From contig JABAKD010000014.1 of assembly GCA_012845835.1 (NCBI GenBank), positions 1,076,001-1,140,000 of the forward strand: DNA of 64,000 nucleotides, in the 5' to 3' direction. Made by a program: the position numbers and the translations under genes. This DNA is from Undaria pinnatifida. Taxonomy: Eukaryota; Sar; Phaeophyceae; Laminariales; Alariaceae. The notes beneath the pieces are model-generated. The model did not search any database, was not told where the DNA came from, and saw only the letters and a list, made by a program, of their open reading frames with translations. This document shows positions 1 through 64,000 of this stretch, piece after piece; within the stretch, counting starts at the first letter, position 1, and every line of letters starts with the position of its first letter.

Positions 1-192
1 ACATCTCGCGGGTCGGGACAGATCTCTTTTCGTGGGTCGGGTCGGATCGGGTCAAGATGACCAGGCCGGACCCGTGATGTTTGAAAACTATCCTGACCCA
101 TCCCGTGAGATGTCGAGCACCTTTTGACCCGACCCGACCCGACCCGACCCGACCCGCGGGCCGTGTTTTGTTATCCGTGAAAAAGCCCTGGT
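1..192. repeat. GGGTC/GACCC-rich dispersed element
   Basis: A (GACCC)n tract and cgggtcggg segments, ending with ccgtgaaaaagccctggt. Related stretches are at 11960-12190 (inverted, starting accagggcttttcacgg) and 29945-30065. Confidence 0.65.
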
Positions 193-419
193 AAATAGCC
201 GCCTTGCAAATCCGCCCCGCCCTACGCTAAACGACTAGGGACCGTCGATAAGGGAGGAAAGGAAAGCAGGAGCACAGACCGCTGAGTCAATAATTTCCTA
301 TGTCCTCAAACTACGAATCATATCCCCGTGCAAACACAACAGGAAAAAACTCAACTATACTGATAATGTCATCATCAATGTTTTGAGCTCAATTTCCTGA
401 AATCTAGGGGCGGTACTAC

Positions 420-1485
420 AAGGTGGGAGGGAGGGAGGGAGGGAGGGGGGGGGCGGGGGCGGAGGGGGGCGGGGCGGGGCGGGGCGGGGCGGGGCGGGGC
501 GGGGCGGGGGGGGCACAAACCGAGTCGGCAATCCCACGCCGTTTAAGAGGCACTTCATCCCACGAGCAGGAAAAACTCTTGAGAATCAAGGGGTTCACAA
601 GTTTCCAAATACCGACTTGATGCGTCTCTGCCCCTGCCCCTCCCCCCCAACCCCGCGCCAGGCCGCGCTGCGGTACGCCACGGTATGCTACACCGCGTCA
701 CGCCACGCCACGCCATCGTAGAGGCAGTTTGCCCCAAAGGTATGTCAAAACTCCGAGCATCACGGCTTCAGGACTTTCCAACTCTTGACCGATTCGCCAC
801 TGCACCTTCCCCCCCCCCGCCCGCGCGCGCTACGCCGCGTTGCGCTTTGCTGCGCCACGCCACGCCGTCGCAGAGGCACTTCATCCCATGAGTATGTGAA
901 CAATCTGAGAGTAACGGGTTTCAGGATGTCCAATTCTTGGCCGAATCGTCTCTGCATCTCCCCCACCCCCGGCACCCCACCCCCCCCCAGCCCCCCCCAG
1001 CCCACCCGCTAGGCCGTGGTGCTCCACGACGCACTGTCGTAGAGGTGTTTCAACCCAAGCGTATGCCAGAACTCATGAGAATCACGGCTTCAGTAATCTC
1101 CACGTCTTGACCGATTAGTCTCTACACCTCCCCCGCCCCCCCCTTCCTAGGCCGCGCTTGCGCCTCGCCTCGCCATGCCGTCGTAGAGAGGCTCTTCGTC
1201 CAAAAGAGTATGCCAAAGCTCTTGAGAATCAACGGGATTCGGTACATTCCAGCTCTTGATCGATTCTCTTGATCGATTCTCTTGATCGATTCGTCTCTAC
1301 TCCCCCTGGTAGCTCGCCTTTCGGTTCGGTTCGCTAAACTGCGCTGAGTTGCGCTCCGCTATGCCACGTCACGCCGTCGTGGTACTGGCCTTTCATCCCG
1401 AAGGATGTAAAAACTCTCAGAACTTTGACAACCACCGGGTTCACGACTGTCCTATTCGTGACCGAATCGTTTCTCCCCCCCCCTC
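420..1485. repeat. G/C tracts and six-unit ~170-bp degenerate tandem repeat
   Basis: After a GGGA/GGGGC tract (422-510), units sharing cgccacgccgtcgtagaggc, cttcatcccacgagtatg, actcttgagaatcacgggtt and ctcttgaccgattcgtctct recur from about 530 to 1480. On the minus strand one unit reads RRFGQELDILKPVTLRLFTY then SWDEVPLRRRGVA without a stop. Lies in the SIN3 intron after exon 32. Confidence 0.75.
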
Positions 1486-2520
1486 CCTCCCCCCCTCCCT
1501 CCCCCCTCCCTCCTCCCGACCCTCCGCCACCCCCATCACAACGACCACGACATACCCCCCCTGAGGAGTACACCCTCCCCTCTTCCTATCGTCCCCCCAA
1601 CCCTATTCACCCTTCCTCCACGCCGATCATCACCACAACACCCCCCCCCCCTCCCCCCCGTTTTGATGAGCCATCACCATCACCATGACAACAAATAGGC
1701 GTGTCCCTCTTCACACATTTGGCCTTAGTATCCCCCCCCCCTCAAGCGCTGTCATGGGTTGGATTCAGGCGTCCTCCTTTCTCCTCCTGGACCGTTATGT
1801 CAAATAAAAACGAAACAAAAGCAGTGCCGTTCGGTCAGTTAATGTCAGATCGATCTCAATAACCGTTTGCTGTGGCCGATTTCGATGGTCTATCTCGATG
1901 GTCGACATCGTATGTTCTCTATCTCGACGCCTTGTCCCGATGGTCTGTCTCGGGGGGCGATACCGATGGTCAATTTTGATGGTCGATTGTGATGGTCAAT
2001 TTTGATGGTCAACTTCGATGGTCAGTTTCGATGGCGGCTTTAGACTTCCTGTGGTCGATTGTGCTTGTCGATCTCGATTTTCTATGTACACTTCGACATG
2101 ATAGCCAAACGCTGTCGTCGATCTCGATGTTCAACTTTGATGAAAGCTTTCGAAGTCCCATTCCTAAGGTCGATCTCTATTTTCAATCTTGATTTCGATA
2201 GCTAATCGTCGTGGTAGTCTCGATGTTCGATATCGGTCGCCAACCTCCGTGTTCAATCTCGATGGCCGATCTCGATGTTCGATATCAGCAGCCAACCTCC
2301 ATGTTCGATCTCGATGGCCGATCTCGATGGCCGATCTCATGTTCGATATCGGTAGCCAACCTCCGTGTTCGATCTCGATGGTCGGTTACGGTGATGGTCA
2401 GTTTCAATAGAAAATACATGTGGTCGGTCTCGATGGTCCGGTACGGCTATGGTCAAATACGATGGTCATTTCGTTCGCAATTCTTAGTGATCGATCTCGA
2501 TGATCATTTTAGATACTCAC
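1486..2520. repeat. Poly-C tracts, then TCGATGGTC-type tandem array
   Basis: 1480-1740 is C-rich low complexity. 1850-2480 is built from short variants of cgatctcgatggtcgat, with a locally regular section at 2210-2400. No coding potential beyond the repeat. Intronic. Confidence 0.75.
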
Positions 2521-2627
2521 TTTCTGGCCCGTTCGTCCGTCTTTCCTCCATCCTTCTCGCTGCCGCTTGTGTTACCGTCCTCGTCGCTTCCATTGCTCGA
2601 TGCCCCACGCTTTCCCAATCTGGCCAC
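2521..2627 (-). CDS. SIN3: SIN3 exon 32 (last seen): charged linker
   Basis: 35 codons plus two bases: VARLGKRGASSNGSDEDGNT then SGSEKDGGKTDERAR. Acceptor AATGCAG, strong donor GTGAGT, phase 2 out. No further coding exon is recognisable between here and position 1, so the remaining C-terminal part lies outside the window. Confidence 0.66.
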
Positions 2628-2950
2628 CTGCATTTACATGAAGGGTAGATAGAGGGGGGGGAGCAGAGAAGGTGAGGGGAGGGGGGGGGTTATAAACTTT
2701 TTAGACATGCCCTTCTCTAAATAGTGACAGTCGTTTCAACGAGGGGAATTCTTCGAAGCATCGTGCCCCTCCGCATCTTGTGTCTCTCTGATGTCGAGAG
2801 GTGATATGGTAGCACTCACCACTTTGCCAATAACCATGTCCATATCCATATCCAAAATTTGTAAATCTCTCACGAAAAAAGACTTGAGAATTTTCGTCTT
2901 TCGTTTTCTCGTTTAGTTTTTTCGGTCGTTTTTCGCCCCCATGATCCCAC
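2628..2950. other. SIN3 intron between exons 32 and 31, nothing recognised
   Basis: A short G-rich tract at 2650-2690 and a (CATATC)-like patch near 2840. No repeat family or exon copy identified. Confidence 0.6.
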
Positions 2951-3355
2951 CTCGTCATCCATCCCCATCCCACCCGCACCCTCCGCCGTGGCTCCATCCA
3001 CCTTCAAGTTCCCCCCCCCCGTTCCTGCTCCCCCCATCAACATCGCCTGACTCGCTTTTCCACCAAACCCAGCCAACCCCGCCGCGCCACGCGGGGTCGT
3101 CGGCTTGGAGCCCCCGCTCCCACTTCCACTTCCAGCCGAAGGGGTAGGGCTAGCCCCACGCCGAGGACTAGTCGAAGCTGACCTGGCAGCTCCAGCAGCA
3201 GCAGCTCCCCCAGTTGGGTCCTGCTCTCTAGCTGATGACGATGCGGATGATGGTCTTGGAGCGGATGCTGACGACGTGTCTGCTGCTGAAGGTTCTGCGT
3301 CGGGTTCTCCTACAACGGAGGCGGTTTCTGTCGCTGGGCTAGAGGACCTTATCGG
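2951..3355 (-). CDS. SIN3: SIN3 exon 31: long Ser/Ala/Gly-rich linker
   Basis: An uninterrupted 135-codon frame, PIRSSSPATETASVVGEPDA at the start and GGNLKVDGATAEGAGGMGMD at the end. A strong polypyrimidine tract and CTACAG precede it; the donor is GTGGGA, phase 0. Composition and position fit a disordered linker before the Sin3 C-terminal domain. It could instead be an exon of another minus-strand gene; phase agreement favours SIN3. The intron between it and exon 30 is 3.3 kb. Confidence 0.66.
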
Positions 3356-3539
3356 CTGTAGGGAGAGGGGGGGTAGGGGGGGGGGAGAGGGGGGTTAGGG
3401 GAGGGGAGGGACCTCGCCGGCTATAAGCTCTAAGGGGGGACTAGAGTACGGGGTGGGTTAGGACATTATGGGGGTAGGGGAATGGGAGGGGTAGGAGAGC
3501 AGAGGGGTAGGGAAAGACAGGATTAGGGAGGGCGCGGTG

Positions 3540-3630
3540 GTGATGGTGGTTCCACCTCTGGTTCTCCTACAGAGGAGGCGTTTTTTGTTGCTGGGCTAGA
3601 CGAACTTGCCGGCTGTAGGCGGGGCTAGGG
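3540..3630 (-). pseudogene. Copy of SIN3 exon 31 5' edge and acceptor
   Basis: ggttctcctacagaggaggc and the following gttgctgggctaga and gccggctgtag segments match the start of exon 31 at 3295-3360. The acceptor CTACAG is kept. In the intron upstream of exon 31. Confidence 0.78.
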
Positions 3631-3639
3631 GTGCGGGTG

Positions 3640-3740
3640 GGGGTAGGGAATGGGAAGGGGGGGGGGGGGGGGAGGGGGGGGGGCCTTGCTATAAGGGGGG
3701 GGGGGGGGGGGGGTATGAAGGGGGGGGTCACGGGAGGGTC
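3640..3740. repeat. Poly-G tracts in SIN3 intron
   Basis: Several G homopolymers of 8 to 18 bases; likely hard to sequence and G-quadruplex-prone. Confidence 0.85.
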
Positions 3741-4064
3741 AGGGGATAATTAATTAGGGGGAGGAGAATAAGGAGGGGTTGGTTGTAGTGTTGTGTTGGT
3801 AGTGGTTTTGGTTGTTTGCTGATCGTTGCGATCGCGGTCGCTGTGATTGCTATTAAACCTTTACAGTATCCGCAACAACACAAAAAAGCTGCCTGATCGA
3901 CCCACAACACACCTCTGCCGCGTAAGAGTGGCCAGACCCCGACCCGCCGTGGTTGCTGGCCACGATAAGCTCCATCAGGAGCGCGCAGGACCCTTCAACG
4001 CCACCGAACGCCGTAGACCATTGTAACCTGCATTAATACCACGCATCGGTGTCAGAAAGACGAC

Positions 4065-4490
4065 GTTTTCAACCCTTGACCGACGGACGGCAATTTTCCA
4101 GTAATTTACCTCGACTGACGCCAAACTACTAGCTTTTAGTGTGGAACGATCATTTTTTTTTCACCCTTGACCGCCGGTTTCAACCCTTGACCGACGGACG
4201 GCAATTTTCTAACCATCTACCTTGACTGACGCCAAACTACTAGCTTTGAGTGTAGAACGATAATTTTTCTTCACCCTTGATTGCCGGTTTTAACCCTTGG
4301 CCGACGGACGGCAATTTTCCAACCATCTACCTTGACTGACGCCAAACCACTAGCTTTTAGAGTGGAACGATAAATTTTTTTTTTCACCCTTGATCGACGG
4401 ACGGCAAATCTCCAAGCATCTTGACTGACGCCAAACTACTAGATTTTACTGTGGAACGATCTTTTTTTTTTCAGCCTTGACCGGGTGTTT
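4065..4490. repeat. Four-copy ~110-bp tandem repeat
   Basis: Unit holds cccttgaccgacggacggca, a tctaccttgactgacgcca segment and caaactactagcttttagtg, ending with a T-run. A related inverted stretch is at 45985-46065. Confidence 0.88.
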
Positions 4491-4599
4491 TCCCTCGAAT
4501 GACCGTCTCCTGACACGAAGCGAGGCAAGGACATGACATCTCGAAGGGAGCCTTGTTTCCATTACGAGGTACGAGATAGGTGGTACTACTTAACGCCTT

Positions 4600-4690
4600 T
4601 GCTACTGGAAACCCTTTTTTTCGACAATTTTACTTGAAGTTAGTAGAGGGAGGGGTTTTGGGGGCTCTGAAGGGGTCAAGAGGGCTAACC
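4600..4690 (-). repeat. Family B copy, inverted
   Basis: cttaacgcctttgctactgg through gggctctgaaggggtcaag is the reverse complement of the family B unit. Confidence 0.8.
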
Positions 4691-5508
4691 TGAACAGATT
4701 GTTGGCCCGGCTTTTAATTACCCTTCGGCCCTCGAACAGGTACCGTGTCGGGTGGGAGTAGCCTAGCGCGGCCTGTGAGACGAGAAAAAAAAAAGGTTAC
4801 CAACCGCGAAATGTGCGACATGGGGGGAAAACAGAGTGAGTTAAGTATGACATCTGACAGGTGTGATACAGTCATGTACTGGGATATACAAAGTGGGGGT
4901 CTCCCAATAAGGCGGTATGCCTCGATAACGCGGACCAAAACACGTGGTACGACCAGGAAATTGCGCTCACAACGTGGAGTGAATAAGGCGGCTTCCTTCT
5001 ACAAGGCAGTCATATCGCTCTGGCACGCCACCCCTACTGCCTACTGCACTTAGTCAAACAGTGGTGCAATTATCAGTTGTTGTTTTTTTCTTTCCCTCCG
5101 GCGGGTGGGGTCGAAAAATCAAACCTTAAGCTCACCACACTTCCACGTATTTTCATACACGTCACGTATCGATTCAACTCAATGGCATTCGCAATCCAGT
5201 GCTAGTTATCGTGTCCTTCGGTTCCCGCGATGACGATAGCGTGAGCTGTCCCTTTCGGCGGTCCCCGTTACTATCCCGGCAGCGCAAGCTGCCGTTGTAT
5301 ACGGATGCGTGAGTATGTCGACCCGGCCTGACCCCAGAGGGTCAGATGCGGTGGAGATAGCCACCCGGAACGGCATCATTCCGGGTAGTGTGGGGCTTGC
5401 GCAAGCTTACAATAGTCAGTACTCGGGGAAACACTGGTACAAAAGGTGTGCAAGGCAAACAAAGGTTGAGACCTGTCCGCCATCGAAAGACAACAAAACT
5501 TACCGAAA

Positions 5509-5764
5509 GAACAGCACAAAAACTAGGAAATCTCTCTCTTAAGATATACATAAACACAAGTACGCCTGAAACGAAAAAACTGATAGAATAATCCCCGACA
5601 CAATGCCAACTGGGACCGGCATGCAGCGCTTGTCTAGAACAGCACAATAACTAGGAAATCTCTCTCCAAGATACATGAACACAAGTACGCCTCAAACGGA
5701 AAAAAAAACTGATAGAATAATCCCCGACACAATGTCACTGGGACCGGCGTGCAGGGCTTGTCTG
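5509..5764. repeat. Two-copy ~128-bp tandem duplication
   Basis: gaacagcacaa(a/t)aactagga, aacacaagtacgcct and tgatagaataatccccgaca occur in both halves (5509-5637 and 5638-5764) with few differences, so the duplication is fairly recent. Confidence 0.92.
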
Positions 5765-5944
5765 TGTGCGGTTAGTTTAGACATAACAGACAAACTAAGC
5801 CCGGTACAAACATGCCTAGATACCTCTACCAATATACCGCGTTTTCTCCGTTAACATGTGTGCAGAGCCGTTACTGCGCTTAATAATGCTATCGTCATTA
5901 CTATTAATAGCATTGCTAATAACGCTATTAATGTGATTTATAAT

Positions 5945-6603
5945 TATGCCCCCCCCCCAACGCTCCCTCCTTCTCCACCACCCGCACCATCGCCTAGACC
6001 TAGCACCACGCGTATAGCAAACCCCTACATCTATGCGACCTAAAGATGTTTGAAAAACCCTTTCGCCCCCCCCCCCCCCCCCCCCCCCCCCCCCGCCCCC
6101 CCTTTCCCCCCTCGAACGCTCCGCCCTCTCCTCACTGGTTGTACGACTTACGGGGTATACATGATAAACTGGTGCATTGAACCGTCACATTTATCCCCTT
6201 AAAGGATTTATAGTTTCCACGCATAGATTGAGCTGTCCCCCCGCCCCCCCCGCTCCCTCATGATCCAACCCAGACCCCCACGTCCTTAAAAACTCTGTCC
6301 TCCCCTCACCGGTTATTCGACTTACAGGATTCACTTGATAAACTGATGCATTTCCTTCCACAGCCGTCAGATTTTGTCCCCCTCAAAAACGGGTTTTATA
6401 GTTTCCGCGCACAGACTGACTAACATCACCCTCTTGACCCTGATAGCTACGATGTAGTTGCAAGGGGAGTCGCCTACCTATATCCTTAATGAGGACACAC
6501 AACCCGTAATACGCGCGATCGAAGTATCACACACAGCTTGCAAAGATGAGTTTCGACCAAATCTTCGATCTCAAAGCTGGAGTGTATTTTTATTTTTATA
6601 ATA
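5945..6603 (+). mobile_element. Non-autonomous dispersed element, long copy (family A)
   Basis: Begins at a poly-C rich segment with accatcgcctagacctagca, includes gataaactgatgcatttcct and tatccttaatgaggacacac, and ends ggagtgtatttttatttt-ATAAT. A second long copy is at 52755-53325. It has no ORF. Other copies are shortened from the left but keep the right end. Confidence 0.8.
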
Positions 6604-6655
6604 ATCATGACTATACTCACTAAGATTATGATAATGATAATGATTATCCCGTTAC

Positions 6656-6739
6656 CTGGTGCTGGAAAAGCTGTATCATCTTGAAAGAGGATGGGTCGTC
6701 GACGACGGTCTTCAGCTGCCGCAGGAACCCGTTCATCAC
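6656..6739 (-). CDS. SIN3: SIN3 exon 30
   Basis: 28 residues: VMNGFLRQLKTVVDDPSSFK then MIQLFQHQ. In the family DKL(V/I)..(V/L)..QL......D.....L..LY follows directly on exon 29. Acceptor CTGCAG, donor GTAACG, phase 0. Confidence 0.94.
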
Positions 6740-6810
6740 CTGCAGGAAGCAACAAAAATGGCAACGACAACATTGACTATGGCGGCTTCCCCCAACGAGG
6801 GTCATTCCTT

Positions 6811-7288
6811 ACGAACAAAAAATGTCAGGAATCGTGATACTTTCATCAGGAATCCTGATTTTCACGTCACGATGTGTGCCAAAAAAATCAATCATTACAA
6901 CATACATTTTTTTTAGATATTTTCAAAACGATTCATGATCACGATTCGTGACAAATGTCACACCTCTTGAAAAACAAACAACACGCCTGATCAAGACACA
7001 CAAAACCACTCTGCGCCCCATCTCCACCAAGAGGACATCCAACGCCGGTGGGGGGCATATATGGGGCATGGCAGACCCTGCTACGCAGGCCGCTTGCGAG
7101 GAAAGACGAGGCACTGCGGACGATCAGCGACTGTCCACAGGAAACGCTGAAAGCGTTTTGAGTGTAAATTTCACGAAACGTGACATACGTGGCATATCAC
7201 ATTTTATCGTTAGGAAATAAATGTCAGGATTCGTGATATCTTGTCACACACCCAAATGTCACGATTCCTGACATTTTTTTTTGTTCGT
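6811..7288. mobile_element. TIR element (MITE-like) with repeated palindromes
   Basis: Terminal inverted repeats: acgaacaaaaaatgtcagga at 6811 is matched by the reverse complement ending at 7288. Inside, imperfect palindromes of the type gtcacgattcgtgac recur near 6824, 6847, 6939, 7224 and 7258. No convincing ORF. A target-site duplication was not clear to me. Sits in the SIN3 intron between exons 30 and 29. Confidence 0.72.
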
Positions 7289-7559
7289 CGGGAACGGCGC
7301 TAAGACGGCTTCTCCCGATAAGGCGGTCGTGCTGGTGCATTGATCTATCTGTCACACCACCGCCTTGCTGCTGCTGCTGCTGCTGCTGCTGTATAACAAC
7401 TTTTCTGAAACAAAAAGCCAGCCTAAACGAGCGCCAGGAAACGCGTCGTGTCATTGTTGAGGGTATCGGTTAAAAAACCCTTCAGTTAGTAGTACTTGAA
7501 AAAATTCGGTGAGCATCAAAAGCTGACACGTGGGAACGCTGAACCCTATGCGCGACAAA

Positions 7560-7712
7560 AATGAAAGCATGCACCGGGGGGGGGGTGGGGAGGGAAAACA
7601 CCTGCGACCATGACCATGATGATGGTCATGACCATGGGTGTTGTTGTCCAGGAGGTCGCTGAGGGTAAAAACTCATACGAGTCGATCGAGCTGGAGAGCA
7701 AAAGTTGATCGC
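7560..7712. repeat. Dispersed repeat shared with 18720-18865
   Basis: acacctgcgaccatg, gtcgctgagggtaaaaact, cgagctggagagcaaaag correspond to similar strings in the intron between exons 20 and 19. Both sit in SIN3 introns. Confidence 0.65.
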
Positions 7713-7821
7713 TGAAAAAGAAAAAAACAAGAAAAAGAAAAAAACAAGAAAAAAAAAATAATAATCTACGTCGGCGGCTGTCGTAATGTTCTTTCCAGAA
7801 AAAAAAAAAACGCGGGCCTAC

Positions 7822-7890
7822 CTTGTCGTAGCTGAAGAGCATGTACCCCTCGTTGCCCACCGTCATCTGCACGGCATCCTCAAGCTTTTG
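7822..7890 (-). CDS. SIN3: SIN3 exon 29
   Basis: 23 residues: KLEDAVQMTVGNEGYMLFSY then DK. This matches the family block FED..R...G..AY..FT.DK. Acceptor TTTGCAG, donor GTAGGC, phase 0. Three copies of its 5' edge and acceptor occur upstream in a roughly 180-bp tandem array. Confidence 0.94.
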
Positions 7891-7944
7891 CTGCAAAAAA
7901 AACGTCAAGCACAACAGGGACAACAACCACAACCACAATCACAA

Positions 7945-8475
7945 TTAGCGCGTTGGCGAAACACAAGAACGGTCTCGGCTGGGTTTTGAAAAGCTGCCCG
8001 ACCATGCTAAACATTTGGTCTACTAACAAATCGTGCAGCATCTTAGAAGTCAGGGATTGCTTCCTCTGCAAAACGAATGTCAAGTACGAAAACAAGGGCA
8101 AAAAAAACAACAACAATAACTAAATGAGCGCAATAACAAAACACAAGAACGGCCTCAACCGGAGTTTGACAGCTCCGCGACCATGCCAAACATGTATCTA
8201 TCAACAGATCGTACGGATTGTATAATCAGGGAATGCTTTTGCTGGACAACAAACGACAATCAAGAACAGGAACAAGGACAAGGACAACAACAACGATGAC
8301 GACAATGAGCGCATTGACAAAATTTAAGAACGGCCGCAACCGGGTTTTGACAGCTGCTCGACCACGCTAAACATCATCGGCTAATAGATCGTGCAGGTCA
8401 TATAAACCGTCCTGAAGCTTTTGCCGCACAACAAAAGACAACAAGAACAACGAAAATGAGCGCATCTACAAAACA
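7945..8475 (-). repeat. Three-copy ~180-bp tandem repeat carrying copies of SIN3 exon 29 acceptor edge
   Basis: Each unit holds aacacaagaacggycysrrc, a cagctgcycgaccatgctaaacat segment, a gatcgtgcag segment and an aagcttttgctg segment equal to the exon 29 5' edge (codons QKL). Units end near 8075, 8262 and 8440. The region then runs into an ACA microsatellite. Confidence 0.8.
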
Positions 8476-8552
8476 CAACAGCAGCAACAACAGCAACAAC
8501 AGCAACAACAGCAACAACAGCAACAAACAACAAACAACAAACAACAAACAAC

Positions 8553-8644
<92 letters not shown>
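8475..8644. repeat. CAA/ACA microsatellite
   Basis: Starts as CAG/CAA mixtures and becomes about 90 bp of pure ACA repeats. Open in several frames as poly-Q, poly-N, poly-T or, on the other strand, poly-L/V/C; not a gene. Confidence 0.97.
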
Positions 8645-8690
8645 CTACATATATGTCAAAATCTGATCTGATCAATCGGCAGAGCCTCAC

Positions 8691-8870
8691 CTCATTGGCC
8701 GACTGCTCCGTGAAGGCGTAGAGCAGGGTCAAGAAACCATCGTATCCCCTCAACGCTTTACCCTTCCCCTTCACATCGCCGTCCGTCGTGGCCATGCCCA
8801 GAGACCGCACGAGCTTCTCTTCCTCGGTTTCACAACCCTCCCGCACCGTCGGGTTCTGGGGGTGGTCTTT
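8691..8870 (-). CDS. SIN3: SIN3 exon 28
   Basis: 60 residues: KDHPQNPTVREGCETEEEKL, a Gly/Lys stretch, then GYDGFLTLLYAFTEQSANE. The last part matches the family helix (..YxxFLxLLxxxxxG.......). Acceptor CGCAG, donor GTGAGG, phase 0. Separated from exon 27 by a 2.8 kb intron in which I find no extra exon. Confidence 0.88.
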
Positions 8871-9114
8871 CTGCGTGGCACCAAAACAAAATTACGGCGG
8901 ACTATGTTTCAACACATCGGATACATGGCCTATAAATACTATACACAATTTACACCCAATATCCATTGCGTTGGTGTATTGTGCACGACACAACACCATC
9001 TAGATAATCTGGATGCTGTATCTGTCCTCATGATGTGTTGTGCACAACATATCACGACGGGCATTGATTTATCACATGCGTTCTTTTGTCATACTACCTG
9101 TGATTATCAATAGA

Positions 9115-11250
9115 CTACACGCCTAGACCATTACTGGCATGCGCCGAGCAGGCGGCGTACGTCAGCCCCACGCTGAGAACCTGCCCTCGAAATATGATAC
9201 AAAGACCTGGTTTCTGGTACGAATTAACCATTGTTTTTGCGTTACAACAGCAAACACTGATGTAGGTATTGTAAGAACGCAGTAACTCTCTCGCGACTTC
9301 TGTGCGACATAGCGGGTTGCGAAACTCTCTCGCGACTTCTGTATGACATAGCAGGTTGCGACGTCTGCATGACTTGCGTGGCATGTAAAACATCGATACA
9401 TGTACGTATCATACGTAAAAACGTACTGGTACGATGTGCGATATTATACAAGACTATATTATACAACACAGTGTTCACATGCCACACACCAAAAAGGGGG
9501 AGCTCGAGTAGAAAAGGTGGTACAGCACAGCAGTATCGCCATGGGTTATTAATTATTTTTAGCCGTGGAACTTGTTTTAGCTTTGAAACCAGTTGCTAGC
9601 TGCGTTTGGCCTTGCAACAATACGTGGCACCCCAAAGCAACGAACCCATCATACCACAACACCACCAAACATACGGATTGAATTGACCCAACTGGTTGCT
9701 TTGTCACACCGCGCCATAATGTACAGACCGTACCAACCCCAACCCCCATACCGCTTGCTTACGCTTCGTAGTCTACTTGCTCGAGCTGTGAGTCGGCTGG
9801 ATTTGGCTGGATTTCACGAGCAACTAATCGGCAGGTGCCCTTAGCCAACAAACCGGCTTTAGTCGGCAAGTCGGCTCGAGAAACCAACTAATGGCCTGTC
9901 GACTTGACGCCTTCGCTACAGGAGGCTATAATCCTTTTGAGGCCCACATACGGCGATAAAACAAACTAATAATACAAACCTGTCCTCACCACGGGCACAA
10001 GCATGCAGCACAAGCATGCAGCACAAGCATGCAGCACAAACCATAACACACAAACCACAACGCACAAACCACAACGCACAAACCACAACGCAAAAACCAC
10101 AACGCACAAACCACACGCCAGTGCAACATGTCGGCGCGCCTTACATGCGCTTGCTGGCATTGGAGTGGTTAGACTGGAAAATCGTCGTCACCTAATAATC
10201 CATCTACAGCAGCAGCAGCCCCGGTCGCTTGGTGCAAAGGATGCTACATACAATCGTCAGTTACAATGTATTCGCCATTGTTTTGTTTTCGCTCTCAAGC
10301 CCCACAAGGACGCATGATACCAGAACCAACACGGTGATACCACGACCTTCCGCCTTTTACGCGGCCATTCTGCGCACGGACACTTGTAGCACATGGAACG
10401 AAGAACTGTATGCGACTGGCGGTGGGTCGAACAAAACCAAGCGGTTGATTTAATTTAGCCTTTGATACGTGATTAGGTGGCATCATGATGGGCGCCACGT
10501 GCTAACCATCACATGGCACAGCACGTGAGGATCGAACGAACCACTACTGAAACAACTCAACAGGTACGATACAAGAAATGACTGCCTTTGTTTCTGGTAA
10601 ACGAGTGGCATGCAAAAGACGAGTATCGAAACGAACATACCCAATACACAGCGGACGCCAACTTAGCTCAATTTTATTTTTATTCTGTATTATAAAAACG
10701 AAAACAGAATGTGTACCCGTACTTCTGTGTATAAAAACACATCATACCGCATGGCACATATTTTTTTCTTGCACGTAGTCTCGTGTGCTGGCTTACACAC
10801 GTTTTTCCCTCGTGCTCATTGCCGTTCGCTTTGCATGCCATCAATGCCATCATGGCCAAATCACCTTCCCGTATTTGAAACAATGCATATCTCTGTCTCG
10901 AAGGTTGTGACCACATAACTTCTCTCCAGGAAGCATGGGCACCAACACTGCTTGTGCTGGATTTATGTGGTTACAAGTATCACTTTAATGGGAAATATCA
11001 CACACATGCCCGGACACAAATAGGGATCGAATCAACCGAATCAACTGGAACCGTATACCACGCCAACATAACACAACACACTTCGCCGAGCGGTGCGCCC
11101 AACAATAAATTCCCAACGCCGTCGTTTCGGGTAGAAACATGATAAAACACGGCGTGAGCTGTGAGTTCTTCCGGAATGTCTCAACTTCACAAGCTGTCCG
11201 TGAAAGACTAATCGTTTTCGTTCGTTCGTTCGTTCGTGTTCGTTCGGTGC
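9115..11250. other. SIN3 intron 27/28: minisatellites, no exon seen
   Basis: Contains a 2-3 copy repeat of actctctcgcgacttctgt at 9280-9365, copies of cacaagcatgcag (10003-10037) followed by about six of a 14-bp caaaccacaacgca unit (10037-10115), and a (GTTC)n tract at 11219-11248. The rest shows no recognisable feature. Confidence 0.65.
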
Positions 11251-11254
11251 GGTT

Positions 11255-11640
11255 CTGATGTAACTAAGATGGCCTTGATCGCTTCACACCCAACAGTAAT
11301 ATCGACTTACAGTGCGCCCCACCACAGTGCGGGTTTCCTCTGACCTGGCTTGCCTTAAGCGTCTGACCAACAACAGTATTTATTTACTAAGGTGCGGGTT
11401 TCCTCTAAAGTGCGTACCAGTACGTCTTTTACAGTGCGGTTTTGCGGTGACCTGAATGACTGTAAGCGCAATAGCCTCCTCTCAAGTCCCAAAGGGGTAT
11501 CCAGCCTGATCTACTTCTGGCAGTCTACAGTGCGGGTTTCCTATACACATCGCGGTTTTTCTCTGACCTGGATGGCCTTAAGCGCTTGAACAACAACAGC
11601 CTCACCTACTTCTAATAACAGCAATGATACCGCTATTCTC
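11255..11640 (-). pseudogene. Tandem degenerate copies of SIN3 exon 27 donor edge
   Basis: The motif cctctgacctggatggcctt with a preceding cagtgcgggtttc recurs near 11330-11375, 11393-11475 and 11528-11592, with a weaker one near 11265. The true exon edge (ctctaacctggatggcttta) follows at 11657. Copies contain the CAG-GT junction or relics of it. Confidence 0.8.
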
Positions 11641-11663
11641 TACAGTGCCTTTTTCGCTCTAAC

Positions 11664-11762
11664 CTGGATGGCTTTAAGCGCCTTAGCATCCTCGGCGAGG
11701 CGGACGGCCTTGCCCAGCCGTTCGCACAGCACGTGGTGCAGCCGCATCAGCACGTACAGCTC
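11664..11762 (-). CDS. SIN3: SIN3 exon 27: RLHHVLCERL block
   Basis: 33 residues, ELYVLMRLHHVLCERLGKAV then RLAEDAKALKAIQ. The family has a ..WY.F.RLH..L..RL..... helix after the linker. Acceptor AAACAG, donor GTTAGA, phase 0. The donor side is surrounded by several degenerate tandem copies at 11.26-11.64 kb. Confidence 0.93.
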
Positions 11763-11959
11763 CTGTTTCCGTTGAAAAAAACACACACGAGAGTGAAGAG
11801 ACAACAACAAAGCGCAAAATTAAACAAAAAAAACACTCACACGAAAAAAAAACAAAAAAAAAACAAAACAAAACAAAAATAAGAACAAGCAATTAACAAA
11901 CCCGTTCAAGCCTAACTAACAACGAACTAACGAACCAAGTGATAAAAAATGGTGAATTT

Positions 11960-12192
11960 AACCAGGGCTTTTCACGGTTGTGATCCGACTCACGGCTCGG
12001 ATCAGGACGTTTTCAAAACTTACGCGGGGTAGAGTCGGGTCGGGGCAGGGCAAGCTCGAGTTTCCACGGGGTCGGGTCATGGACCAGGAGGTTTTGGAAT
12101 CTTACAGGTCGGTACGGATCACCTCGACCCCACCCGTCCCCACCCGACTCGAGAGAAGAGACCCGACTCGCGAAGGGTCCTGGAATTTTGTC
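11960..12192. repeat. GGGTC-rich dispersed element, inverted relative to 1-192
   Basis: Starts accagggcttttcacgg and contains several gtcgggtcgggg and cacccgactcg segments. Confidence 0.62.
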
Positions 12193-12331
12193 GGTTGAGC
12201 AGGTCGTCCACCATCACCATCACCAACATCTGTAATAGCAAACTATACTATAAATAATACAACGTAGTTTATAACCCCTCCCCCCTGCTCTCGCCCCCTC
12301 CCGTCACGCCTCACCCCCCCTCTCCCTCTAC

Positions 12332-12529
12332 CTGTGTGCACAGCAGCATGCGCTCGGAGCCCGGCAGCAGCGGTCCCAAGTCCACCCCTCCATCCACGTC
12401 CATCCCGCTCGCCCCACCCTCCCCTCCAACACCACCCCCGGCACCCGAACTACCAGCGCCTCCATAGTTCCCATCCGCGTCTTCGCTAAGGGGGGAAGGC
12501 GGAACCCAGGCCGCCCCTTCTGGGCGTAC
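12332..12529 (-). CDS. SIN3: SIN3 exon 26: acidic Gly-rich linker
   Basis: 66 residues: VRPEGAAWVPPSPLSEDADG, a Gly-rich part, SGMDVDGGVDLGPLLPGSER, then MLLCTQ. The MDVD motif and the hydrophobic end just before the next conserved block resemble SIN3 linkers elsewhere. Acceptor TTGTAG, donor GTAGAG, phase 0. Confidence 0.75.
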
Positions 12530-12554
12530 CTACAAAAGTGGAGAAGGATTCAAG

Positions 12555-12640
12555 GGGGGCAGGGGGGGGTGGGAATGAGGGAGTGAGGGCGGGGGGGGGG
12601 GGGGGGTGGAGGGGGGGGGGGGGGGGGGGGGGGGGGGTGA
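12555..12640. repeat. Poly-G tract in SIN3 intron
   Basis: Includes G runs of 16 and about 25 bases. Confidence 0.9.
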
Positions 12641-12738
12641 GCTGCTGGAATTTTGTCATCCGCAGATACCATCGATAAGAAGAACGCAGCCTCCTTGTAC
12701 CCTACCCCCCCCCCTCCTTCTACAACTCCCGCCCTCAC

Positions 12739-12933
12739 CAGAAGAATGTCCTCCGAACTGCAGCCCACAGGCTCCCCCGAGGTGACCATAAAGCCCTCAA
12801 TCGAGGTAGCCGGCCCGAGAAGTGGAGCCGCCAGGCCTCCTGGTATGACCCCTGACATCAGTCCCGGAGGGGAAGCCGAAGCCGGTCCCCTCGTCACGCT
12901 GGTCACTCTTGCCTCCCCTCTCCTCAGTAACAC
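12739..12933 (-). CDS. SIN3: SIN3 exon 25: linker
   Basis: 65 residues: VLLRRGEARVTSVTRGPASA, then a Pro/Gly stretch and ATSIEGFMVTSGEPVGCSSE. Acceptor TCCCAG, donor GTGAGG, phase 0. No domain recognised. A degraded partial copy of its start lies upstream near 13.34-13.39 kb. Confidence 0.68.
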
Positions 12934-13332
12934 CTGGGAAAACGGAACCACGGCAACAAAAACGAGAACAAGATTAAAAAAAAAAAGAAAAAAAACCAAG
13001 CTACAAAGTTAAGCAATTAAAGAAAGCGAACAAGAGCAAAAGTAATTAATAAAAAACTAAATAAAGATATAAATAAAAAAATAAAATGAAAAAAATAAAA
13101 ATAATACCGTACGCAGAGCAAGTGCTGCGCTCCGACGGCAAACTAACTAACTAAATGACTACATGTGGATACCAGTCCCTATTCCCTAGATTGTACCGCC
13201 TCTTTATCACTATAATCCTTCGTCCCACATCAACAATAAAAAAAAATATAAAATATAAAATACTAATCCACTAAATAACTAAACAAAATGTCTACATAAA
13301 CAAACCAACGAACACTAACAACAAAAAACAAA

Positions 13333-13395
13333 AAACAGTCGGGGCCGGGCTCCTCGTGACATCGTCAATCCTGCCTCTCCTTTCTTCACTACCAT
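13333..13395 (-). pseudogene. Degraded copy of SIN3 exon 25 5' edge
   Basis: Resembles the segment encoding LLRRGEARVTSVTRGPA; frame and acceptor are lost. In the intron upstream of exon 25. Confidence 0.5.
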
Positions 13396-13633
13396 CCGGA
13401 ATTAACAAGTACTGAGAAAAAAAAAAGAAACAAGCAAAACACAAACAACGAAAGCACAAGAATGAACAAAACAACGAACAACAACAAAAAGAAGTTAATA
13501 AACGAAAAACAAAAAACAGTAATATTTGCAGGGACATGAAACAAAACGCAACACATACATTCCAGATCTTGATGAGGAGGCAGTAAGCTATAATAACAAA
13601 CACGACGAACGACTAGTGCACCCTGGTACCCAC

Positions 13634-13784
13634 CAGAGAGCCCTCGACGATGTCCGCGAGCCCACCACTTATCGGCCCCACCGGCCTGAACGAACCAGAC
13701 CCGTTGGAAGGCCTCATCGCCCGGCAAGACTTCTCGTCCCAGGACAATGCCCCCCCCATCCACGCGCGGATAACAGGCAGCGTC
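13634..13784 (-). CDS. SIN3: SIN3 exon 24: end of the co-repressor domain and linker
   Basis: Starts (split Arg) TLPVIRAWMGGALSWDEKSC, which fits the family helix around I..(I/V)W..F, and then turns into a Gly/Pro/Ser linker ending GGLADIVEGSL. Acceptor CCCCAG, donor GTGGGT, phase 0 out. Confidence 0.78.
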
Positions 13785-13999
13785 CTGGGGAAGACGTAAA
13801 TTTCCGATTCGACATGGGAGTTGGTGGAGGCAGTAGGCGGAGGGGTGGGGGTGGAGGGTGTTAAGTGCTTCTATGTATAAGCGTGGGGGGGGGTAGATAC
13901 GTGGGTACATCAGTACGAATAAAAATAACCAGGTCCCTGCAAACATAGACTATCGGTAAGCTCTAAAGTCAGATGCGCTGGTCGACGTTTCGTTGCCGG

Positions 14000-14105
14000 G
14001 TTACTTGCGAGGTCGGTGGCTGATTGTTTCCTTCCTCAGTTTTACAAGAGTTTTGTCCCCCTTTTCTACGTGCGGCACCCCCGTGAAAGCTGTGGTACAA
14101 GGCAA
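14000..14105. repeat. Dispersed repeat (family D)
   Basis: Contains ttacttgcgaggtcggtggc and gtcccccttttc. Related copies at 19505-19665, 19695-19825 and 60210-60340. Confidence 0.75.
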
Positions 14106-14114
14106 TAATGACAT

Positions 14115-14250
14115 CGACCGCCGGGGACTACGCAGCAGAGCGCCGGGGACTACGCAGCAGAGCGCCGGGGACTACGCAGCAGAGCGCCGGGGACTACGCA
14201 GCAGAGCGCCGGGGACTACGCAGCAGAGCGCCGGGGACTACGCAGCAGGC
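14115..14250. repeat. 22-bp minisatellite, six copies
   Basis: Unit cgccggggactacgcagcag-AG, nearly identical copies. 22 is not a multiple of 3, so the array is open in all forward frames and produces spurious ORFs. Confidence 0.97.
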
Positions 14251-14617
14251 GGTGGGGTGGAGGGGGTGGTGGTGGTATAAACAGTATCGATACAATTGGT
14301 ACGGATATCGGACGAGAATCGACTTCGATACGATATCGACAGAATAAATAGTATGCAATCGACTTCGAAACGATATCGATAAATCAATTATACAACCGAT
14401 ATACAGCGGTAGTGGTCCCTGTAGAGTGCCGGCATTCCGGGCTGGCACATACCGGCACGGTAGCAGAACAACTACTATACCTCGTACGCTGTAACCCATT
14501 TACAATTCTACCCTCCCTTATGGGTGAAAACTACATGAAGATAGTGAAGAATATCTAATATTTGCGGTAGTAACTGGGTTGAAGTTCAAGCGCAGCTGTT
14601 GTAACGGCCAAGCTTAC

Positions 14618-14770
14618 CGCAGCATCTTGGATTTGTCGGTCGGGGAGTTCGTAGAGAATCTGACGGCGTGAATGAGCAGCTGGTGCAGATCTCGCCGCAC
14701 TTCGGAAGGGGGGTAGGCCAGGGTTAGGTGCGGCTGCATGAAGTGTGGCGGAGTCGATTCCAGTTTTAGC
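14618..14770 (-). CDS. SIN3: SIN3 exon 23: conserved PHLTLAY block
   Basis: Reads LKLESTPPHFMQPHLTLAYP, then PSEVRRDLHQLLIHAVRFST. The family has PHL.LAY.D......A..LI...V at this place, just before the end of the co-repressor domain. Acceptor TTCTTAG, donor GTAAGC, phase 2 out. Its 5' end and acceptor are copied upstream at about 14.89-14.94 and 14.99-15.03 kb. Confidence 0.92.
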
Positions 14771-14887
14771 CTAAGAAGAGCAAGAAAAAGAGGTAAGAAA
14801 AAATAGCGTGAACAACAAGAAAACGATAAGAACAATGACAAGAACAAGAGGTAATAACAAGACCAACGACAAAAAAGAGAAAGCGAT

Positions 14888-15035
14888 CAATTTAAATGCG
14901 GCGAGGTCAATTCCAGCGTCACCCTACCAAAAACAGGCATAAGAACAACACTTGAAAAAAAAAGTACAAGGACAAGAACAAGCAATCAAGTGCAGCGGAG
15001 TCGATTCCAGCTTCACCCTATGGACTCGATCACAG
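14888..15035 (-). pseudogene. Two copies of SIN3 exon 23 5' edge
   Basis: ggagtcgattccag with its flanks (codons for LESTPP at the exon 23 start) recurs at about 14.99-15.03 kb, and a weaker version (ggtcaattccagcgtcaccc) at about 14.90 kb. Both are in the intron upstream of exon 23 and are followed by the same kind of AAGAACAA-rich intron sequence. Confidence 0.75.
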
Positions 15036-15464
15036 CCTCACCCCCACCTAGAACAACGAGCGTACATAATGAGAAAAAAGACCAAGAACCAAGAACAAGA
15101 CCAACAAAAATCACAAACACAAAAGAGGAAAACAAAACAACGACAAGTACGCGCACAAGCACAAGCAGGGCCGTCGGGGAAAAAGGATGCACGCGAGTTA
15201 CAGAAACGCCATAACCGGGCAGACCGAACCAAAAACACTCCCGAGGATTCACACAACGGACGAATGATGATCTACACCATCTAATGATAGATAACCTACA
15301 GTAGTGCACATGCTGTACCTGCCGTTGTGGTATCATCTCCCGTGCAAGATATGTGTATTAACAGTACAATAGTACACATCCAACCCAGGAAACAGGTGCT
15401 GGGTCTTCAGATCACCCCGCTCTTACCCGGCAACACGACCTAGGCCATGCAAGGCACACGGCCC

Positions 15465-15650
15465 CCAACCCTACTCCTACTCCTACCACTACCACTACCA
15501 CTACCACTACCACTACCACTACCACTACCACTACCACCACCACCACCACTACCACTACCACTACCACTACCACTACCACTACCACTACCACTACTACCAC
15601 TACCACTACGACCACTACGACCACTACGACCACTACCACTACCACTACCA

Positions 15651-15687
<37 letters not shown>

Positions 15688-15719
15688 CACTACCAAAACC
15701 ACTACCACTACCACTACCA

Positions 15720-15784
<65 letters not shown>

Positions 15785-15915
15785 GCTACTGCTACGGCTA
15801 CGGCTACTGCTACTGCTACTGCTAATGCTACTGCTACTGCTACTGCTACTGCTACTGCTGCTGCTGCTGCTGCTGCTACTACTACTACTACTACTATTGC
15901 TGCTACTGCTACTAG
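15465..15915. repeat. 450-bp CTA/CCA trinucleotide microsatellite
   Basis: Mosaic of CCACTA, CTA, CTG and CGA/CTA runs. Encodes long artificial V-, L/P- or similar homopolymer frames on both strands. In the SIN3 intron between exons 23 and 22. Confidence 0.97.
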
Positions 15916-16083
15916 GCCATGCAAATCAAACGCCCACCACCCGGCAACATGATCCAGGTGATGAAGATCATACGAGAGACCAGGGGTCGATCCACCATGA
16001 GTAAACCTAGGTAATATAGTCTATAGATAAATAGCAGCGAAGTCATCTGTCCGATTTGTGCAGAGATTGGGGATTGGGCTTAC

Positions 16084-16145
16084 CTATGTGCAGTGGCGAG
16101 CCTGGCCGCTTTCACTTGGGCTTCGTAGTCCGCCAATTTCTTCTC
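16084..16145 (-). CDS. SIN3: SIN3 exon 22: helix re-entering the HDAC-interaction region
   Basis: EKKLADYEAQVKAARLATAH plus two bases of a split Arg. Acceptor GAGCAG, donor GTAAGC, phase 2 out. A charged amphipathic helix by eye; the join to exon 23 is supported by exact phase. Confidence 0.7.
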
Positions 16146-16339
16146 CTGCTCTCACGAAAATGACAAGACAAAAAAAAAGAAAAAAAAAACACGATGCAAA
16201 AGGACAAGACAATCACCGGCAAGGGAAAAAAAGTCGAGAGCTTGGGCGTAATTACTTCACTGAGAGTCCAGACAATGTCACAAGGATAAACGTACCTATG
16301 CCTCAGAGTCCAGCAAATATATAAAATTATACATGCTTA

Positions 16340-16882
16340 GATATAATTATATATAAAGGATTTATAGTTGCCACGCACAGATTGAGCTGCCCCGCCCGTC
16401 CCCCCCCCCCCCATGATAAACTGGTGCATTCTTTCCAAAACCGTCAGATTTATCCCCTTAAAGGATTTACATAGTATCCATGCACAGATTGAGCTGCCCC
16501 GCCCGTCCCGCCCCCCCCCTCCTGCCCCCCGCTCCCTCTTGATCAAACCCAGGCCCCCACGTCCTTCAAAACTCCGCCCTCCCCTCACCGGTTATTCGAC
16601 TTACAGGATTCACTTGATAAACTGATGCATTTCCTTCTACAGCTGTCAAACTTTGTCCCCCTCAAAAACGGGTTTTATAGTTTCCGCGCACAGACTGACT
16701 AACATCACCCTGTTGACCCTGATAGCTACTCTGTAGTTGCAAGGGGAGTCGCCGAACTATACGTATCCTTAATGAGGACACACAACCCGTAATACGCGCG
16801 ATCGGAGTATCACGCACACCTTGCAATGAGTTTCGACCAAATATTCGATCTCACAGCTGGAGTGTATTTTTATTTTTATAAT
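16340..16882 (+). mobile_element. Family A copy, left-truncated with internal duplication
   Basis: Shares aaaggatttatagtt(g/t)cca, ttgataaactgatgcatttc and the right end with the long copies. The segment around tttatagtt...gagctgcccc is present twice (16355-16415 and 16455-16520). Confidence 0.8.
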
Positions 16883-16909
16883 ATATTGTGAGAGGCGGTA
16901 CAACATAAA

Positions 16910-17285
16910 CGCATGGTACGGTGAAGGTGCACTGGCTCTTTTTTTTCCTCCTTCTGAGGGTGGTGGCTTGAGGAGCTCTAAACGTCGCCTTAAAATTTGA
17001 TCTTGAGCAAAGCTGAAAGTTGGGTGATGGCTTGAGGAGCTCTAAAAGTCGCCATAAACCTAGATTTTGAGCAAAACCGAACCTGCAATTCCCAATTCGG
17101 CAAACAATCCCATGGCCTAGTTATACAAAAAAGCATACACTTTGCAAGGCAAGAACGCCATTCCGACGACTTCGGGTTGACACCTTTACAACTGGAAACC
17201 CGTTTGTTTTTTACAAAATGACTTGGATGTAGTATAGGGAGGGGTTCGGGGACGCTAAAGAGGTCACGGGAGCCTCGTCATTCAC
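16910..17285. repeat. Dispersed composite repeat (family C plus inverted family B)
   Basis: gtggcttgaggagctctaaa occurs twice (16962, 17028). The right part (17170-17280) is the reverse complement of family B. Relatives near 57110-57310 and 62320-62460 share cccatgg and gattttgggttaag segments. Confidence 0.7.
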
Positions 17286-17855
17286 AAAAAAAAGGCCAAC
17301 CTAGAGCGACCTCCAGCGTAGCACACGTCAGCACCTGGACCTAGGGTGACCTAATTTTTTCAGTACTTGTACGACGCGCAAGGCCAAAAAATATCTGAGT
17401 GTTCCCCAAACCCCGAACCAACCAAAACATTTAGAACTCGGCATATACAGGCATGCACATACCCCCTGCGTTCCCCCCCCCCCCGCCCGCGCACACTCCC
17501 CCAGTATGTGCAATACGTTGCGTTATTTTTGTTGCATGTCGTCGGGTGTTCTTCCATTCCATAGCTCCTGGAGCCCGTCTTGTGAGCACGGTCTAGTTCA
17601 TGGCGAAGAGCTATTGCAAGAACACCACCACCACCACCGCCGCCACTACCACCGCCACCACCGCCACCAATCCCCTCTGCTCATCACTTTCTGTTGCCCC
17701 TTCCCCCTCCCCCGCCTTCCTCCCTCCCTGCCCAGTGCGGGTCAGCATGACAAACTAGCAAATCCCAACCCTCGACACACCCCGAGGCATACACAATCTC
17801 CCATCCACACAACCGCCCTCCTCCCCCCCAACCCAACTCCCCCCCTCCCCCTCAC

Positions 17856-18004
17856 CAAGGGCGTTTGCTTCTCCTCCCCCTCCTCTCCTTCCTCCGCCGC
17901 TTTGCCGCCGTTCCCGAGCTCGACCTTCACGGTCGATGCCGCCCCCTCCTTCCCCTTGCCCTTACCCTTGCCCTGCTCGCCAGCACCATCACGAGCTTCG
18001 GTAC
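17856..18004 (-). CDS. SIN3: SIN3 exon 21: Lys/Gly and Glu-rich insertion
   Basis: Enters in phase 1 (split Gly), reads TEARDGAGEQGKGKGKGKEG, then ASTVKVELGNGGKAAEEGEE and EKQTPL. Alternating basic and acidic low complexity. Acceptor TATTAG, donor GTGAGG, phase 0 out. Confidence 0.68.
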
Positions 18005-18139
18005 CTAATAATACCAACATAACCATCCATGCATTAATCAGCAGTGAGCAATGAGCAATGGAAGAGTAAATGAGTGAGTAAGTGAGTGAGGGAGTGAGTG
18101 AGCGAGTGAGTGAGTGAGTGAACGAATGAGCCTCCTTAC

Positions 18140-18257
18140 CGTTTTGACCATGATCAATGTCCATGGCGTTGCTGTTATTGCCACCGCCGTTCTTGCCACC
18201 GTTGATCCCTGTCCCCTCCACGGACATCGCCTCCATGCCACCGTTGTCCCCATCACC
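18140..18257 (-). CDS. SIN3: SIN3 exon 20: Gly/Asn/Asp-rich insertion
   Basis: 39 residues, GDGDNGGMEAMSVEGTGING then a GGGNNSNAMDIDHGQN end, acceptor TTTTTAG, donor GTAAGG, leaving phase 1. AMDID-type acidic segments are common in SIN3 linkers of other groups. A (TGAG)n microsatellite abuts the donor. Confidence 0.68.
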
Positions 18258-18429
18258 CTAAAAAGCGTAAAGCGCCAATACGAAAAAACACCAACTTAGC
18301 ACCAGGAACCGGTACATACGATGTTAATCAGGTATTCATAATTGCTTATTGCATATTTCTTATAATATGAAACGCCAAACAAAAAAACTATCATGATATG
18401 TTCTACCAGGTATCTATTATATATATATA

Positions 18430-18575
18430 CCCGTCGCCGACCTATATCCTTAATGAGGACACACACCCAGTAATACGCGCGATCAGAGTATTCACACACA
18501 GCTTGCAAAGATGAGTTTCGACGAAATCTTCGATCTCACAGCTGGAGTGTACTACCATGCTATTTTTATAATACC
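18430..18575 (+). mobile_element. Family A right end
   Basis: Only the last ~140 bp, from ccgacctatatccttaatga to the tatttttata end (interrupted by ccatgc). Confidence 0.75.
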
Positions 18576-18891
18576 CGGTATGGGATACGGTTTGCATTTG
18601 CTTTATTCGCCACATGAAACGCTAAACGAGCCCAAACGACCAGAAATGAAAACAAGCAAAAAAAGAAGAAAATAACACAACCAAAAACAAACCAGACGTC
18701 CGAGTGGCCAGTGATGTACAGTTTCGCAACGACCAGGCGACGACCAGGGGGGAAGGAGGGAGCAGGGATGACACCTGCGACCACGGCTTGTCCAAAGGGT
18801 CGCTAAGGTAAAATCTAAAAACCTCCTACGAGTCAAGCTGGAAAGCAAAGACGACGATTGAACAAAAGAAGACGACAGGCGGCGCTCTCAC

Positions 18892-18944
18892 CGCTTTCCC
18901 TTTGCCCTTCCCGCCATCTTCTTGCTTGCCATTACTCCGAGCAG
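18892..18944 (-). CDS. SIN3: SIN3 exon 19: short Gly/Lys insertion
   Basis: 53 bp reading ARSNGKQEDGGKGKGKA, entering in phase 1 from exon 18 and leaving in phase 0 at GTGAGA. Acceptor TGCCAG. Low complexity; supported by phase fit on both sides. Confidence 0.62.
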
Positions 18945-19134
18945 CTGGCAAACACGGGCAAGCAACGGCAGTAGAAGGCGGTGCGATAGACGCAGAGTTT
19001 ATACAAAAAACACCAAATAAATCTCAGCTGCTGTAAGATCGAGAATTTCGCCGAAACTCATATATACGAGCCGCGAGCGACAACACGATCGCGCGTGCAA
19101 TCGTAGTATGAATATCCTTATGAAGGAGACCAAC

Positions 19135-19255
19135 CAGTCCCCGCGTTCTGAAACCGTCAAGGCTATGCGAACCGGCGCGTGTTAAGCCGCACCATCTCTG
19201 ACAGCAGCGGCGGCCGCGCCATTCTCCTTGGCTTCGAAGGAGGCGACTCCCTCGA
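19135..19255 (-). pseudogene. Copy of SIN3 exon 18 3' end with donor and intron flank
   Basis: Reads EAKENGAAAAAVRDG, matching LKAKENNAAAAAVREG of exon 18, followed by the same GTGCGGC donor and about 50 bp of matching intron. About 700 bp downstream of the exon. Confidence 0.82.
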
Positions 19256-19504
19256 CAGAAACAACCAAAAACGCATCACTATTTTTCGCAAATTTAAGAA
19301 GTTTTTCACATTTATATAAATAATGTAACGATAACTGTATTTTCGTCCATAGCGGTACACGTTTACGTTGTATCTGCAGCAGTATATACTGCGACTGTCT
19401 GTAAACCAAAACATGCCAACAGCCAAAAGCGGGCATCTCCCCTTTGGAGTGTCATCCGTCTTCACGGCCTTCCTCTGCTGTAAGACCAAACAATAAACTT
19501 GTGG

Positions 19505-19825
19505 GGGCTGGCCGTTGTTCCTTCCCGGGTTCTACTTGCGAGGTCGGCGGCTACTTGTTTTGTGCTTGGTTTCTACAGGAGTGCTGTCCCCCTTTTCAGC
19601 TTGCGACGCCCCCAGGACTGCAAGCCAGCCACATACCGAAGGGGAAGCCTGTACACACTAAAACATAAAACTCCATTTCGCCGGTCGCACGCCGATACTG
19701 GCCGGATTACTTGCGCGGTGGCTATTATGTTTCCTCTAGTTTTCATTAGCTATTGCCCCTGTCCAACTCAAGAATCCCCGGGAGTCCAAGCAAACCAAAT
19801 CCCGAAGGGGATATCAAATCAGTCC
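19505..19825. repeat. Two family D copies in tandem
   Basis: ttctacttgcgaggtcggcg...gtcccccttttcagcttgcgac and a second, more diverged copy at 19695-19825. Confidence 0.72.
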
Positions 19826-19903
19826 CCACATTCTGAAACCGTCAGGCTGAGCTATGCGGACCGGCACGAAAGGTTACGCGAACCGGCACGTATTAGGCCG
19901 CAC

Positions 19904-20037
19904 CTTCTCTGACAGCAGCAGCGGCAGCGTTGTTCTCCTTGGCCTTCAGGGCGGCCGCTTCCCTGTCTGCTGCCTCCATAAATGCCCTCCGGTCGAACGG
20001 CTTGGGTTCTTCCTCCTTCGCTAACAGGGCAGATCGC
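19904..20037 (-). CDS. SIN3: SIN3 exon 18: charged Ala-rich insertion
   Basis: Continues exon 17 in phase as (K)RSALLAKEEEPKPFDRRAFM, then EAADREAAALKAKENNAAAA, and leaves in phase 1 at donor GTGCGG. It is likely helical and opens a block of about 150 residues (exons 18-21) that interrupts the HDAC-interaction region relative to animal SIN3. The call rests on phase and splice signals. A copy of its 3' end with the donor retained lies at about 19.15-19.26 kb. Confidence 0.72.
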
Positions 20038-20459
20038 CTGCCAGGAAATTGAAAACCCAAAAAAACAGCATTGAACAAAAAAACGGGAGTATAAGAACGA
20101 CTGATCCCCAAGTGAATTTTTTTGGCTTTGAAAATTGTCGACGTCTACCGTACGTACATCCATTTTTGGCGGTGGTTTTCGCATCCCCACCGGAGATGTA
20201 GTTGTGCTTTTTCCGCGGGCAAGAAGTGGTAAAAAAATTACGTCGGCAGATGTCGTTACGCTTTCATAAAACACCAATCGCTCGTCAGACACGATCCGTA
20301 TCCATAGCCGTGGGGGAAGAGTTGGGTACAACGTACACCCGGTATCCGATTCAAGAGCACCCCGTGCGTGAAACGCCGAAACAAGCGTTCGTAACTACAC
20401 ATTACTCTTATAAAGCGCTGTACTGGGCAATATGCACCTGCTCAGTACAGGTGGGACAT

Positions 20460-21350
20460 GCCGATTAGACCACTCCTTTACCATTGAAGACATTCAGAGC
20501 CACCCTCTCCCCCCCCCCCTTTCGATACAAATTCCGAGCACATTGTCCCCAAAAATGGGTTTGTAGGTGCAAAGGGGTTCTCCTTAAGCTCTTTAGAGCC
20601 CCAACCCCCTCCCGCCCCAATACAAATTCCAAGTAATTTTGCCTCCAAAAAAGTTTCCAGTGTATATTTAAGCCCTTGAGGGCCCCAACCCACCCCCTCG
20701 ATGCTAATTCCAAGTAAATTTTCCCAAAAATGGGTTTCCAGTTGCAAAGGGGTTATCAGAGCCCCAACCCCCCCCCGATACTAGCTGCACGTAAACGGTC
20801 CCAAAAATGGGTTTCCAGTTGCAAAGGCGTTACTAATTCCAAGTAATTGTCCCCCAAAAAGGATTTCCAGTTGCAAAAGGGTTATCAGAGCCCCACCCTA
20901 CCCACCCCGATAATAATTCCAAATAAATTGTCCCAAAAATGGGTTTCCAGGTGCAAAGGGGTTCCTAATTTCAATAAATTGTCCCCCCAAAAGGGTTTCC
21001 AGTTGCAAGGGGGTTATCAGAGTCCCCCCCCCCTGATACTGATTCCAGGTGAATTGCCCCAAAAATGGGTTTCCAGGTGCAAAGGGGTTCCTGATTCCAA
21101 GTAATTGTCCCCAAAATAGGGTTTCCCGTTGCAAAGGGGTTATCAAAGCCCCACCCCCCTTCCATACTAATTCCAAAAAAAATGTCCAAAAAAAATGGTT
21201 TTCCGATTGCAGAGGAGTTCCTAATTCCAAGCAAATTGTTCCCAACAAAGGGTTTCCAGTTGCAAATGGGTTATCAGGGCCCCACCCCCCCCCCCGATAC
21301 TAATTCCAAGTAAATTGTCCCAGAACATGGGTCTCAAGTTGCGAAGGGAT
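20460..21350. repeat. Twelve-unit array of family B with dimeric higher-order pattern
   Basis: The core ccaaaaatgggtttccag recurs about 12 times. From 20800 onward spacing alternates short (about 51 bp) and long (about 75-80 bp), giving a dimer period of about 128 bp. Long gaps hold gagccccaccccc and gatactaattccaag. It lies in the intron between exons 18 and 17. Confidence 0.92.
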
Positions 21351-21839
21351 TTTTACGTTTACAACCTTTTCCAGGCCCAACAAATACATACCAACAAAAA
21401 AAATCCAACAAGCGCGGCGTCACCAATCGTCTGGCCTGAGCAGGCGCGCAGCGCAGCAAAAAGAGCCTCACCGTGCTATGACACACGCGCGTCGCGCTAT
21501 CATACTCTTTGAAATGCAGTCCGGGCGCATCTCCTACCCCAGCGCGTGCACCGGGAAAGAACAAACAAATCGTCAGTTTCTTTCGACCATTTTTCGCTCT
21601 CAAGCTTCAAAGGGGTTAAGCTCCGATTTTTTTTTTCTTGCGCACTCTCAAGTCGGGGTATACCCACTGCGTTTTGTCGGAAACATCCAAAATGATAATT
21701 TTTCAATGAGGAGTTCTAACAATAATGAGTTTTGTGTTTTCTCTTTGACTTTCGTGTCTAATCAGTGATTTGGAGGTATGACACAGCAAGAACGTGACAC
21801 CACTTGACCCATGTAGAACTGCAAAAAACGTCCCACGCT

Positions 21840-21937
21840 ATCTAACGAGGCGTTTCTCTCGCATATGCGTCATGTCGGCAACAAGCGTCTTGGCAGGGTG
21901 TGCTCGCTTATCCTCGTTCTTCAGGTCAGTAGAAACA
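21840..21937 (-). pseudogene. Copy of SIN3 exon 17 3' half, donor GT to GC
   Basis: Reads TDLKNEDKRAHPAKTLVADM beside the true SADLKNEDKKAHSAKTLIAD. The donor position reads GCGAGA instead of GTGAGA. In the downstream intron, about 0.5 kb from the exon. Confidence 0.88.
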
Positions 21938-22388
21938 AACTGCAAAATCCATTCACTATGATATACCAGATGATACAGCGAAAAAAAAAACATGGAAAAA
22001 AAATCTTCTACAAGTAACCAAAACGAAATTTTTGCTATGTCCATGTAAAGCAATAAAACACAACCCCCCCCCGAAAATTACACCCGTACAAATAAAAAAT
22101 CAATGGAATCAACTACTGAGAGCGCCTACTAGTATATAGCAGTGTAGGTAGGCACAATTCGATGCGAGTCGACGAGAGAAGAAATAGGTGGAATCCTCCT
22201 GCGACAAAATGAAGGCACGTACCGTAGTGGGGAGGGGGGAGAAGAGCCTGCTAAGCGATCCCATCCGAGCTACGTCCAAGGAGGTAAATGAGAAAGGAAA
22301 AGCGCCAAGGATAATAATAAGGCATGAGCGAAAAAAATAGAAAACGCATGGTGCAACACAGTAGATATAAAGGCGTTTTTTTTCTCAC

Positions 22389-22531
22389 TTGTGGGTGATG
22401 TCGGCAATCAGAGTCTTGGCAGAGTGAGCCTTCTTGTCCTCGTTCTTCAGGTCAGCCGACCGCCGGTCGAGAGACTTGTAGTACGTGCCGCGCTGAACGG
22501 TCGACCATAGCTTGTTCAGCCTCTCGCGCGA
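22389..22531 (-). CDS. SIN3: SIN3 exon 17: HDAC-interaction region
   Basis: SRERLNKLWSTVQRGTYYKS then LDRRSADLKNEDKKAHSAKT and LIADITH. The family has ...NK.W......YYKSLD.R......D.K......L........ at this point. Acceptor CTTCAG, donor GTGAGA, leaving phase 2. A copy of its 3' half with a mutated donor lies downstream at 21.84-21.94 kb. Confidence 0.97.
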
Positions 22532-22855
22532 CTGAAGACAGCGTCACCCCAAACAAACGAGCAAAATAACACAGAAAACGTCAATACCTCGTAGGAAGTT
22601 TTTTGCCATGTAAAAACTGAAAACGAGAACAAAAAAAAAGCTTAATAACCTGGAGAAAAAGACAACAACGGAAGAGCAGACATCGAACATATAAACTACA
22701 ATAAATAATCAACGAGCGAGCTGGGCCAGCCATAAACCCGAGAATCTTTCCTCAAGTCGGATTATCGTAAAGTCGCACCTAGTATGTTATAAAAAGGTCC
22801 TTCCTATAGTCGTTTTCCTACCCAGTATCAACAACAAAAACGCCTCATCACTTAC

Positions 22856-23020
22856 CACCCTCCACTCCACGTCCTTCTGGCGGAGTCTCTCAAGAATAAT
22901 CGGGATGGTCTTGCACGGATTCTTCCTCAGCAGTTCCAGAATTTCCGCCCCGTGTTCTCCGTAGATGCGCGTGATGGCGGCCAGCTGTACGGGGCTTAGA
23001 ACGCGCCGGTCCATCTTGAA
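22856..23020 (-). CDS. SIN3: SIN3 exon 16: HDAC-interaction region
   Basis: 55 residues including AAITRIYGEHGAEILELLRK and NPCKTIPIILERLRQKDVEW. The family reads IxRIYGxxxxEIxxxLxKNPxxxxPIxLxRLxxKxxEW here. I end the exon at GTG before GTAAGT so that EWRV runs into exon 17; an alternative donor three bases earlier is possible. Acceptor TATCAG, phase 0. Confidence 0.97.
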
Positions 23021-23401
23021 CTGATATCGGGGCTGAATCAATCGATACAAGAAAAAAAAAATCGGAACGAGGGAATCGAGGGCGTGATTCAGCTTTAACA
23101 CTGCCGCGCCGAGGCCTCTTTCGGTCATAACACACTACTATTTGAGCAGGGGGTGGCCAGCCAAAGAGCGCGTGCGGCCATTATCGGGTACTTGAGTTTT
23201 TCTCGATATTCTCTGCATGTGCTGAAGCCCATTGGGTAAGGCTCCACCGCATTATCTCAGGTTGCGCCGCATTTCGTAGTGTAACGTATCCACGAGAAAT
23301 CCGCAAATACAACAGTACGCCCCATGGTAGTCTAAACAAATTGTAACCGCAGTAGAGAAAATAATAGCCAGGCACGGTACCTACGTAGTCCTTAAACTCA
23401 C

Positions 23402-23512
23402 CCCCTGATTACTCTCGAGCGTCTGAATCTCCTCCTCCATCGGTTCCAACAGCTTGATAGCGCTGCTCCCCGCCTCGATGACCATGTCCAGCTCGAAACG
23501 CTCGTCTTCACA
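23402..23512 (-). CDS. SIN3: SIN3 exon 15: CEDERFELD block
   Basis: 37 residues starting CEDERFELDMVIEAGSSAIK, the most conserved signature of SIN3 proteins, which follows directly on exon 14. It ends ETLESNQG-type sequence (IQTLESNQG). Acceptor TGTCAG, donor GTGAGT, phase 0. Confidence 0.98.
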
Positions 23513-23654
23513 CTGACACAGCAACAAGCACAATCAACGAGCAACCCAATAAGCAAAGCACCATGACCTCGCCGTGGGATCGGGCTAAGAAAAAAAAAGG
23601 GTGGTCGACTCGAGCTGTTACATTCCACGTGGTGGGGGCTGGGATATCATCCTC

Positions 23655-23735
23655 ACACCGACGACCACACCACACCACACCACACCACACCACACCACAC
23701 CACACCACACCACACCGCACCACACCACACCAACA
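23655..23735. repeat. CACAC pentanucleotide repeat in SIN3 intron
   Basis: About 14 near-perfect (CCACA) units. A related (GTGTG) stretch lies at 59952-59985. Confidence 0.95.
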
Positions 23736-24879
23736 AGCAGCGGAATCTGGTCAAGAAGGTTGCGTCCGATGCAGCGGAATCGGGTTATCCCCCTCATACT
23801 GACAAGCACAAACAATAGGGCTCACCCAACAACGCGGTGGCGTGCTATAGAGAGCAGCATGACCGCCTTATCGGGGGAAGGCGCCATCTTCATTCTGGGT
23901 CATGAGTATTGTACTGCAATCCCTCAGTTGCGCCACGCACATCCACCGCCATATATCAGGACAACGTCTTACTCAAACGGCTGAATCCCTACCGTATACA
24001 AGCAAAGCACCACGCCGCGGAATCGGGTTTCGAAGAGGCCAAATTTAATGTGCTGAAATTGTGTTTCTACACCTCACATTTGGTTATTTTTTGCCCATCC
24101 CATCTATTACCTTCGCCTTTCTAATGTCTCCTTCTCCCTCCCCAGACGTCACTCAGAGTCGGGGTCACTAAGGAGGCTCTTCTTCCCCCCTCCCCCCCCT
24201 CCCCATTACAGTGTTAGTGCACGCGCCTTCAGCTTTATCGCGAGAAGGGTACAGCACTTTCTTCCCTCGTCGACTCGCATTAAATTGGCTGTCACCGCAG
24301 ACATATTCCATACAAATTCTAGGTACATTATATCCCCGAAAAACGTCCAGCGTAGCCTCGAAAATGGTTTATACATCTTGACCATTTTAGCACCGCACTC
24401 CCGATATGGGGGCAAAACATTAGGACTTAGACCAGGAAATTTCCAGGAGTTGGAAATGGGTTAAATAGCAATGCGGCCACGATCAATGCTACGGTAGCAC
24501 GCCCCGATTTCCAATGCCTTTTGAATTGAGGCCACTCGCGCGAGTAGTCAAACGCATCTCAATCACTCAATCAATCAACAGACTTTGAGCTGAGGCCACT
24601 CGCGCGAGTAGTTAGTCGTACCTTAATCAACAAATCCATCAATCAATAAACTTCAACATAATATACATGGCGAAGAGTAACAGTAACAGTTGTTCTGCGG
24701 TGTGTATCGCGAAAAGGAAACGCCCCAAAGGCCACTTGCGTAGGGAGCGCCTGTGAATGCAGGTAGCCCTAAAAGTGACTTTAACAGTATACTCCTATCC
24801 TATCGAAGCATTGATCTCCCACTAACTCCAAGCGGCTTGGTCCCAAAAACCGGTATGCGGTCTCAAATGAGTGAAACAG

Positions 24880-24960
24880 GGGCGTGTACGGGACTCATAG
24901 CTGACCATGAAGAGGAGGCCCTCGTCGGCATTTTTACGGCGGTGCTTGAATGCCCTTTTA
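24880..24960 (-). pseudogene. Copy of SIN3 exon 14 3' end
   Basis: Aligns with the codons for FKHIRKNAHEDLLFK and the donor, with many substitutions. The donor-equivalent is GTCAGC. In the intron downstream of exon 14. Confidence 0.75.
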
Positions 24961-25019
24961 GAGTCGCACACTCAGGGTTAGGAACAAAGTATAGTGTGGG
25001 CGAAAAATGGCTTTGGTCT

Positions 25020-25115
25020 TCAGGGTTGAATAGCCGTGTGATTTGTGTCCATCGCCCACATTGAAGAGGAGGTCCTCGTGTCAAGACCTTCTTCACCGTT
25101 CTTCGCGGGGTGGGT
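25020..25115 (-). pseudogene. Second copy of SIN3 exon 14 3' end
   Basis: CTCTTCAATGTGGGC aligns with CTCTTCAAGGTGAGC of the true exon end. The frame is not maintained further upstream. Confidence 0.7.
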
Positions 25116-25483
25116 GGCACCAGGTACTACTTTGGGCGGTGTAGTTTAAGCTAACAGAAAGCTACTTGAATGACTTGTCACTATTAGTAAATACCACTAC
25201 CTACTAAAAGCCAAAAGATGACTAGTCGGCGACTTACTATTAATAGACTACTAGTATAGACTAGCCAGCCAACTCATAGCCCTACTCAGTAAAAAAACCG
25301 GGGTGAATGATTTACACATCTGAACTTGACGCTTCAGAGCCCCTCAATATCCCAATTCCGATTAACTCCCCCTCAAAAAAACGGGTTTCCAATGGTAAAA
25401 AGGCGTTAAACACGAGCTCCTTAAGTGGCCAAAGCGAGGTCAACAGGGTTAAAATAGCGGCGTGAATGGCGTTCGTAGCTCAC

Positions 25484-25612
25484 CTTGAAGAGCAGGTCTT
25501 CATGAGCGTTTTTGCGAATGTGCTTGAACGCCACGTCGCTGCCACCGCCCTCGGAGCCCACCGGTACGCTCACCCACACGTCGTTCAGTACCGACTGCTC
25601 AAGGAACGTACG
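25484..25612 (-). CDS. SIN3: SIN3 exon 14: HDAC-interaction region
   Basis: 43 residues: RTFLEQSVLNDVWVSVPVGS, then an EGGGSD loop, then AFKHIRKNAHEDLLFK. This matches the family block with an LND.WVS.P.GSE core. Donor GTGAGC, phase 0. Two decayed copies of its 3' end and donor occur downstream at 24.88-24.96 and 25.02-25.11 kb. Confidence 0.97.
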
Positions 25613-25689
25613 CTGGGGGGGCGAGGGGAGGGCGGGGGAAGGCAATGGCACCAAAAAAGGGGAATGAGTGGGTCATGTCAACGACGATA

Positions 25690-25780
25690 TATATTTTTTT
25701 ATTTCTTATCCTCCGGCGGACGGGGGAAAAAAAAGATAAAAAGCTCACCACACTTCCACGTACGTATACTTTCATGATGA
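25690..25780. repeat. Dispersed repeat (family E)
   Basis: ttatcctccggcgg, ggggaaaaaaaagat, and agctcaccacacttccacgt recur at 5090-5150, 55385-55440 (diverged) and inverted at 63120-63200. Confidence 0.75.
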
Positions 25781-26179
25781 TAACGTCAACACAAGGACGG
25801 GTATTTCGTTAACACCAGCGATACGGGAAACGACAAGAATCACCCGTATATACGTCGTACAGCATTCAGTACTAGCCATTCAGTACCCCGACTGTCCCAG
25901 GAATATGCGCAGGATAAACACAGAGGGAGGTCGACGGGAACTACAGCGGAAACTATCACGGGGAAATACAACGATCAGGATTACATATGGTAAACAAACA
26001 AAGAGGAATATATAAGTGCACTCTTTCACTTTTTTAATATGCAGTTTTTGGTGTATATCGTGTGTTGTGTGTTCTGATGACCGTAGTCCTCCGTATTAGC
26101 ATACGCCATCCAGGGGAAAAAAAAAAATAGCGACGACGATGACGGCAAGGATAACGACAACCGTAACAACAGCCGTACT

Positions 26180-26370
26180 AAAAAAAATCCTTTAGAGCGC
26201 CAGTTGAGAAGCGCCGGTTGCCCTCTATAGTGCCTGTGGCATCGCTTGGCACAGATGAGAACAACAAGTAGTGGGAGCATACGGAGTAGTGCTGGTTGCC
26301 GCTATAGTGTCGGTTTCCTCTGCAATGCTGATATTTCTGGTTGGCACACACCGGCACTATGAAGGGACCA
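26180..26370. repeat. Dispersed repeat (family F): tatagtgccggt elements
   Basis: ctatagtgcctgtggcatcgctt ggcacagatgagaacaacaagtagtggga and agtgctggttgccgctatag match 40345-40510 and, inverted, 57995-58165. Short relatives at 38620-38680 and 45690-45780. Confidence 0.8.
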
Positions 26371-26845
26371 AGATTGTGATCACAACCGTCCATGTCAACG
26401 CTAACGACAGCAGCAACGACGACAATAGAGTGTTGACCACAACGACGAAAACAACCGCGACAACAAGGCATGACGGCAACAAAAACTACAACATGCCTGG
26501 TGAAAAGGGACCGCGGTAATGGCAACGTTTAACACAACGGCCACAGTTAACAGAGCAAGCACCTCGATGCATAACCACGACAACGGCATCGACAACGACA
26601 GCGACAGAGGATCGGCCGCAAGAAAGCAACGGTGACAACAACGACCGTCACAAACTAGAAAGGACCGCCATTACGATAACCACAACGGTAAACACAACGG
26701 TAACAGAGAAAGGACGGCGACAACGACAACAGCAGCGACGACGACGACGACAACGACAGGCGAAGGACCACGATGATGACAACGACAAAGAACAAAGACA
26801 ACACGAGTCAAATACTGGGTCTAAAATATAAACTATCCAGTGTAC

Positions 26846-26953
26846 CTCGCTGCAGCTGAGAAGCGGAAAGCTCTTGGGTAAGTGCCGGTAACTCGGCCCG
26901 CCCTTCTCGCTCTTGGTGAGGTCAAGCTCGTTCAGGGGGGTGTTGCTCCACAT
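26846..26953 (-). CDS. SIN3: SIN3 exon 13: start of HDAC-interaction region
   Basis: 36 residues with [20 protein letters not shown] and [10 protein letters not shown]. In SIN3 proteins this is the conserved (I/L)DLS.C...PSYR.LPK.(Y/F)P...CS block that opens the HDAC-interaction region. Acceptor GTGCAG, donor GTACAC, phase 0. Confidence 0.96.
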
Positions 26954-26994
26954 CTGCACAAGAGAGGGCACAGGAAAGGAGCGGAGGCGATGGG

Positions 26995-27460
26995 TGGCAG
27001 GGGATTGTGGGGGGTGGGGTGGAATGGGAGACAAGGGGAGGGGAGGGGAGGGGGGAGGGGAGGGGAGGGGAGGGGAGGGGAGGGGAGGGGAGGGGAGGGG
27101 AGGGGAGGGGAAGGGAGGGGAGGGGAGGGGAGGGGAGGGGAGGGGAGGGGAGGGGAGGGGAGGGGAGGGGAGGGGAGGGGAGGGGAGGGGAGGGGAGGGG
27201 AGGGGAGGGGAGGAGAGGGGAGGGGAGGGGAGGGGAGGGGAGGGGAGGGGAGGGGAGGGGAGGGGAGGGGAGGGGAGGGCAGGGGAGGGCAGGGGAGGGC
27301 AGGGGAGGGCAGGGGAGGACAGGGGAGGGCAGTGGAGGGGAGGGAAAGGGAGGGCAGGGGAGGGGAGAAGAGGGTGGGGGGCAGGGGAGGGGAGAGGAGG
27401 GTGGGGGGGGGGAGGGGAGGGCAGGGCAGGGCAGGGCAGGGCAGAGAGAGTGGAGGGGAA
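26995..27460. repeat. GGGGA pentanucleotide array, >400 bp
   Basis: About 70 GGGGA units, degenerating to GGGCA at the right end, in the SIN3 intron between exons 13 and 12. Strong G-quadruplex potential. It gives spurious [10 protein letters not shown] frames. Confidence 0.98.
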
Positions 27461-27674
27461 GGAGAGTAGCGGGGGCGTGGTGAGCTGTAGGTTTATTGCA
27501 ACCCGTCCGTCGGAAGAAAAACAGACAAGGCGAGGAAAAACATGTCGCCCAATTTGCTTGCCACTACATTACATTACACTACCGTTCACCAAAAACCACA
27601 TATCATACCCTTCTACTCTTGAGAAATACCTGGTAGTGCTATTAATATTAAAAATATTCACAGTGCCGGCTTAC

Positions 27675-27710
27675 CTCTGACGTAACCTCGCTGACGTCTC
27701 CCTGCTGCGA
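27675..27710 (-). CDS. SIN3: SIN3 exon 12: 36-bp micro-exon
   Basis: Twelve residues, SQQGDVSEVTSE, between acceptor CTGCAG and donor GTAAGC, phase 0. It bridges PAH3 and the HDAC-interaction region. A string of CAG triplets at the acceptor (CTGCAG TCGCAGCAG) gives several alternative 3' splice points that all keep frame. No family match can be expected for such a short segment. Confidence 0.62.
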
Positions 27711-27744
27711 CTGCAGCAATGACGCCGTCGATGCCATTTTTTGT

Positions 27745-27875
27745 TGGTACCGGACATACAAAAAAAGTGAAAGAGGGAAAGAAAGGAAAGACGAAAGAGA
27801 GAAACGGGGAAAGAGAGAAAGAGGGAAAGAGAGAGTGGGATGCCGGGGGGGGAGGGGGGAGGGAGACATTCATAT
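27745..27875. repeat. Purine-rich GGAAAGAGAGA low complexity
   Basis: Polypyrimidine on the coding strand, immediately upstream of micro-exon 12. Confidence 0.85.
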
Positions 27876-28252
27876 TTTTGAAAATGAAAAGCAGCCGAAG
27901 GACAGCAATTCACGCCCAAGGTATGTGAAAAAACACAACAGCCTGACCCCAAAAAACGTGACAAAAAATCGTCTTCATAAAATATTGCGTCGGCTGTCAG
28001 CTGAGTGAGTTCAACTGAATGCGCGGCTTCGACCGATCAAGTGGTATATACTCAGTTATGCAAACTGCGCATACGTCGGTCGCGCGTGCTTTATTTTTCT
28101 CGCCAACTACACGAAATTGTCACAATGCCAGCTGTGACTTTGACAACTACGTCCAATATTTATATCCGTCACCACCAATAGCATAAAGACGCCCGAGAGA
28201 AGAGGGGTGGGCGGGGGGGCACAATGCGACAGGTGTTCGTCCTCGAACTCAC

Positions 28253-28375
28253 CGCCTCATTGACCATCCTCTTGAACTCGGCGAACAGCTCGGGGTGGTT
28301 GCCCTCCATAAGGTCCGCCACTAGGTTGAGCATCTCCTCTCGAGCCAGCACTTCAAGCTTTTGCAATTGCAGCAC
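28253..28375 (-). CDS. SIN3: SIN3 exon 11: second half of PAH3
   Basis: 41 residues including LEVLAREEMLNLVADLMEG and HPELFAEFKRMV. This is the PAH3 pattern of an EVLAR-type helix followed by a PELFxxFKxx helix. Acceptor GCGCAG, donor GTGAGT, phase 0. Confidence 0.94.
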
Positions 28376-28708
28376 CTGCGCTCCACAAAACACAAGAACG
28401 CAGAAAAACAGTGAATACAAAAAACGAGAATGCCACTATTAGTCAAATATAAGTAGGTGTCAGGTACGACACAATAGGAATACGGGGACAGTAGCATTTC
28501 GAGTATTAACGCCATATGTTATATAATTATTCTCACAACGTCAGCTGTGAGTTCGACAAATTTAGGGTCGATACTCATAATGTGAATAGTTATAGAACTC
28601 CACTGTAAGTATATGAATAGCAGTAGCCGTAGCGGCCATGAGAGTACCAAAATTAGATGCATAGCAGCAGTGGCATTATACACACCCAGTACTCATGACC
28701 ACCCCCAC

Positions 28709-28789
28709 CTTCGTAAACTCGTCCCAGTACTCCCGCCCGGAACTCATGAGGGACATCTTCACGGAAGACATCAGTTCTTGCTCGTTCGT
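28709..28789 (-). CDS. SIN3: SIN3 exon 10: first half of PAH3
   Basis: 27 residues, TNEQELMSSVKMSLMSSGRE then YWDEFTK. The hydrophobic spacing fits the first PAH3 helices (elF..vk.aL.s...w.eFlk in the family). Acceptor TGACAG, donor GTGGGG, phase 0 both sides. It joins exon 11 to give a complete PAH3. Confidence 0.88.
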
Positions 28790-28804
28790 CTGTCAAGAAA
28801 AGCA

Positions 28805-28965
28805 GGACAAAACAAGCATCGCAATATACAAATAAGAATCGTCAAAAACAAACAAGCATCACCAGATACAAGCAAGCATCGTCAAATACAAACAAGCATC
28901 GTCAAATACAAAGAAGCATCACCAGATACAAAGAAGCATCACCAGATACAAGCAAACGTCTCAAC
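28805..28965. repeat. Minisatellite of ~20-bp units
   Basis: Variants of caagcatcgtcaaatacaaa, about seven copies, in the intron between exons 10 and 9. Confidence 0.92.
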
Positions 28966-29060
28966 AAGGGATGCGTGGTTAATGGTCGAATGGTCGAATG
29001 GCTATTAATAACGCAAGCAGCAATTGAGTACCCCCCCCTCTTAGCAAGCCTCCACCTCAC

Positions 29061-29328
29061 CATAGGAATAGCGCGATCCCCAGAGCCTAAAATAGCCCTC
29101 TTTTTGCGCGCCCGGTCCGCGCGAGGCATGCGGCCCCCACTACTGACGCCCCCCGCCCCCTCCCCCGCCCCCACCTCCCCCGCCTCCTCCACCCCCGCCC
29201 CCGCCCCCGCCTCCTCCACCCCCACCACCTCCACCACCAGCACCCCCAGAAGCTGTTTTCCTGGGACCGCCGTGGCGTCCCCTTGGGCCGAGCAAGTTAG
29301 GGCCTCCGGAGCCGGGAGGGGATACTTG
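29061..29328 (-). CDS. SIN3: SIN3 exon 9: poly-Gly linker running into the PAH3 approach, frame slips
   Basis: Starts after CTGCAG with QVSPPGSGGPNLLGPRGRHG, passes a Gly run of about 30 residues, and should end RARKKRAILGSGDRAIPM before donor GTGAGG. At 268 bp it is one base out of frame between phase-0 neighbours. The 5' frame hits TAG just after the Gly run, while the 3' frame is open. I infer a homopolymer indel in the G-rich tract. The basic end segment sits just before PAH3. Confidence 0.68.
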
Positions 29329-29339
29329 CTGCAGTTCGT

Positions 29340-29460
29340 GAGATTAGGGGAGGGGAAGGTTGGGAGGGGAGGGGACAGGACGGGATGGGAGGGGAGGGGA
29401 GGGGAGGGGGGGGGAGGAGAGGAGTTGGAACGGGAGGGGAGGAGACGGGAGAGGTCGAAG
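29340..29460. repeat. Second GGGGA-rich tract
   Basis: GGGGA/GGGAC units directly upstream (coding sense) of exon 9. Same motif as the 27 kb array. Confidence 0.9.
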
Positions 29461-29944
29461 GCAGTTCTCAGACGTCAATGGGGCGGACGCAAAATTGCTC
29501 AAGAATTTCCACAGCGAGGCATGCAGAGTCCGCTTCCAACTAACCAAAAACGATTGATGGACGGCAAAAGCGTTCGGTAACTACGGCATTGCCTGGTATA
29601 CTTCGAAGTATAACGTAGGTGGCATGGACATTCGGCTTCCACCCACGATCCCACGAGATGCATCGACACCGAAAAAAACAGTAAAACAGAGAAACTCGAT
29701 ACACGCTTCAATTGGGGTGGCGTAAGGTAGTATGCATATCACACTCAAGAACAAATTTATCGATTTTCTCCGTTTTATGCTTCTTGTTGATATATAAATA
29801 TAATATCTTGTTGATATACAAATAAAATAGCTACTCCGGAGTATTAATTAGTACCAGTAGTCTGGTGGCGAAATAAGCCAACCAATTGATATTAGTATGC
29901 GTATTCCACTAAGGTATTAATATACAAAAAAAAACAGGATCAGG

Positions 29945-30065
29945 AAGTTATCGAAAACTCGCGGGTCAGGTCGGGTAGGGTAAAAGGAGGCGTTCGAATT
30001 ATCACGGGTCGGATCAAACTGGCCCGATCTGACCCGCGAAATGACATCTTACCCGTGAAAAGCGT
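29945..30065. repeat. GGGTC-rich dispersed element, third copy
   Basis: actcgcgggtcaggtcgggt and ctgacccgcgaaatgacatc. Confidence 0.6.
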
Positions 30066-30481
30066 CGAAAAATAGTATTACAATCAACGAATGTTCATCA
30101 TCCAAGGTCAACCAACCCACAAAAAAAAGAAAGTAGGACAAGTACAAAAATGGCATATCTGTACCGGAAACAATAGGCTTCTTCTCATCATCTTCTTCTG
30201 GTCATCTTTTCGGGGTTGGATTGGCCCTGAAAACGGTGACGTTCGATGGTTTCAATACAATTTCGTTATTAATATGTCTCTTCCTACCCACCTCCTACAA
30301 ACCCTAACCAAAACAAACTTGGTACCAGTATGTCGCGAACACAAACACGATAATTCAACAATGTAACAATATGGCATGTTTGTTCACGGGATCACCGTCG
30401 CGAAACAGACCAAGCGTTTGCCACATTATTACCAGCCAAATGACAGCTATATGTACTAATTGAACGTGCTCGTAGTCCTAC

Positions 30482-30640
30482 CTGAAACATGTTGGAGGGA
30501 GGCGCGTGACCATAGCCGTAACCCCCCCCCCCCCCCCCCCCTCCGCCACCGCCTCCCGCAGCCTCCCCCATCTTCATGCTGCTAGGCTCCCGCCCCCCCT
30601 GTCCCGGTGGAGGATAGCGTCCGTGCGGAAATGATAAGGT
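30482..30640 (-). CDS. SIN3: SIN3 exon 8: Gly/Tyr linker
   Basis: 53 residues, phase 0 in and out, fully open: starts TLSFPHGRYPPPGQGGREPS, has a 12-Gly run, and ends YGYGHAPPSNMFQ. Acceptor TCAACAG, donor GTAGGA. Low complexity, so the call rests on splice signals, phase and position between exons 7 and 9, not on homology. Confidence 0.7.
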
Positions 30641-30659
30641 CTGTTGAAATAACAAACCA

Positions 30660-31690
30660 ACCAAATCACACAGGTACACAGCCATCCAAAAAACAAAACA
30701 GGCACGACAACGGGAAAAAACAAACGGAACACGACAAGGAGAAAAAAAAAGCGAAATAGGAAAAACAAAAAGGCCACAGTAAAAACAATGAGCAGGCGTG
30801 CTGGCGAAGCTTCCTGTGTCGCGATCTTGGCGTCAACCACGGCGCATTAAAAAACACACACACACAAAAACACGGAAACGAGCGGAGAAACAACCTACAG
30901 CAAGAAACAATAATTCCAGCAAAACAAAATAGCTGAGAGGTGCTGGCGAAGTCAGCTATATATGATGCAATATGAGTCCGACCAAACAGTAATAATAGCC
31001 CCATCGTTCTTGCACGTGGGGGGGTACAAGACAGGAGTAAAAGAAAGGACAGAAGGGAAAGGCTAGCGCTAAGAAAGAAGGTAAAAAAGGGAATAACGTT
31101 GAGAGATACACGAACGGGTCAAGAGAAAAGATAAGAACAAAGACGTATTTGCACGGCCCAAAGAAATACGCGAAAACGCCGAAACTGCGATTTCGTGCAG
31201 AAAACCTGGACCTGCCAGAAAGAAGAGAGAGGCGTGCCAGTACGTAGTCGGGTTGAGGAGGACGAAGGCGCAAAGAGGTGCTTTTGTGGCAACGCAGACG
31301 AGAGTAGGGCCCACAAAGAGGGAGAACGTGAACTGTACAAGGAGCAACGGGACGAGTTAGAAAAACGAGGACAAAAGCCGATTGTGGCATGGAAAAGTTT
31401 GGTACACTAGATATAAATAGTAGCGAGAAAACGATTGATACCCTAGAAGATAGATGGTGGCCACAGACGGCCACACAGGAAGGAGATAAGAAAAGCAAAA
31501 AAACACCAAAATGGAACATACGGATGAAAAGGAATTAGCGCACAAATGTTGGAGGCATCTCTATAAGGACTAGGAACGGTGATCCGTCTCGCAGGTTATG
31601 CGTAGTCAATCGTAAATTTGACTAAAGCAAGCAACAAACGAGCCCTCCGTCCTCGCCCGCGCCCCCCCTCCATCCTCCCCCACAGCCAAT
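30660..31690. other. SIN3 intron 7/8, A-rich, nothing recognised
   Basis: A-rich on the plus strand with scattered open frames but no convincing exon or repeat family. Confidence 0.55.
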
Positions 31691-31698
31691 CAGCTCAC

Positions 31699-32113
31699 CG
31701 GGGTCAAGTTCACCGAGGGCGGTGGCGGTGGCTTTTCCCCTCCCTTTTTGATCTTCTTGTCCTTATTCTTCGGTTTATTCCGAGAGGACGACCAGAACCC
31801 CGCCCCCCCCTGATCCCCCCCTCCTCCTCCCCCTCCCCCCCCCCCCCCCCACCGCCTCCTCCACCACCTCCTCCACCGCTGCTAGCGCCACCCCCACCCC
31901 CGCCTCCTCCACCACCACCGCCTCCACCACCGTGGCTACTCCCCATGAACTGGCCGTGCTGGTTCTGATGGTGAGCTCCCCCCCCCCCCCCCTCCACCAC
32001 CACCACCACCACCACCCTGGTGGGGTGGCGGGATGGGGTGGTGCATGCTGCCCTGGTGGCGGTGTTGCTGAGCGGCTTCTTTGGCTGCCTTGGCCTTGCG
32101 CAATTCGCTCTCC
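31699..32113 (-). CDS. SIN3: SIN3 exon 7: His/Gln, poly-Gly and Lys-rich linker
   Basis: Begins (split Arg) ESELRKAKAAKEAAQQHRH, continues through Gly runs and AHHQNQHGQFMGSSH, and ends NKPKNKDKKIKKGGEK...SVNLTP before donor GTGAGC. Total length keeps the frame between its two neighbours, but inside it the plausible frame appears to shift out and back at C-runs near 31980-31992 and 31836-31850. The tail is a lysine-rich patch that could be nuclear-localising. No folded domain is recognised. Confidence 0.75.
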
Positions 32114-32134
32114 CTGGGTTGAAGGGCAGGGCAT

Positions 32135-32345
32135 GGAACAGCACGGGATGGGGTGGCATATGTGCAACAAGCCGATAAGACAACAAAATTGTGAAAAATA
32201 AGCATGAGCATTTCGTATACAAAAAAGGGATTACAAAACGGAACAGCACGGGATGGGGTGGCATATGTGCAACAAGCCGATAAGACAACAAAATTGTGAA
32301 AAATAAGCATGAGCATTTCGTATACAAAAAAGGGATTGCAAAACG
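32135..32345. repeat. Recent ~105-bp tandem duplication next to exon 7
   Basis: gaacagcacgggatggggtg through tatacaaaaaagggatt is present twice and almost identical. Lies just upstream of the exon 7 acceptor. Confidence 0.95.
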
Positions 32346-32384
32346 GGACGAGCGAACAAAAACTAACTGACAACCAAAAAAGTA

Positions 32385-32575
32385 AACCAAAGGGGTCAAC
32401 CAAAAAGGTCAACCAATAAGGCCAACCAAAACGGTCAACCAACACGGTCAACCAACACGATCAACCAAAAAGGCCAATCAAAACGGGCACTCAAAAGGCC
32501 AACCTAAACGGTCAGCTAAAAAGGCAAACCAAATTGGTCAACCAAAATGGTCAACCAAAACCGCCAGCTAAATGC
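32385..32575. repeat. ggtcaaccaaaa minisatellite
   Basis: Repeats of about 10-12 bp (ggtcaaccaaaac, aggccaaccaa). Similar aaacggccaaccaaa units recur at 32850-32935 and 34215-34385. Confidence 0.88.
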
Positions 32576-32724
32576 CCGATCAAAGCGACTAACACAAAGC
32601 CTCCAGTGCTCCAACCCGCGGCTTACCCGCTCTAGCAAACCCCTGCTAACGCGACGCAATCCGACACAAGCTCAATTCAAACGCTATCCAAACCTGAGCC
32701 AAACGCGATGCAAACTCGACAACG

Positions 32725-32815
32725 GTGCCTGGCAGCACGGATAAGCCTTTCCCGCGCTTGTTCCTAGACAGGGTCGGGCGAGAAGTACGTGAACTCCCGG
32801 GGGAGACAGGGGTCA
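32725..32815 (-). pseudogene. Copy of SIN3 exon 6 3' part, donor GT to GC
   Basis: About 90 bp closely match the end of exon 6 (proteins around FLPDPV...RERLNRAA). At the junction the donor GTAAGG is replaced by GCACCG. It lies in the intron downstream of exon 6. Confidence 0.85.
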
Positions 32816-32979
32816 ACGGCAACGACCAATGAAATAATAAAATGGCAAACCAAAACGGGCAACAAGAATGGCCAACCACAACGCCCAACAAAAGTGGCCC
32901 ACCAAAACAGCCAACCAAAACCTCAAACCAAACCCACTTCACGCGACGCAACTCCAAGCAAACACAGCCAGCACCTTAC

Positions 32980-33109
32980 CTGGCGGCACGGTTGAGCCTC
33001 TCCCGCGCTTGCTCTTGGACAGGGTCGGGCAAGAAGTACGTGAACTCTCGGAGGAGATCGGGGTGGTCCGCGAAGAGAGACGACACCTGCTCCAGTACGT
33101 CCTTGATAC
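32980..33109 (-). CDS. SIN3: SIN3 exon 6: second half of PAH2
   Basis: Encodes GIKDVLEQVSSLFADHPDLL, then REFTYFLPDPVQEQARERLN. The pattern of an LF...HPDLL...F..FLP motif is the PAH2 end. Enters in phase 1 and leaves in phase 2 with donor GTAAGG. A partial copy of its 3' two-thirds lies downstream at about 32.73-32.81 kb with the donor GT changed to GC. Confidence 0.95.
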
Positions 33110-33854
33110 CTAAAAATCAAAATACCGGTACGCACGTGCGCACGCGATCGGGCCAGGTGGGTTGTGCTGTGTTGTTGTTCTCACACCAACTCATCGCCAC
33201 AGTCCAGCCAACGCTCATATGACAAGCTTCAACAACTTTGGGGGTGAAGAGCACCCCAGGAAAACTAAAACTTCATGAAGAGTACTATATTCTCTACAAA
33301 AACGCGCGACCGGAATACCACGCAGCTTTGCAAATATGAGTATCGAGCCCTGAATGGTCCAACTCACATCTGACGTATTGGAAACAATTTCACAAGATAC
33401 TAAGCACAACTAGGGCGTTCCCGAATTCCAACCTCTGTTGGGTAACAATACTACTGAAAACAACGAAACATCGTGACCCAAGGCCTATCTGTACACACCA
33501 AAAAAACAGATTAGAAATTAACAAGATGGTAGGAAAACATATTTCTAGCCTCATTTTCTTTTTTTTTACGCTGATTCTTTGTGGGTTGGGTTGCCCTTGG
33601 ATTGTAACGTTCGACGGTTTCAGTACTAGTAATAGTATCACTACTAACACATTTTCCAATCCAACTCCTATCGGAACCATGTTGGATCTCGTAACAACGC
33701 TATTGAATTTTTGAACATTTGTGGTGTCTTGTGTTGCATTGTACCGGTTTTGTACAAAAAAGCTAAAACCTACCAGTACACCTCAGCTGTGAGATCGACC
33801 AAAAAGGGTTTTGATCCAAACTCTTGCATTGTATTGTAGTGAGTGTAGTGTGCT

Positions 33855-33915
33855 GTGTTGGGCTGGGCTGGGCTGGGCTGGGCTGGGCTGGGCTGGGCTG
33901 CGTTGTGTTGGGCTG
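33855..33915. repeat. GGGCT pentanucleotide repeat
   Basis: Ten consecutive tgggc/gggct units. Confidence 0.95.
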
Positions 33916-34418
33916 GGTTTGTGTATTTTCAATGCCGTGTTGTGCTGTACCGAACGCGCCCACGTCTCCACATCGTCCCGTCCCGTCGACATCAACCGAC
34001 ATCCCACAATCGTATATATGAAAAAAGTCATGCTCGCGTCTTACGAATTTTGAAAGTTTTTCACGGTGTAACCGCGTTTTTCGGTGATACCGTATGGTTG
34101 AATTTGGCATTTGGATTTTTCTTCCCAAGGCATTTTTCCCCCTGCAATGCGGAAGTCGTTCATTTTGTTTTCTTCTTACCTGAGACAAGCCTTATTTCCT
34201 GAACGGTTATAAGAAATAGTCCACCGAAACGACCAACCAAAATGGCCAGCCGAAACGGCCAACCAAACGGCCAGCCGAAAAGGCCAACCAAAACGACCAG
34301 CCGAAAACCAAAATGGTGCAAACTAGCTGTGTAGCCCACAAAAACGAGCCACCAAAAAGACGAACCAAAATGACCAACCAAAATGTCAATATCCACTTCC
34401 TTCCTTTCGTCCTTTTAC

Positions 34419-34539
34419 CTCTTTGCTCCTTCTGGTACGTGTGGAGGATCTCAAGGAACGCCTTGTACGTCTGAGGCTCGTGACTGAACCGCTTCTTGAT
34501 GGTAGTAACGTACGTAATCGCGTGGTCAAACTCCGCCGG
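34419..34539 (-). CDS. SIN3: SIN3 exon 5: first half of PAH2
   Basis: Encodes 40 residues plus one base: [18 protein letters not shown], then ...[19 protein letters not shown]. This matches the first two helices of PAH2, the domain that typically binds repressor peptides such as those of Mad/Mxd in animals. Acceptor CATCAG, donor GTAAAA, leaving phase 1. It joins exon 6 through a split Gly codon. Confidence 0.96.
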
Positions 34540-35177
34540 CTGATGGTGCAAACGAAACCAGCGAAGATGAAACCGACGAAAAAAAAAGCAAACAACGGCG
34601 ACGACCACAACGAAGACGAGAACGGCGGCGAAGCGACGGGCGGTGACGAACCGGTCAAAAGTCAGAGGTGACACGTCAAATGTCAAAAGTTGTCAAAAAA
34701 AATGAACGAATGCGTCAAAAAAGATACAGGGTACAAGCTTCAAGGCTCCCCTTTGGGGTGTGGTCATCTTATCGTTAAACCTCGGGAGTGTCTCAACCCA
34801 TCTTCAACTCCTAAAAGGTTTCTCCTTCAAACGCAAGTGTTTTGTCTCCATGTCGAGAGTGCGGTGCTAAAAGGGGTAAGTTGAAAAACGGGCAAAAACT
34901 ATTAAAAAAAATATATATATATCCGCCGCGCAAGTAACCCGACCGAAAAGTATCGTCCGACCAGCGCAGACGAAGTTATCGCTCAGTCTACCCAAACGCC
35001 TCCTTTCACGATACGTCACAACAATTCACAACCATCACAATTCATTTTTTTTATGCCCGTTTCATTGTATAACCTTACCATTTTCGCTCACAATCCTTCG
35101 CTAAATAGTTCACCAAAATCTTCCACAAGAGCTTTCACAATCTTCAGTAACCCTACTCTTCCACAACAAAAACTTAC
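34540..35177. other. SIN3 intron 4/5, nothing recognised
   Basis: AT-rich patch at 34900-34925 and several A-runs. I see no exon copy or repeat family. Confidence 0.5.
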
Positions 35178-35836
35178 CGGCTCGTTCGCCCGCGGCGGCA
35201 TGCCAAACCCGCCTTCGTGCCCGCCCGCTCCGTTTGCATTCGGTCCCGGTGGCACCACCCCCACCGCATGGGAGCCCACATTCCCCATCGGCATACCACC
35301 CGCCAAAACCGTGCCCCCTCCCCCCCCCCCCTCCTCCACCCCCACCGCCTCCCCCCCCCCCGCCACCCCCCCCCCCACCGCCTCCGCCTCCCATAGCTCC
35401 ACCCCCATCATGGCCACCCCCGCCCACACCTCCACCTCCCCCGCTAGGGCCGTCGCCGCTACCTTGAGATCCCCCCATGCCGTGCCCTCCTCCGCCCGCG
35501 TGCCCCCCGCCACCAGCAAGAGCTTCAACCATGTCATGCACCAGGGCGGGGTTGGAGGCGGCCGCCCCCCCCCCCCCCTGCACCACCACCCTGGTTGGAA
35601 ACCTCTTTGCTGCCGGAAGAAAACGCGCCTCCACCGCCGCCACCACCACCGCCTCCACCACCACCACCGCCACCACCACCACCAACAACAACACCGCCAC
35701 CGCCAACACCCCCGCCGCCACCACCAACAGCGTTGTTGTTGATGTTGCTGTTGCCATTGCCGCTGTTGTCGACGGCATCTTGAGGGATTTCGCCGCGGTT
35801 GATGGCCATCTGACGCTCATGTTCCCGGTTCATTTC
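35178..35836 (-). CDS. SIN3: SIN3 exon 4: Gly/Asn-rich linker between PAH1 and PAH2, frame slips
   Basis: Starts after TTTTTGCAG with EMNREHERQMAINRGEIPQD, then an Asn patch and long poly-Gly runs, and ends GMPPRANEP before donor GTAAGT. Both neighbouring joins are phase 0, yet the exon is 659 bp, not a multiple of 3. The plausible frame changes twice, once near the C-run at 35565-35580 and once in the C-runs at 35320-35390. Homopolymer length error in the assembly is the simplest cause; small introns inside or a real frameshift are alternatives. The linker has no recognisable domain. Confidence 0.75.
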
Positions 35837-36149
35837 CTGCAAAAATAATTATCGGTGGGGAGAGCGGATGGAAAAAACATACAGTACATAAAAAAAGTTG
35901 AGAATCGTCCATCGCGGCATTTTTGTCAACAATTGCCGTTGACAAAACGGTCGATTATCTTACTATTCTACCCTTAACGTCGAAGAGCTCGAATTGGCAA
36001 CGGTCAGGAAGGAATACGTTACCAAGCAGGAAAGCCTTCCCACTCCCTACATTACCAAAACGGTCGATTCTTGCTCACATGTTACCAATGTGTGGGCAAA
36101 AAACCTCCCTGCAATACCAGAATGGCTACTCAATGCTAACTTTTATGTC

Positions 36150-36700
36150 GGAAAGTTAACATTATACCTTGTAACCGTCGGGGGAGAAAAACGTGTTGAA
36201 GCCTAAACGCTACCATGAATGCCATTCCCGAACGGCAACTCACTTCGCGCCTAGAAAGTTCATTTGGTAACAGTTATGAAGGAGCGCCTGGTACCCCAAG
36301 CAGAAAAAAATGGAGAAAATTCTCCGTACATTACCGAAACGGCCATTAAAAATCATCAGAAGCCTCCGAACAATACCCAAACGTTAATTTCTTACCTCGA
36401 TGTCGGAAAGTTCTATCTTGTCACTGCTGGGAAGAAACGTGTCGAAGCCTACATATACCCTAATAGGAAAGCCTCATCACAATACCAAAACTGTAATTAT
36501 TTATATGTATGTAGGAAAGTTCTATCTTGTAACCGTCGGGAAGAAACGTGTTGAAGCCTGCCTACATATACCTTAACAGGAAAGCCTCCTCAGAATACGA
36601 AAACCACAACTATTTACCTCAATGTCGGAAAGGTTTATCTTGTAACCGTCGGGAAGGAAGGTGTTGGAGCCTACATGTACCCCAACAGGAAAGCCTCCTC
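36150..36700 (-). pseudogene. At least four copies of SIN3 exon 3 3' end and its donor region
   Basis: The string cttgtaaccgtcgggaagaa and its flanks (equivalent to PDGYKIEL plus the donor side) recur near 36170, 36417, 36527 and 36635, each followed by a related intron segment with aggaaagcctcctcacatta. Spacing is about 110 to 245 bp. All are in the intron downstream of exon 3. Confidence 0.85.
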
Positions 36701-37864
36701 ACATTACAGTGGGCGCTGCGGTTTAAGATAGCGGTGTGCCATACCGACGAAAACTATCTTAAACACGTAGCTCTCCTAAATCGGTTTAAGATATGTTTTA
36801 TCTTAAAGCGAGATTTTGGGTTGAAATAAACTTATCTATAACAGAACATTTGGGTTTTAGAGAGCCCGGGCCTGGGGTCAAGAGCGCTTAAAGGGCAGGA
36901 TGTTGCCGTTGTGCCTATTCGAAGTGTTGAAAGCGCATTTCGTATTGTTTACGCAATATTTACCGTGCGTTGGAGGGCCGACACGCAGCACGATCCTTCC
37001 TTGTTGCGTACTCGCGGAGTATATTAAAACAAAAGTAAATATAAAGAAGAAACATCTGCGTGAGATGAGCTCACCAGGCTACGTAGAGTATATTGTCGAA
37101 TGAATTGTTCTCTTTGGCAGGGTTATTCCAACATCATCTACACCCTGTAAGCAGCCAACATAACACAGAGAGAGGCGAAGCAGCATGGGCATCACTCACG
37201 GTACTACTGTACGTATTATTGTATCTCGGACGCAAAAAACAAGAAGCAGAAAACAACAAAAAACACAAGCTACAGCAGCAGTATTCCATTGAGAGCGACT
37301 CAAGCCTCCAACAAGGTGCCACCCCTCACTACCAGTGAACCTCACACACTTACACCCCTGAACCTCACACACCCACATCCCTGAACCAGACAGACATCCA
37401 TCCTATGCGTATGACAGCAGCTCTGCAACGTTACAAAAAGTCTGCCATGATAGTTTGCTTCGTTTTCCTCCACCCAAACTCCCTCATCCAAGCCAACTTC
37501 GCCTTGCGAAGATGGTACGACACCTCGGCCATGTTACACTTCTCTGCTTCACCCTCGAGGTCCCCAAACTGGCTAGCTACTTTCGTGTAGGGTGGTGGAC
37601 GCGGAGTGTCTACGGCCTGCTACTTGTCTCCCGCCCAAGAGTCGGCATCGTCATCATCCGAGTCTAGGATTTGGTCGGCAAGGTTGTCAAGCGATTCGTC
37701 AAAAAGGTCTTCCTTCAAATCGTCTACCATCGCTTTAAGATATTCGATGTTCGGTTTAAGATAAGGTGTGCCAAGCCATTTTTGACTCTCTTAAACACGT
37801 GATTCTCTTAAACTAGGCTATCTTAAACCGCAACCCCCACTGTACCAAAACCGCAATTATTTAC

Positions 37865-37993
37865 CTCGATGTCGGAAAGCTCTATCTTGTAACCGTCGGG
37901 AAGAAACGTGTTGAAGCCAAGGATGAGCTTGTTATAACCGCGGAACAGGCTAGAAACGCGGCGAATCACTCCCGGCGTGTCGATCGCCATAGC
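37865..37993 (-). CDS. SIN3: SIN3 exon 3: PAH1 end
   Basis: Encodes 43 residues including [20 protein letters not shown] and [14 protein letters not shown], the last helices of PAH1 and its conserved GFNTFLP motif. Acceptor TTTAG, donor GTAAAT, phase 0 on both sides. It is the most heavily copied exon in the gene: its 5' part recurs upstream (38.1 and 38.45 kb) and its 3' part recurs at least four times downstream (36.15-36.70 kb). Confidence 0.96.
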
Positions 37994-38104
37994 CTAAAGT
38001 CAATAGATAAATTAAACAAGCAGGGGGGGGGGGGGTCATACAAGGAGGGGACGGCTTAGCACACAAACAAAAGCAACATATAGGGACGGGGGACGTACGC
38101 ATGG

Positions 38105-38182
38105 GCGGACAGACGGGTGAGCTTGCTATAACCGCGGAGCAGGCTAGAAACGCCGCGAATCACCCTCGGCGTGTCGATCGCC
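38105..38182 (-). pseudogene. Near-intact copy of SIN3 exon 3 5' part
   Basis: After CTATAG it reads AIDTPRVIRGVSSLLRGYSK, nearly the same as exon 3, then loses the GFNTFLP end. It sits in the intron upstream of exon 3 with an acceptor-like AG, but has no donor at the equivalent place. Confidence 0.85.
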
Positions 38183-38437
38183 TATAGCAAAAAAGAAACG
38201 ATGCCAGCATACCGGAGGGGGTGGGGGGAGTAATACAAGGGGGAAGGTGTAGTAATTTCATGCAAAGCCGTAGTAGTAAGATCATGTGGTATAGACCTTC
38301 ACACCCCTACAATGTCGGGATGGAGCATGCCGGGGTGTCACCGATCAGGCAAACATCGCGTGCACCACGCGCGAGCAAGGAGGGTTAACGGAAACATCAA
38401 TAGCGGGCGGGGACGGGGGGAGGGGGGGGGGAGTTTC

Positions 38438-38512
38438 TTGTAGGCGCAGAACAAGCCGGACACGCAGCAAAAATCGCCCTCGGCGTGTTGATCGTCACTT
38501 AGCCTACATGCA
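38438..38512 (-). pseudogene. More decayed copy of SIN3 exon 3 5' part
   Basis: The segment still aligns with exon 3 (INTPRAI for IDTPGVI) but has drifted much further than the copy at 38.1 kb. Located further from exon 3. Confidence 0.75.
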
Positions 38513-38943
38513 AAGATACCGGTACGCCACCCCAGTAAGAAGTCCAACAAAGAGGGAAAAGTGCTAGCTATGGCGGGGTCCATTCAATGAAACGTTGGAA
38601 GCATACAAATACAATGGGGGTCCCTCAGTAGTGCCGGTTCAGCAGTGCCGGTTGGCCGCAGTACTGCCTGCAAAATCGCTCGCCACACATGAAACCTTTG
38701 CTGAAGAAAATCGCTGGTTTCCTGGGAGGGACAAACGTCTTACAAAAACTAACCAAATAACAGATAGCCACCGCACAAGTAACCGGGCAAGTAACAACGA
38801 CCAGCCCACACCACTTTACAGCATAGCCTATACCCCTGGGCTGTGAGTTTCTCCATCGGGTGGATCTTTCTCTTTTCTAAAAATCAGTGCTCGAGAGCGG
38901 TCGTCGTGCTACACCAATCGCATCACGCGTCAGCTATCCTCAC

Positions 38944-39012
38944 CTTAAAATTTTTCATGATGTCGAGGAACTCATTGTAGATCTCTGGCTTGTCTCCGAA
39001 CTCGTTCTTCAC
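38944..39012 (-). CDS. SIN3: SIN3 exon 2: PAH1 middle
   Basis: Encodes 23 residues beginning VKNEFGDKPEIYNEFLDIM, the second part of PAH1. The acceptor is TGACAG and the donor GTGAGG, both phase 0, so it joins exon 1 as ...YLDQ-VKNEF... with no gap against the family. Two degraded copies of its 5' half and acceptor lie upstream at about 39.13-39.19 and 39.43-39.48 kb. Confidence 0.95.
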
Positions 39013-39129
39013 CTGTCACCATAAACAACAAAACCGGTGCCCACTGTCACCATATTTGAACAACTTGTGCAAGAACTCAAAACGATGTTGGGGTTTGGTA
39101 GTGAATCGTAAGGCGGTTTGCTTGGGCAT

Positions 39130-39190
39130 GAACCCGACTCCTCGTACATATCTGACTTGTCTCCGAACTCGTTCTTCACCTGTCACCACA
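39130..39190 (-). pseudogene. Copy of SIN3 exon 2 5' half with intact acceptor
   Basis: Reads VKNEFGDKSDMYEE after TGACAG, so the acceptor and 14 codons are preserved. No donor follows in register. Confidence 0.85.
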
Positions 39191-39429
39191 GTCAACAAAA
39201 TCGAGTGCCCAATGCCACAATACTTTTAACTATTAAAAAAAATGTGTTGTAAGGACGTTAGCTGTGAGTTCGACGAATCTAGGATCAGTACTCATCTTTG
39301 CAAGCTGCGTTGTTGGTACTTGTAGTATGCTACGTATGTGGGTGAGCTATTTGTTTATATACTCTGGCGAAAAAAACTCAATAGCAGGTATCAATTACTG
39401 GGGTTTTACATATCACAAGGCGGTTCACT

Positions 39430-39485
39430 CCTTGTAGATATCTAGCTTGCCGCCGAGCTCGTTCTTCACCCGTCACCACAAACAC
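39430..39485 (-). pseudogene. Decayed copy of SIN3 exon 2 5' half, acceptor lost
   Basis: Reads VKNELGGKLDIYKE then stop; the acceptor CAG has become CGG. It is the more distant of the two copies and the more changed. Confidence 0.82.
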
Positions 39486-39944
39486 CAAACATGGTGCCAA
39501 AACGTCAGGTTCGGGATGTTTTATTAAAATATTCGTTTTTTTTTATAATAACTACTTACGTCAGCAGTGAGTTCGACTGATTTAGGGTAGATACCCATCT
39601 TTGCAAGCTGCGTGATACAATGGCCGCTCGTGTTTACACATGTATTATTCGCTGAACATACACACACGCCTCCTGTGTCTGTACATGGTCCAACAACTCT
39701 TGCGTGTAGACGCGGTTTATACTGTATTGTAGGGCGGTTTGCTTGGTTACGAAAGCGCCGGTGCAGGGAGCGAGGACGCCTGTGCAGTGAAACAGTATTT
39801 CACTCTGTTTCTTTCGCTAAAAACAAAACAAAAGGTGTCCCAATGTTAGTATCACGATTCCCTATACCAGGTATCGTGCAAAGGACAACTCGATGACATG
39901 ATGAAGTTTGTGGTGGGCTATACACTTCCCCTACGGGATGCGGT

Positions 39945-40050
39945 CGCAATCCCGGGTGTCTTGACCCCTTTAGAGCCCCCGAATCCCTCCCAGCACTAAA
40001 CTCAAGGAAATTTGTCAAAAAAAAATTCCAGTTGCAAAGGCGTTAAGATG
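39945..40050 (+). repeat. Family B copy
   Basis: gacccctttagagcccccga through ttgcaaaggcgttaag. Confidence 0.82.
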
Positions 40051-40339
40051 AAAATGGGGACACACTCTTGTAAAAACTGAAAAAAAAAAGACAACCCACC
40101 GCGCAAGCAACCCGGCAAGCCACACCGACCGACCAGTGCAGACGAGTTTACAGCTCACCCGATAGTCTAGAGCGGCGGTCTCAATGTAATAGGAACTAGC
40201 ATAGCAGGATACTTGCTGTCGACAAGCTCTGCGCGCGCGTGTAAGGCGGGCGCCACAGGCAACTCGAAAACGGGTAGCTTTTGTTTGGCGCCTTCGGCGC
40301 AGTCAAAATTAGAAACTCGCATTCGGTCGAAAACACCTG

Positions 40340-40510
40340 TGCAGCAGTGGTCTCTTTATAGTGCCGGTTGGGTAGTGCCAGTTGCCCGCTATAGCGCCTG
40401 TGAAATCGCTTGGCACAGATAAGGACAACCAGTAGTGGCAATGTAGGGAGTAGTGCCGGTTGCCGCTATAATGCCGGTATTTCCCTCTATAGTGCACATG
40501 CCGGCTCCAT
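40340..40510. repeat. Family F copy
   Basis: Contains agtgccggttggg, gcgcctgtgaaatcgcttgg and agtgccggttgccgctataa. Confidence 0.8.
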
Positions 40511-40720
40511 AGAGGCATCACTGCTTTATGGGTTCAATTGCCTGGCACAGAGTAGCTGGCCTGAACGAGATAAAGAAGAGCGTCCAAAAGAACCCTGATC
40601 TCGAAAGATAAACAAATAAATGTACTATAAATACAGGCCCTCCCGTCATAGAGCACACCGCAAAAAAACTTACCTGGTACCTGGTAAGCTTAAAAACGCA
40701 GGACAAGCACCAGGCGTTTA

Positions 40721-40971
40721 ATTGCACGTACGGCAACGTTTTCAGATTTGCACGTAAACTCATTACGGCCCCTGTCGACCTCGAGAGCAGACCTCGATCC
40801 CCTCAAAGGGTTAGGGTTGGGGTTAGGGTTAGGGTTAGGGTCAGGTCTGGGGTCGGGTTGTCTGGGCGGCGCAACCGTCATTTTGTGCGGACCTGCACAC
40901 AGGGAGCCGTTATACATAAATCGCCATTGAATTTACGTGCAAATCTAAGAACCCTTGCACGTACGTGCAAC
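40721..40971. repeat. Inverted repeat enclosing a telomere-like TTAGGG tract
   Basis: Left arm 40721-40760 (gcacgtacg...cagatttgcacgtaaa) and right arm 40932-40971 (atttacgtgcaaatcta...gcacgtacgtgcaa) are imperfect reverse complements of about 40 bp. Between them, 40807-40850 has gggttagggttagggttagg with variants. Confidence 0.8.
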
Positions 40972-41190
40972 TTCGCGGGGGGCCCGGGACAAGCAAGACA
41001 TTGGACAGCTGAAACAAGCAATGGGACAGCTGCTATACTCAAGTTGGTGTAGGACACATCCTTTCCCAAATAAAACTCTAGCCTAAAGCCAACATCCCGG
41101 TTTCTCTCAGAGGACGTCACCAGCTTGCCTCGCCGGTCATGCTGCAGTTAAACGTGGAATGACGTAGGGGCATATTAGAGAATAGCTGAC

Positions 41191-41279
41191 CTGGTCCAGA
41201 TAAAGAAGAGCGTCTTCCACCCGTAGCTCACGCATGGTTGCTCCTTGTTCAGGGACTGAGCCCCCTTGTCCGCCTCGAT
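41191..41279 (-). CDS. SIN3: SIN3 exon 1 (of those seen): start of PAH1
   Basis: The frame reads MRELRVEDALLYLDQ at its end, the first helix of PAH1 in SIN3 proteins. The donor is GTCAGC, phase 0. An ATG lies at 41235-41233, but the frame stays open upstream as a Gly/Gln-rich stretch (RGGQGGSVPEQGAT) to a possible acceptor GTGCAG at 41280. I therefore think the real start codon is in an earlier exon that I could not identify. If translation did start at this ATG, PAH1 would begin almost at the N-terminus. Confidence 0.85.
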
Positions 41280-41339
41280 CTGCACGCCACACAAATCATT
41301 CACAGATCACGCCCAGGTCACCAGATTAGATCATGACAT

Positions 41340-41680
41340 GGGCAAGGCCATCAATAAGAACGAGAACAAGAAGGGTACGACCAACAGTAGTAGCAATGCT
41401 ACGAAAACTAAAAACAAGAAGGGCAAAAACAAGAACGAGAGCAAAACCAAGGGCAAGGGCAACTACAAGGAGGGCAACAAAGCGAAAATCAGAAAAAAGG
41501 ACAAATATATCCTATAATTGGATAATTGGATAAAAGAACAAATGCATGCAATAAATGAACAAATGGACAATTGGGTCATTGCCCAATGGGCAACAGCAGT
41601 TGAAAATTTGGAAACATCGGACAATTGGAAGAGTAGGGCATCGGGCAATTGGACAATTAGATGAACGGACAGTTGGATAA
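41340..41680. repeat. Low-complexity AAGAACAAG and caattggacaattgg region
   Basis: 41355-41510 is Lys/Asn-coding purine-rich low complexity. 41515-41680 is made of short gacaattgg/gggcaattg repeats. Not coding in my view. Confidence 0.6.
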
Positions 41681-42519
41681 TGGTACCGGTGGGCCCTGGT
41701 CCAGGTACTGCCTGTATCACTACACTTGCACGAAGTAATACTACACGATACTGGCTGAGGGAGCTGGTTGCAAGGTTTCTGGCTATTAATACCAGGTATT
41801 AAGGTATAAAGTGGGCGCGTAGCATACGCCCATGAAAGCACAGGCAAGCAAACGAAAAGGCACGAGGGCAAGAGCGCAAGAGGCCAAAAAGCCAAAAAGG
41901 GCATATCATTATGTACCAGGTATCACATCATCACATACCAGGGTGACAACTAGAAATTCGTGCGCATACATACATCTCAACTGAGACGTGTTATGCTATG
42001 CGAGCAACAACCGGTATAATACAAGCAGAATTTGTCAGTGTTGATGCTACAGCAGCAGAAGCGGCAGATGTATGTGCGCTATATTGCATTTCTTATTTTC
42101 TTACACGCATCAGTAGTGTCATATATTGAGTTGCATGTCGAGCAAAGAGTAAAGTCTTGTCTCCTACGTGCAACATTGGATCAGTATGAGAGCGTCAGCA
42201 GCGGGCGACGTATCATAATAGCTACCACAAAATCACGTGCAGGGTGTGCTGTACACTTACTGAGGACGTCGAGCAGTTAGTTATGATAGTTCTGACAATA
42301 TTGATACTATTAGTATACCAGGTACTCATCTTGGTGTAAAAGCGTAAAACCTCTACCAGATACGAACTACGAGTGACGAGTGCATACCAGTAGCAAACGA
42401 CTACAACATGATATTCTGCGAGTGCTGCGAAACAGCAAGCAGCACCATCAAACCAGTACATGGTACAGCGGCGCAGGTACGACGCAGTCGTACCGCTATT
42501 CACTCTCCTACATATAAAA

Positions 42520-42680
42520 AAAAATAAAAAAAACACTCCAGCCGTGAAATCGAATATTTTGTCGAAGCTCATATTTGCAAGCTGTGTGTGATACTCCGAT
42601 CGCGCGTATTACGGGTTGTGTGTCCTCATTAAGGATATAGGTCGGCGACACCCCTTGCAACTACAGTGTAGCTATCAGGG
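42520..42680 (-). mobile_element. Family A right end, inverted
   Basis: Reverse complement of the element right end, with ttttgtcgaa, catatttgcaagctgtgtgt and tcctcattaaggatatagg. Left-truncated. Confidence 0.78.
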
Positions 42681-43319
42681 TATCATCACAAAATGATGCC
42701 AGATACATTTGATATATACGCGCAGAACGAGGCTGAACGTCTTGGTCCCGTTTACCCTGGTATCGGCAAAGGAGTCACCGACCGATCTGTATCCTTCACG
42801 AGGGTACCTAGCACACACTATAGTCCCACCGTAACAAGCGCGATCGAACTACCACAAGCACCTTGCAAAGATGAGGAGTTTTTACAATTTTTCGATCTCA
42901 CAGCTCAAGTGTTTTCATTTTTCGAGAAATGAGGCAGATCACAAACTCTGGCAAGCTAAACAGACCCAGCAGGCAGAAAGTGCTTGCCTTCGCAATTGCA
43001 GCGAAAGTAAACACCAGTACACCAGTACCAACCACGACCGGCAACTTTCACGGTCACCCTCGATGAAGCAGTACAGCAATATCATGAGGGGGAAAATGCC
43101 ATGTATGCCAACCGGCTAGAAAGCATCATGCACATCATTCCCGGTACTAAAGACTAGACTACGGCCATGGAAAAACCAGCCCAAACGATACAGCTGCAAC
43201 TTGCAGTCAGCACGAATATCAGCAGCGCGCGGACACCTACATATGATACGCGTGCATCCCTTTTTCAACAGCAACCATATTTATAAGGACACACCAAAGT
43301 TGCACGCCGGACACATCAT

Positions 43320-43570
43320 CAGTGATATTTTCCCACTTGACGATCTAGACCTTTCAGACAAGATTTGAATGATCTGTATGGTCCAGCTCATGTTACCGGA
43401 TAGGAGCCGTACGATCTGCATGATCCAACAAAATGTTTCCAGGGTTGAACCTGTATCATCCGTGTACAGATCCTGCACAACATCTCGTAACGGCAGATGC
43501 AGGATCTAATGTAGATTATCCAGATGATCTATTTGATCTATATGATCTCGATCATGATCCGTTCGAGGTA
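43320..43570. repeat. GATCTGTATGATCC-type short repeats
   Basis: Variants of tgatctgtatggtccagctc and gatgatctatttgatctata recur four or five times. Confidence 0.6.
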
Positions 43571-43589
43571 TGTTAGTGGGAATCCCGAT

Positions 43590-43690
43590 TTAACTACTGG
43601 AGTCCCAAGACCCCTCCCTATACTAATTCCAAGTAATTATGAATCAAGAACGGGTTTCCGGTTGTAAAGGCGTTACCTAAGAGCACCCTG
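43590..43690 (+). repeat. Family B copy
   Basis: cccctccctatactaattcc through ttgtaaaggcgttac. Confidence 0.82.
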
Positions 43691-43759
43691 TGGTAAGCCC
43701 GAACAGGCGCTCTTAACAAGGAATTGCTCTGATCTGTAGTGGGCAAACTTGATGAAAAA

Positions 43760-43880
43760 TTCAAATGCACTACAGCTGTGAGACAGAGGATTTTGTCGAA
43801 AACTCATCTTTGCAAGCTGTGTGATCCTCCGATCACGCGTATTACTGCGTGTCCCCTCATTACATGAATGTTAAGTCCTT
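43760..43880 (-). mobile_element. Family A right-end fragment, inverted
   Basis: actacagctgtgagacagag through ctccgatcacgcgtattact corresponds to the right ~110 bp. Confidence 0.7.
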
Positions 43881-44159
43881 TAGAACGGTACCCACGATGA
43901 TGGGAAAAAAACGACTTGGAACTAGAGCCGGAACAAAATTGCAGCAATGAAAGGGTCAAGTCCCGACTCCTCTTATCTTGGCCGCTCTTGAATAAGAAAA
44001 CCCACTGTAACGATGTAGTACCATGGTACTACCGTACTAGTCTTGCATTAAAGGACGAAACGTGTTGGTTGGTTATGTATAACCCTCTGGGGCAACGGGG
44101 ACAAGAAAGCATAAATCACAGAAAATAAACGGCAAAATTGGTCTATCAATAGATCAAAC

Positions 44160-44525
44160 AGGGTATAAACAGCGTGAGCGCGCACCGGCACGAGCGGCAT
44201 CATAACGCGCGAGCCGCACATCTCCTTGTAATTTAGCTCAATGACCCGAAATCTTTAGGGAGTTCGTGTGTATAACGGCGTTACTTTGGAGCCACGAAAA
44301 AATGCCCAATTAGCATACCTGGTAACAAGACATACATGGCATGTATGCCGTACACCAAACAGTCTGTACTGATAGTGCGAGCGCGCAGTCGTATCATACA
44401 AGGGGGTACCATCGTAGCGCGCGAGTGGCACATCTCCTTGCAGTTTAGTTCGATGTCCCAAAACCCCGTTTTTATGGAGTGCGCAAGTATAACGGCGTTA
44501 CCTTGGAAAATAGAAAATATCCCAT
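44160..44525. repeat. Two-copy ~200-bp tandem duplication
   Basis: gcgcgag(c/t)(c/g)gcacatctccttg and tataacggcgttac(t/c)ttgga occur in both units, clearly diverged. Confidence 0.82.
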
Positions 44526-44814
44526 GTAAGCCACGAAATAGCGTCTGAGACAACCCCGTGCGCAGAAGAGGCCTCGAAGGCAAATGCTAATGGTAAGGTA
44601 TGCCACACGGGCCACGGCTTACCCCCCCCGTCAGACCTCAGCAGCAGCCCGGTCTGCTTCGCGTGGCCGACGCCATTTTCCGTTTTGCTATACGTAGTCG
44701 TCGTTCATTCGCCACACTTTTCCCCTTTCAACCCCCAAAGGGGGACACGAACATAAAAAAAAAGGCAAGCTGAGATCTACAAAAAAATATGAAACTCACG
44801 GTTCCTTTACACCG

Positions 44815-45075
44815 GAATTAGAGTAGAACGCGTCCATGCGCAAATAAGAAATCGAGCGCGGACCAACTTTCCTATTTCGTATTACAGTAATACGACCTGT
44901 CCTGCACAACGAGATATTTGCAGTCTGTAGTACCAGGTATGGCTGAGCTTTGTAGGAAAGCAACGAACTCGGGAGCCATTTTACACTGTACTTGTTGTAG
45001 AAAGCGCATTCACAATAAGAAACCCAGGACCAACTTTCCCGTTTCGTACTACACGAGGGGTCCTGTGCTAATTAC
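44815..45075. repeat. Diverged duplication around ggaccaactttcc
   Basis: aataagaaa...ggaccaactttcc(t/c)(a/g)tttcgta recurs at 44843-44890 and 45013-45055, each followed by a cctgtcctgc/cctgtgct segment. Confidence 0.65.
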
Positions 45076-45374
45076 TATACTATACTACCCGTGTTGTTTT
45101 AGAGTCTAATGGGTATCGTCGGTGGCGAGTGGCCTGACAGAGCGGGTCTCGCAGGAACTTTATCGGCACCATGGAATAGATTCAGTTCGATACGCTGTCT
45201 TTTTCGAAAGATGAAAGGGCAGCGGCCCCAAAAACAGGCATATGCCGCCATTTTCGAGCCAACAGCAGGTACAATCGGCTGTTTTGGATCCAAGAACAGG
45301 TACACCCTGATCACTGTCAAGACCAAAAAAAGGCACACTCGGGGTACACATAATTAACAAACGGCAGAGCACTT

Positions 45375-45660
45375 CGACCGGCCGAAAACGCATCGTACCT
45401 TCTCCTATCCACAATCCCCCAGGTACGTCCGAATCTGGTCACTGGTCACCAAACATGTGGGTTGACGGCACTCTTGCCCCTTGACGTACAGCCGTCAAGG
45501 AACTCCGCACACAAAAACTAGTATGATGAGTTCAACGACGCCGTGACGGGTCAAAGCTAGACCGTCAACAGGCATGTTCGCTTCGGTTGACCAAAAACGC
45601 ATCGTACATTTTCCTATACGATGATCCCCAAGTACGTACGAATTCGGTCACAGCTCTTGC
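45375..45660. repeat. Diverged two-copy duplication
   Basis: aaaacgcatcgtac(c/a)tt(c/t)tccta and cccaggtacgtccgaatctggtcac versus cccaagtacgtacgaattcggtcac, about 205 bp apart. Confidence 0.8.
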
Positions 45661-46214
45661 TGTCTGTTCGTTTTCAGTTGATTTTGGTCTACAGCAGTGT
45701 GGTCCCTCTATAGTGCGGTGCCTTGCCAGATGACAATCACCGCACTATAGTGGGACCCCGACCTATCCCGGGATAGCGGCATATCTGGTATTCCGTACAT
45801 CGAGGTCGCGTAACGAGCGATTTTCACCGCACTAAACAGGGGACACGCCCCACGGTACAGGTGGACCAAACATTTTCTGAGGCTCTTCACTTGAGGAGCT
45901 CCATACCCCTCCGAGGCAAACATGTCAGGAGACAAGTCAGTCAAGGGAAAACGTCCAGCGGCAAGGGTATAAAACCAAGCCTTCCACACTAAAATCTAGT
46001 AGTTTGCCGTCAGTCAAGGTAATTTTTGGGGACATTGCCGTCTGTCAAGGGCTGGAAGTGCTGTCTCCTGACATCTTTACTCCGAGGCAAAAACCTCAAA
46101 AACCTTATTCGGAGCATACTGAGAGTTCACCCCGATGAAAAAACCCATGTCTTATCATGGGCATAAAATATATATATACAAGTATATGTATGGAAAAACA
46201 CGAACAACACTCCG

Positions 46215-46325
46215 ATGATTTTCGGTTAATAACCCCTTTTTAGAGCCCCAAAATCCCTCCCTACACTAACTACAAGTAAATTTGCCCCCCCAAAGGGTTT
46301 TGAGTTGTAAAGGCGTTTTAAGAAG
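46215..46325 (+). repeat. Family B copy
   Basis: tagagccccaaaatccctcc through gttgtaaaggcgtttta. Confidence 0.82.
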
Positions 46326-46623
46326 CCAACAGCGATACTCGTACCTCCATCGTAGCACGCGTCTGGGGGCCCGCACTAAAAGGTACCTCATCATCGCGAG
46401 ACCAAGACTAATACTGCACCAGGTATGATACGGCCGTAGTAGTTTCAACCAATCAGAAGCCATGCAGTGTTCCCCTTCACGACCCCACCAGAGCGCGAGA
46501 TGGCCCGTGCGTGAGAAGGGCGCGCATGACACATGAGACACACCGCGCGACGGACTCCGCTGTGTCAGTCGAAAATATACCGTTTTTGTTTCTGTTTTCA
46601 TAAGGCCTTATTTTGGCATTTAC

Positions 46624-47244
46624 GTGGGGTACAGAACCGGACACCACATGAAAAACAGAAATAATGACCAAGACTGGTGGTCATACCGCACTCGTATTAA
46701 TATGATAGTTGGGATAAAGTGCGTTTTTACACACTTCGATATATTGGCTCCCTGCCTTTATATCGTAATGATATCCTGTAAATATCAGCGTGGATTTCAT
46801 ATTACCCTGTTTCTTATTATTAATAGGTACATGGTACATGGTAATACCTGGTACACGACTGCGAGTCAGCTCTTGGTGTGGTCAGAATCATGCACACACC
46901 GAGGTATATACTGGTGCTGCTGTGCACAACAAACTCGTTTTGTATCACGAGTACACTTACTTGTAGCCTATGCGAAGCAAAGCTTCATACCCTGGTATAC
47001 ATACCAGCTTCCACTTACCGTATGTATCAAGCACAGGGGATCGACACAGAAAACGTCTGGTGACAAACTGTCTTCATCCTCACACTGCTTAGACTACAGT
47101 GCAGTCTATACAAAGTGTTGTTGCTGTTTTGTATTCTGCGCCTGCGAGGTAATAGTATATTATAAAACGTATATAGAGCTATTAACACAAGCTCTTCACA
47201 CCTGCTACCCCTGGTGGTATGTACCGGAGTATATTTTTATATAG
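46624..47244 (+). other. 206-codon open frame, unrecognised
   Basis: The longest frame in the window free of simple repeats. It is Cys-, Tyr- and His-rich with no motif I recognise, lies in an AT-richer stretch, and shows no splice or family support. A chance frame is quite likely; a single-exon gene cannot be excluded. Confidence 0.2.
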
Positions 47245-48699
47245 ACCTGAACTACAGCACCATCCTGGGCATCGTGTGTTGGCATCACTACTGATAATAC
47301 ATGTATGTCGCAGTCGGTATGACACTCTTCATGGCTGATACAACCGACCCAAAAAAAAATCTTGAAAGTCTCTCACTGCTGTCGAGCATAGCAAGATCAG
47401 CATCACCTGTCACAACACGCATCATCACAACATCTTCAACCAGTGCAGTGCAGGACACCTATATACAAGAAACTCAAATAATATCCCACGCTGGGTTTCT
47501 TAATTGGGGGAGGATATGTTCTACACTATACTTCCTATATAAAACGGTTTCCGGACGAATTCGTACTTGTATTTTTCTGTAAAATTCTGCATACCGTTCT
47601 TATTACCCCATTTCTTGTTCTATAAATAGTTGTCCTGTCCTGCACCTCGTACTGCTGTATAGCGGAAGTGCGTAAGCGCAGCTCGGCAGCAGCTCGGCAG
47701 AACACCCGATGGCGAAGGAAGGGCTGCTGTCCATCGCTGTCGAGCACACGCAACATTACCCCGCACTACTTGTTCATACCAATTCTTGCCGCTTGCCGTT
47801 CAGGGTAAACAGCAGCATCACCCTTGGCATGTTTGCATCCCTATCCATGTCGGCACTGCTCGTACCAGATGCTCGTTTCGATCGACTATTAATACTACAA
47901 GCTAATGGTCAACAGTAGACAGGACACAAATGAGACCCAGGGCAATACTGGTAAGAAACCCAGGTTGGCATTTACAAGAAATAAAAAATTCGGGAGTCAC
48001 CCTTTCTCGAATACAAAAGTACGAAACCAGCCTGAGCCACCGTTCCTGTTTACTGACCATGGGTATTGATAGGTGTCCTGCACAACTGTACCACGCTAAC
48101 TACGACTAAAACTCTCGAAGTACATCTGAAAGACTAGCTGTGGCTGCACAATCACAGCATCTACCGCGGCAATGCGCAAGGCGGGGGGTGTCCTTCAGTA
48201 GTGCACACGGCGAAGGAACACAGGCTGCCCATCGCCGTCAAGCACAAGCAACCACATTGTCCCGCACACGCACATGCTACTATCAATAGCTGCCTGCAGC
48301 AGGGCGAAAAACGAAAAAATAGGAGCAGCTGCATCCCGTTATCCAGTTCTGATCATGTCGGAATGGCTGGGCGTTGACTGCTGTTTGTAGCATACACCCA
48401 CCTAGACGTAAATATAATGATCGTATGATGCAAAATTATCTACACAACGATCACTATATTTATGTCCAAACCGGTACATATATGCCGTGGGCGTGGGCGG
48501 CGGTGAAAAAAACAATCACGCAACTTGCAAAGAGAGTATTGATCACTCAATTAGTCAAACTCACAGCTGACGTATTTGAAATAATTCTAAAAACAGACAA
48601 GAAGGACCCTTCTTTTTTCTTTTCGCAAACCAAAAAAAAATCTGGTGCGGCATTTCTCGCCAATTTGGGGGATGGCAATTACTTGAAAAAAAAAGAAAC

Positions 48700-49765
48700 A
48701 AAACTAAAACTACGAACATTGAACATTTTGGCTACGAACAGCAGCAACAGCAGCAACAGCAGCAGCAGCAGCTCCGCTTTGAACACAGCACTCCGGGTTA
48801 TTGTGTAGACCTAGAGTAGCCTGCTGAACGTGCTGCGCGCATTGGCACGTGCTCGGAGTGAGACCATAAGCACTGGGAGTGGGTCATCGCGGTGTTCGTG
48901 ATTGGCAGATTTGGGCGTCGGTCGTGTTTGCGATATTTGACTTGAAAAAAGTGAAGGATACTGCGAACATTTCGCTACATACAGCATCAGCAGCAGCAGT
49001 AGCTCTGATCTGAGCACAGATATTCGCGGCATCCGGTTTATTGTGTATACGCAGTTTGCTGCTGGTCGAGCGTGCGCATACCAATGCCATCGAATCTGGG
49101 TGTCAACATAAGCAGTAGGCTCATTGATAAGCGTGGGGGAGGGCCGTGACAACCGCTGCGGTGTGCGTGTGATTTCACAGTTTTGGAGGCATCGTTGTGG
49201 GCGATTTGACTCGAAAAAAAAGAAACTGGGAACATTTCCATGGATAATTTCCTTACGTACTACGTTCAGCAGCAGCAGCAGCAGCAGCAGCAGCTCTGCT
49301 CCGAGCACAGCTATCCGGGTTATTGCGTACACGAAGTAGTCTGCTAGTCGAGCGTGCGCCTCCAACTGGAATCTGGGTGTAAGCATAAGCAACAGCCCCT
49401 GAGCTTTGCACGGGATGGGGGAGAGTTGTGCTTGTGAGCGGTGTGTCTTGTGACCCTCGCGAGCTGATCTGATCCTGGCTTGGAAAGAAGGAAGGGAAAA
49501 CAGCTCACCAAACCGCACACACCGCACGAGCAAAACACGTAACGTCTCTTGAAAAAATCGGAGAGAAATCGGAAAAAAAAAACAACCCAAGGAGGAAGGA
49601 AGGACCCTCCCTCCGGCTCCCACCACACGACAAGAGGGGTAAGGCTAGCAGTGGGAGCCATAAGCCACGCCAGGCCGCTCTCTCTTTGGCGGCTTGGGGA
49701 GGTTGCTCGTTAGGCTATCATTGCAACGCTCGATCTGTGAGTGTTGGCTAGAAACGTGCTTGCAA

Positions 49766-49798
<33 letters not shown>

Positions 49799-49830
49799 CT
49801 ATCAGGTGAACATCGTTCGTTGTTGCTACA
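48700..49830. repeat. CTG-repeat-bearing ~250-bp unit in tandem
   Basis: Three units (about 48.70-48.89, 48.93-49.13, 49.18-49.42 kb) share a CAG/CTG run, a cggatattcgcgg/ccgggttattg-like segment, a gagcgtgcgc segment and a tcaagtaa/gactcgaaaaa segment. A CTG run at 49770-49795 resembles a partial fourth. A 271-codon minus-strand frame (48811-49626) runs through the array. Confidence 0.8.
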
Positions 49831-52009
49831 CACACGGTCCCGACACCAAAAGGAGCCGCTTTCGTGAACCAAAAGGGAAGGAGGTCCGACAAGGCACAGG
49901 TCTAGGGGGCACTGGCCCCGCGTCAACTACGCACAGCGGCGACCTGGGCGGTGCCACCATGGCAATGGGCGCCGGTGCCGGCTGCGCACTAACGGTGGCG
50001 GTCGGGTCTGTGTCTGTACAAGCCTCCGGGTAGACACCCCAACCCCCTCGCTTTGAGAGCCGGGACAAGGAAGAAGTCGGACTCCAGCGCAAACCAGAGC
50101 TCGCCTCCCGCCAGGAATAATGCGTCCCCAAGGGACTCCTAAGGAGCGCCCGCGGCGGCTGTGCAGGCACCTTATCCCACGGCTCTACCTCTAGGCTACG
50201 TTTTGGCAATGACCGAACCGCACCGAGAATTTAGCGATTGTTTTGTACTTTTTGAGAAGCTCACCCCCAATCCTGAGCGACAAGCTATGCCCTCTTGCGC
50301 GTTGAAGTGCGGATCTCCACCCCTCTCACCAAGGTAGTGCTTAGTCGTCTTCGATGCAGACGAAGTAGCCTTGGCTTGCGTGCTGGATACTGCACCCCGC
50401 TCTCTGCCCAGGCGATGCCAAGGCTGATGGTGTTACTGCGCCCACTCCCCAAATAGTCCAAGGAAAAATGCGGCTTGTCGCCCAAGGATTAAACAAGCAA
50501 ATGTTCTGAAACCCAGGGAACCGGGGAAAGTACGTGTACGAAACGCTTTTCGAAAACGCGAAGCATACCAACTTTGTCTTAAATATAGATAACGTTTTAT
50601 GATTGATATTGATATAACATGGTCCTTGTATTACGTCCGAAGTGGGACATTCTCCCGCTCTACGAAAAAACACGAAGCAAAACAACATTACGCTAAATAT
50701 AAGAAATGTTTGTATATAAATATAGAGATATAATGGCTATTATAATTAAATGAAGCATCCAGGTTTTGAGATTTTCAATTAATTGCTCTCGCGCCATCTC
50801 GCATCATCACCACTATTCACCATCTCGTCATCACGGCTGACCTATACACCCGTGCCAGGTGTAGAGTAGTGATTCAACACTGTACGTGCAAGCGCTAAGT
50901 GCAGGTTATACAGCCCTAGCTCTACACGTACGGTACGATTGATTATGATGCGAGCTGAGGTCGGTTGCAGATCATGGTTGTTGTGGTGGTCAGTTTTCTT
51001 CCTAATTTTACTCGTTTTGCCGCCTTTGCTTTCGTTTTTCCAATCGTTTTGCTTCTTGTTTTCGCTTTTTTGGTGATTTTCGATTCCCAATTCCCATTGC
51101 TTTGGCCCACAATCTCCTAAAATCCATCATTCCCACATCTGTAAAAAATATCGTTGCAGAGTGCAGCGCAGAATGTAGAGCTGATACGTAGCCTGTTAAA
51201 ATACCACTAATAGTAGCGCCTGCCTACATCAAAGCTATAATTCTAAGGTATGCCCTCCGCCAGCAAAAGACTAGTCTGCCTATCTCGTGCACACGACCAC
51301 GCGCATCTCTCTCAGATTCCAAATTGAGAATTATCCAATTTACTCGATTTTTACACACTAAACTGTTGGCTGTTTGGGTCCGCCCTTCTTCTGCTGCTGC
51401 ATGCAGCAAACAATTCTTTGTTTTGTTGCAACAGCAACGACTCGTACCGAGGACTGCATTTTTGCACTGCTGCATGCAGTACAGCTACAGCAGTATAGTG
51501 ATAATTTCAAGTTTTCACGCCCGCCGCCGTATTCTACAGCAACCTGACGTAGAATGGGTTCAGAACTTGGACTCATCGGCCTTTCCCCGCACGCATATTG
51601 TTAAAATGCCACCACCATGAACTAAAAAAGTGTAAGGAACTTTTGATCATTAATATAAAGACCAAACAGCCATGAAATTCCGTTCAGGTCGGGATGGTAT
51701 AAGACTGAAGTATATGTACCGCTTTTATACTAATGTAATAATAAAAAGGTCATTAAATTTAAGCCCACACTCGTCGATAGGATGGGGCCTGCTTGTAGAG
51801 ACTTTAAGAAGACGGAAATATAGTGATCGTTTTATGATTAATATGATTACTCCATGATCCTTATATTTACGCACCAAATGGTCTTTGCATTCTGCCCAAA
51901 GAGGGGTATCGTACGGCGGTAGGTAATGGATAGAACCAGGAAGGTGTTATCCTGTACCTGGCGCGAGAGGGGCAGCGACCAGTGGACATATCGCATCCAT
52001 ATATTTTAT

Positions 52010-52165
52010 AAAAAATAAAATACACCCCAGCTGTGAGATCGAAGATTTCGGCGAAACTCATCTTTGCAAGCTATGTGTGATGCTCCGATCGCGCGAACTA
52101 CTGGGTGCGTGTCCTCATTAAGGATATATGTCGGCGACTCCCCTTGGAACTGCAGTGTAGCTTGT
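52010..52165 (-). mobile_element. Family A right end, inverted
   Basis: ccagctgtgagatcgaagat through gtcctcattaaggatatatg and gtagcttg. Left-truncated at about the same place as the 42.5 kb copy. Confidence 0.78.
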
Positions 52166-52754
52166 ATGCGATGCATGGCAGCCGGTAATAGACAAAAGAA
52201 CAAAGTACCGTTTCCAGCTAGCTGCCAAAAACATTTGAAAAAAATGAAATAAAAATCGTACAGAAGAACCACGCGCTTCCCTCTCTCGATACTGTTTTCT
52301 TCTGTTGCATGAGCCCTGGCTCTCGTGCGTTAATAATAATGCACCTGGCAGGGTAGGTGCACCAGGTAGTAGTGGTGAATGATCATGCTCAAGTTCATGG
52401 AGCTACCTGGTAGTACCTGATATGTCGGAGTAGCGCTTATTCAATGTGCTTGCTCGGGACCCCCCCCAGCTGGCCGCGGGGGCGAGCGCCACAGACCACA
52501 TACAAACACAAGAAAAACAGACGGGTGGACAGACCACTGCTGTTACATACAGTCAATAGTACTGTTTGTATGCATCCGCCAGCATCGTGGACGGCGGCAT
52601 CTCTTCTAAATATATACTATTTTTTTATTCCTCGCTCTCTCTTGCTCAAACGCCCCACCCAATATCGAAATCCGCCAGCGTAACAAACACTTCCACGCCT
52701 TGGATATCGCCTCATTATCTTTTCAGAGCCGTCCATGCCGCTGCGGCAAATCCC

Positions 52755-53325
52755 ACCCCCCCCCCCGCCCCCAACGCCCCCTCCTTCCCCACCACCCGCA
52801 CCATCGCCTAGACCTAGCACCACGCGTATTATAGCAAACCCCTCCATCTATGCGACCTAAAGCCCCCCCCACCACCACATCCCCCCCCCCCTCCCCCACA
52901 AGAAGGATTTATAGTTTCCACGCACAAACTGACCTGCCCCACCTGTCCCTCCCCCCCGCCCCCCCTCCCGCCCCCCTTTTGATCAAAATCAGGCCCCCAC
53001 GTCCTTCAAAACTCCGCCCTCCCCTCGCCGGTTATTCGAACAGGATTCACTTGATAAACTGATGCATTTCCTTCCACAGCTGTCAGATTTTGTCCCCCTC
53101 AGAAACGGGTTTTATAGTTCCCGCGCACAGACTGCCTAACATCACCCTGTTGACCCTGATAGCCACACTGTAGTTGCAAAGGGAGTCGCCGACCTATATC
53201 CTTAATGAGGACACACAACCCGTAATACGCGCGATCGGAGTATCACACACAGCTTGCAAAGATGAGTTTCGACAAAATATTCGATCTCACAGCTGGAGTG
53301 TATTTTTTATTTTTATAATATATCT
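52755..53325 (+). mobile_element. Family A, second long copy
   Basis: Starts with the same accatcgcctagacctagca and catctatgcgacctaaag segments as the 5945 copy and ends at tttttatttttataat. Confidence 0.82.
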
Positions 53326-54119
53326 GCGTATCATAGAACTGCCCCACCCCAGCTGGCAGGGGGGGGGGAGGCGCGGCTCCTGACCATACAAACTCTTTTC
53401 AAAGACAGGTGGATAGACCCCCCCCCCAGTCAATGTATTATAGAGCAATTATTTCCTTTCCGTTATCTTCTTTTTTTTTCTTTGTTTCTTTTTTTCCAAT
53501 TGACTTGCGTCTGTCGTGCGTATGCGTAGTGATAGGTACTACGTGCAATATATACATACGTGATACTCTTTCTTGGGTGGCAAGCGATATTATAGTCGGT
53601 TTTTCCGGGCGCGAGTAGTGAGACGTATGCACCAGCATGGACCTGGCACATCGTAGGCTGACTCCTGATTTCACTTTTGTATGTTTCTGGTGGAGGCATG
53701 AATTGCGTCGGCTGTGATTTATGCGTGTGCCACCTTTGGTTTGTTTGTGTTTTCCCTAGGGTATTCCTCAGCTCCAGAGTGACTGGAGCCTGTCCTGGGG
53801 ACCACGGACTTGATTATGCGAGTTAATGTGAGAACAACAACAACGGAGCCAATGTATCAGGTATGCATGTATCTATATTATCACGGATCACAGCGCCACA
53901 GCATATATCTGCACATGGGACTCCTCCCCCAGCAGGCGATGAGAGGAGATTAGACCGGTGTGACACATGGAGAAGCCTGGTACTACTCTGGTAAGCTGGA
54001 TAGTAGCGAGGAAACGATCGCTATATTATCCTAGGAGATAGATAATAATAGGTGGTGGCCACAGACAGCCAAACAGGAAGGAGATAAGATAGGCACGCAT
54101 ATGATATATATATGGAAGG

Positions 54120-54382
54120 CATTCCACAGCCGTCGGACCCCCCCCCACCCCCTCAAAAACGGGCTTTTTAGTTTCCGCGCATAGATTACCAGATCATCCT
54201 GTTGACCCTTGCACTAGCTATAGACTACACACTTTAGTTCTAAGGGGAGTCGCCGACCTGTATCCTTAACGAGGACCCACACCCAGTAATACACGCGATC
54301 GGAGTAGCACACACAGCTTGCAAATATGAGTTTCGGCGAGATCTTCGATCTCACAGCTGGAGAGTATTTTTATTTTTATAAT
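54120..54382 (+). mobile_element. Family A copy, left-truncated
   Basis: Begins within the ttccacagccgtcgg segment and continues to the common right end. Confidence 0.78.
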
Positions 54383-54947
54383 ATGGAATATAAGTAATGA
54401 GCGCCCAATCCTTATTGTTGTGGTTGCCAGCCGACTATGTAACATGAAGCTTAATGATGATCACTCTCATGAGCACCCAACATTTGAAGGCGTCTCTATT
54501 AGGAGTAGGAACGGTGATGATCAGTCTCGAAAGGGAACCGTGTGGTCAATGATCAAACGATTAAGGCAAGCAACTAATGAGTACCCTCTCCCCCCTCCCG
54601 GCTGACAGGGGAAGGACGACGACAGACACTACAATAAACACTGCACAGTCAGGTAAGCAAGTGGACAGGCCCTCCCCGTTGGTCACAGCGTCGAGCACCG
54701 TGTATCTCTATACCATAGAGCAGCGCAGCGCAGTACGGGGCATCTACAGTAGGTTTCAGGCGATCCATCAAAACGTTTCGTTTTATGAATAGCACTGTCG
54801 AGATGGAGGCCTGGGTCTCGTGAGGCTCTGCCCTTTGAACCCTATTGGACACCGTTTTGATGGACGCATGCCACTATTAATAATAGCACGGCAAGGCGTG
54901 TGCACCGGTACTTAATTTTTGTTCCTCACCTCTCCTCGGTTGAGGAG

Positions 54948-55025
54948 GGTCTATACTTGACGCATATATACTTGACGCAAAATACTTGACGCAAATATAC
55001 TTGGCGCAATGTACTTTACCGCAAT
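54948..55025. repeat. tatacttgacgcaaa short tandem repeat
   Basis: Five variants of a 14-17 bp unit. Confidence 0.88.
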
Positions 55026-55799
55026 GACGGACTGTGCGAAAGAAGGAAAATTTGCAACCCGAGGATAATCCCATGGCCTCATAGTCTAAGCAGACAATAA
55101 AAAATGACTTACACCGCAAAACAAGAATGGCATTCCGACGACACATTGGGGTTTTAACTCATTCTCAACCCCAAAAACTATATCCTAGTCCAACTCTCAA
55201 GTGTTTTATCCCCATGTCGGGAGTGCGGTGCTAAAAGCGGCCCCGTCGTTTTTCAGAAAATGCCGCAGCCTGACAAGTGTTTCATTTTACTTTTATTGTT
55301 ATTTTTGCCCTCCGACGATATAGCGTAGATGCCGTTCCGATGTAAATCGAACATCCTTCAATAAAACAGCTTATTTTCTTTGTTGATGTACTTTTAATCC
55401 AGCGGATAGGGGAAAGAATAAAAGCTTAAGCTCACCAACAGCAAAAAAATGCTAGCATTATCCTAGCACGCGTCGACTGCGGAGGCAACACATATACTAA
55501 CCCTTCTTAGGGCTCAATGACGCTAACCAAAAAGCGACTCGTGAGTGAGCGCGATCCAACCAAGCGCCTAAGAAAAGCCTGAGACAATCCATTCGAGTAT
55601 CGACATGCCTCACGCTTGCCTCACAGCTTCCTGCGTTGCAGTTCGAACAACATATCCTACTAATACTACACCAGCAGATCGGCTCGGATCGCTTCATGTA
55701 ACCGGTGCTACAACCGGCATTTTTTTTCGTCAATTTTTGCGTCTCAAGTCCCGAAGGGGTTAGCCGGTCAGTCCGATCGCCAAGAATGAACATCGCGCT

Positions 55800-56215
55800 C
55801 GCATTCATGTAGACCCCCCCATACGCCCGTCGGTAATCGTCAATTCTGATAAATCAAAACGAACTCGTCGGTAACCGTCAATTCTGGTAAATCAAAACGA
55901 ACCCGTAGGTAGTCAACTAACATCGCGCTCGCGCTCATGCGGAGCCCCCCATACGCCCTTCGGTAACCGTCAATTCTGGTCAATCAAAACGAACCCGTCG
56001 GTAAAAGCCAATATTGATAAATCAAAGCGAATCCGTCGGTATTCGTCAACTAACATCGCGCTCGTGCTTATGCAGACCCCCCCCAATACGTCCGTCGGTA
56101 ATCGTCAACACTGGTAAATCAAAACCAACCCGTCGGTAACCGTCAATTGTGGTAAATCAAAACAAACCCGTCGGTAATCGTCAATTCTAGTGACTCAAAA
56201 CGAACATCGCCCAGG
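55800..56215. repeat. Satellite with two-level organisation
   Basis: A ~40-bp unit (cgtcggtaatcgtcaattct then ggtaaatcaaaacgaac) recurs about ten times. Every two or three units there is a block aacatcgcgctcgcgctcat then gcagacccccccatacg, giving a higher-order period near 125-130 bp. Confidence 0.92.
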
Positions 56216-56329
56216 ACACGCACGTCAACACGTCTATATGCTAAGCGCTCCTCGGCAACAGGGCGGGGGAGCTGAAACCCCTCCCAGCCCGCCTAATGCA
56301 GGAGTAAAAACTCGGGATGCATGCACTGG

Positions 56330-56740
56330 CACAACAGTTTACACTGCCAGTAGATTACTACTGGCACTATATACCTACTGATTGGGCCTGTCAGTACATG
56401 ATGCCGGTAGACTTGATCATATGTACGTCCAAGAAACACGGTACCTGGTATACCATAATACTCGACAGAAGACCATAAAACGCGTCCCGGGAGCTTCGGA
56501 GAGAGACGGGATCGGAAACGAACCGCAAACGGATAATAGTTTTACAGCGGCGAGGCTTCCAGCGCCCCCCCCGCACTAGCCAGTTGGGGGCGATTGGCCT
56601 CGCTTACGCGCTTCCCAGTGTACTAATGCAGGCCAGCATACTGACTGCTGACGCAGTCAATCTATTATCTACTGACTGCGCAGCCAGTGTAATATACTGG
56701 CTGGGGCTGCCAGAGGCTGCTAGCGCACAGTCCGTGTCTT
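56330..56740. other. Cluster of CCAGT/ACTGG hairpin-forming sequences
   Basis: tgccagtagattactactggca and agccagtgtaatatactggct are near-perfect palindromes; further ccagt/actgg pairs lie between 56590 and 56720. Confidence 0.6.
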
Positions 56741-57589
56741 AAGCAGGGGCAAACACCGAAACGCGCCTGAGCCCGTGTTCACAGCAGGAGAAAGAACTAA
56801 CCCCCCTGTGACACAACTGCCATGGTGGGTCCTGTCCTGTCCTGTCCTGTCCGGACAACTGACACAACTCTATTGAAAAGCCTGTTGAACACCTTGGACT
56901 GGACTTCCGTGCTATTCTATCATGTCACACCCTCTACCGCGAAGCCGGTTGACAAATTTGAACTTCCGTGCCACAAGGACACCTGACATTACTCTGATGT
57001 AAAGACCGGTGGCCAACTTGAACTTCGTCGCTACCAGGACACCTGACATCACTCTATATCGTAAAGCCCGTCGGCGCTCTAGAACTCCTGCACTAGACGC
57101 ATGCAACGGTAGAGGTGTTTTTTTTTGCCTTTTGAGAGTGGTTGCTTGAGGAGCTCTACACCCCGCCGACGAAACAGATCGATTTCGACAAAAAATTGAA
57201 AGTTCTTCCCGATGAACAATCAATCCCATGGACTGAAGTATACAATGAAACATGTTGAAAAAAAACACGAAATTTTCCGATAATTTTGGGTTAAGAAACC
57301 CCGTCATTCAGAAAACGATTCAGCCAGAAAAAGGTACAGTACAGTACTTCTATCCCAGCACGCGTCATTACCCCATCACCAGACAACCCATTTCCCCACC
57401 ACTGCACTCGCCTGCCTGCCTGCCTGCGTACAACGAGCGCTACCTGCCCTCCCCCCCCCGCCACAAACTCACAAGCGGTTCTTAGTAGGATGCAGCTCAC
57501 CCTACACGCGAGTCGTCGAGCACCTCACCGCGCTTCGCGCTTAGTACAATGTCTGCCTAACCCGACCTGCTCCGTCCGGGCATTGAAGG

Positions 57590-57965
57590 GATGTGAGGAT
57601 CTCATGGCCTGACAGACTACGGTCATGCACGGCAACGATTACACCACCCCCCCCTCCGCCCCAAGCTCTAGCTTCGCACAACGAGCGCAAAGTTAAAGAG
57701 CTTCCCCCTCCGCCCCAAACTCTACATTTTTCCCGTCTATCAACTCTTCCGCCCCGGTGCCACCCTGCTTACTCCCGCTTCTGCCACCGAGCCACAGGGT
57801 AACGCCACCCACCGCCGCCATTATTTGGAGGACCCGAGGTATAAAATGACAACCACAAAAACTGCGCCAATTGCGCCCACCGTGACGGGGCCTAACCCCA
57901 ACCCCAACCCGGAACGCAGGTCCTGAAACCCGGGGATAATCCTAAACGTCCCCGTGGTCGAGATT
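57590..57965 (-). pseudogene. Second decayed copy of the VTT-like last exon
   Basis: Retains VTVGAIGAVF-like codons and a shifted version of the GPP...GG...L region, with stops. It shares with the first copy a leader (tttaaat...gggacgttt) that the intact exon lacks, so the second copy arose from the first or the reverse. Period about 490 bp. Confidence 0.75.
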
Positions 57966-57989
57966 TAAAGATCGCCTACGTTGTCGTGA

Positions 57990-58165
57990 CCACAGTACCA
58001 CAGCAGTGGTTCCTGTAGAGCGCCGGTACGTGCCATCCGGAAACACCGGCACTATAGCGGCAACCGGCACTACTCCGTGTACTATCACTACTGGTTGTTC
58101 CCATGTGTGTCAAGCGATTTCACAGGCGCTATAGCAGGCGACCCGCACCATACAGGGGCCTCTAC
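57990..58165. repeat. Family F copy, inverted, inside the VTT-exon copy array
   Basis: tagcggcaaccggcactact and caagcgatttcacaggcgct are reverse complements of the 40.4 kb copy. It sits between the two decayed copies of the VTT-like exon. Confidence 0.8.
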
Positions 58166-58179
58166 TGTGACAGGGTTCC

Positions 58180-58462
58180 TAAATGCTAAATACGCAGCCC
58201 CCTCCGGCCCAATCTCTTGACTTCTCACCGTCTGCCAACTCTTGCTCCCCAGGCCCACCTTTTGTTTCCCCGCCTCTGCTACGAAGCCACAGGACAACGC
58301 CACCCACCGCCGTCATCATCGGGGGGCCTAACGTATAAAACGACATTAAAAGCCCGGCCAACAGCACCCACCGTGGCGGGCCACACCCCAACCCAACCCG
58401 AAACGCAGGTTCTGAAACCCGGGGATATATCTGAAACGTCCCCGCAGTCAACATTTAAATCT
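58180..58462 (-). pseudogene. First decayed copy of the VTT-like last exon
   Basis: In one frame it reads SFYTLGPPMMTAVGGVVLWL and GGPGEQELADGEK, closely matching the exon end at 58.63-58.80 kb. The preceding part is in another frame, so an indel breaks it. Lies downstream of the gene. Confidence 0.88.
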
Positions 58463-58628
58463 CGCCTACGAAAGTAGTCGCGACTTCTCAGTTTGCTAAA
58501 TATCCACCCCTTCCACCGCAAAAAAATATCGCTTCTCCCGGAATTCCGCCCTACTGATGTATCACAGGACGAAAAAAAAAAAGCACTCCACGCCCGCACG
58601 CGCCTGTCTGCGCACAATGACCGCCAAC

Positions 58629-59051
58629 TCAAATTCCCGCCCCCTCTTCCCCAAGCTCTAGCTTTTCCCCGTCTCTCAACTCTTGCTCCCCAGGACCGCC
58701 CTTCTTGCCCCCACCTCTTGTGGTAAGCCACAGGGTAACGCCACCAACGCCCGCCATTATCGGGGGACCCAAGGTGTAAAACGACAAAAAGGCTGCGCCA
58801 ATAGCACCCACCGTGGCCGGTTTATCGCGCAGCACATAGCCTAGCGCTAACTGAATCGGCATTGTTCCGAACAGCGCTCCGATGGCAACCCCTGCGGCGA
58901 ACTTTTTTACGGGTACGCCCGTGAATCCGCAGAGCAGGGTCATGGGGCCTCTTGCCCCTACGGCGAAGCGCTCTGCGACACCGACGAATTTCCCTGCCCG
59001 ACGGATGCGGTTGAGGATGCGTTCCGTGTTCTCGTCGGTCGTTTCCTTGTT
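58629..59051 (-). CDS. Last exon of a multi-pass membrane protein, VTT/DedA-like
   Basis: A 140-codon exon ending in a stop. It starts after GGACAG with NKETTDENTERILNRIRRAG, then FVGVAERFAVGARGPMTLLC and VPVKKFAAGVAIGALFGTMP, followed by two hydrophobic segments and a Gly/Lys/Glu-rich tail. The RF..G.R......G.......F......GAL......GY pattern resembles the VTT domain of DedA/TMEM41/SNARE-associated proteins, which act as lipid scramblases or transporters in membranes. That is resemblance by eye. Upstream exons are uncertain. Decayed copies of both its ends surround it. Confidence 0.6.
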   Translation of the reverse strand, partial: NKETTDENTERILNRIRRAGKFVGVAERFAVGARGPMTLLCGFTGVPVKKFAAGVAIGALFGTMPIQLALGYVLRDKPATVGAIGAAFLSFYTLGPPIMAGVGGVTLWLTTRGGGKKGGPGEQELRDGEKLELGEEGAGI

Positions 59052-59059
59052 CTGTCCAT

Positions 59060-59590
59060 TTTTGGTAGCAAAACAAAAAGTACGCGCGATGAAACAACAA
59101 GAGAGGGCGGTGGGGAATATACAGAAAAAAAAAGCGGTGCGATTTGTTTGTCCTTGACAGCCAAAACACACACCATGAAACGACAAAAGCGGGCGGTTGA
59201 GTATGTTATACAAAGAAATGCCGCCCAACATGAGCCAAACGCGGTGGAACCTGAACCAAAAAGCTTCAAAGCATGTAGAGAATCTGTTAGACCGCAAAAT
59301 ATCCGACAGGCTGTACTCATTTATCGGCGAAGCGTTCCGCGACACCGATGAAACTTTCCGACCGACGGGTGCGGCTGAGGATGCGTTCGGAATTTCCGTC
59401 GGTCGCTTCCTTGTCCTTGCCAATCTCGACAGCCAAAAAACACGCGGTGAAACAACAAACGCGGGCGGCGGAAGTTACACAAAGAAATGCGGTGCAACCT
59501 GAGCCAAAATGCAGCGTGGAACCAGGACCAGTGACCTTCAACACACAAGTAGAGAACCTGTTACAGCGTAAATATTTAACAGGGTGTACT
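59060..59590 (-). pseudogene. Copies of the VTT-like exon 5' edge and upstream intron
   Basis: At 59320-59420 a frame reads EATDGNSERILSRTRR then FIGVAERFAD, a copy of the exon start that ends in a stop soon after. Its intron flank (gccaaaacacacaccatgaa, acaaagaaatgc, gtagagaa(t/c)ctgtta) occurs twice, near 59150-59290 and 59430-59565. Confidence 0.82.
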
Positions 59591-61429
59591 CAGTGTTATG
59601 CATGGCCGCAGTCTATAGATCATTCGACTCTGCGTATCCCTGCAAAAATCGAGAGGGAGCTCGTCGGGGTTTCGCCGGGGCGGGGAGGGCGGAGGTAACC
59701 ATCCTCAAGCGAGGCCGTCGTCTTTCGGACCATGGACCCTCGGAGCCCTACAGCGCCGAGACGGAGCACATCGGGTTTTCACCGTCCAGGGCAGATATTG
59801 CTTGCATCAATCGCGAAGAATAGTGAGGTAGGCGGTGGGGGGGGGGCGGGGGGGCTGTAAACAAACAGTGGAGCACACTCGTGAGTGGGGAACAGTAATG
59901 GGCACAACAAAAAACACAGGTGTGGACAGTGCCCCTGACAGGTTCCCTCTTGTGTGGTGTGGTGTGGTGTGGTGTGGTGTGGAGGACACACTGAGGTGGG
60001 TCGGCATCTCGGGTCAGCACGGAACCGAGTCTGGGGGACCTATGGTGGCCTTGAACTTGTGTGTAATGAGGCGGTAATATCTAGGGGAAGGGGACCTGGT
60101 ATCCACACAGGCTCTATATACAAATACGAATAGGAGCGACTATCGCGACAGACACACCATGTATATCTAGACTAAGCTATAAACTCGTATGGGTTGGTCG
60201 GTGTCACTCGCTGGGGGTTCTACTTGCCGGGTGGCCCATCGTTTTGCCCTTTAGTTTTTACTAGAGTTTGTCCCCCTTTTCAACTTTGCGACACCCGCGG
60301 TGTTTTAATCCAACCACATCTCGAAGGGGAAGCTTGTACTGCTCATGGTTTCGTACAGTTTCGCTGATGCGAAAATTCATGCGTGGCACTCGCAGCGGAG
60401 GGACAAACACAGCAAAGCGCAGGCTCTACACAGACGCACAGAACGACCATCTCGGTAAACACGCTTTACAGCAAGCATTGTATCGTTTCGCTAAAGCAAA
60501 AAAAAAACGCTTCGTACTCGCAGCGGAGGGAACTTAGAACCCCCCCCCTCCAACGCCTCCTACGATGGAGAGTAGCACTCTTTTGGCCATTCTGTTATCT
60601 GAAAGCTAAACGGCGGAGCTCCTCAACCCGAAGACGCGGGTGTGGGCAGTGCCCCAGACAGCTTCTCTCTTGTGTGGAATACTCTTCTTGCCAACATGGT
60701 TTTGTTGTATAACGATTCAGATGGGAATGATAAGGTTCACCGGGTTCCACTGCTGTTCAGTTTTAGCAAAACAAGCATTTGCCTAGCATTTTCCTTAGAA
60801 GGAAATATAACTATTCAAGTGAGGTGTAGTATTAGAAAAAAAAACTGCGCCCCTCTACCGTGGTGTGTTCTTCAAAAAGACAGTTCGGGAAGACAGTTCG
60901 GGAAGACAGTTCGGGAACATAGTGGCTGAGGGCACGTCTTGACCCTATTCGACCGGTGTGTCCGAACGGGACGGAACGAGATTCTTCGTGGTCGCTTGTT
61001 CCGTTCCCAAGCAGAAAAATGGGCTTTTGGGGGTTGCGTCCAGTACATAATTATGGTCCTCGTCAGCCCAAAATCAATACGGAATCAATACGAACGGCGA
61101 CCTTCTGGACGTGCTACTGCACAACCATGACACAACCATGGCACGTTGGCCCGCAATTCCTGCTGATCCCCATCTGCCGAAGCCACCAATATTTGTCGTT
61201 CGTCGGGTCGTTCGCCCCTCCAAAAAACCAACGAAAAAAAAAAAATCAGGTGACAAAACCACTTTCTTGCTCCTCCCAAAAAACACGCATTAGCATATTC
61301 GTAGAACGAACAAAAAAGCTGCTCGATTTCACAACCAATAAAGATCAACTCTGGTGGCAAATAATACTATATTCGGTTATCAATCAAGATCAACTTTGGT
61401 GGCAAACAAAACTCTATTCGGTTATTTCC

Positions 61430-61605
61430 AACGCGCAATTCGATGCGAGTCGACGAGGGAATAGAAGGGCTGAACCCTTCTTGGGATAAAAAGGAAAGCG
61501 TGTACCGTGGTGGGGGGGGGGAGGGTTCAGCGACCCCGGACCTGAGTCACGACTAGGGAGGGAGCAGGAGAAATAAAAAAAAGCGAAGATAATAAATGGG
61601 ATGAG
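61430..61605. repeat. Dispersed repeat shared with 22150-22320
   Basis: caattcgatgcgagtcgacgag, then gcgtgtaccgtggtgggg in place of gcacgtaccgtagtgggg, then an aggagaaataaaaa/gaaaggaaaagcg tail. Confidence 0.72.
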
Positions 61606-61614
61606 AAAAAAAGA

Positions 61615-61735
61615 GAAACAACGGCAACAACAACAACAACAAAAAATCAACAACAATCACAACAACAACACAACCACAACAGCAGCAACAAACAACAAAA
61701 CAACAACAACAACCACAACCACAACACCTACTCGT
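61615..61735. repeat. CAA/ACA-rich microsatellite
   Basis: Interrupted CAACAA repeats adjoining the donor side of the orphan exon, similar to many SIN3 introns. Confidence 0.9.
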
Positions 61736-61779
61736 GGGACGCTTAAAGTAGGCCCTGGTTCCACCCCCCGAGCGCTCAC

Positions 61780-61908
61780 CTCTCCCGTCCGTGAGGCTCC
61801 ATCGTCAGAGCCGTCCACAGCAGCAGTTTCCCCCACGTCCTTGAACAGCATCCGCCGCAACGGGTTAAATAGCCCTCTACGAAATCCGGCCCCAATGCCG
61901 TACGTCAA
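61780..61908 (-). CDS. Orphan exon-like open frame
   Basis: 43 codons, LTYGIGAGFRRGLFNPLRRM then LFKDVGETAAVDGSDDGASR, between acceptor ACGGCAG and donor GTGAGC, phase 0 both sides. The complex composition and good splice signals look like a real exon. An intron-like CAA/ACA-rich stretch follows downstream. It could belong to the membrane-protein gene at 58.6-59.05 kb or to a separate minus-strand gene. I do not recognise the family. Confidence 0.45.
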
Positions 61909-62184
61909 CTGCCGTTTTTTTTCACGTCGCGACAGCAGCGTCAGAATGGGGAAGGGTGGATGCCCGGAAATACGCGAAGAGAGTGCTTAGGGAAAAGTTG
62001 GACGGACGCGTGGTAGGTATGATAGAATTTGCGCTTTGAGGGGGAACAAAGGGCATGACAAAGCTCCTTCCTCAGTACATCAGTTTTTTTTTCTTTTTTC
62101 GACGCGTGCTACGATAGAGGTGCACCAACCTTTTTTTTTTTCATTTGTTTTTTTTTTGTATCAAGGTTTCCTCAATTCGGGAGC

Positions 62185-62280
62185 TGCTTAACCCCTGTAG
62201 AACCCCAAATCCCTCCCTATACTAAATCCAAGTAATTTTGTCCCCAAAAAGAGTTTCCAGTTGTAAAGGCGTTAAGCCTT
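62185..62280 (+). repeat. Family B copy
   Basis: cccaaatccctccctatact through agttgtaaaggcgttaagcc. Confidence 0.84.
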
Positions 62281-62784
62281 CTCCCAAAACCTGATTTGAC
62301 ACAAAACAAAAAAACTGTTACGTACACACCAGATGAAAAATCCCATGGCCTAGGTACACAACACGAGAATCATACAAAATAAAATGGCCTATTATTTATT
62401 TTTTTTCCCGACGATTTTGGGTTAAGGAGCCCCGTCGTTCAGAAAAAAAATAGCCAAAAAAAGGTGTACCTCTTTCGTTGCATGCGAATTTCGAACAACG
62501 TCAACAGTGTTTTACCATATACGGCTGATCCTGCGATAGCCCCCCCCCTCCCAAGCCACCTATTTTCTTCAACGAACGTTTCATGGCTGCTCGACCCGAG
62601 GAAGGATGCTACGTATGAAAAAATTATCTCCATTTATTTTCTTGTTTGCAAAGCGTTAAGGAAGATTGAACCATGACGTCGGGGTGGCAAGGGACACCGT
62701 ATTTCAGGAGTTACGGCCGGGAGCTGGTTTCAAAACCGGCGATTCCGTTAAAGAAATAAAGTCGGGGGGGGTTATCGTAGAATG

Positions 62785-63040
62785 ACTCATACGGTACGAT
62801 TTGCGGCGCCTAACTTAGGGTTAGGGTTCTTCCTCGAGGTAAAGAGCTCCCCAACGCCGTTGAGACATCATGAATCTCGTTAGTATGGTACCATGTACGG
62901 TATGATTTGAGACGCATAACTTAGGAAGAGGAGCTGCCCAGAAGGTCGCTTGAAGCTCAGCACTGTTTTACCATGCACGGTACGATCTGCGAGGCCTAAC
63001 TTAGGGTGAGGGTTTTATGGCACATGCCGCCAAAAAAAAA
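62785..63040. repeat. Three ~95-bp units with telomere-like core
   Basis: Each unit has cacggtacgat(t/c)tg(c)g, then cctaacttaggg or a variant (ataacttagga); two continue as ttagggttagggtt or ttagggtgagggtt. Confidence 0.82.
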
Positions 63041-63049
63041 AAAGTGCTT

Positions 63050-64000
63050 CCTCAAAGTGCGGGACTCCTCGACCCGATATCGTCCAAGAAGTGTGCAATT
63101 CTTGTTTTTGCACTCTATTTTTTCAGTGTGCACTATGAAAATACGTGGAAGTGTGGTGAGCTAAAGCTTTATCTCTCCCCATCCGCCGGAGGATGAAAAA
63201 AAAAAAAAAAAAAAAGTGCACCTAGCTCACGCCTGGGATTTGTTCATCTGGTTGCCCTTTCGTGTTTTTTCTCAAGTACCGCGTTAGGGTATGGGAAGAG
63301 GCCCCTCAAGCCACCACGCTCAGAAAGAAAACTGGTGCACCTTTATTACCATGCCATTGCTTTCACATACTGCAGATCGTCGTCTGTCCGATCCGAGGGG
63401 TGACGGGGGGGACGGGTATCACAGTTCCTCCTTTTGAGGAGGCCCGATGGCGTGGTACCACTATTGCGATACAGGCAGCCCTTGTAACAAAAAATCTCTT
63501 TCTGAATGGCGGGGCTCCGTAACCTATTCATAGTATTAACGCTATTAGTACTATTAATACTATTGATACTATTAACAAAGTCCTCGGAATGGCGTTCTCG
63601 TTTTTCAATATATTTTTTGGCTTCTATACCACCTACAGCAGTAGTGGGACATGGGAATGCTAATGTTCATCAGGTTGAACTTTTGGTTTTGCTCAATTTT
63701 TTTTTTCTTGGGTAAGATATAGAGTAGTTTATCAAGCCACCACCCTCAGAAGGCAAAATAGAGCCAGTGCACCTCTACCGTGAGCATGTGTCCGGTTACT
63801 CGGTTACTTGGTTACAAAAAGCTCGCCAAAAAAAAACACCACCCCTACCGCATATAGCGCGCGTGGACTAAGCTATTAATCCCCTTGGGGCTTAACGCCT
63901 ATACAACTGGAAACCCGTTCGTGGGGACAAACTACTTGGAATTAGTGTAGGAGTTTTTGGGGGGGGAGTCTGAAGGGGTCAAGAGGAAAAAACTGACCAT
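63050..64000. other. Right-end repeats, no gene seen
   Basis: Contains inverted family E (63.12-63.20 kb), two copies of a gccaccacgctcagaaagaaaactggtgcacc-type segment (63311 and 63737), a (attaac/gctatta)n patch at 63535-63575 and inverted family B. Confidence 0.6.
63880..63990 (-). repeat. Family B copy, inverted
   Basis: gcttaacgcctatacaactg through tctgaaggggtcaagagg. Confidence 0.82.

Follow-up and report, generated by a model that had tools for sequence, protein, structure and literature searches.

One-sided copies of exon edges in the introns of a brown-algal SIN3 gene

Mutually exclusive and tandemly duplicated exons are a familiar source of exon-like sequence in adjacent introns, a likeness shared by the SIN3 co-repressor gene described here, but no complete exon is found among the SIN3 copies. 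Intron gain by tandem or internal gene duplication was reportedly treated in Rogers 1989 and in Gao & Lynch 2009. The accessible portions of two further papers, Lehmann et al. 2010 (PMC2891723) and a study of potato RdRp (PMC4974935), describe intron gain by intragenic tandem duplication in which the copied sequence becomes intron, and the former reports premature stops in the duplicated introns. The likeness to our locus is that the duplication is intragenic and that copied sequence becomes intron; the difference is that in those cases a new intron is born, whereas here, by our gene model, existing introns appear to have been lengthened and none to have been added. Pace et al. 2009 (PMC2671141) describe, in the part available, vertebrate repair-mediated duplications or 'doublets', which are short and closely linked and of which four have donors that are partial exon/intron sequence. 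As far as that part goes, their set omits copies no more than 50 bp apart and has an exon copy in opposite orientation, whereas the copies here are almost all direct, some of them head to tail, and confined to one side of their exons. The ingredients are known, both the birth of introns through tandem duplication and local duplication during repair; what is new is the density of the copies and the one-sided record that they form. The literature searched, from which subscription papers were mostly absent, held no account of one-sided exon-edge copies recording intron lengthening.

The SIN3 gene and the copies of its exon edges

The window, a 64,000-nucleotide stretch of Undaria pinnatifida DNA, carries a SIN3 co-repressor gene at 2517..41279 on the minus strand, recognised by its PAH and Sin3_corepress domains, a splice-site scan and tblastn; all features located below lie on the same strand. 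A sequence-only reading had counted 32 SIN3 exons, where the present model has 33, running from 41279 to 2517; the gene's true first exon may be another than exon 1. The model began as a scan for coding sequence and splice sites, anchored by hand, which yielded 32 exons; manual editing then added one exon and corrected several borders. By our reading of the output, 25 of the 33 exons are supported by tblastn matches to two brown-algal SIN3 proteins; exon 32 has a weak tblastn match and exon 6 a PAH match, and exons 7, 8, 11, 18, 19 and 31 are based on the scan and on inspection by eye. The two numberings most plausibly correspond as follows: exons 2, 3 and 6 are unchanged, the earlier 31 is now 32, and the earlier 14, 17, 18, 23, 25, 27 and 29 each equal the present number plus one.

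Duplication of a segment that spans a splice junction predicts copies of 5′ exon edges upstream and of 3′ edges downstream, which we term the outer side. We scored SIN3 junctions with enough unmasked sequence, with simple repeats masked, calibration on unrelated introns and a threshold of p<1e-4. Probes consisting of the exon edge only, which are unbiased as to side, matched the outer intron in 10/58 cases, the inner in 0/56 and unrelated introns in 0/1746, in line with the anticipated excess of matches between exons and their own introns over matches to unrelated ones. Probes that joined the exon edge to 60 nt of intron gave outer 13/56, inner 0/56 and unrelated 1/1746; such probes are biased to the outer side, as their intronic half belongs to that intron, and one of the 13 outer matches (exon 7) is intronic only. 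The final test scored 56 outer pairs, or 58 with exon edges. An earlier version, in which probes with too few unmasked bases were left out and 55/64 outer pairs were scored, gave outer 12/55, inner 1/55 and unrelated 1/1718, the single inner match being an artefact of overlap in exon 2, which is 69 nt long. With the intron flank included, edge copies are present for 11 of the 33 exons (1, 2, 3, 6, 13, 16, 17, 22, 24, 26 and 32), and at all 12 junctions with edge copies the copy crosses the junction, holding both exon edge and flanking intron. Decayed partial copies had been claimed near at least 11 SIN3 exons; ten of the 11 exons named are confirmed, but exon 28 (earlier 29) is not, since its duplicated acceptor region holds just 7 exonic nt, and exon 1 is a case beyond those listed.

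Acceptor edges have their copies upstream. That of exon 2 (38970..39061) is copied at 39137..39230 (84% identity, AG intact) and again farther upstream at 39427..39501 (AG changed to GG). The exon 3 acceptor edge (37921..38059) has a copy at 38115..38252 (77%, AG lost), that of exon 22 (14738..14882) at 14985..15130 (65%, AG intact), that of exon 24 (12874..13071) at 13337..13524 (66%), and that of exon 32 (3281..3522) at 3538..3774 (67%, period 252 with 15 nt between copies). The acceptor region of exon 28 (7884..8056) is accompanied by two more, mostly intronic copies within 8059..8526, the nearer having a period of 176 with 2 nt between.

Donor edges have theirs downstream. The exon 1 edge (41179..41214) recurs at 40549..40584 (86%, GT changed to GC). 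For exon 3 (37838..37918) about three copies form a 109-bp tandem array at 36360..36707, at 81-88% to the original, and an older decayed copy lies at 36100..36214. The edge of exon 6 (32838..33064) is copied at 32517..32813 (period 251, 24 nt between), that of exon 13 (25440..25532) at 25015..25080 (75%) and, farther off, at 24863..24954 (71%), and that of exon 16 (22365..22455) at 21840..21929 (77%). The exon 17 edge (19804..19985) is matched at 19122..19274, with 65% over 182 columns, and exon 26 (11526..11693) has two copies within 11308..11592, one at 11502-11592 (period 96, 4 nt between) and one at 11308-11481 (period 212). Purely intronic duplications occur as well: directly upstream of the exon 7 acceptor lies a fresh one of 2 x 105 bp (32135..32346) whose 99% identical copies indicate recent activity, and upstream of exon 31 a tandem array of three 110-bp units at 87% (4067..4400).

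The exonic parts of the copies are 82% identical to their originals and the intronic parts 77%, the exonic part being the higher in 13 of 18 rows compared, a difference that constraint on one side would produce; in the other 5/18 it is not better kept, and exon 17 clearly runs the other way (70% exonic vs 87% intronic). Better preservation of the closer copy, noted earlier, holds at the exon 3 donor and, weakly, at exons 13 and 26, but not at exon 2 (38/43 vs 37/43 exonic nt). Copied splice dinucleotides are intact in 11/18, and continuing the reading frame as far as the copied site brings an in-frame stop in all 17 rows for which this was followed. The copies reside within introns whose predicted functional splice sites flank them.

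Local direct duplication beyond SIN3

Three chaperonin (CCT) genes, chosen blind to their repeats, served as a second test set. Of 24 predicted exons, three were dropped as not CCT-like and 21 kept, 14 on a domain match and 7 by eye, the latter including exon 3 of gene L021, which supplies one significant match; three uncertain acceptors were omitted, and the starts of L019 exons 2 and 3 and of L021 exon 6 were placed manually. The CCT genes mirror SIN3, as exon-edge probes at p<1e-4 matched outer introns in 5/37 cases, inner introns in 0/37 and unrelated introns in 0/784, and probes with an intron flank gave outer 6/35 and inner 0/37. Nine outer matches are reached at p<1e-2, of which five cross the junction, two are exonic only and two intronic only.

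Pooled over SIN3 and the three CCT genes, exon-edge probes found outer copies in 15/95 cases and inner copies in 0/93 (Fisher 3e-5), bearing out the proposed polarity by splice-site type. The corresponding values for intron-flanked probes, a type that favours the outer side, are 19/91 and 0/93, with 2/19 intronic only. A copy containing exon sequence is found at 17/91 junctions (SIN3 12/56, CCT 5/35). In unrelated introns the pooled exon-edge probes matched 0/2530 times at p<1e-4 and 2/2530 at p<1e-3.

Repeat pairs in the window are likewise local and of one orientation. Less than 600 bp apart there are 55 direct pairs and 1 inverted pair, and the density of direct pairs is 84-100 per kb of distance close by vs 0.6-2.5 beyond 2 kb. 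Twelve other 10-kb stretches hold, inside and outside genes, 65 direct and 4 inverted pairs less than 2 kb apart, with a direct pair in 12/12 stretches and an inverted one in 3/12; of 20 positions drawn for this sample 13 fell beyond contig ends, so that 7 were used, plus 5 more. These pairs are not independent events, many coming from multi-copy arrays (window positions 20.5-21.3 kb and 55.8-56.2 kb, L014 and L015). Within the sample examined, local direct duplication is a genome-wide process, occurring in the four genes and in the 12 other stretches.

Origin of the one-sided copies

The one-sided edge fossils very probably result from local duplication acting genome-wide together with selection that keeps the inner junction while the outer copy decays. 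Short segments, mostly ~60-500 bp, would be duplicated in the same orientation beside their source throughout the genome. If the duplicated stretch includes a splice junction, an intact transcript would require use of the copy joined to the remaining exon, and read-through into the outer copy would lead to a premature stop. Selection would thereby retain the inner junction and leave the outer copy to turn intronic and decay. Each junction-spanning event would lengthen the intron by the length of the segment, and recurrent events would leave multiple copies of one exon edge; several copies of one edge are found at exons 2, 3, 13 and 26 and at exon 4 of the CCT gene L019. The polarity had been ascribed to junction-spanning duplication, and the side is indeed as predicted, but selection for transcript integrity offers the simplest account of it, and a better one than mutation. 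We infer the sequence of these steps, the causal role of selection in the polarity, and the survival of the added length against later deletion.

How the copies lie relative to their originals bears on the duplication itself. Head-to-tail cases have periods of 96, 105, 110 and 128 with 4, 0, 1 and 0 nt between copies, and of 176, 251 and 252 with 2, 24 and 15 nt, and near-adjacent copies are found for exons 6, 26, 28 and 32 and in several intronic cases. At exon 2, the exon 3 acceptor and exons 22 and 24 an unaligned spacer of 55-265 nt intervenes, and at exons 1, 3 (donor), 13, 16 and 17 about 360-1400 nt of unrelated sequence separates copy from exon. For nine copies we looked for the remainder of the presumed unit in duplicate, which gave no signal at p<0.05 for seven and a weak one for two (p 0.04 and 0.02). 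The tandem origin put forward in the sequence-only reading is borne out in its strict head-to-tail form only for part of the copies, as several others stand ~360-1400 nt from their exon.

Copying of a nearby stretch during break repair, with insertion elsewhere in the vicinity, would account for the distant copies at exons 1, 3, 13, 16 and 17. Pace et al. 2009 term such duplications RDs, and in the part of PMC2671141 available the proximal ones average 162 bp, a size similar to that here, at distances of up to 5 kb. We nevertheless consider such capture unlikely as the general source. Pasting elsewhere should, if we read the model correctly, place copies on either side of an exon, yet exon-edge copies are outer in 15/95 cases and inner in 0/93; it should also yield some inverted copies, of which the accessible part of PMC2671141 has one example, yet one of the 56 window pairs less than 600 bp apart is inverted. 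Furthermore, the exon 17 spacer holds a dispersed repeat, so its spacing is partly explained by later insertion. Decayed tandem exon duplication, in which whole exons would have been copied, for instance for alternative splicing, agrees with the presence of exon sequence and a splice site in the introns, but each listed SIN3 copy ends inside the exon and extends into the outer-side intron only; as none has both splice junctions, we reject whole-exon duplication, which we regard as highly improbable.

Splice junctions might instead be duplication hot spots, for example through transcription- or splicing-linked breaks at exon-intron borders. Copies are somewhat more frequent for junction probes than for intron tiles (13/56 vs 50/317, odds ratio 1.6; in a 60-nt version 10/58 vs 69/656, odds ratio 1.8), but this excess is not significant (p 0.18 and 0.13, rough values as the tiles overlap). 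Moreover, an excess at junctions is expected without targeting because junction-anchored copies stay detectable longer, in a simulation 0.85 vs 0.23 at 0.3 substitutions per site. Special targeting of junctions is not supported, and we judge hot spots to be a rather improbable source of the pattern. Resemblance of exon edges to low-complexity sequence or transposable elements, or by chance, has a negligible likelihood: the introns do contain many simple repeats and also dispersed repeats, yet with simple repeats masked the exon-edge probes matched unrelated introns in neither gene set at p<1e-4. Masking and calibration on unrelated introns lead us to reject chance for the significant hits, and the lack of any pooled match to unrelated introns at that threshold to reject an introner or transposon origin of the exon-edge copies.

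Intron length and the remainder of the window

Selection acting on local duplications invites a broader idea, which we offer tentatively and with some doubt, that intron length in this lineage might be driven mainly by local duplication, with junctions acting as a ratchet and introns building up layers of exon-edge fossils, stacked outward, that record how and when each of them grew. Duplications crossing a junction would be tolerated and would always add to the intron, whereas deletions crossing it would not be tolerated. In the four genes tested about 1 in 5-6 junctions has such a fossil, and if the idea were true, introns in this genome could be read like growth rings. Intron lengthening without transposons is hard to see because neutral copies fade fast; the selected exon offers a slowly changing reference with a built-in direction by which old duplications are revealed. 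Intron lengthening thereby leaves a record that can be counted, and the comparison of outer with inner sides is a clean test usable on any genome.

In the rest of the window, Pfam scans returned nothing up to E 0.1 on the minus strand at 46-55 kb or on the plus strand at 42-51 kb, where one frame was followed to 54 kb. Brown-algal DNA sought in viral and prokaryote contig collections gave five peptide-pattern matches, none of them a relative. The scan of the minus strand at 55-64 kb gave a single VTT match, below the curated cut-off, in the 3′ end of a second gene, coding until its stop (58632..59063, homologue P0121), whose 5′-side border was set by eye. The 5′ part of its terminal exon has a copy upstream at 59326..59421, and two decayed copies of the gene's 3′ end lie downstream within 57672..58380 (58188-58380 and 57672-57889).

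Exon-edge copies in the SIN3 gene

The minus strand encodes a SIN3-type co-repressor at 2.5-41.3 kb, with PAH repeats and the Sin3 co-repressor domain matched exon by exon. A chain of 32 exons was obtained from a scan for coding sequence and splice sites with anchors set by hand, and the final model, with some borders corrected and a co-repressor exon (26953-26846) added, has 33. The best matches by identity were proteins of Scytosiphon promiscuus (80% over 97% of the searched part) and Ectocarpus (83% over 47%), which place the source among the brown algae and by our reading of the alignments support 25 of the 33 exons. Low-complexity sequence or lack of support leaves exons 7, 8, 18 and the final part of exon 4 uncertain. 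Exon 4 (35178-35836) seems to stay open only if the frame shifts inside a G homopolymer, where the assembly may be in error. In one intron a 22-bp unit is repeated perfectly in tandem 5.9 times (14119-14248). Further PAH-domain places lie at G000:C28:8107631-8110212 (L001, L005, L006) and G000:C34:4837819-4837905 (L004), and because two of those on C28 share one 766-residue open frame, a second SIN3-like gene with few introns may be present there.

The sequence-only reading had noticed decayed copies of acceptor edges upstream of SIN3 exons and of donor edges downstream, the sides (here outer, as opposed to inner) predicted for duplications spanning a junction, and had proposed a comparison with unrelated introns. 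We aligned exon edges (at most 60 nt and never more than half of the exon, used alone or joined to 60 nt of intron) to every intron, masking simple repeats, calibrating scores against unrelated introns and retaining junctions with enough unmasked sequence. With the intron flank, matches at p < 1e-4 were found in 13/56 outer, 0/56 inner and 1/1746 unrelated introns. Such probes are biased to the outer side because their intronic half comes from that intron, and the exon edge alone is therefore the fair test of polarity; it matched 10/58 outer, 0/56 inner and 0/1746 unrelated introns (12, 0 and 1 matches at p < 1e-3). What was noticed from sequence alone is real. An initial version of the test gave 12/55, 1/55 and 1/1718; its single inner match, in exon 2 (69 nt), was an artefact of overlap. 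Acceptor-edge copies lie upstream of exons 2, 3, 22, 24 and 32 and donor-edge copies downstream of exons 1, 3, 6, 13, 16, 17 and 26, together 11 of the 33 exons. This agrees with the exons listed from sequence alone, except that exon 1 had been missed and that the copy at exon 28 (there numbered 29) is nearly all intronic; the match at exon 7 comes from a tandem duplication lying in the intron.

Polarity in other genes and its probable cause

CCT (chaperonin) exons were searched across the genome and three genes (L019-L021) taken without knowledge of their repeats, their models comprising 21 exons, of which 14 match a domain and 7 were accepted by eye. Exon edges alone matched 5/37 outer, 0/37 inner and 0/784 unrelated introns at p < 1e-4 (7, 0 and 1 at p < 1e-3), and probes with intron flank 6/35, 0/37 and 0/784, one of the six being intronic only. 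In L019 the 3' edge of exon 4, donor included, recurs several times in decayed form as an array in the intron that follows (L019:5569-6348). Pooling SIN3 and CCT exon edges gives 15/95 outer versus 0/93 inner matches at p < 1e-4 (Fisher 3e-5) and 19/95 versus 0/93 at p < 1e-3 (Fisher 1e-6), which bears out the claimed one-sidedness. A second minus-strand gene in the window (57672-59592), with a VTT-domain match below the cut-off and one homologue (P0121), shows an upstream copy of the 5' portion of its final exon and two downstream copies of the gene's 3' end; it was excluded from all polarity counts.

A duplication spanning a junction would yield two equivalent junctions, and the message would stay unchanged only if the inner one were used. 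The polarity is thus best read as what selection leaves, and not as a mutational preference. No significant excess of copies at junctions over intron interiors was found, either with flanked probes (13/56 versus 50/317, p 0.18) or with 60-nt probes (10/58 versus 69/656, p 0.13), both p values being rough as the tiles overlap. In a small simulation at 0.3 substitutions per site, the recognisable fraction was 0.85 for copies anchored on constrained exon and 0.23 for intron-intron copies, and this longer detectability alone would yield some junction excess.

Anatomy and origin of the SIN3 copies

Each of the 12 junctions that have exon-edge copies shows an alignment running across the exon-intron border. 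Identity is 82% in exonic and 77% in intronic parts and is higher in the exonic part in 13 of 18 rows; in the exon 17 copy the exonic part is clearly the less identical. The splice dinucleotide is intact in 11 of 18 copies, and an in-frame stop is reached before the copied site in 17/17 rows, the frame of exon 1 being assumed. Some copies stand nearly head to tail, at exons 26 (period 96, 4 nt between), 28 (176, 2 nt), 32 (252, 15 nt) and 6 (251, 24 nt), and intronic duplications of this kind have periods of 105 (99% identity), 110 (88%) and 128 (89%).

Other copies are spaced, with 55-265 nt unaligned at exons 2, 3 (acceptor), 22 and 24 and a gap of about 360-1400 nt at exons 1, 3 (donor), 13, 16 and 17. 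Duplication of the rest of the presumed unit was not detected at p < 0.05 in 7 of 9 copies tested (exon 24 at 0.05), and gave a weak signal in two (exon 16, p 0.04; exon 3 donor, p 0.02). The spacing may stem from sequence inserted later, from a deletion that removed the second copy of the remainder, or from duplication in a spaced mode. Alternatively, a nearby stretch may have been copied during break repair and pasted elsewhere in the neighbourhood; vertebrate repair-mediated local duplications are reported to include a few donors that are partial exon/intron (PMC2671141). We regard such capture as unlikely here, and local duplication across junctions, the inner copy being kept and the outer decaying in the intron, as very probably the origin of the copies.

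The exon 17 spacer carries a dispersed repeat. Elsewhere in the window, a dispersed repeat of ~306 bp occurs in three copies ~92% identical (6269-6580, 16548-16860 and 52990-53292), and sequence resembling its end lies at 39255-39310 and 39558-39613, in the units that were duplicated 5' of exon 2. As judged by eye, its presence in both units means that its insertion would predate the exon 2 duplication.

Extent of local duplication

Intron birth by tandem duplication is reported for Drosophila (PMC2891723) and potato (PMC4974935, citing Rogers 1989 and Gao & Lynch 2009); in the literature searched, mostly at listing level, we found nothing that treats copies of exon edges on one side as recording how introns lengthened. 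Introns of Saccharina are reported to average 1057 bp and those of Ectocarpus 703 bp (PMC4421812). Recognisable local direct pairs cover 4351 of 33616 intron bases. Net growth of the introns is plausible.

In the window, pairs less than 600 bp apart are 55 direct versus 1 inverted; direct-pair density is 84-100 per kb of distance, dropping to 0.6-2.5 beyond 2 kb, and inverted-pair density 0 to 3.6 throughout. Twelve other 10-kb genome stretches, chosen by position only, hold 65 direct and 4 inverted pairs less than 2 kb apart (a direct pair in 12/12, an inverted one in 3/12), though pair counts are not event counts, as arrays supply many pairs. The conclusion drawn from sequence alone was mostly right, with the amendments that the duplication process is general, with no significant preference for junctions, and that the polarity is best read as a mark of selection. 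Among 120-nt tiles, a local direct copy was found for 55/356 in introns, 13/85 at junctions and 90/360 outside the gene, and a local inverted copy for 9/356, 1/85 and 13/360. Given the direct pairs in the window, in the other stretches and in tiles outside the gene, local duplication is peculiar neither to SIN3 nor to introns.
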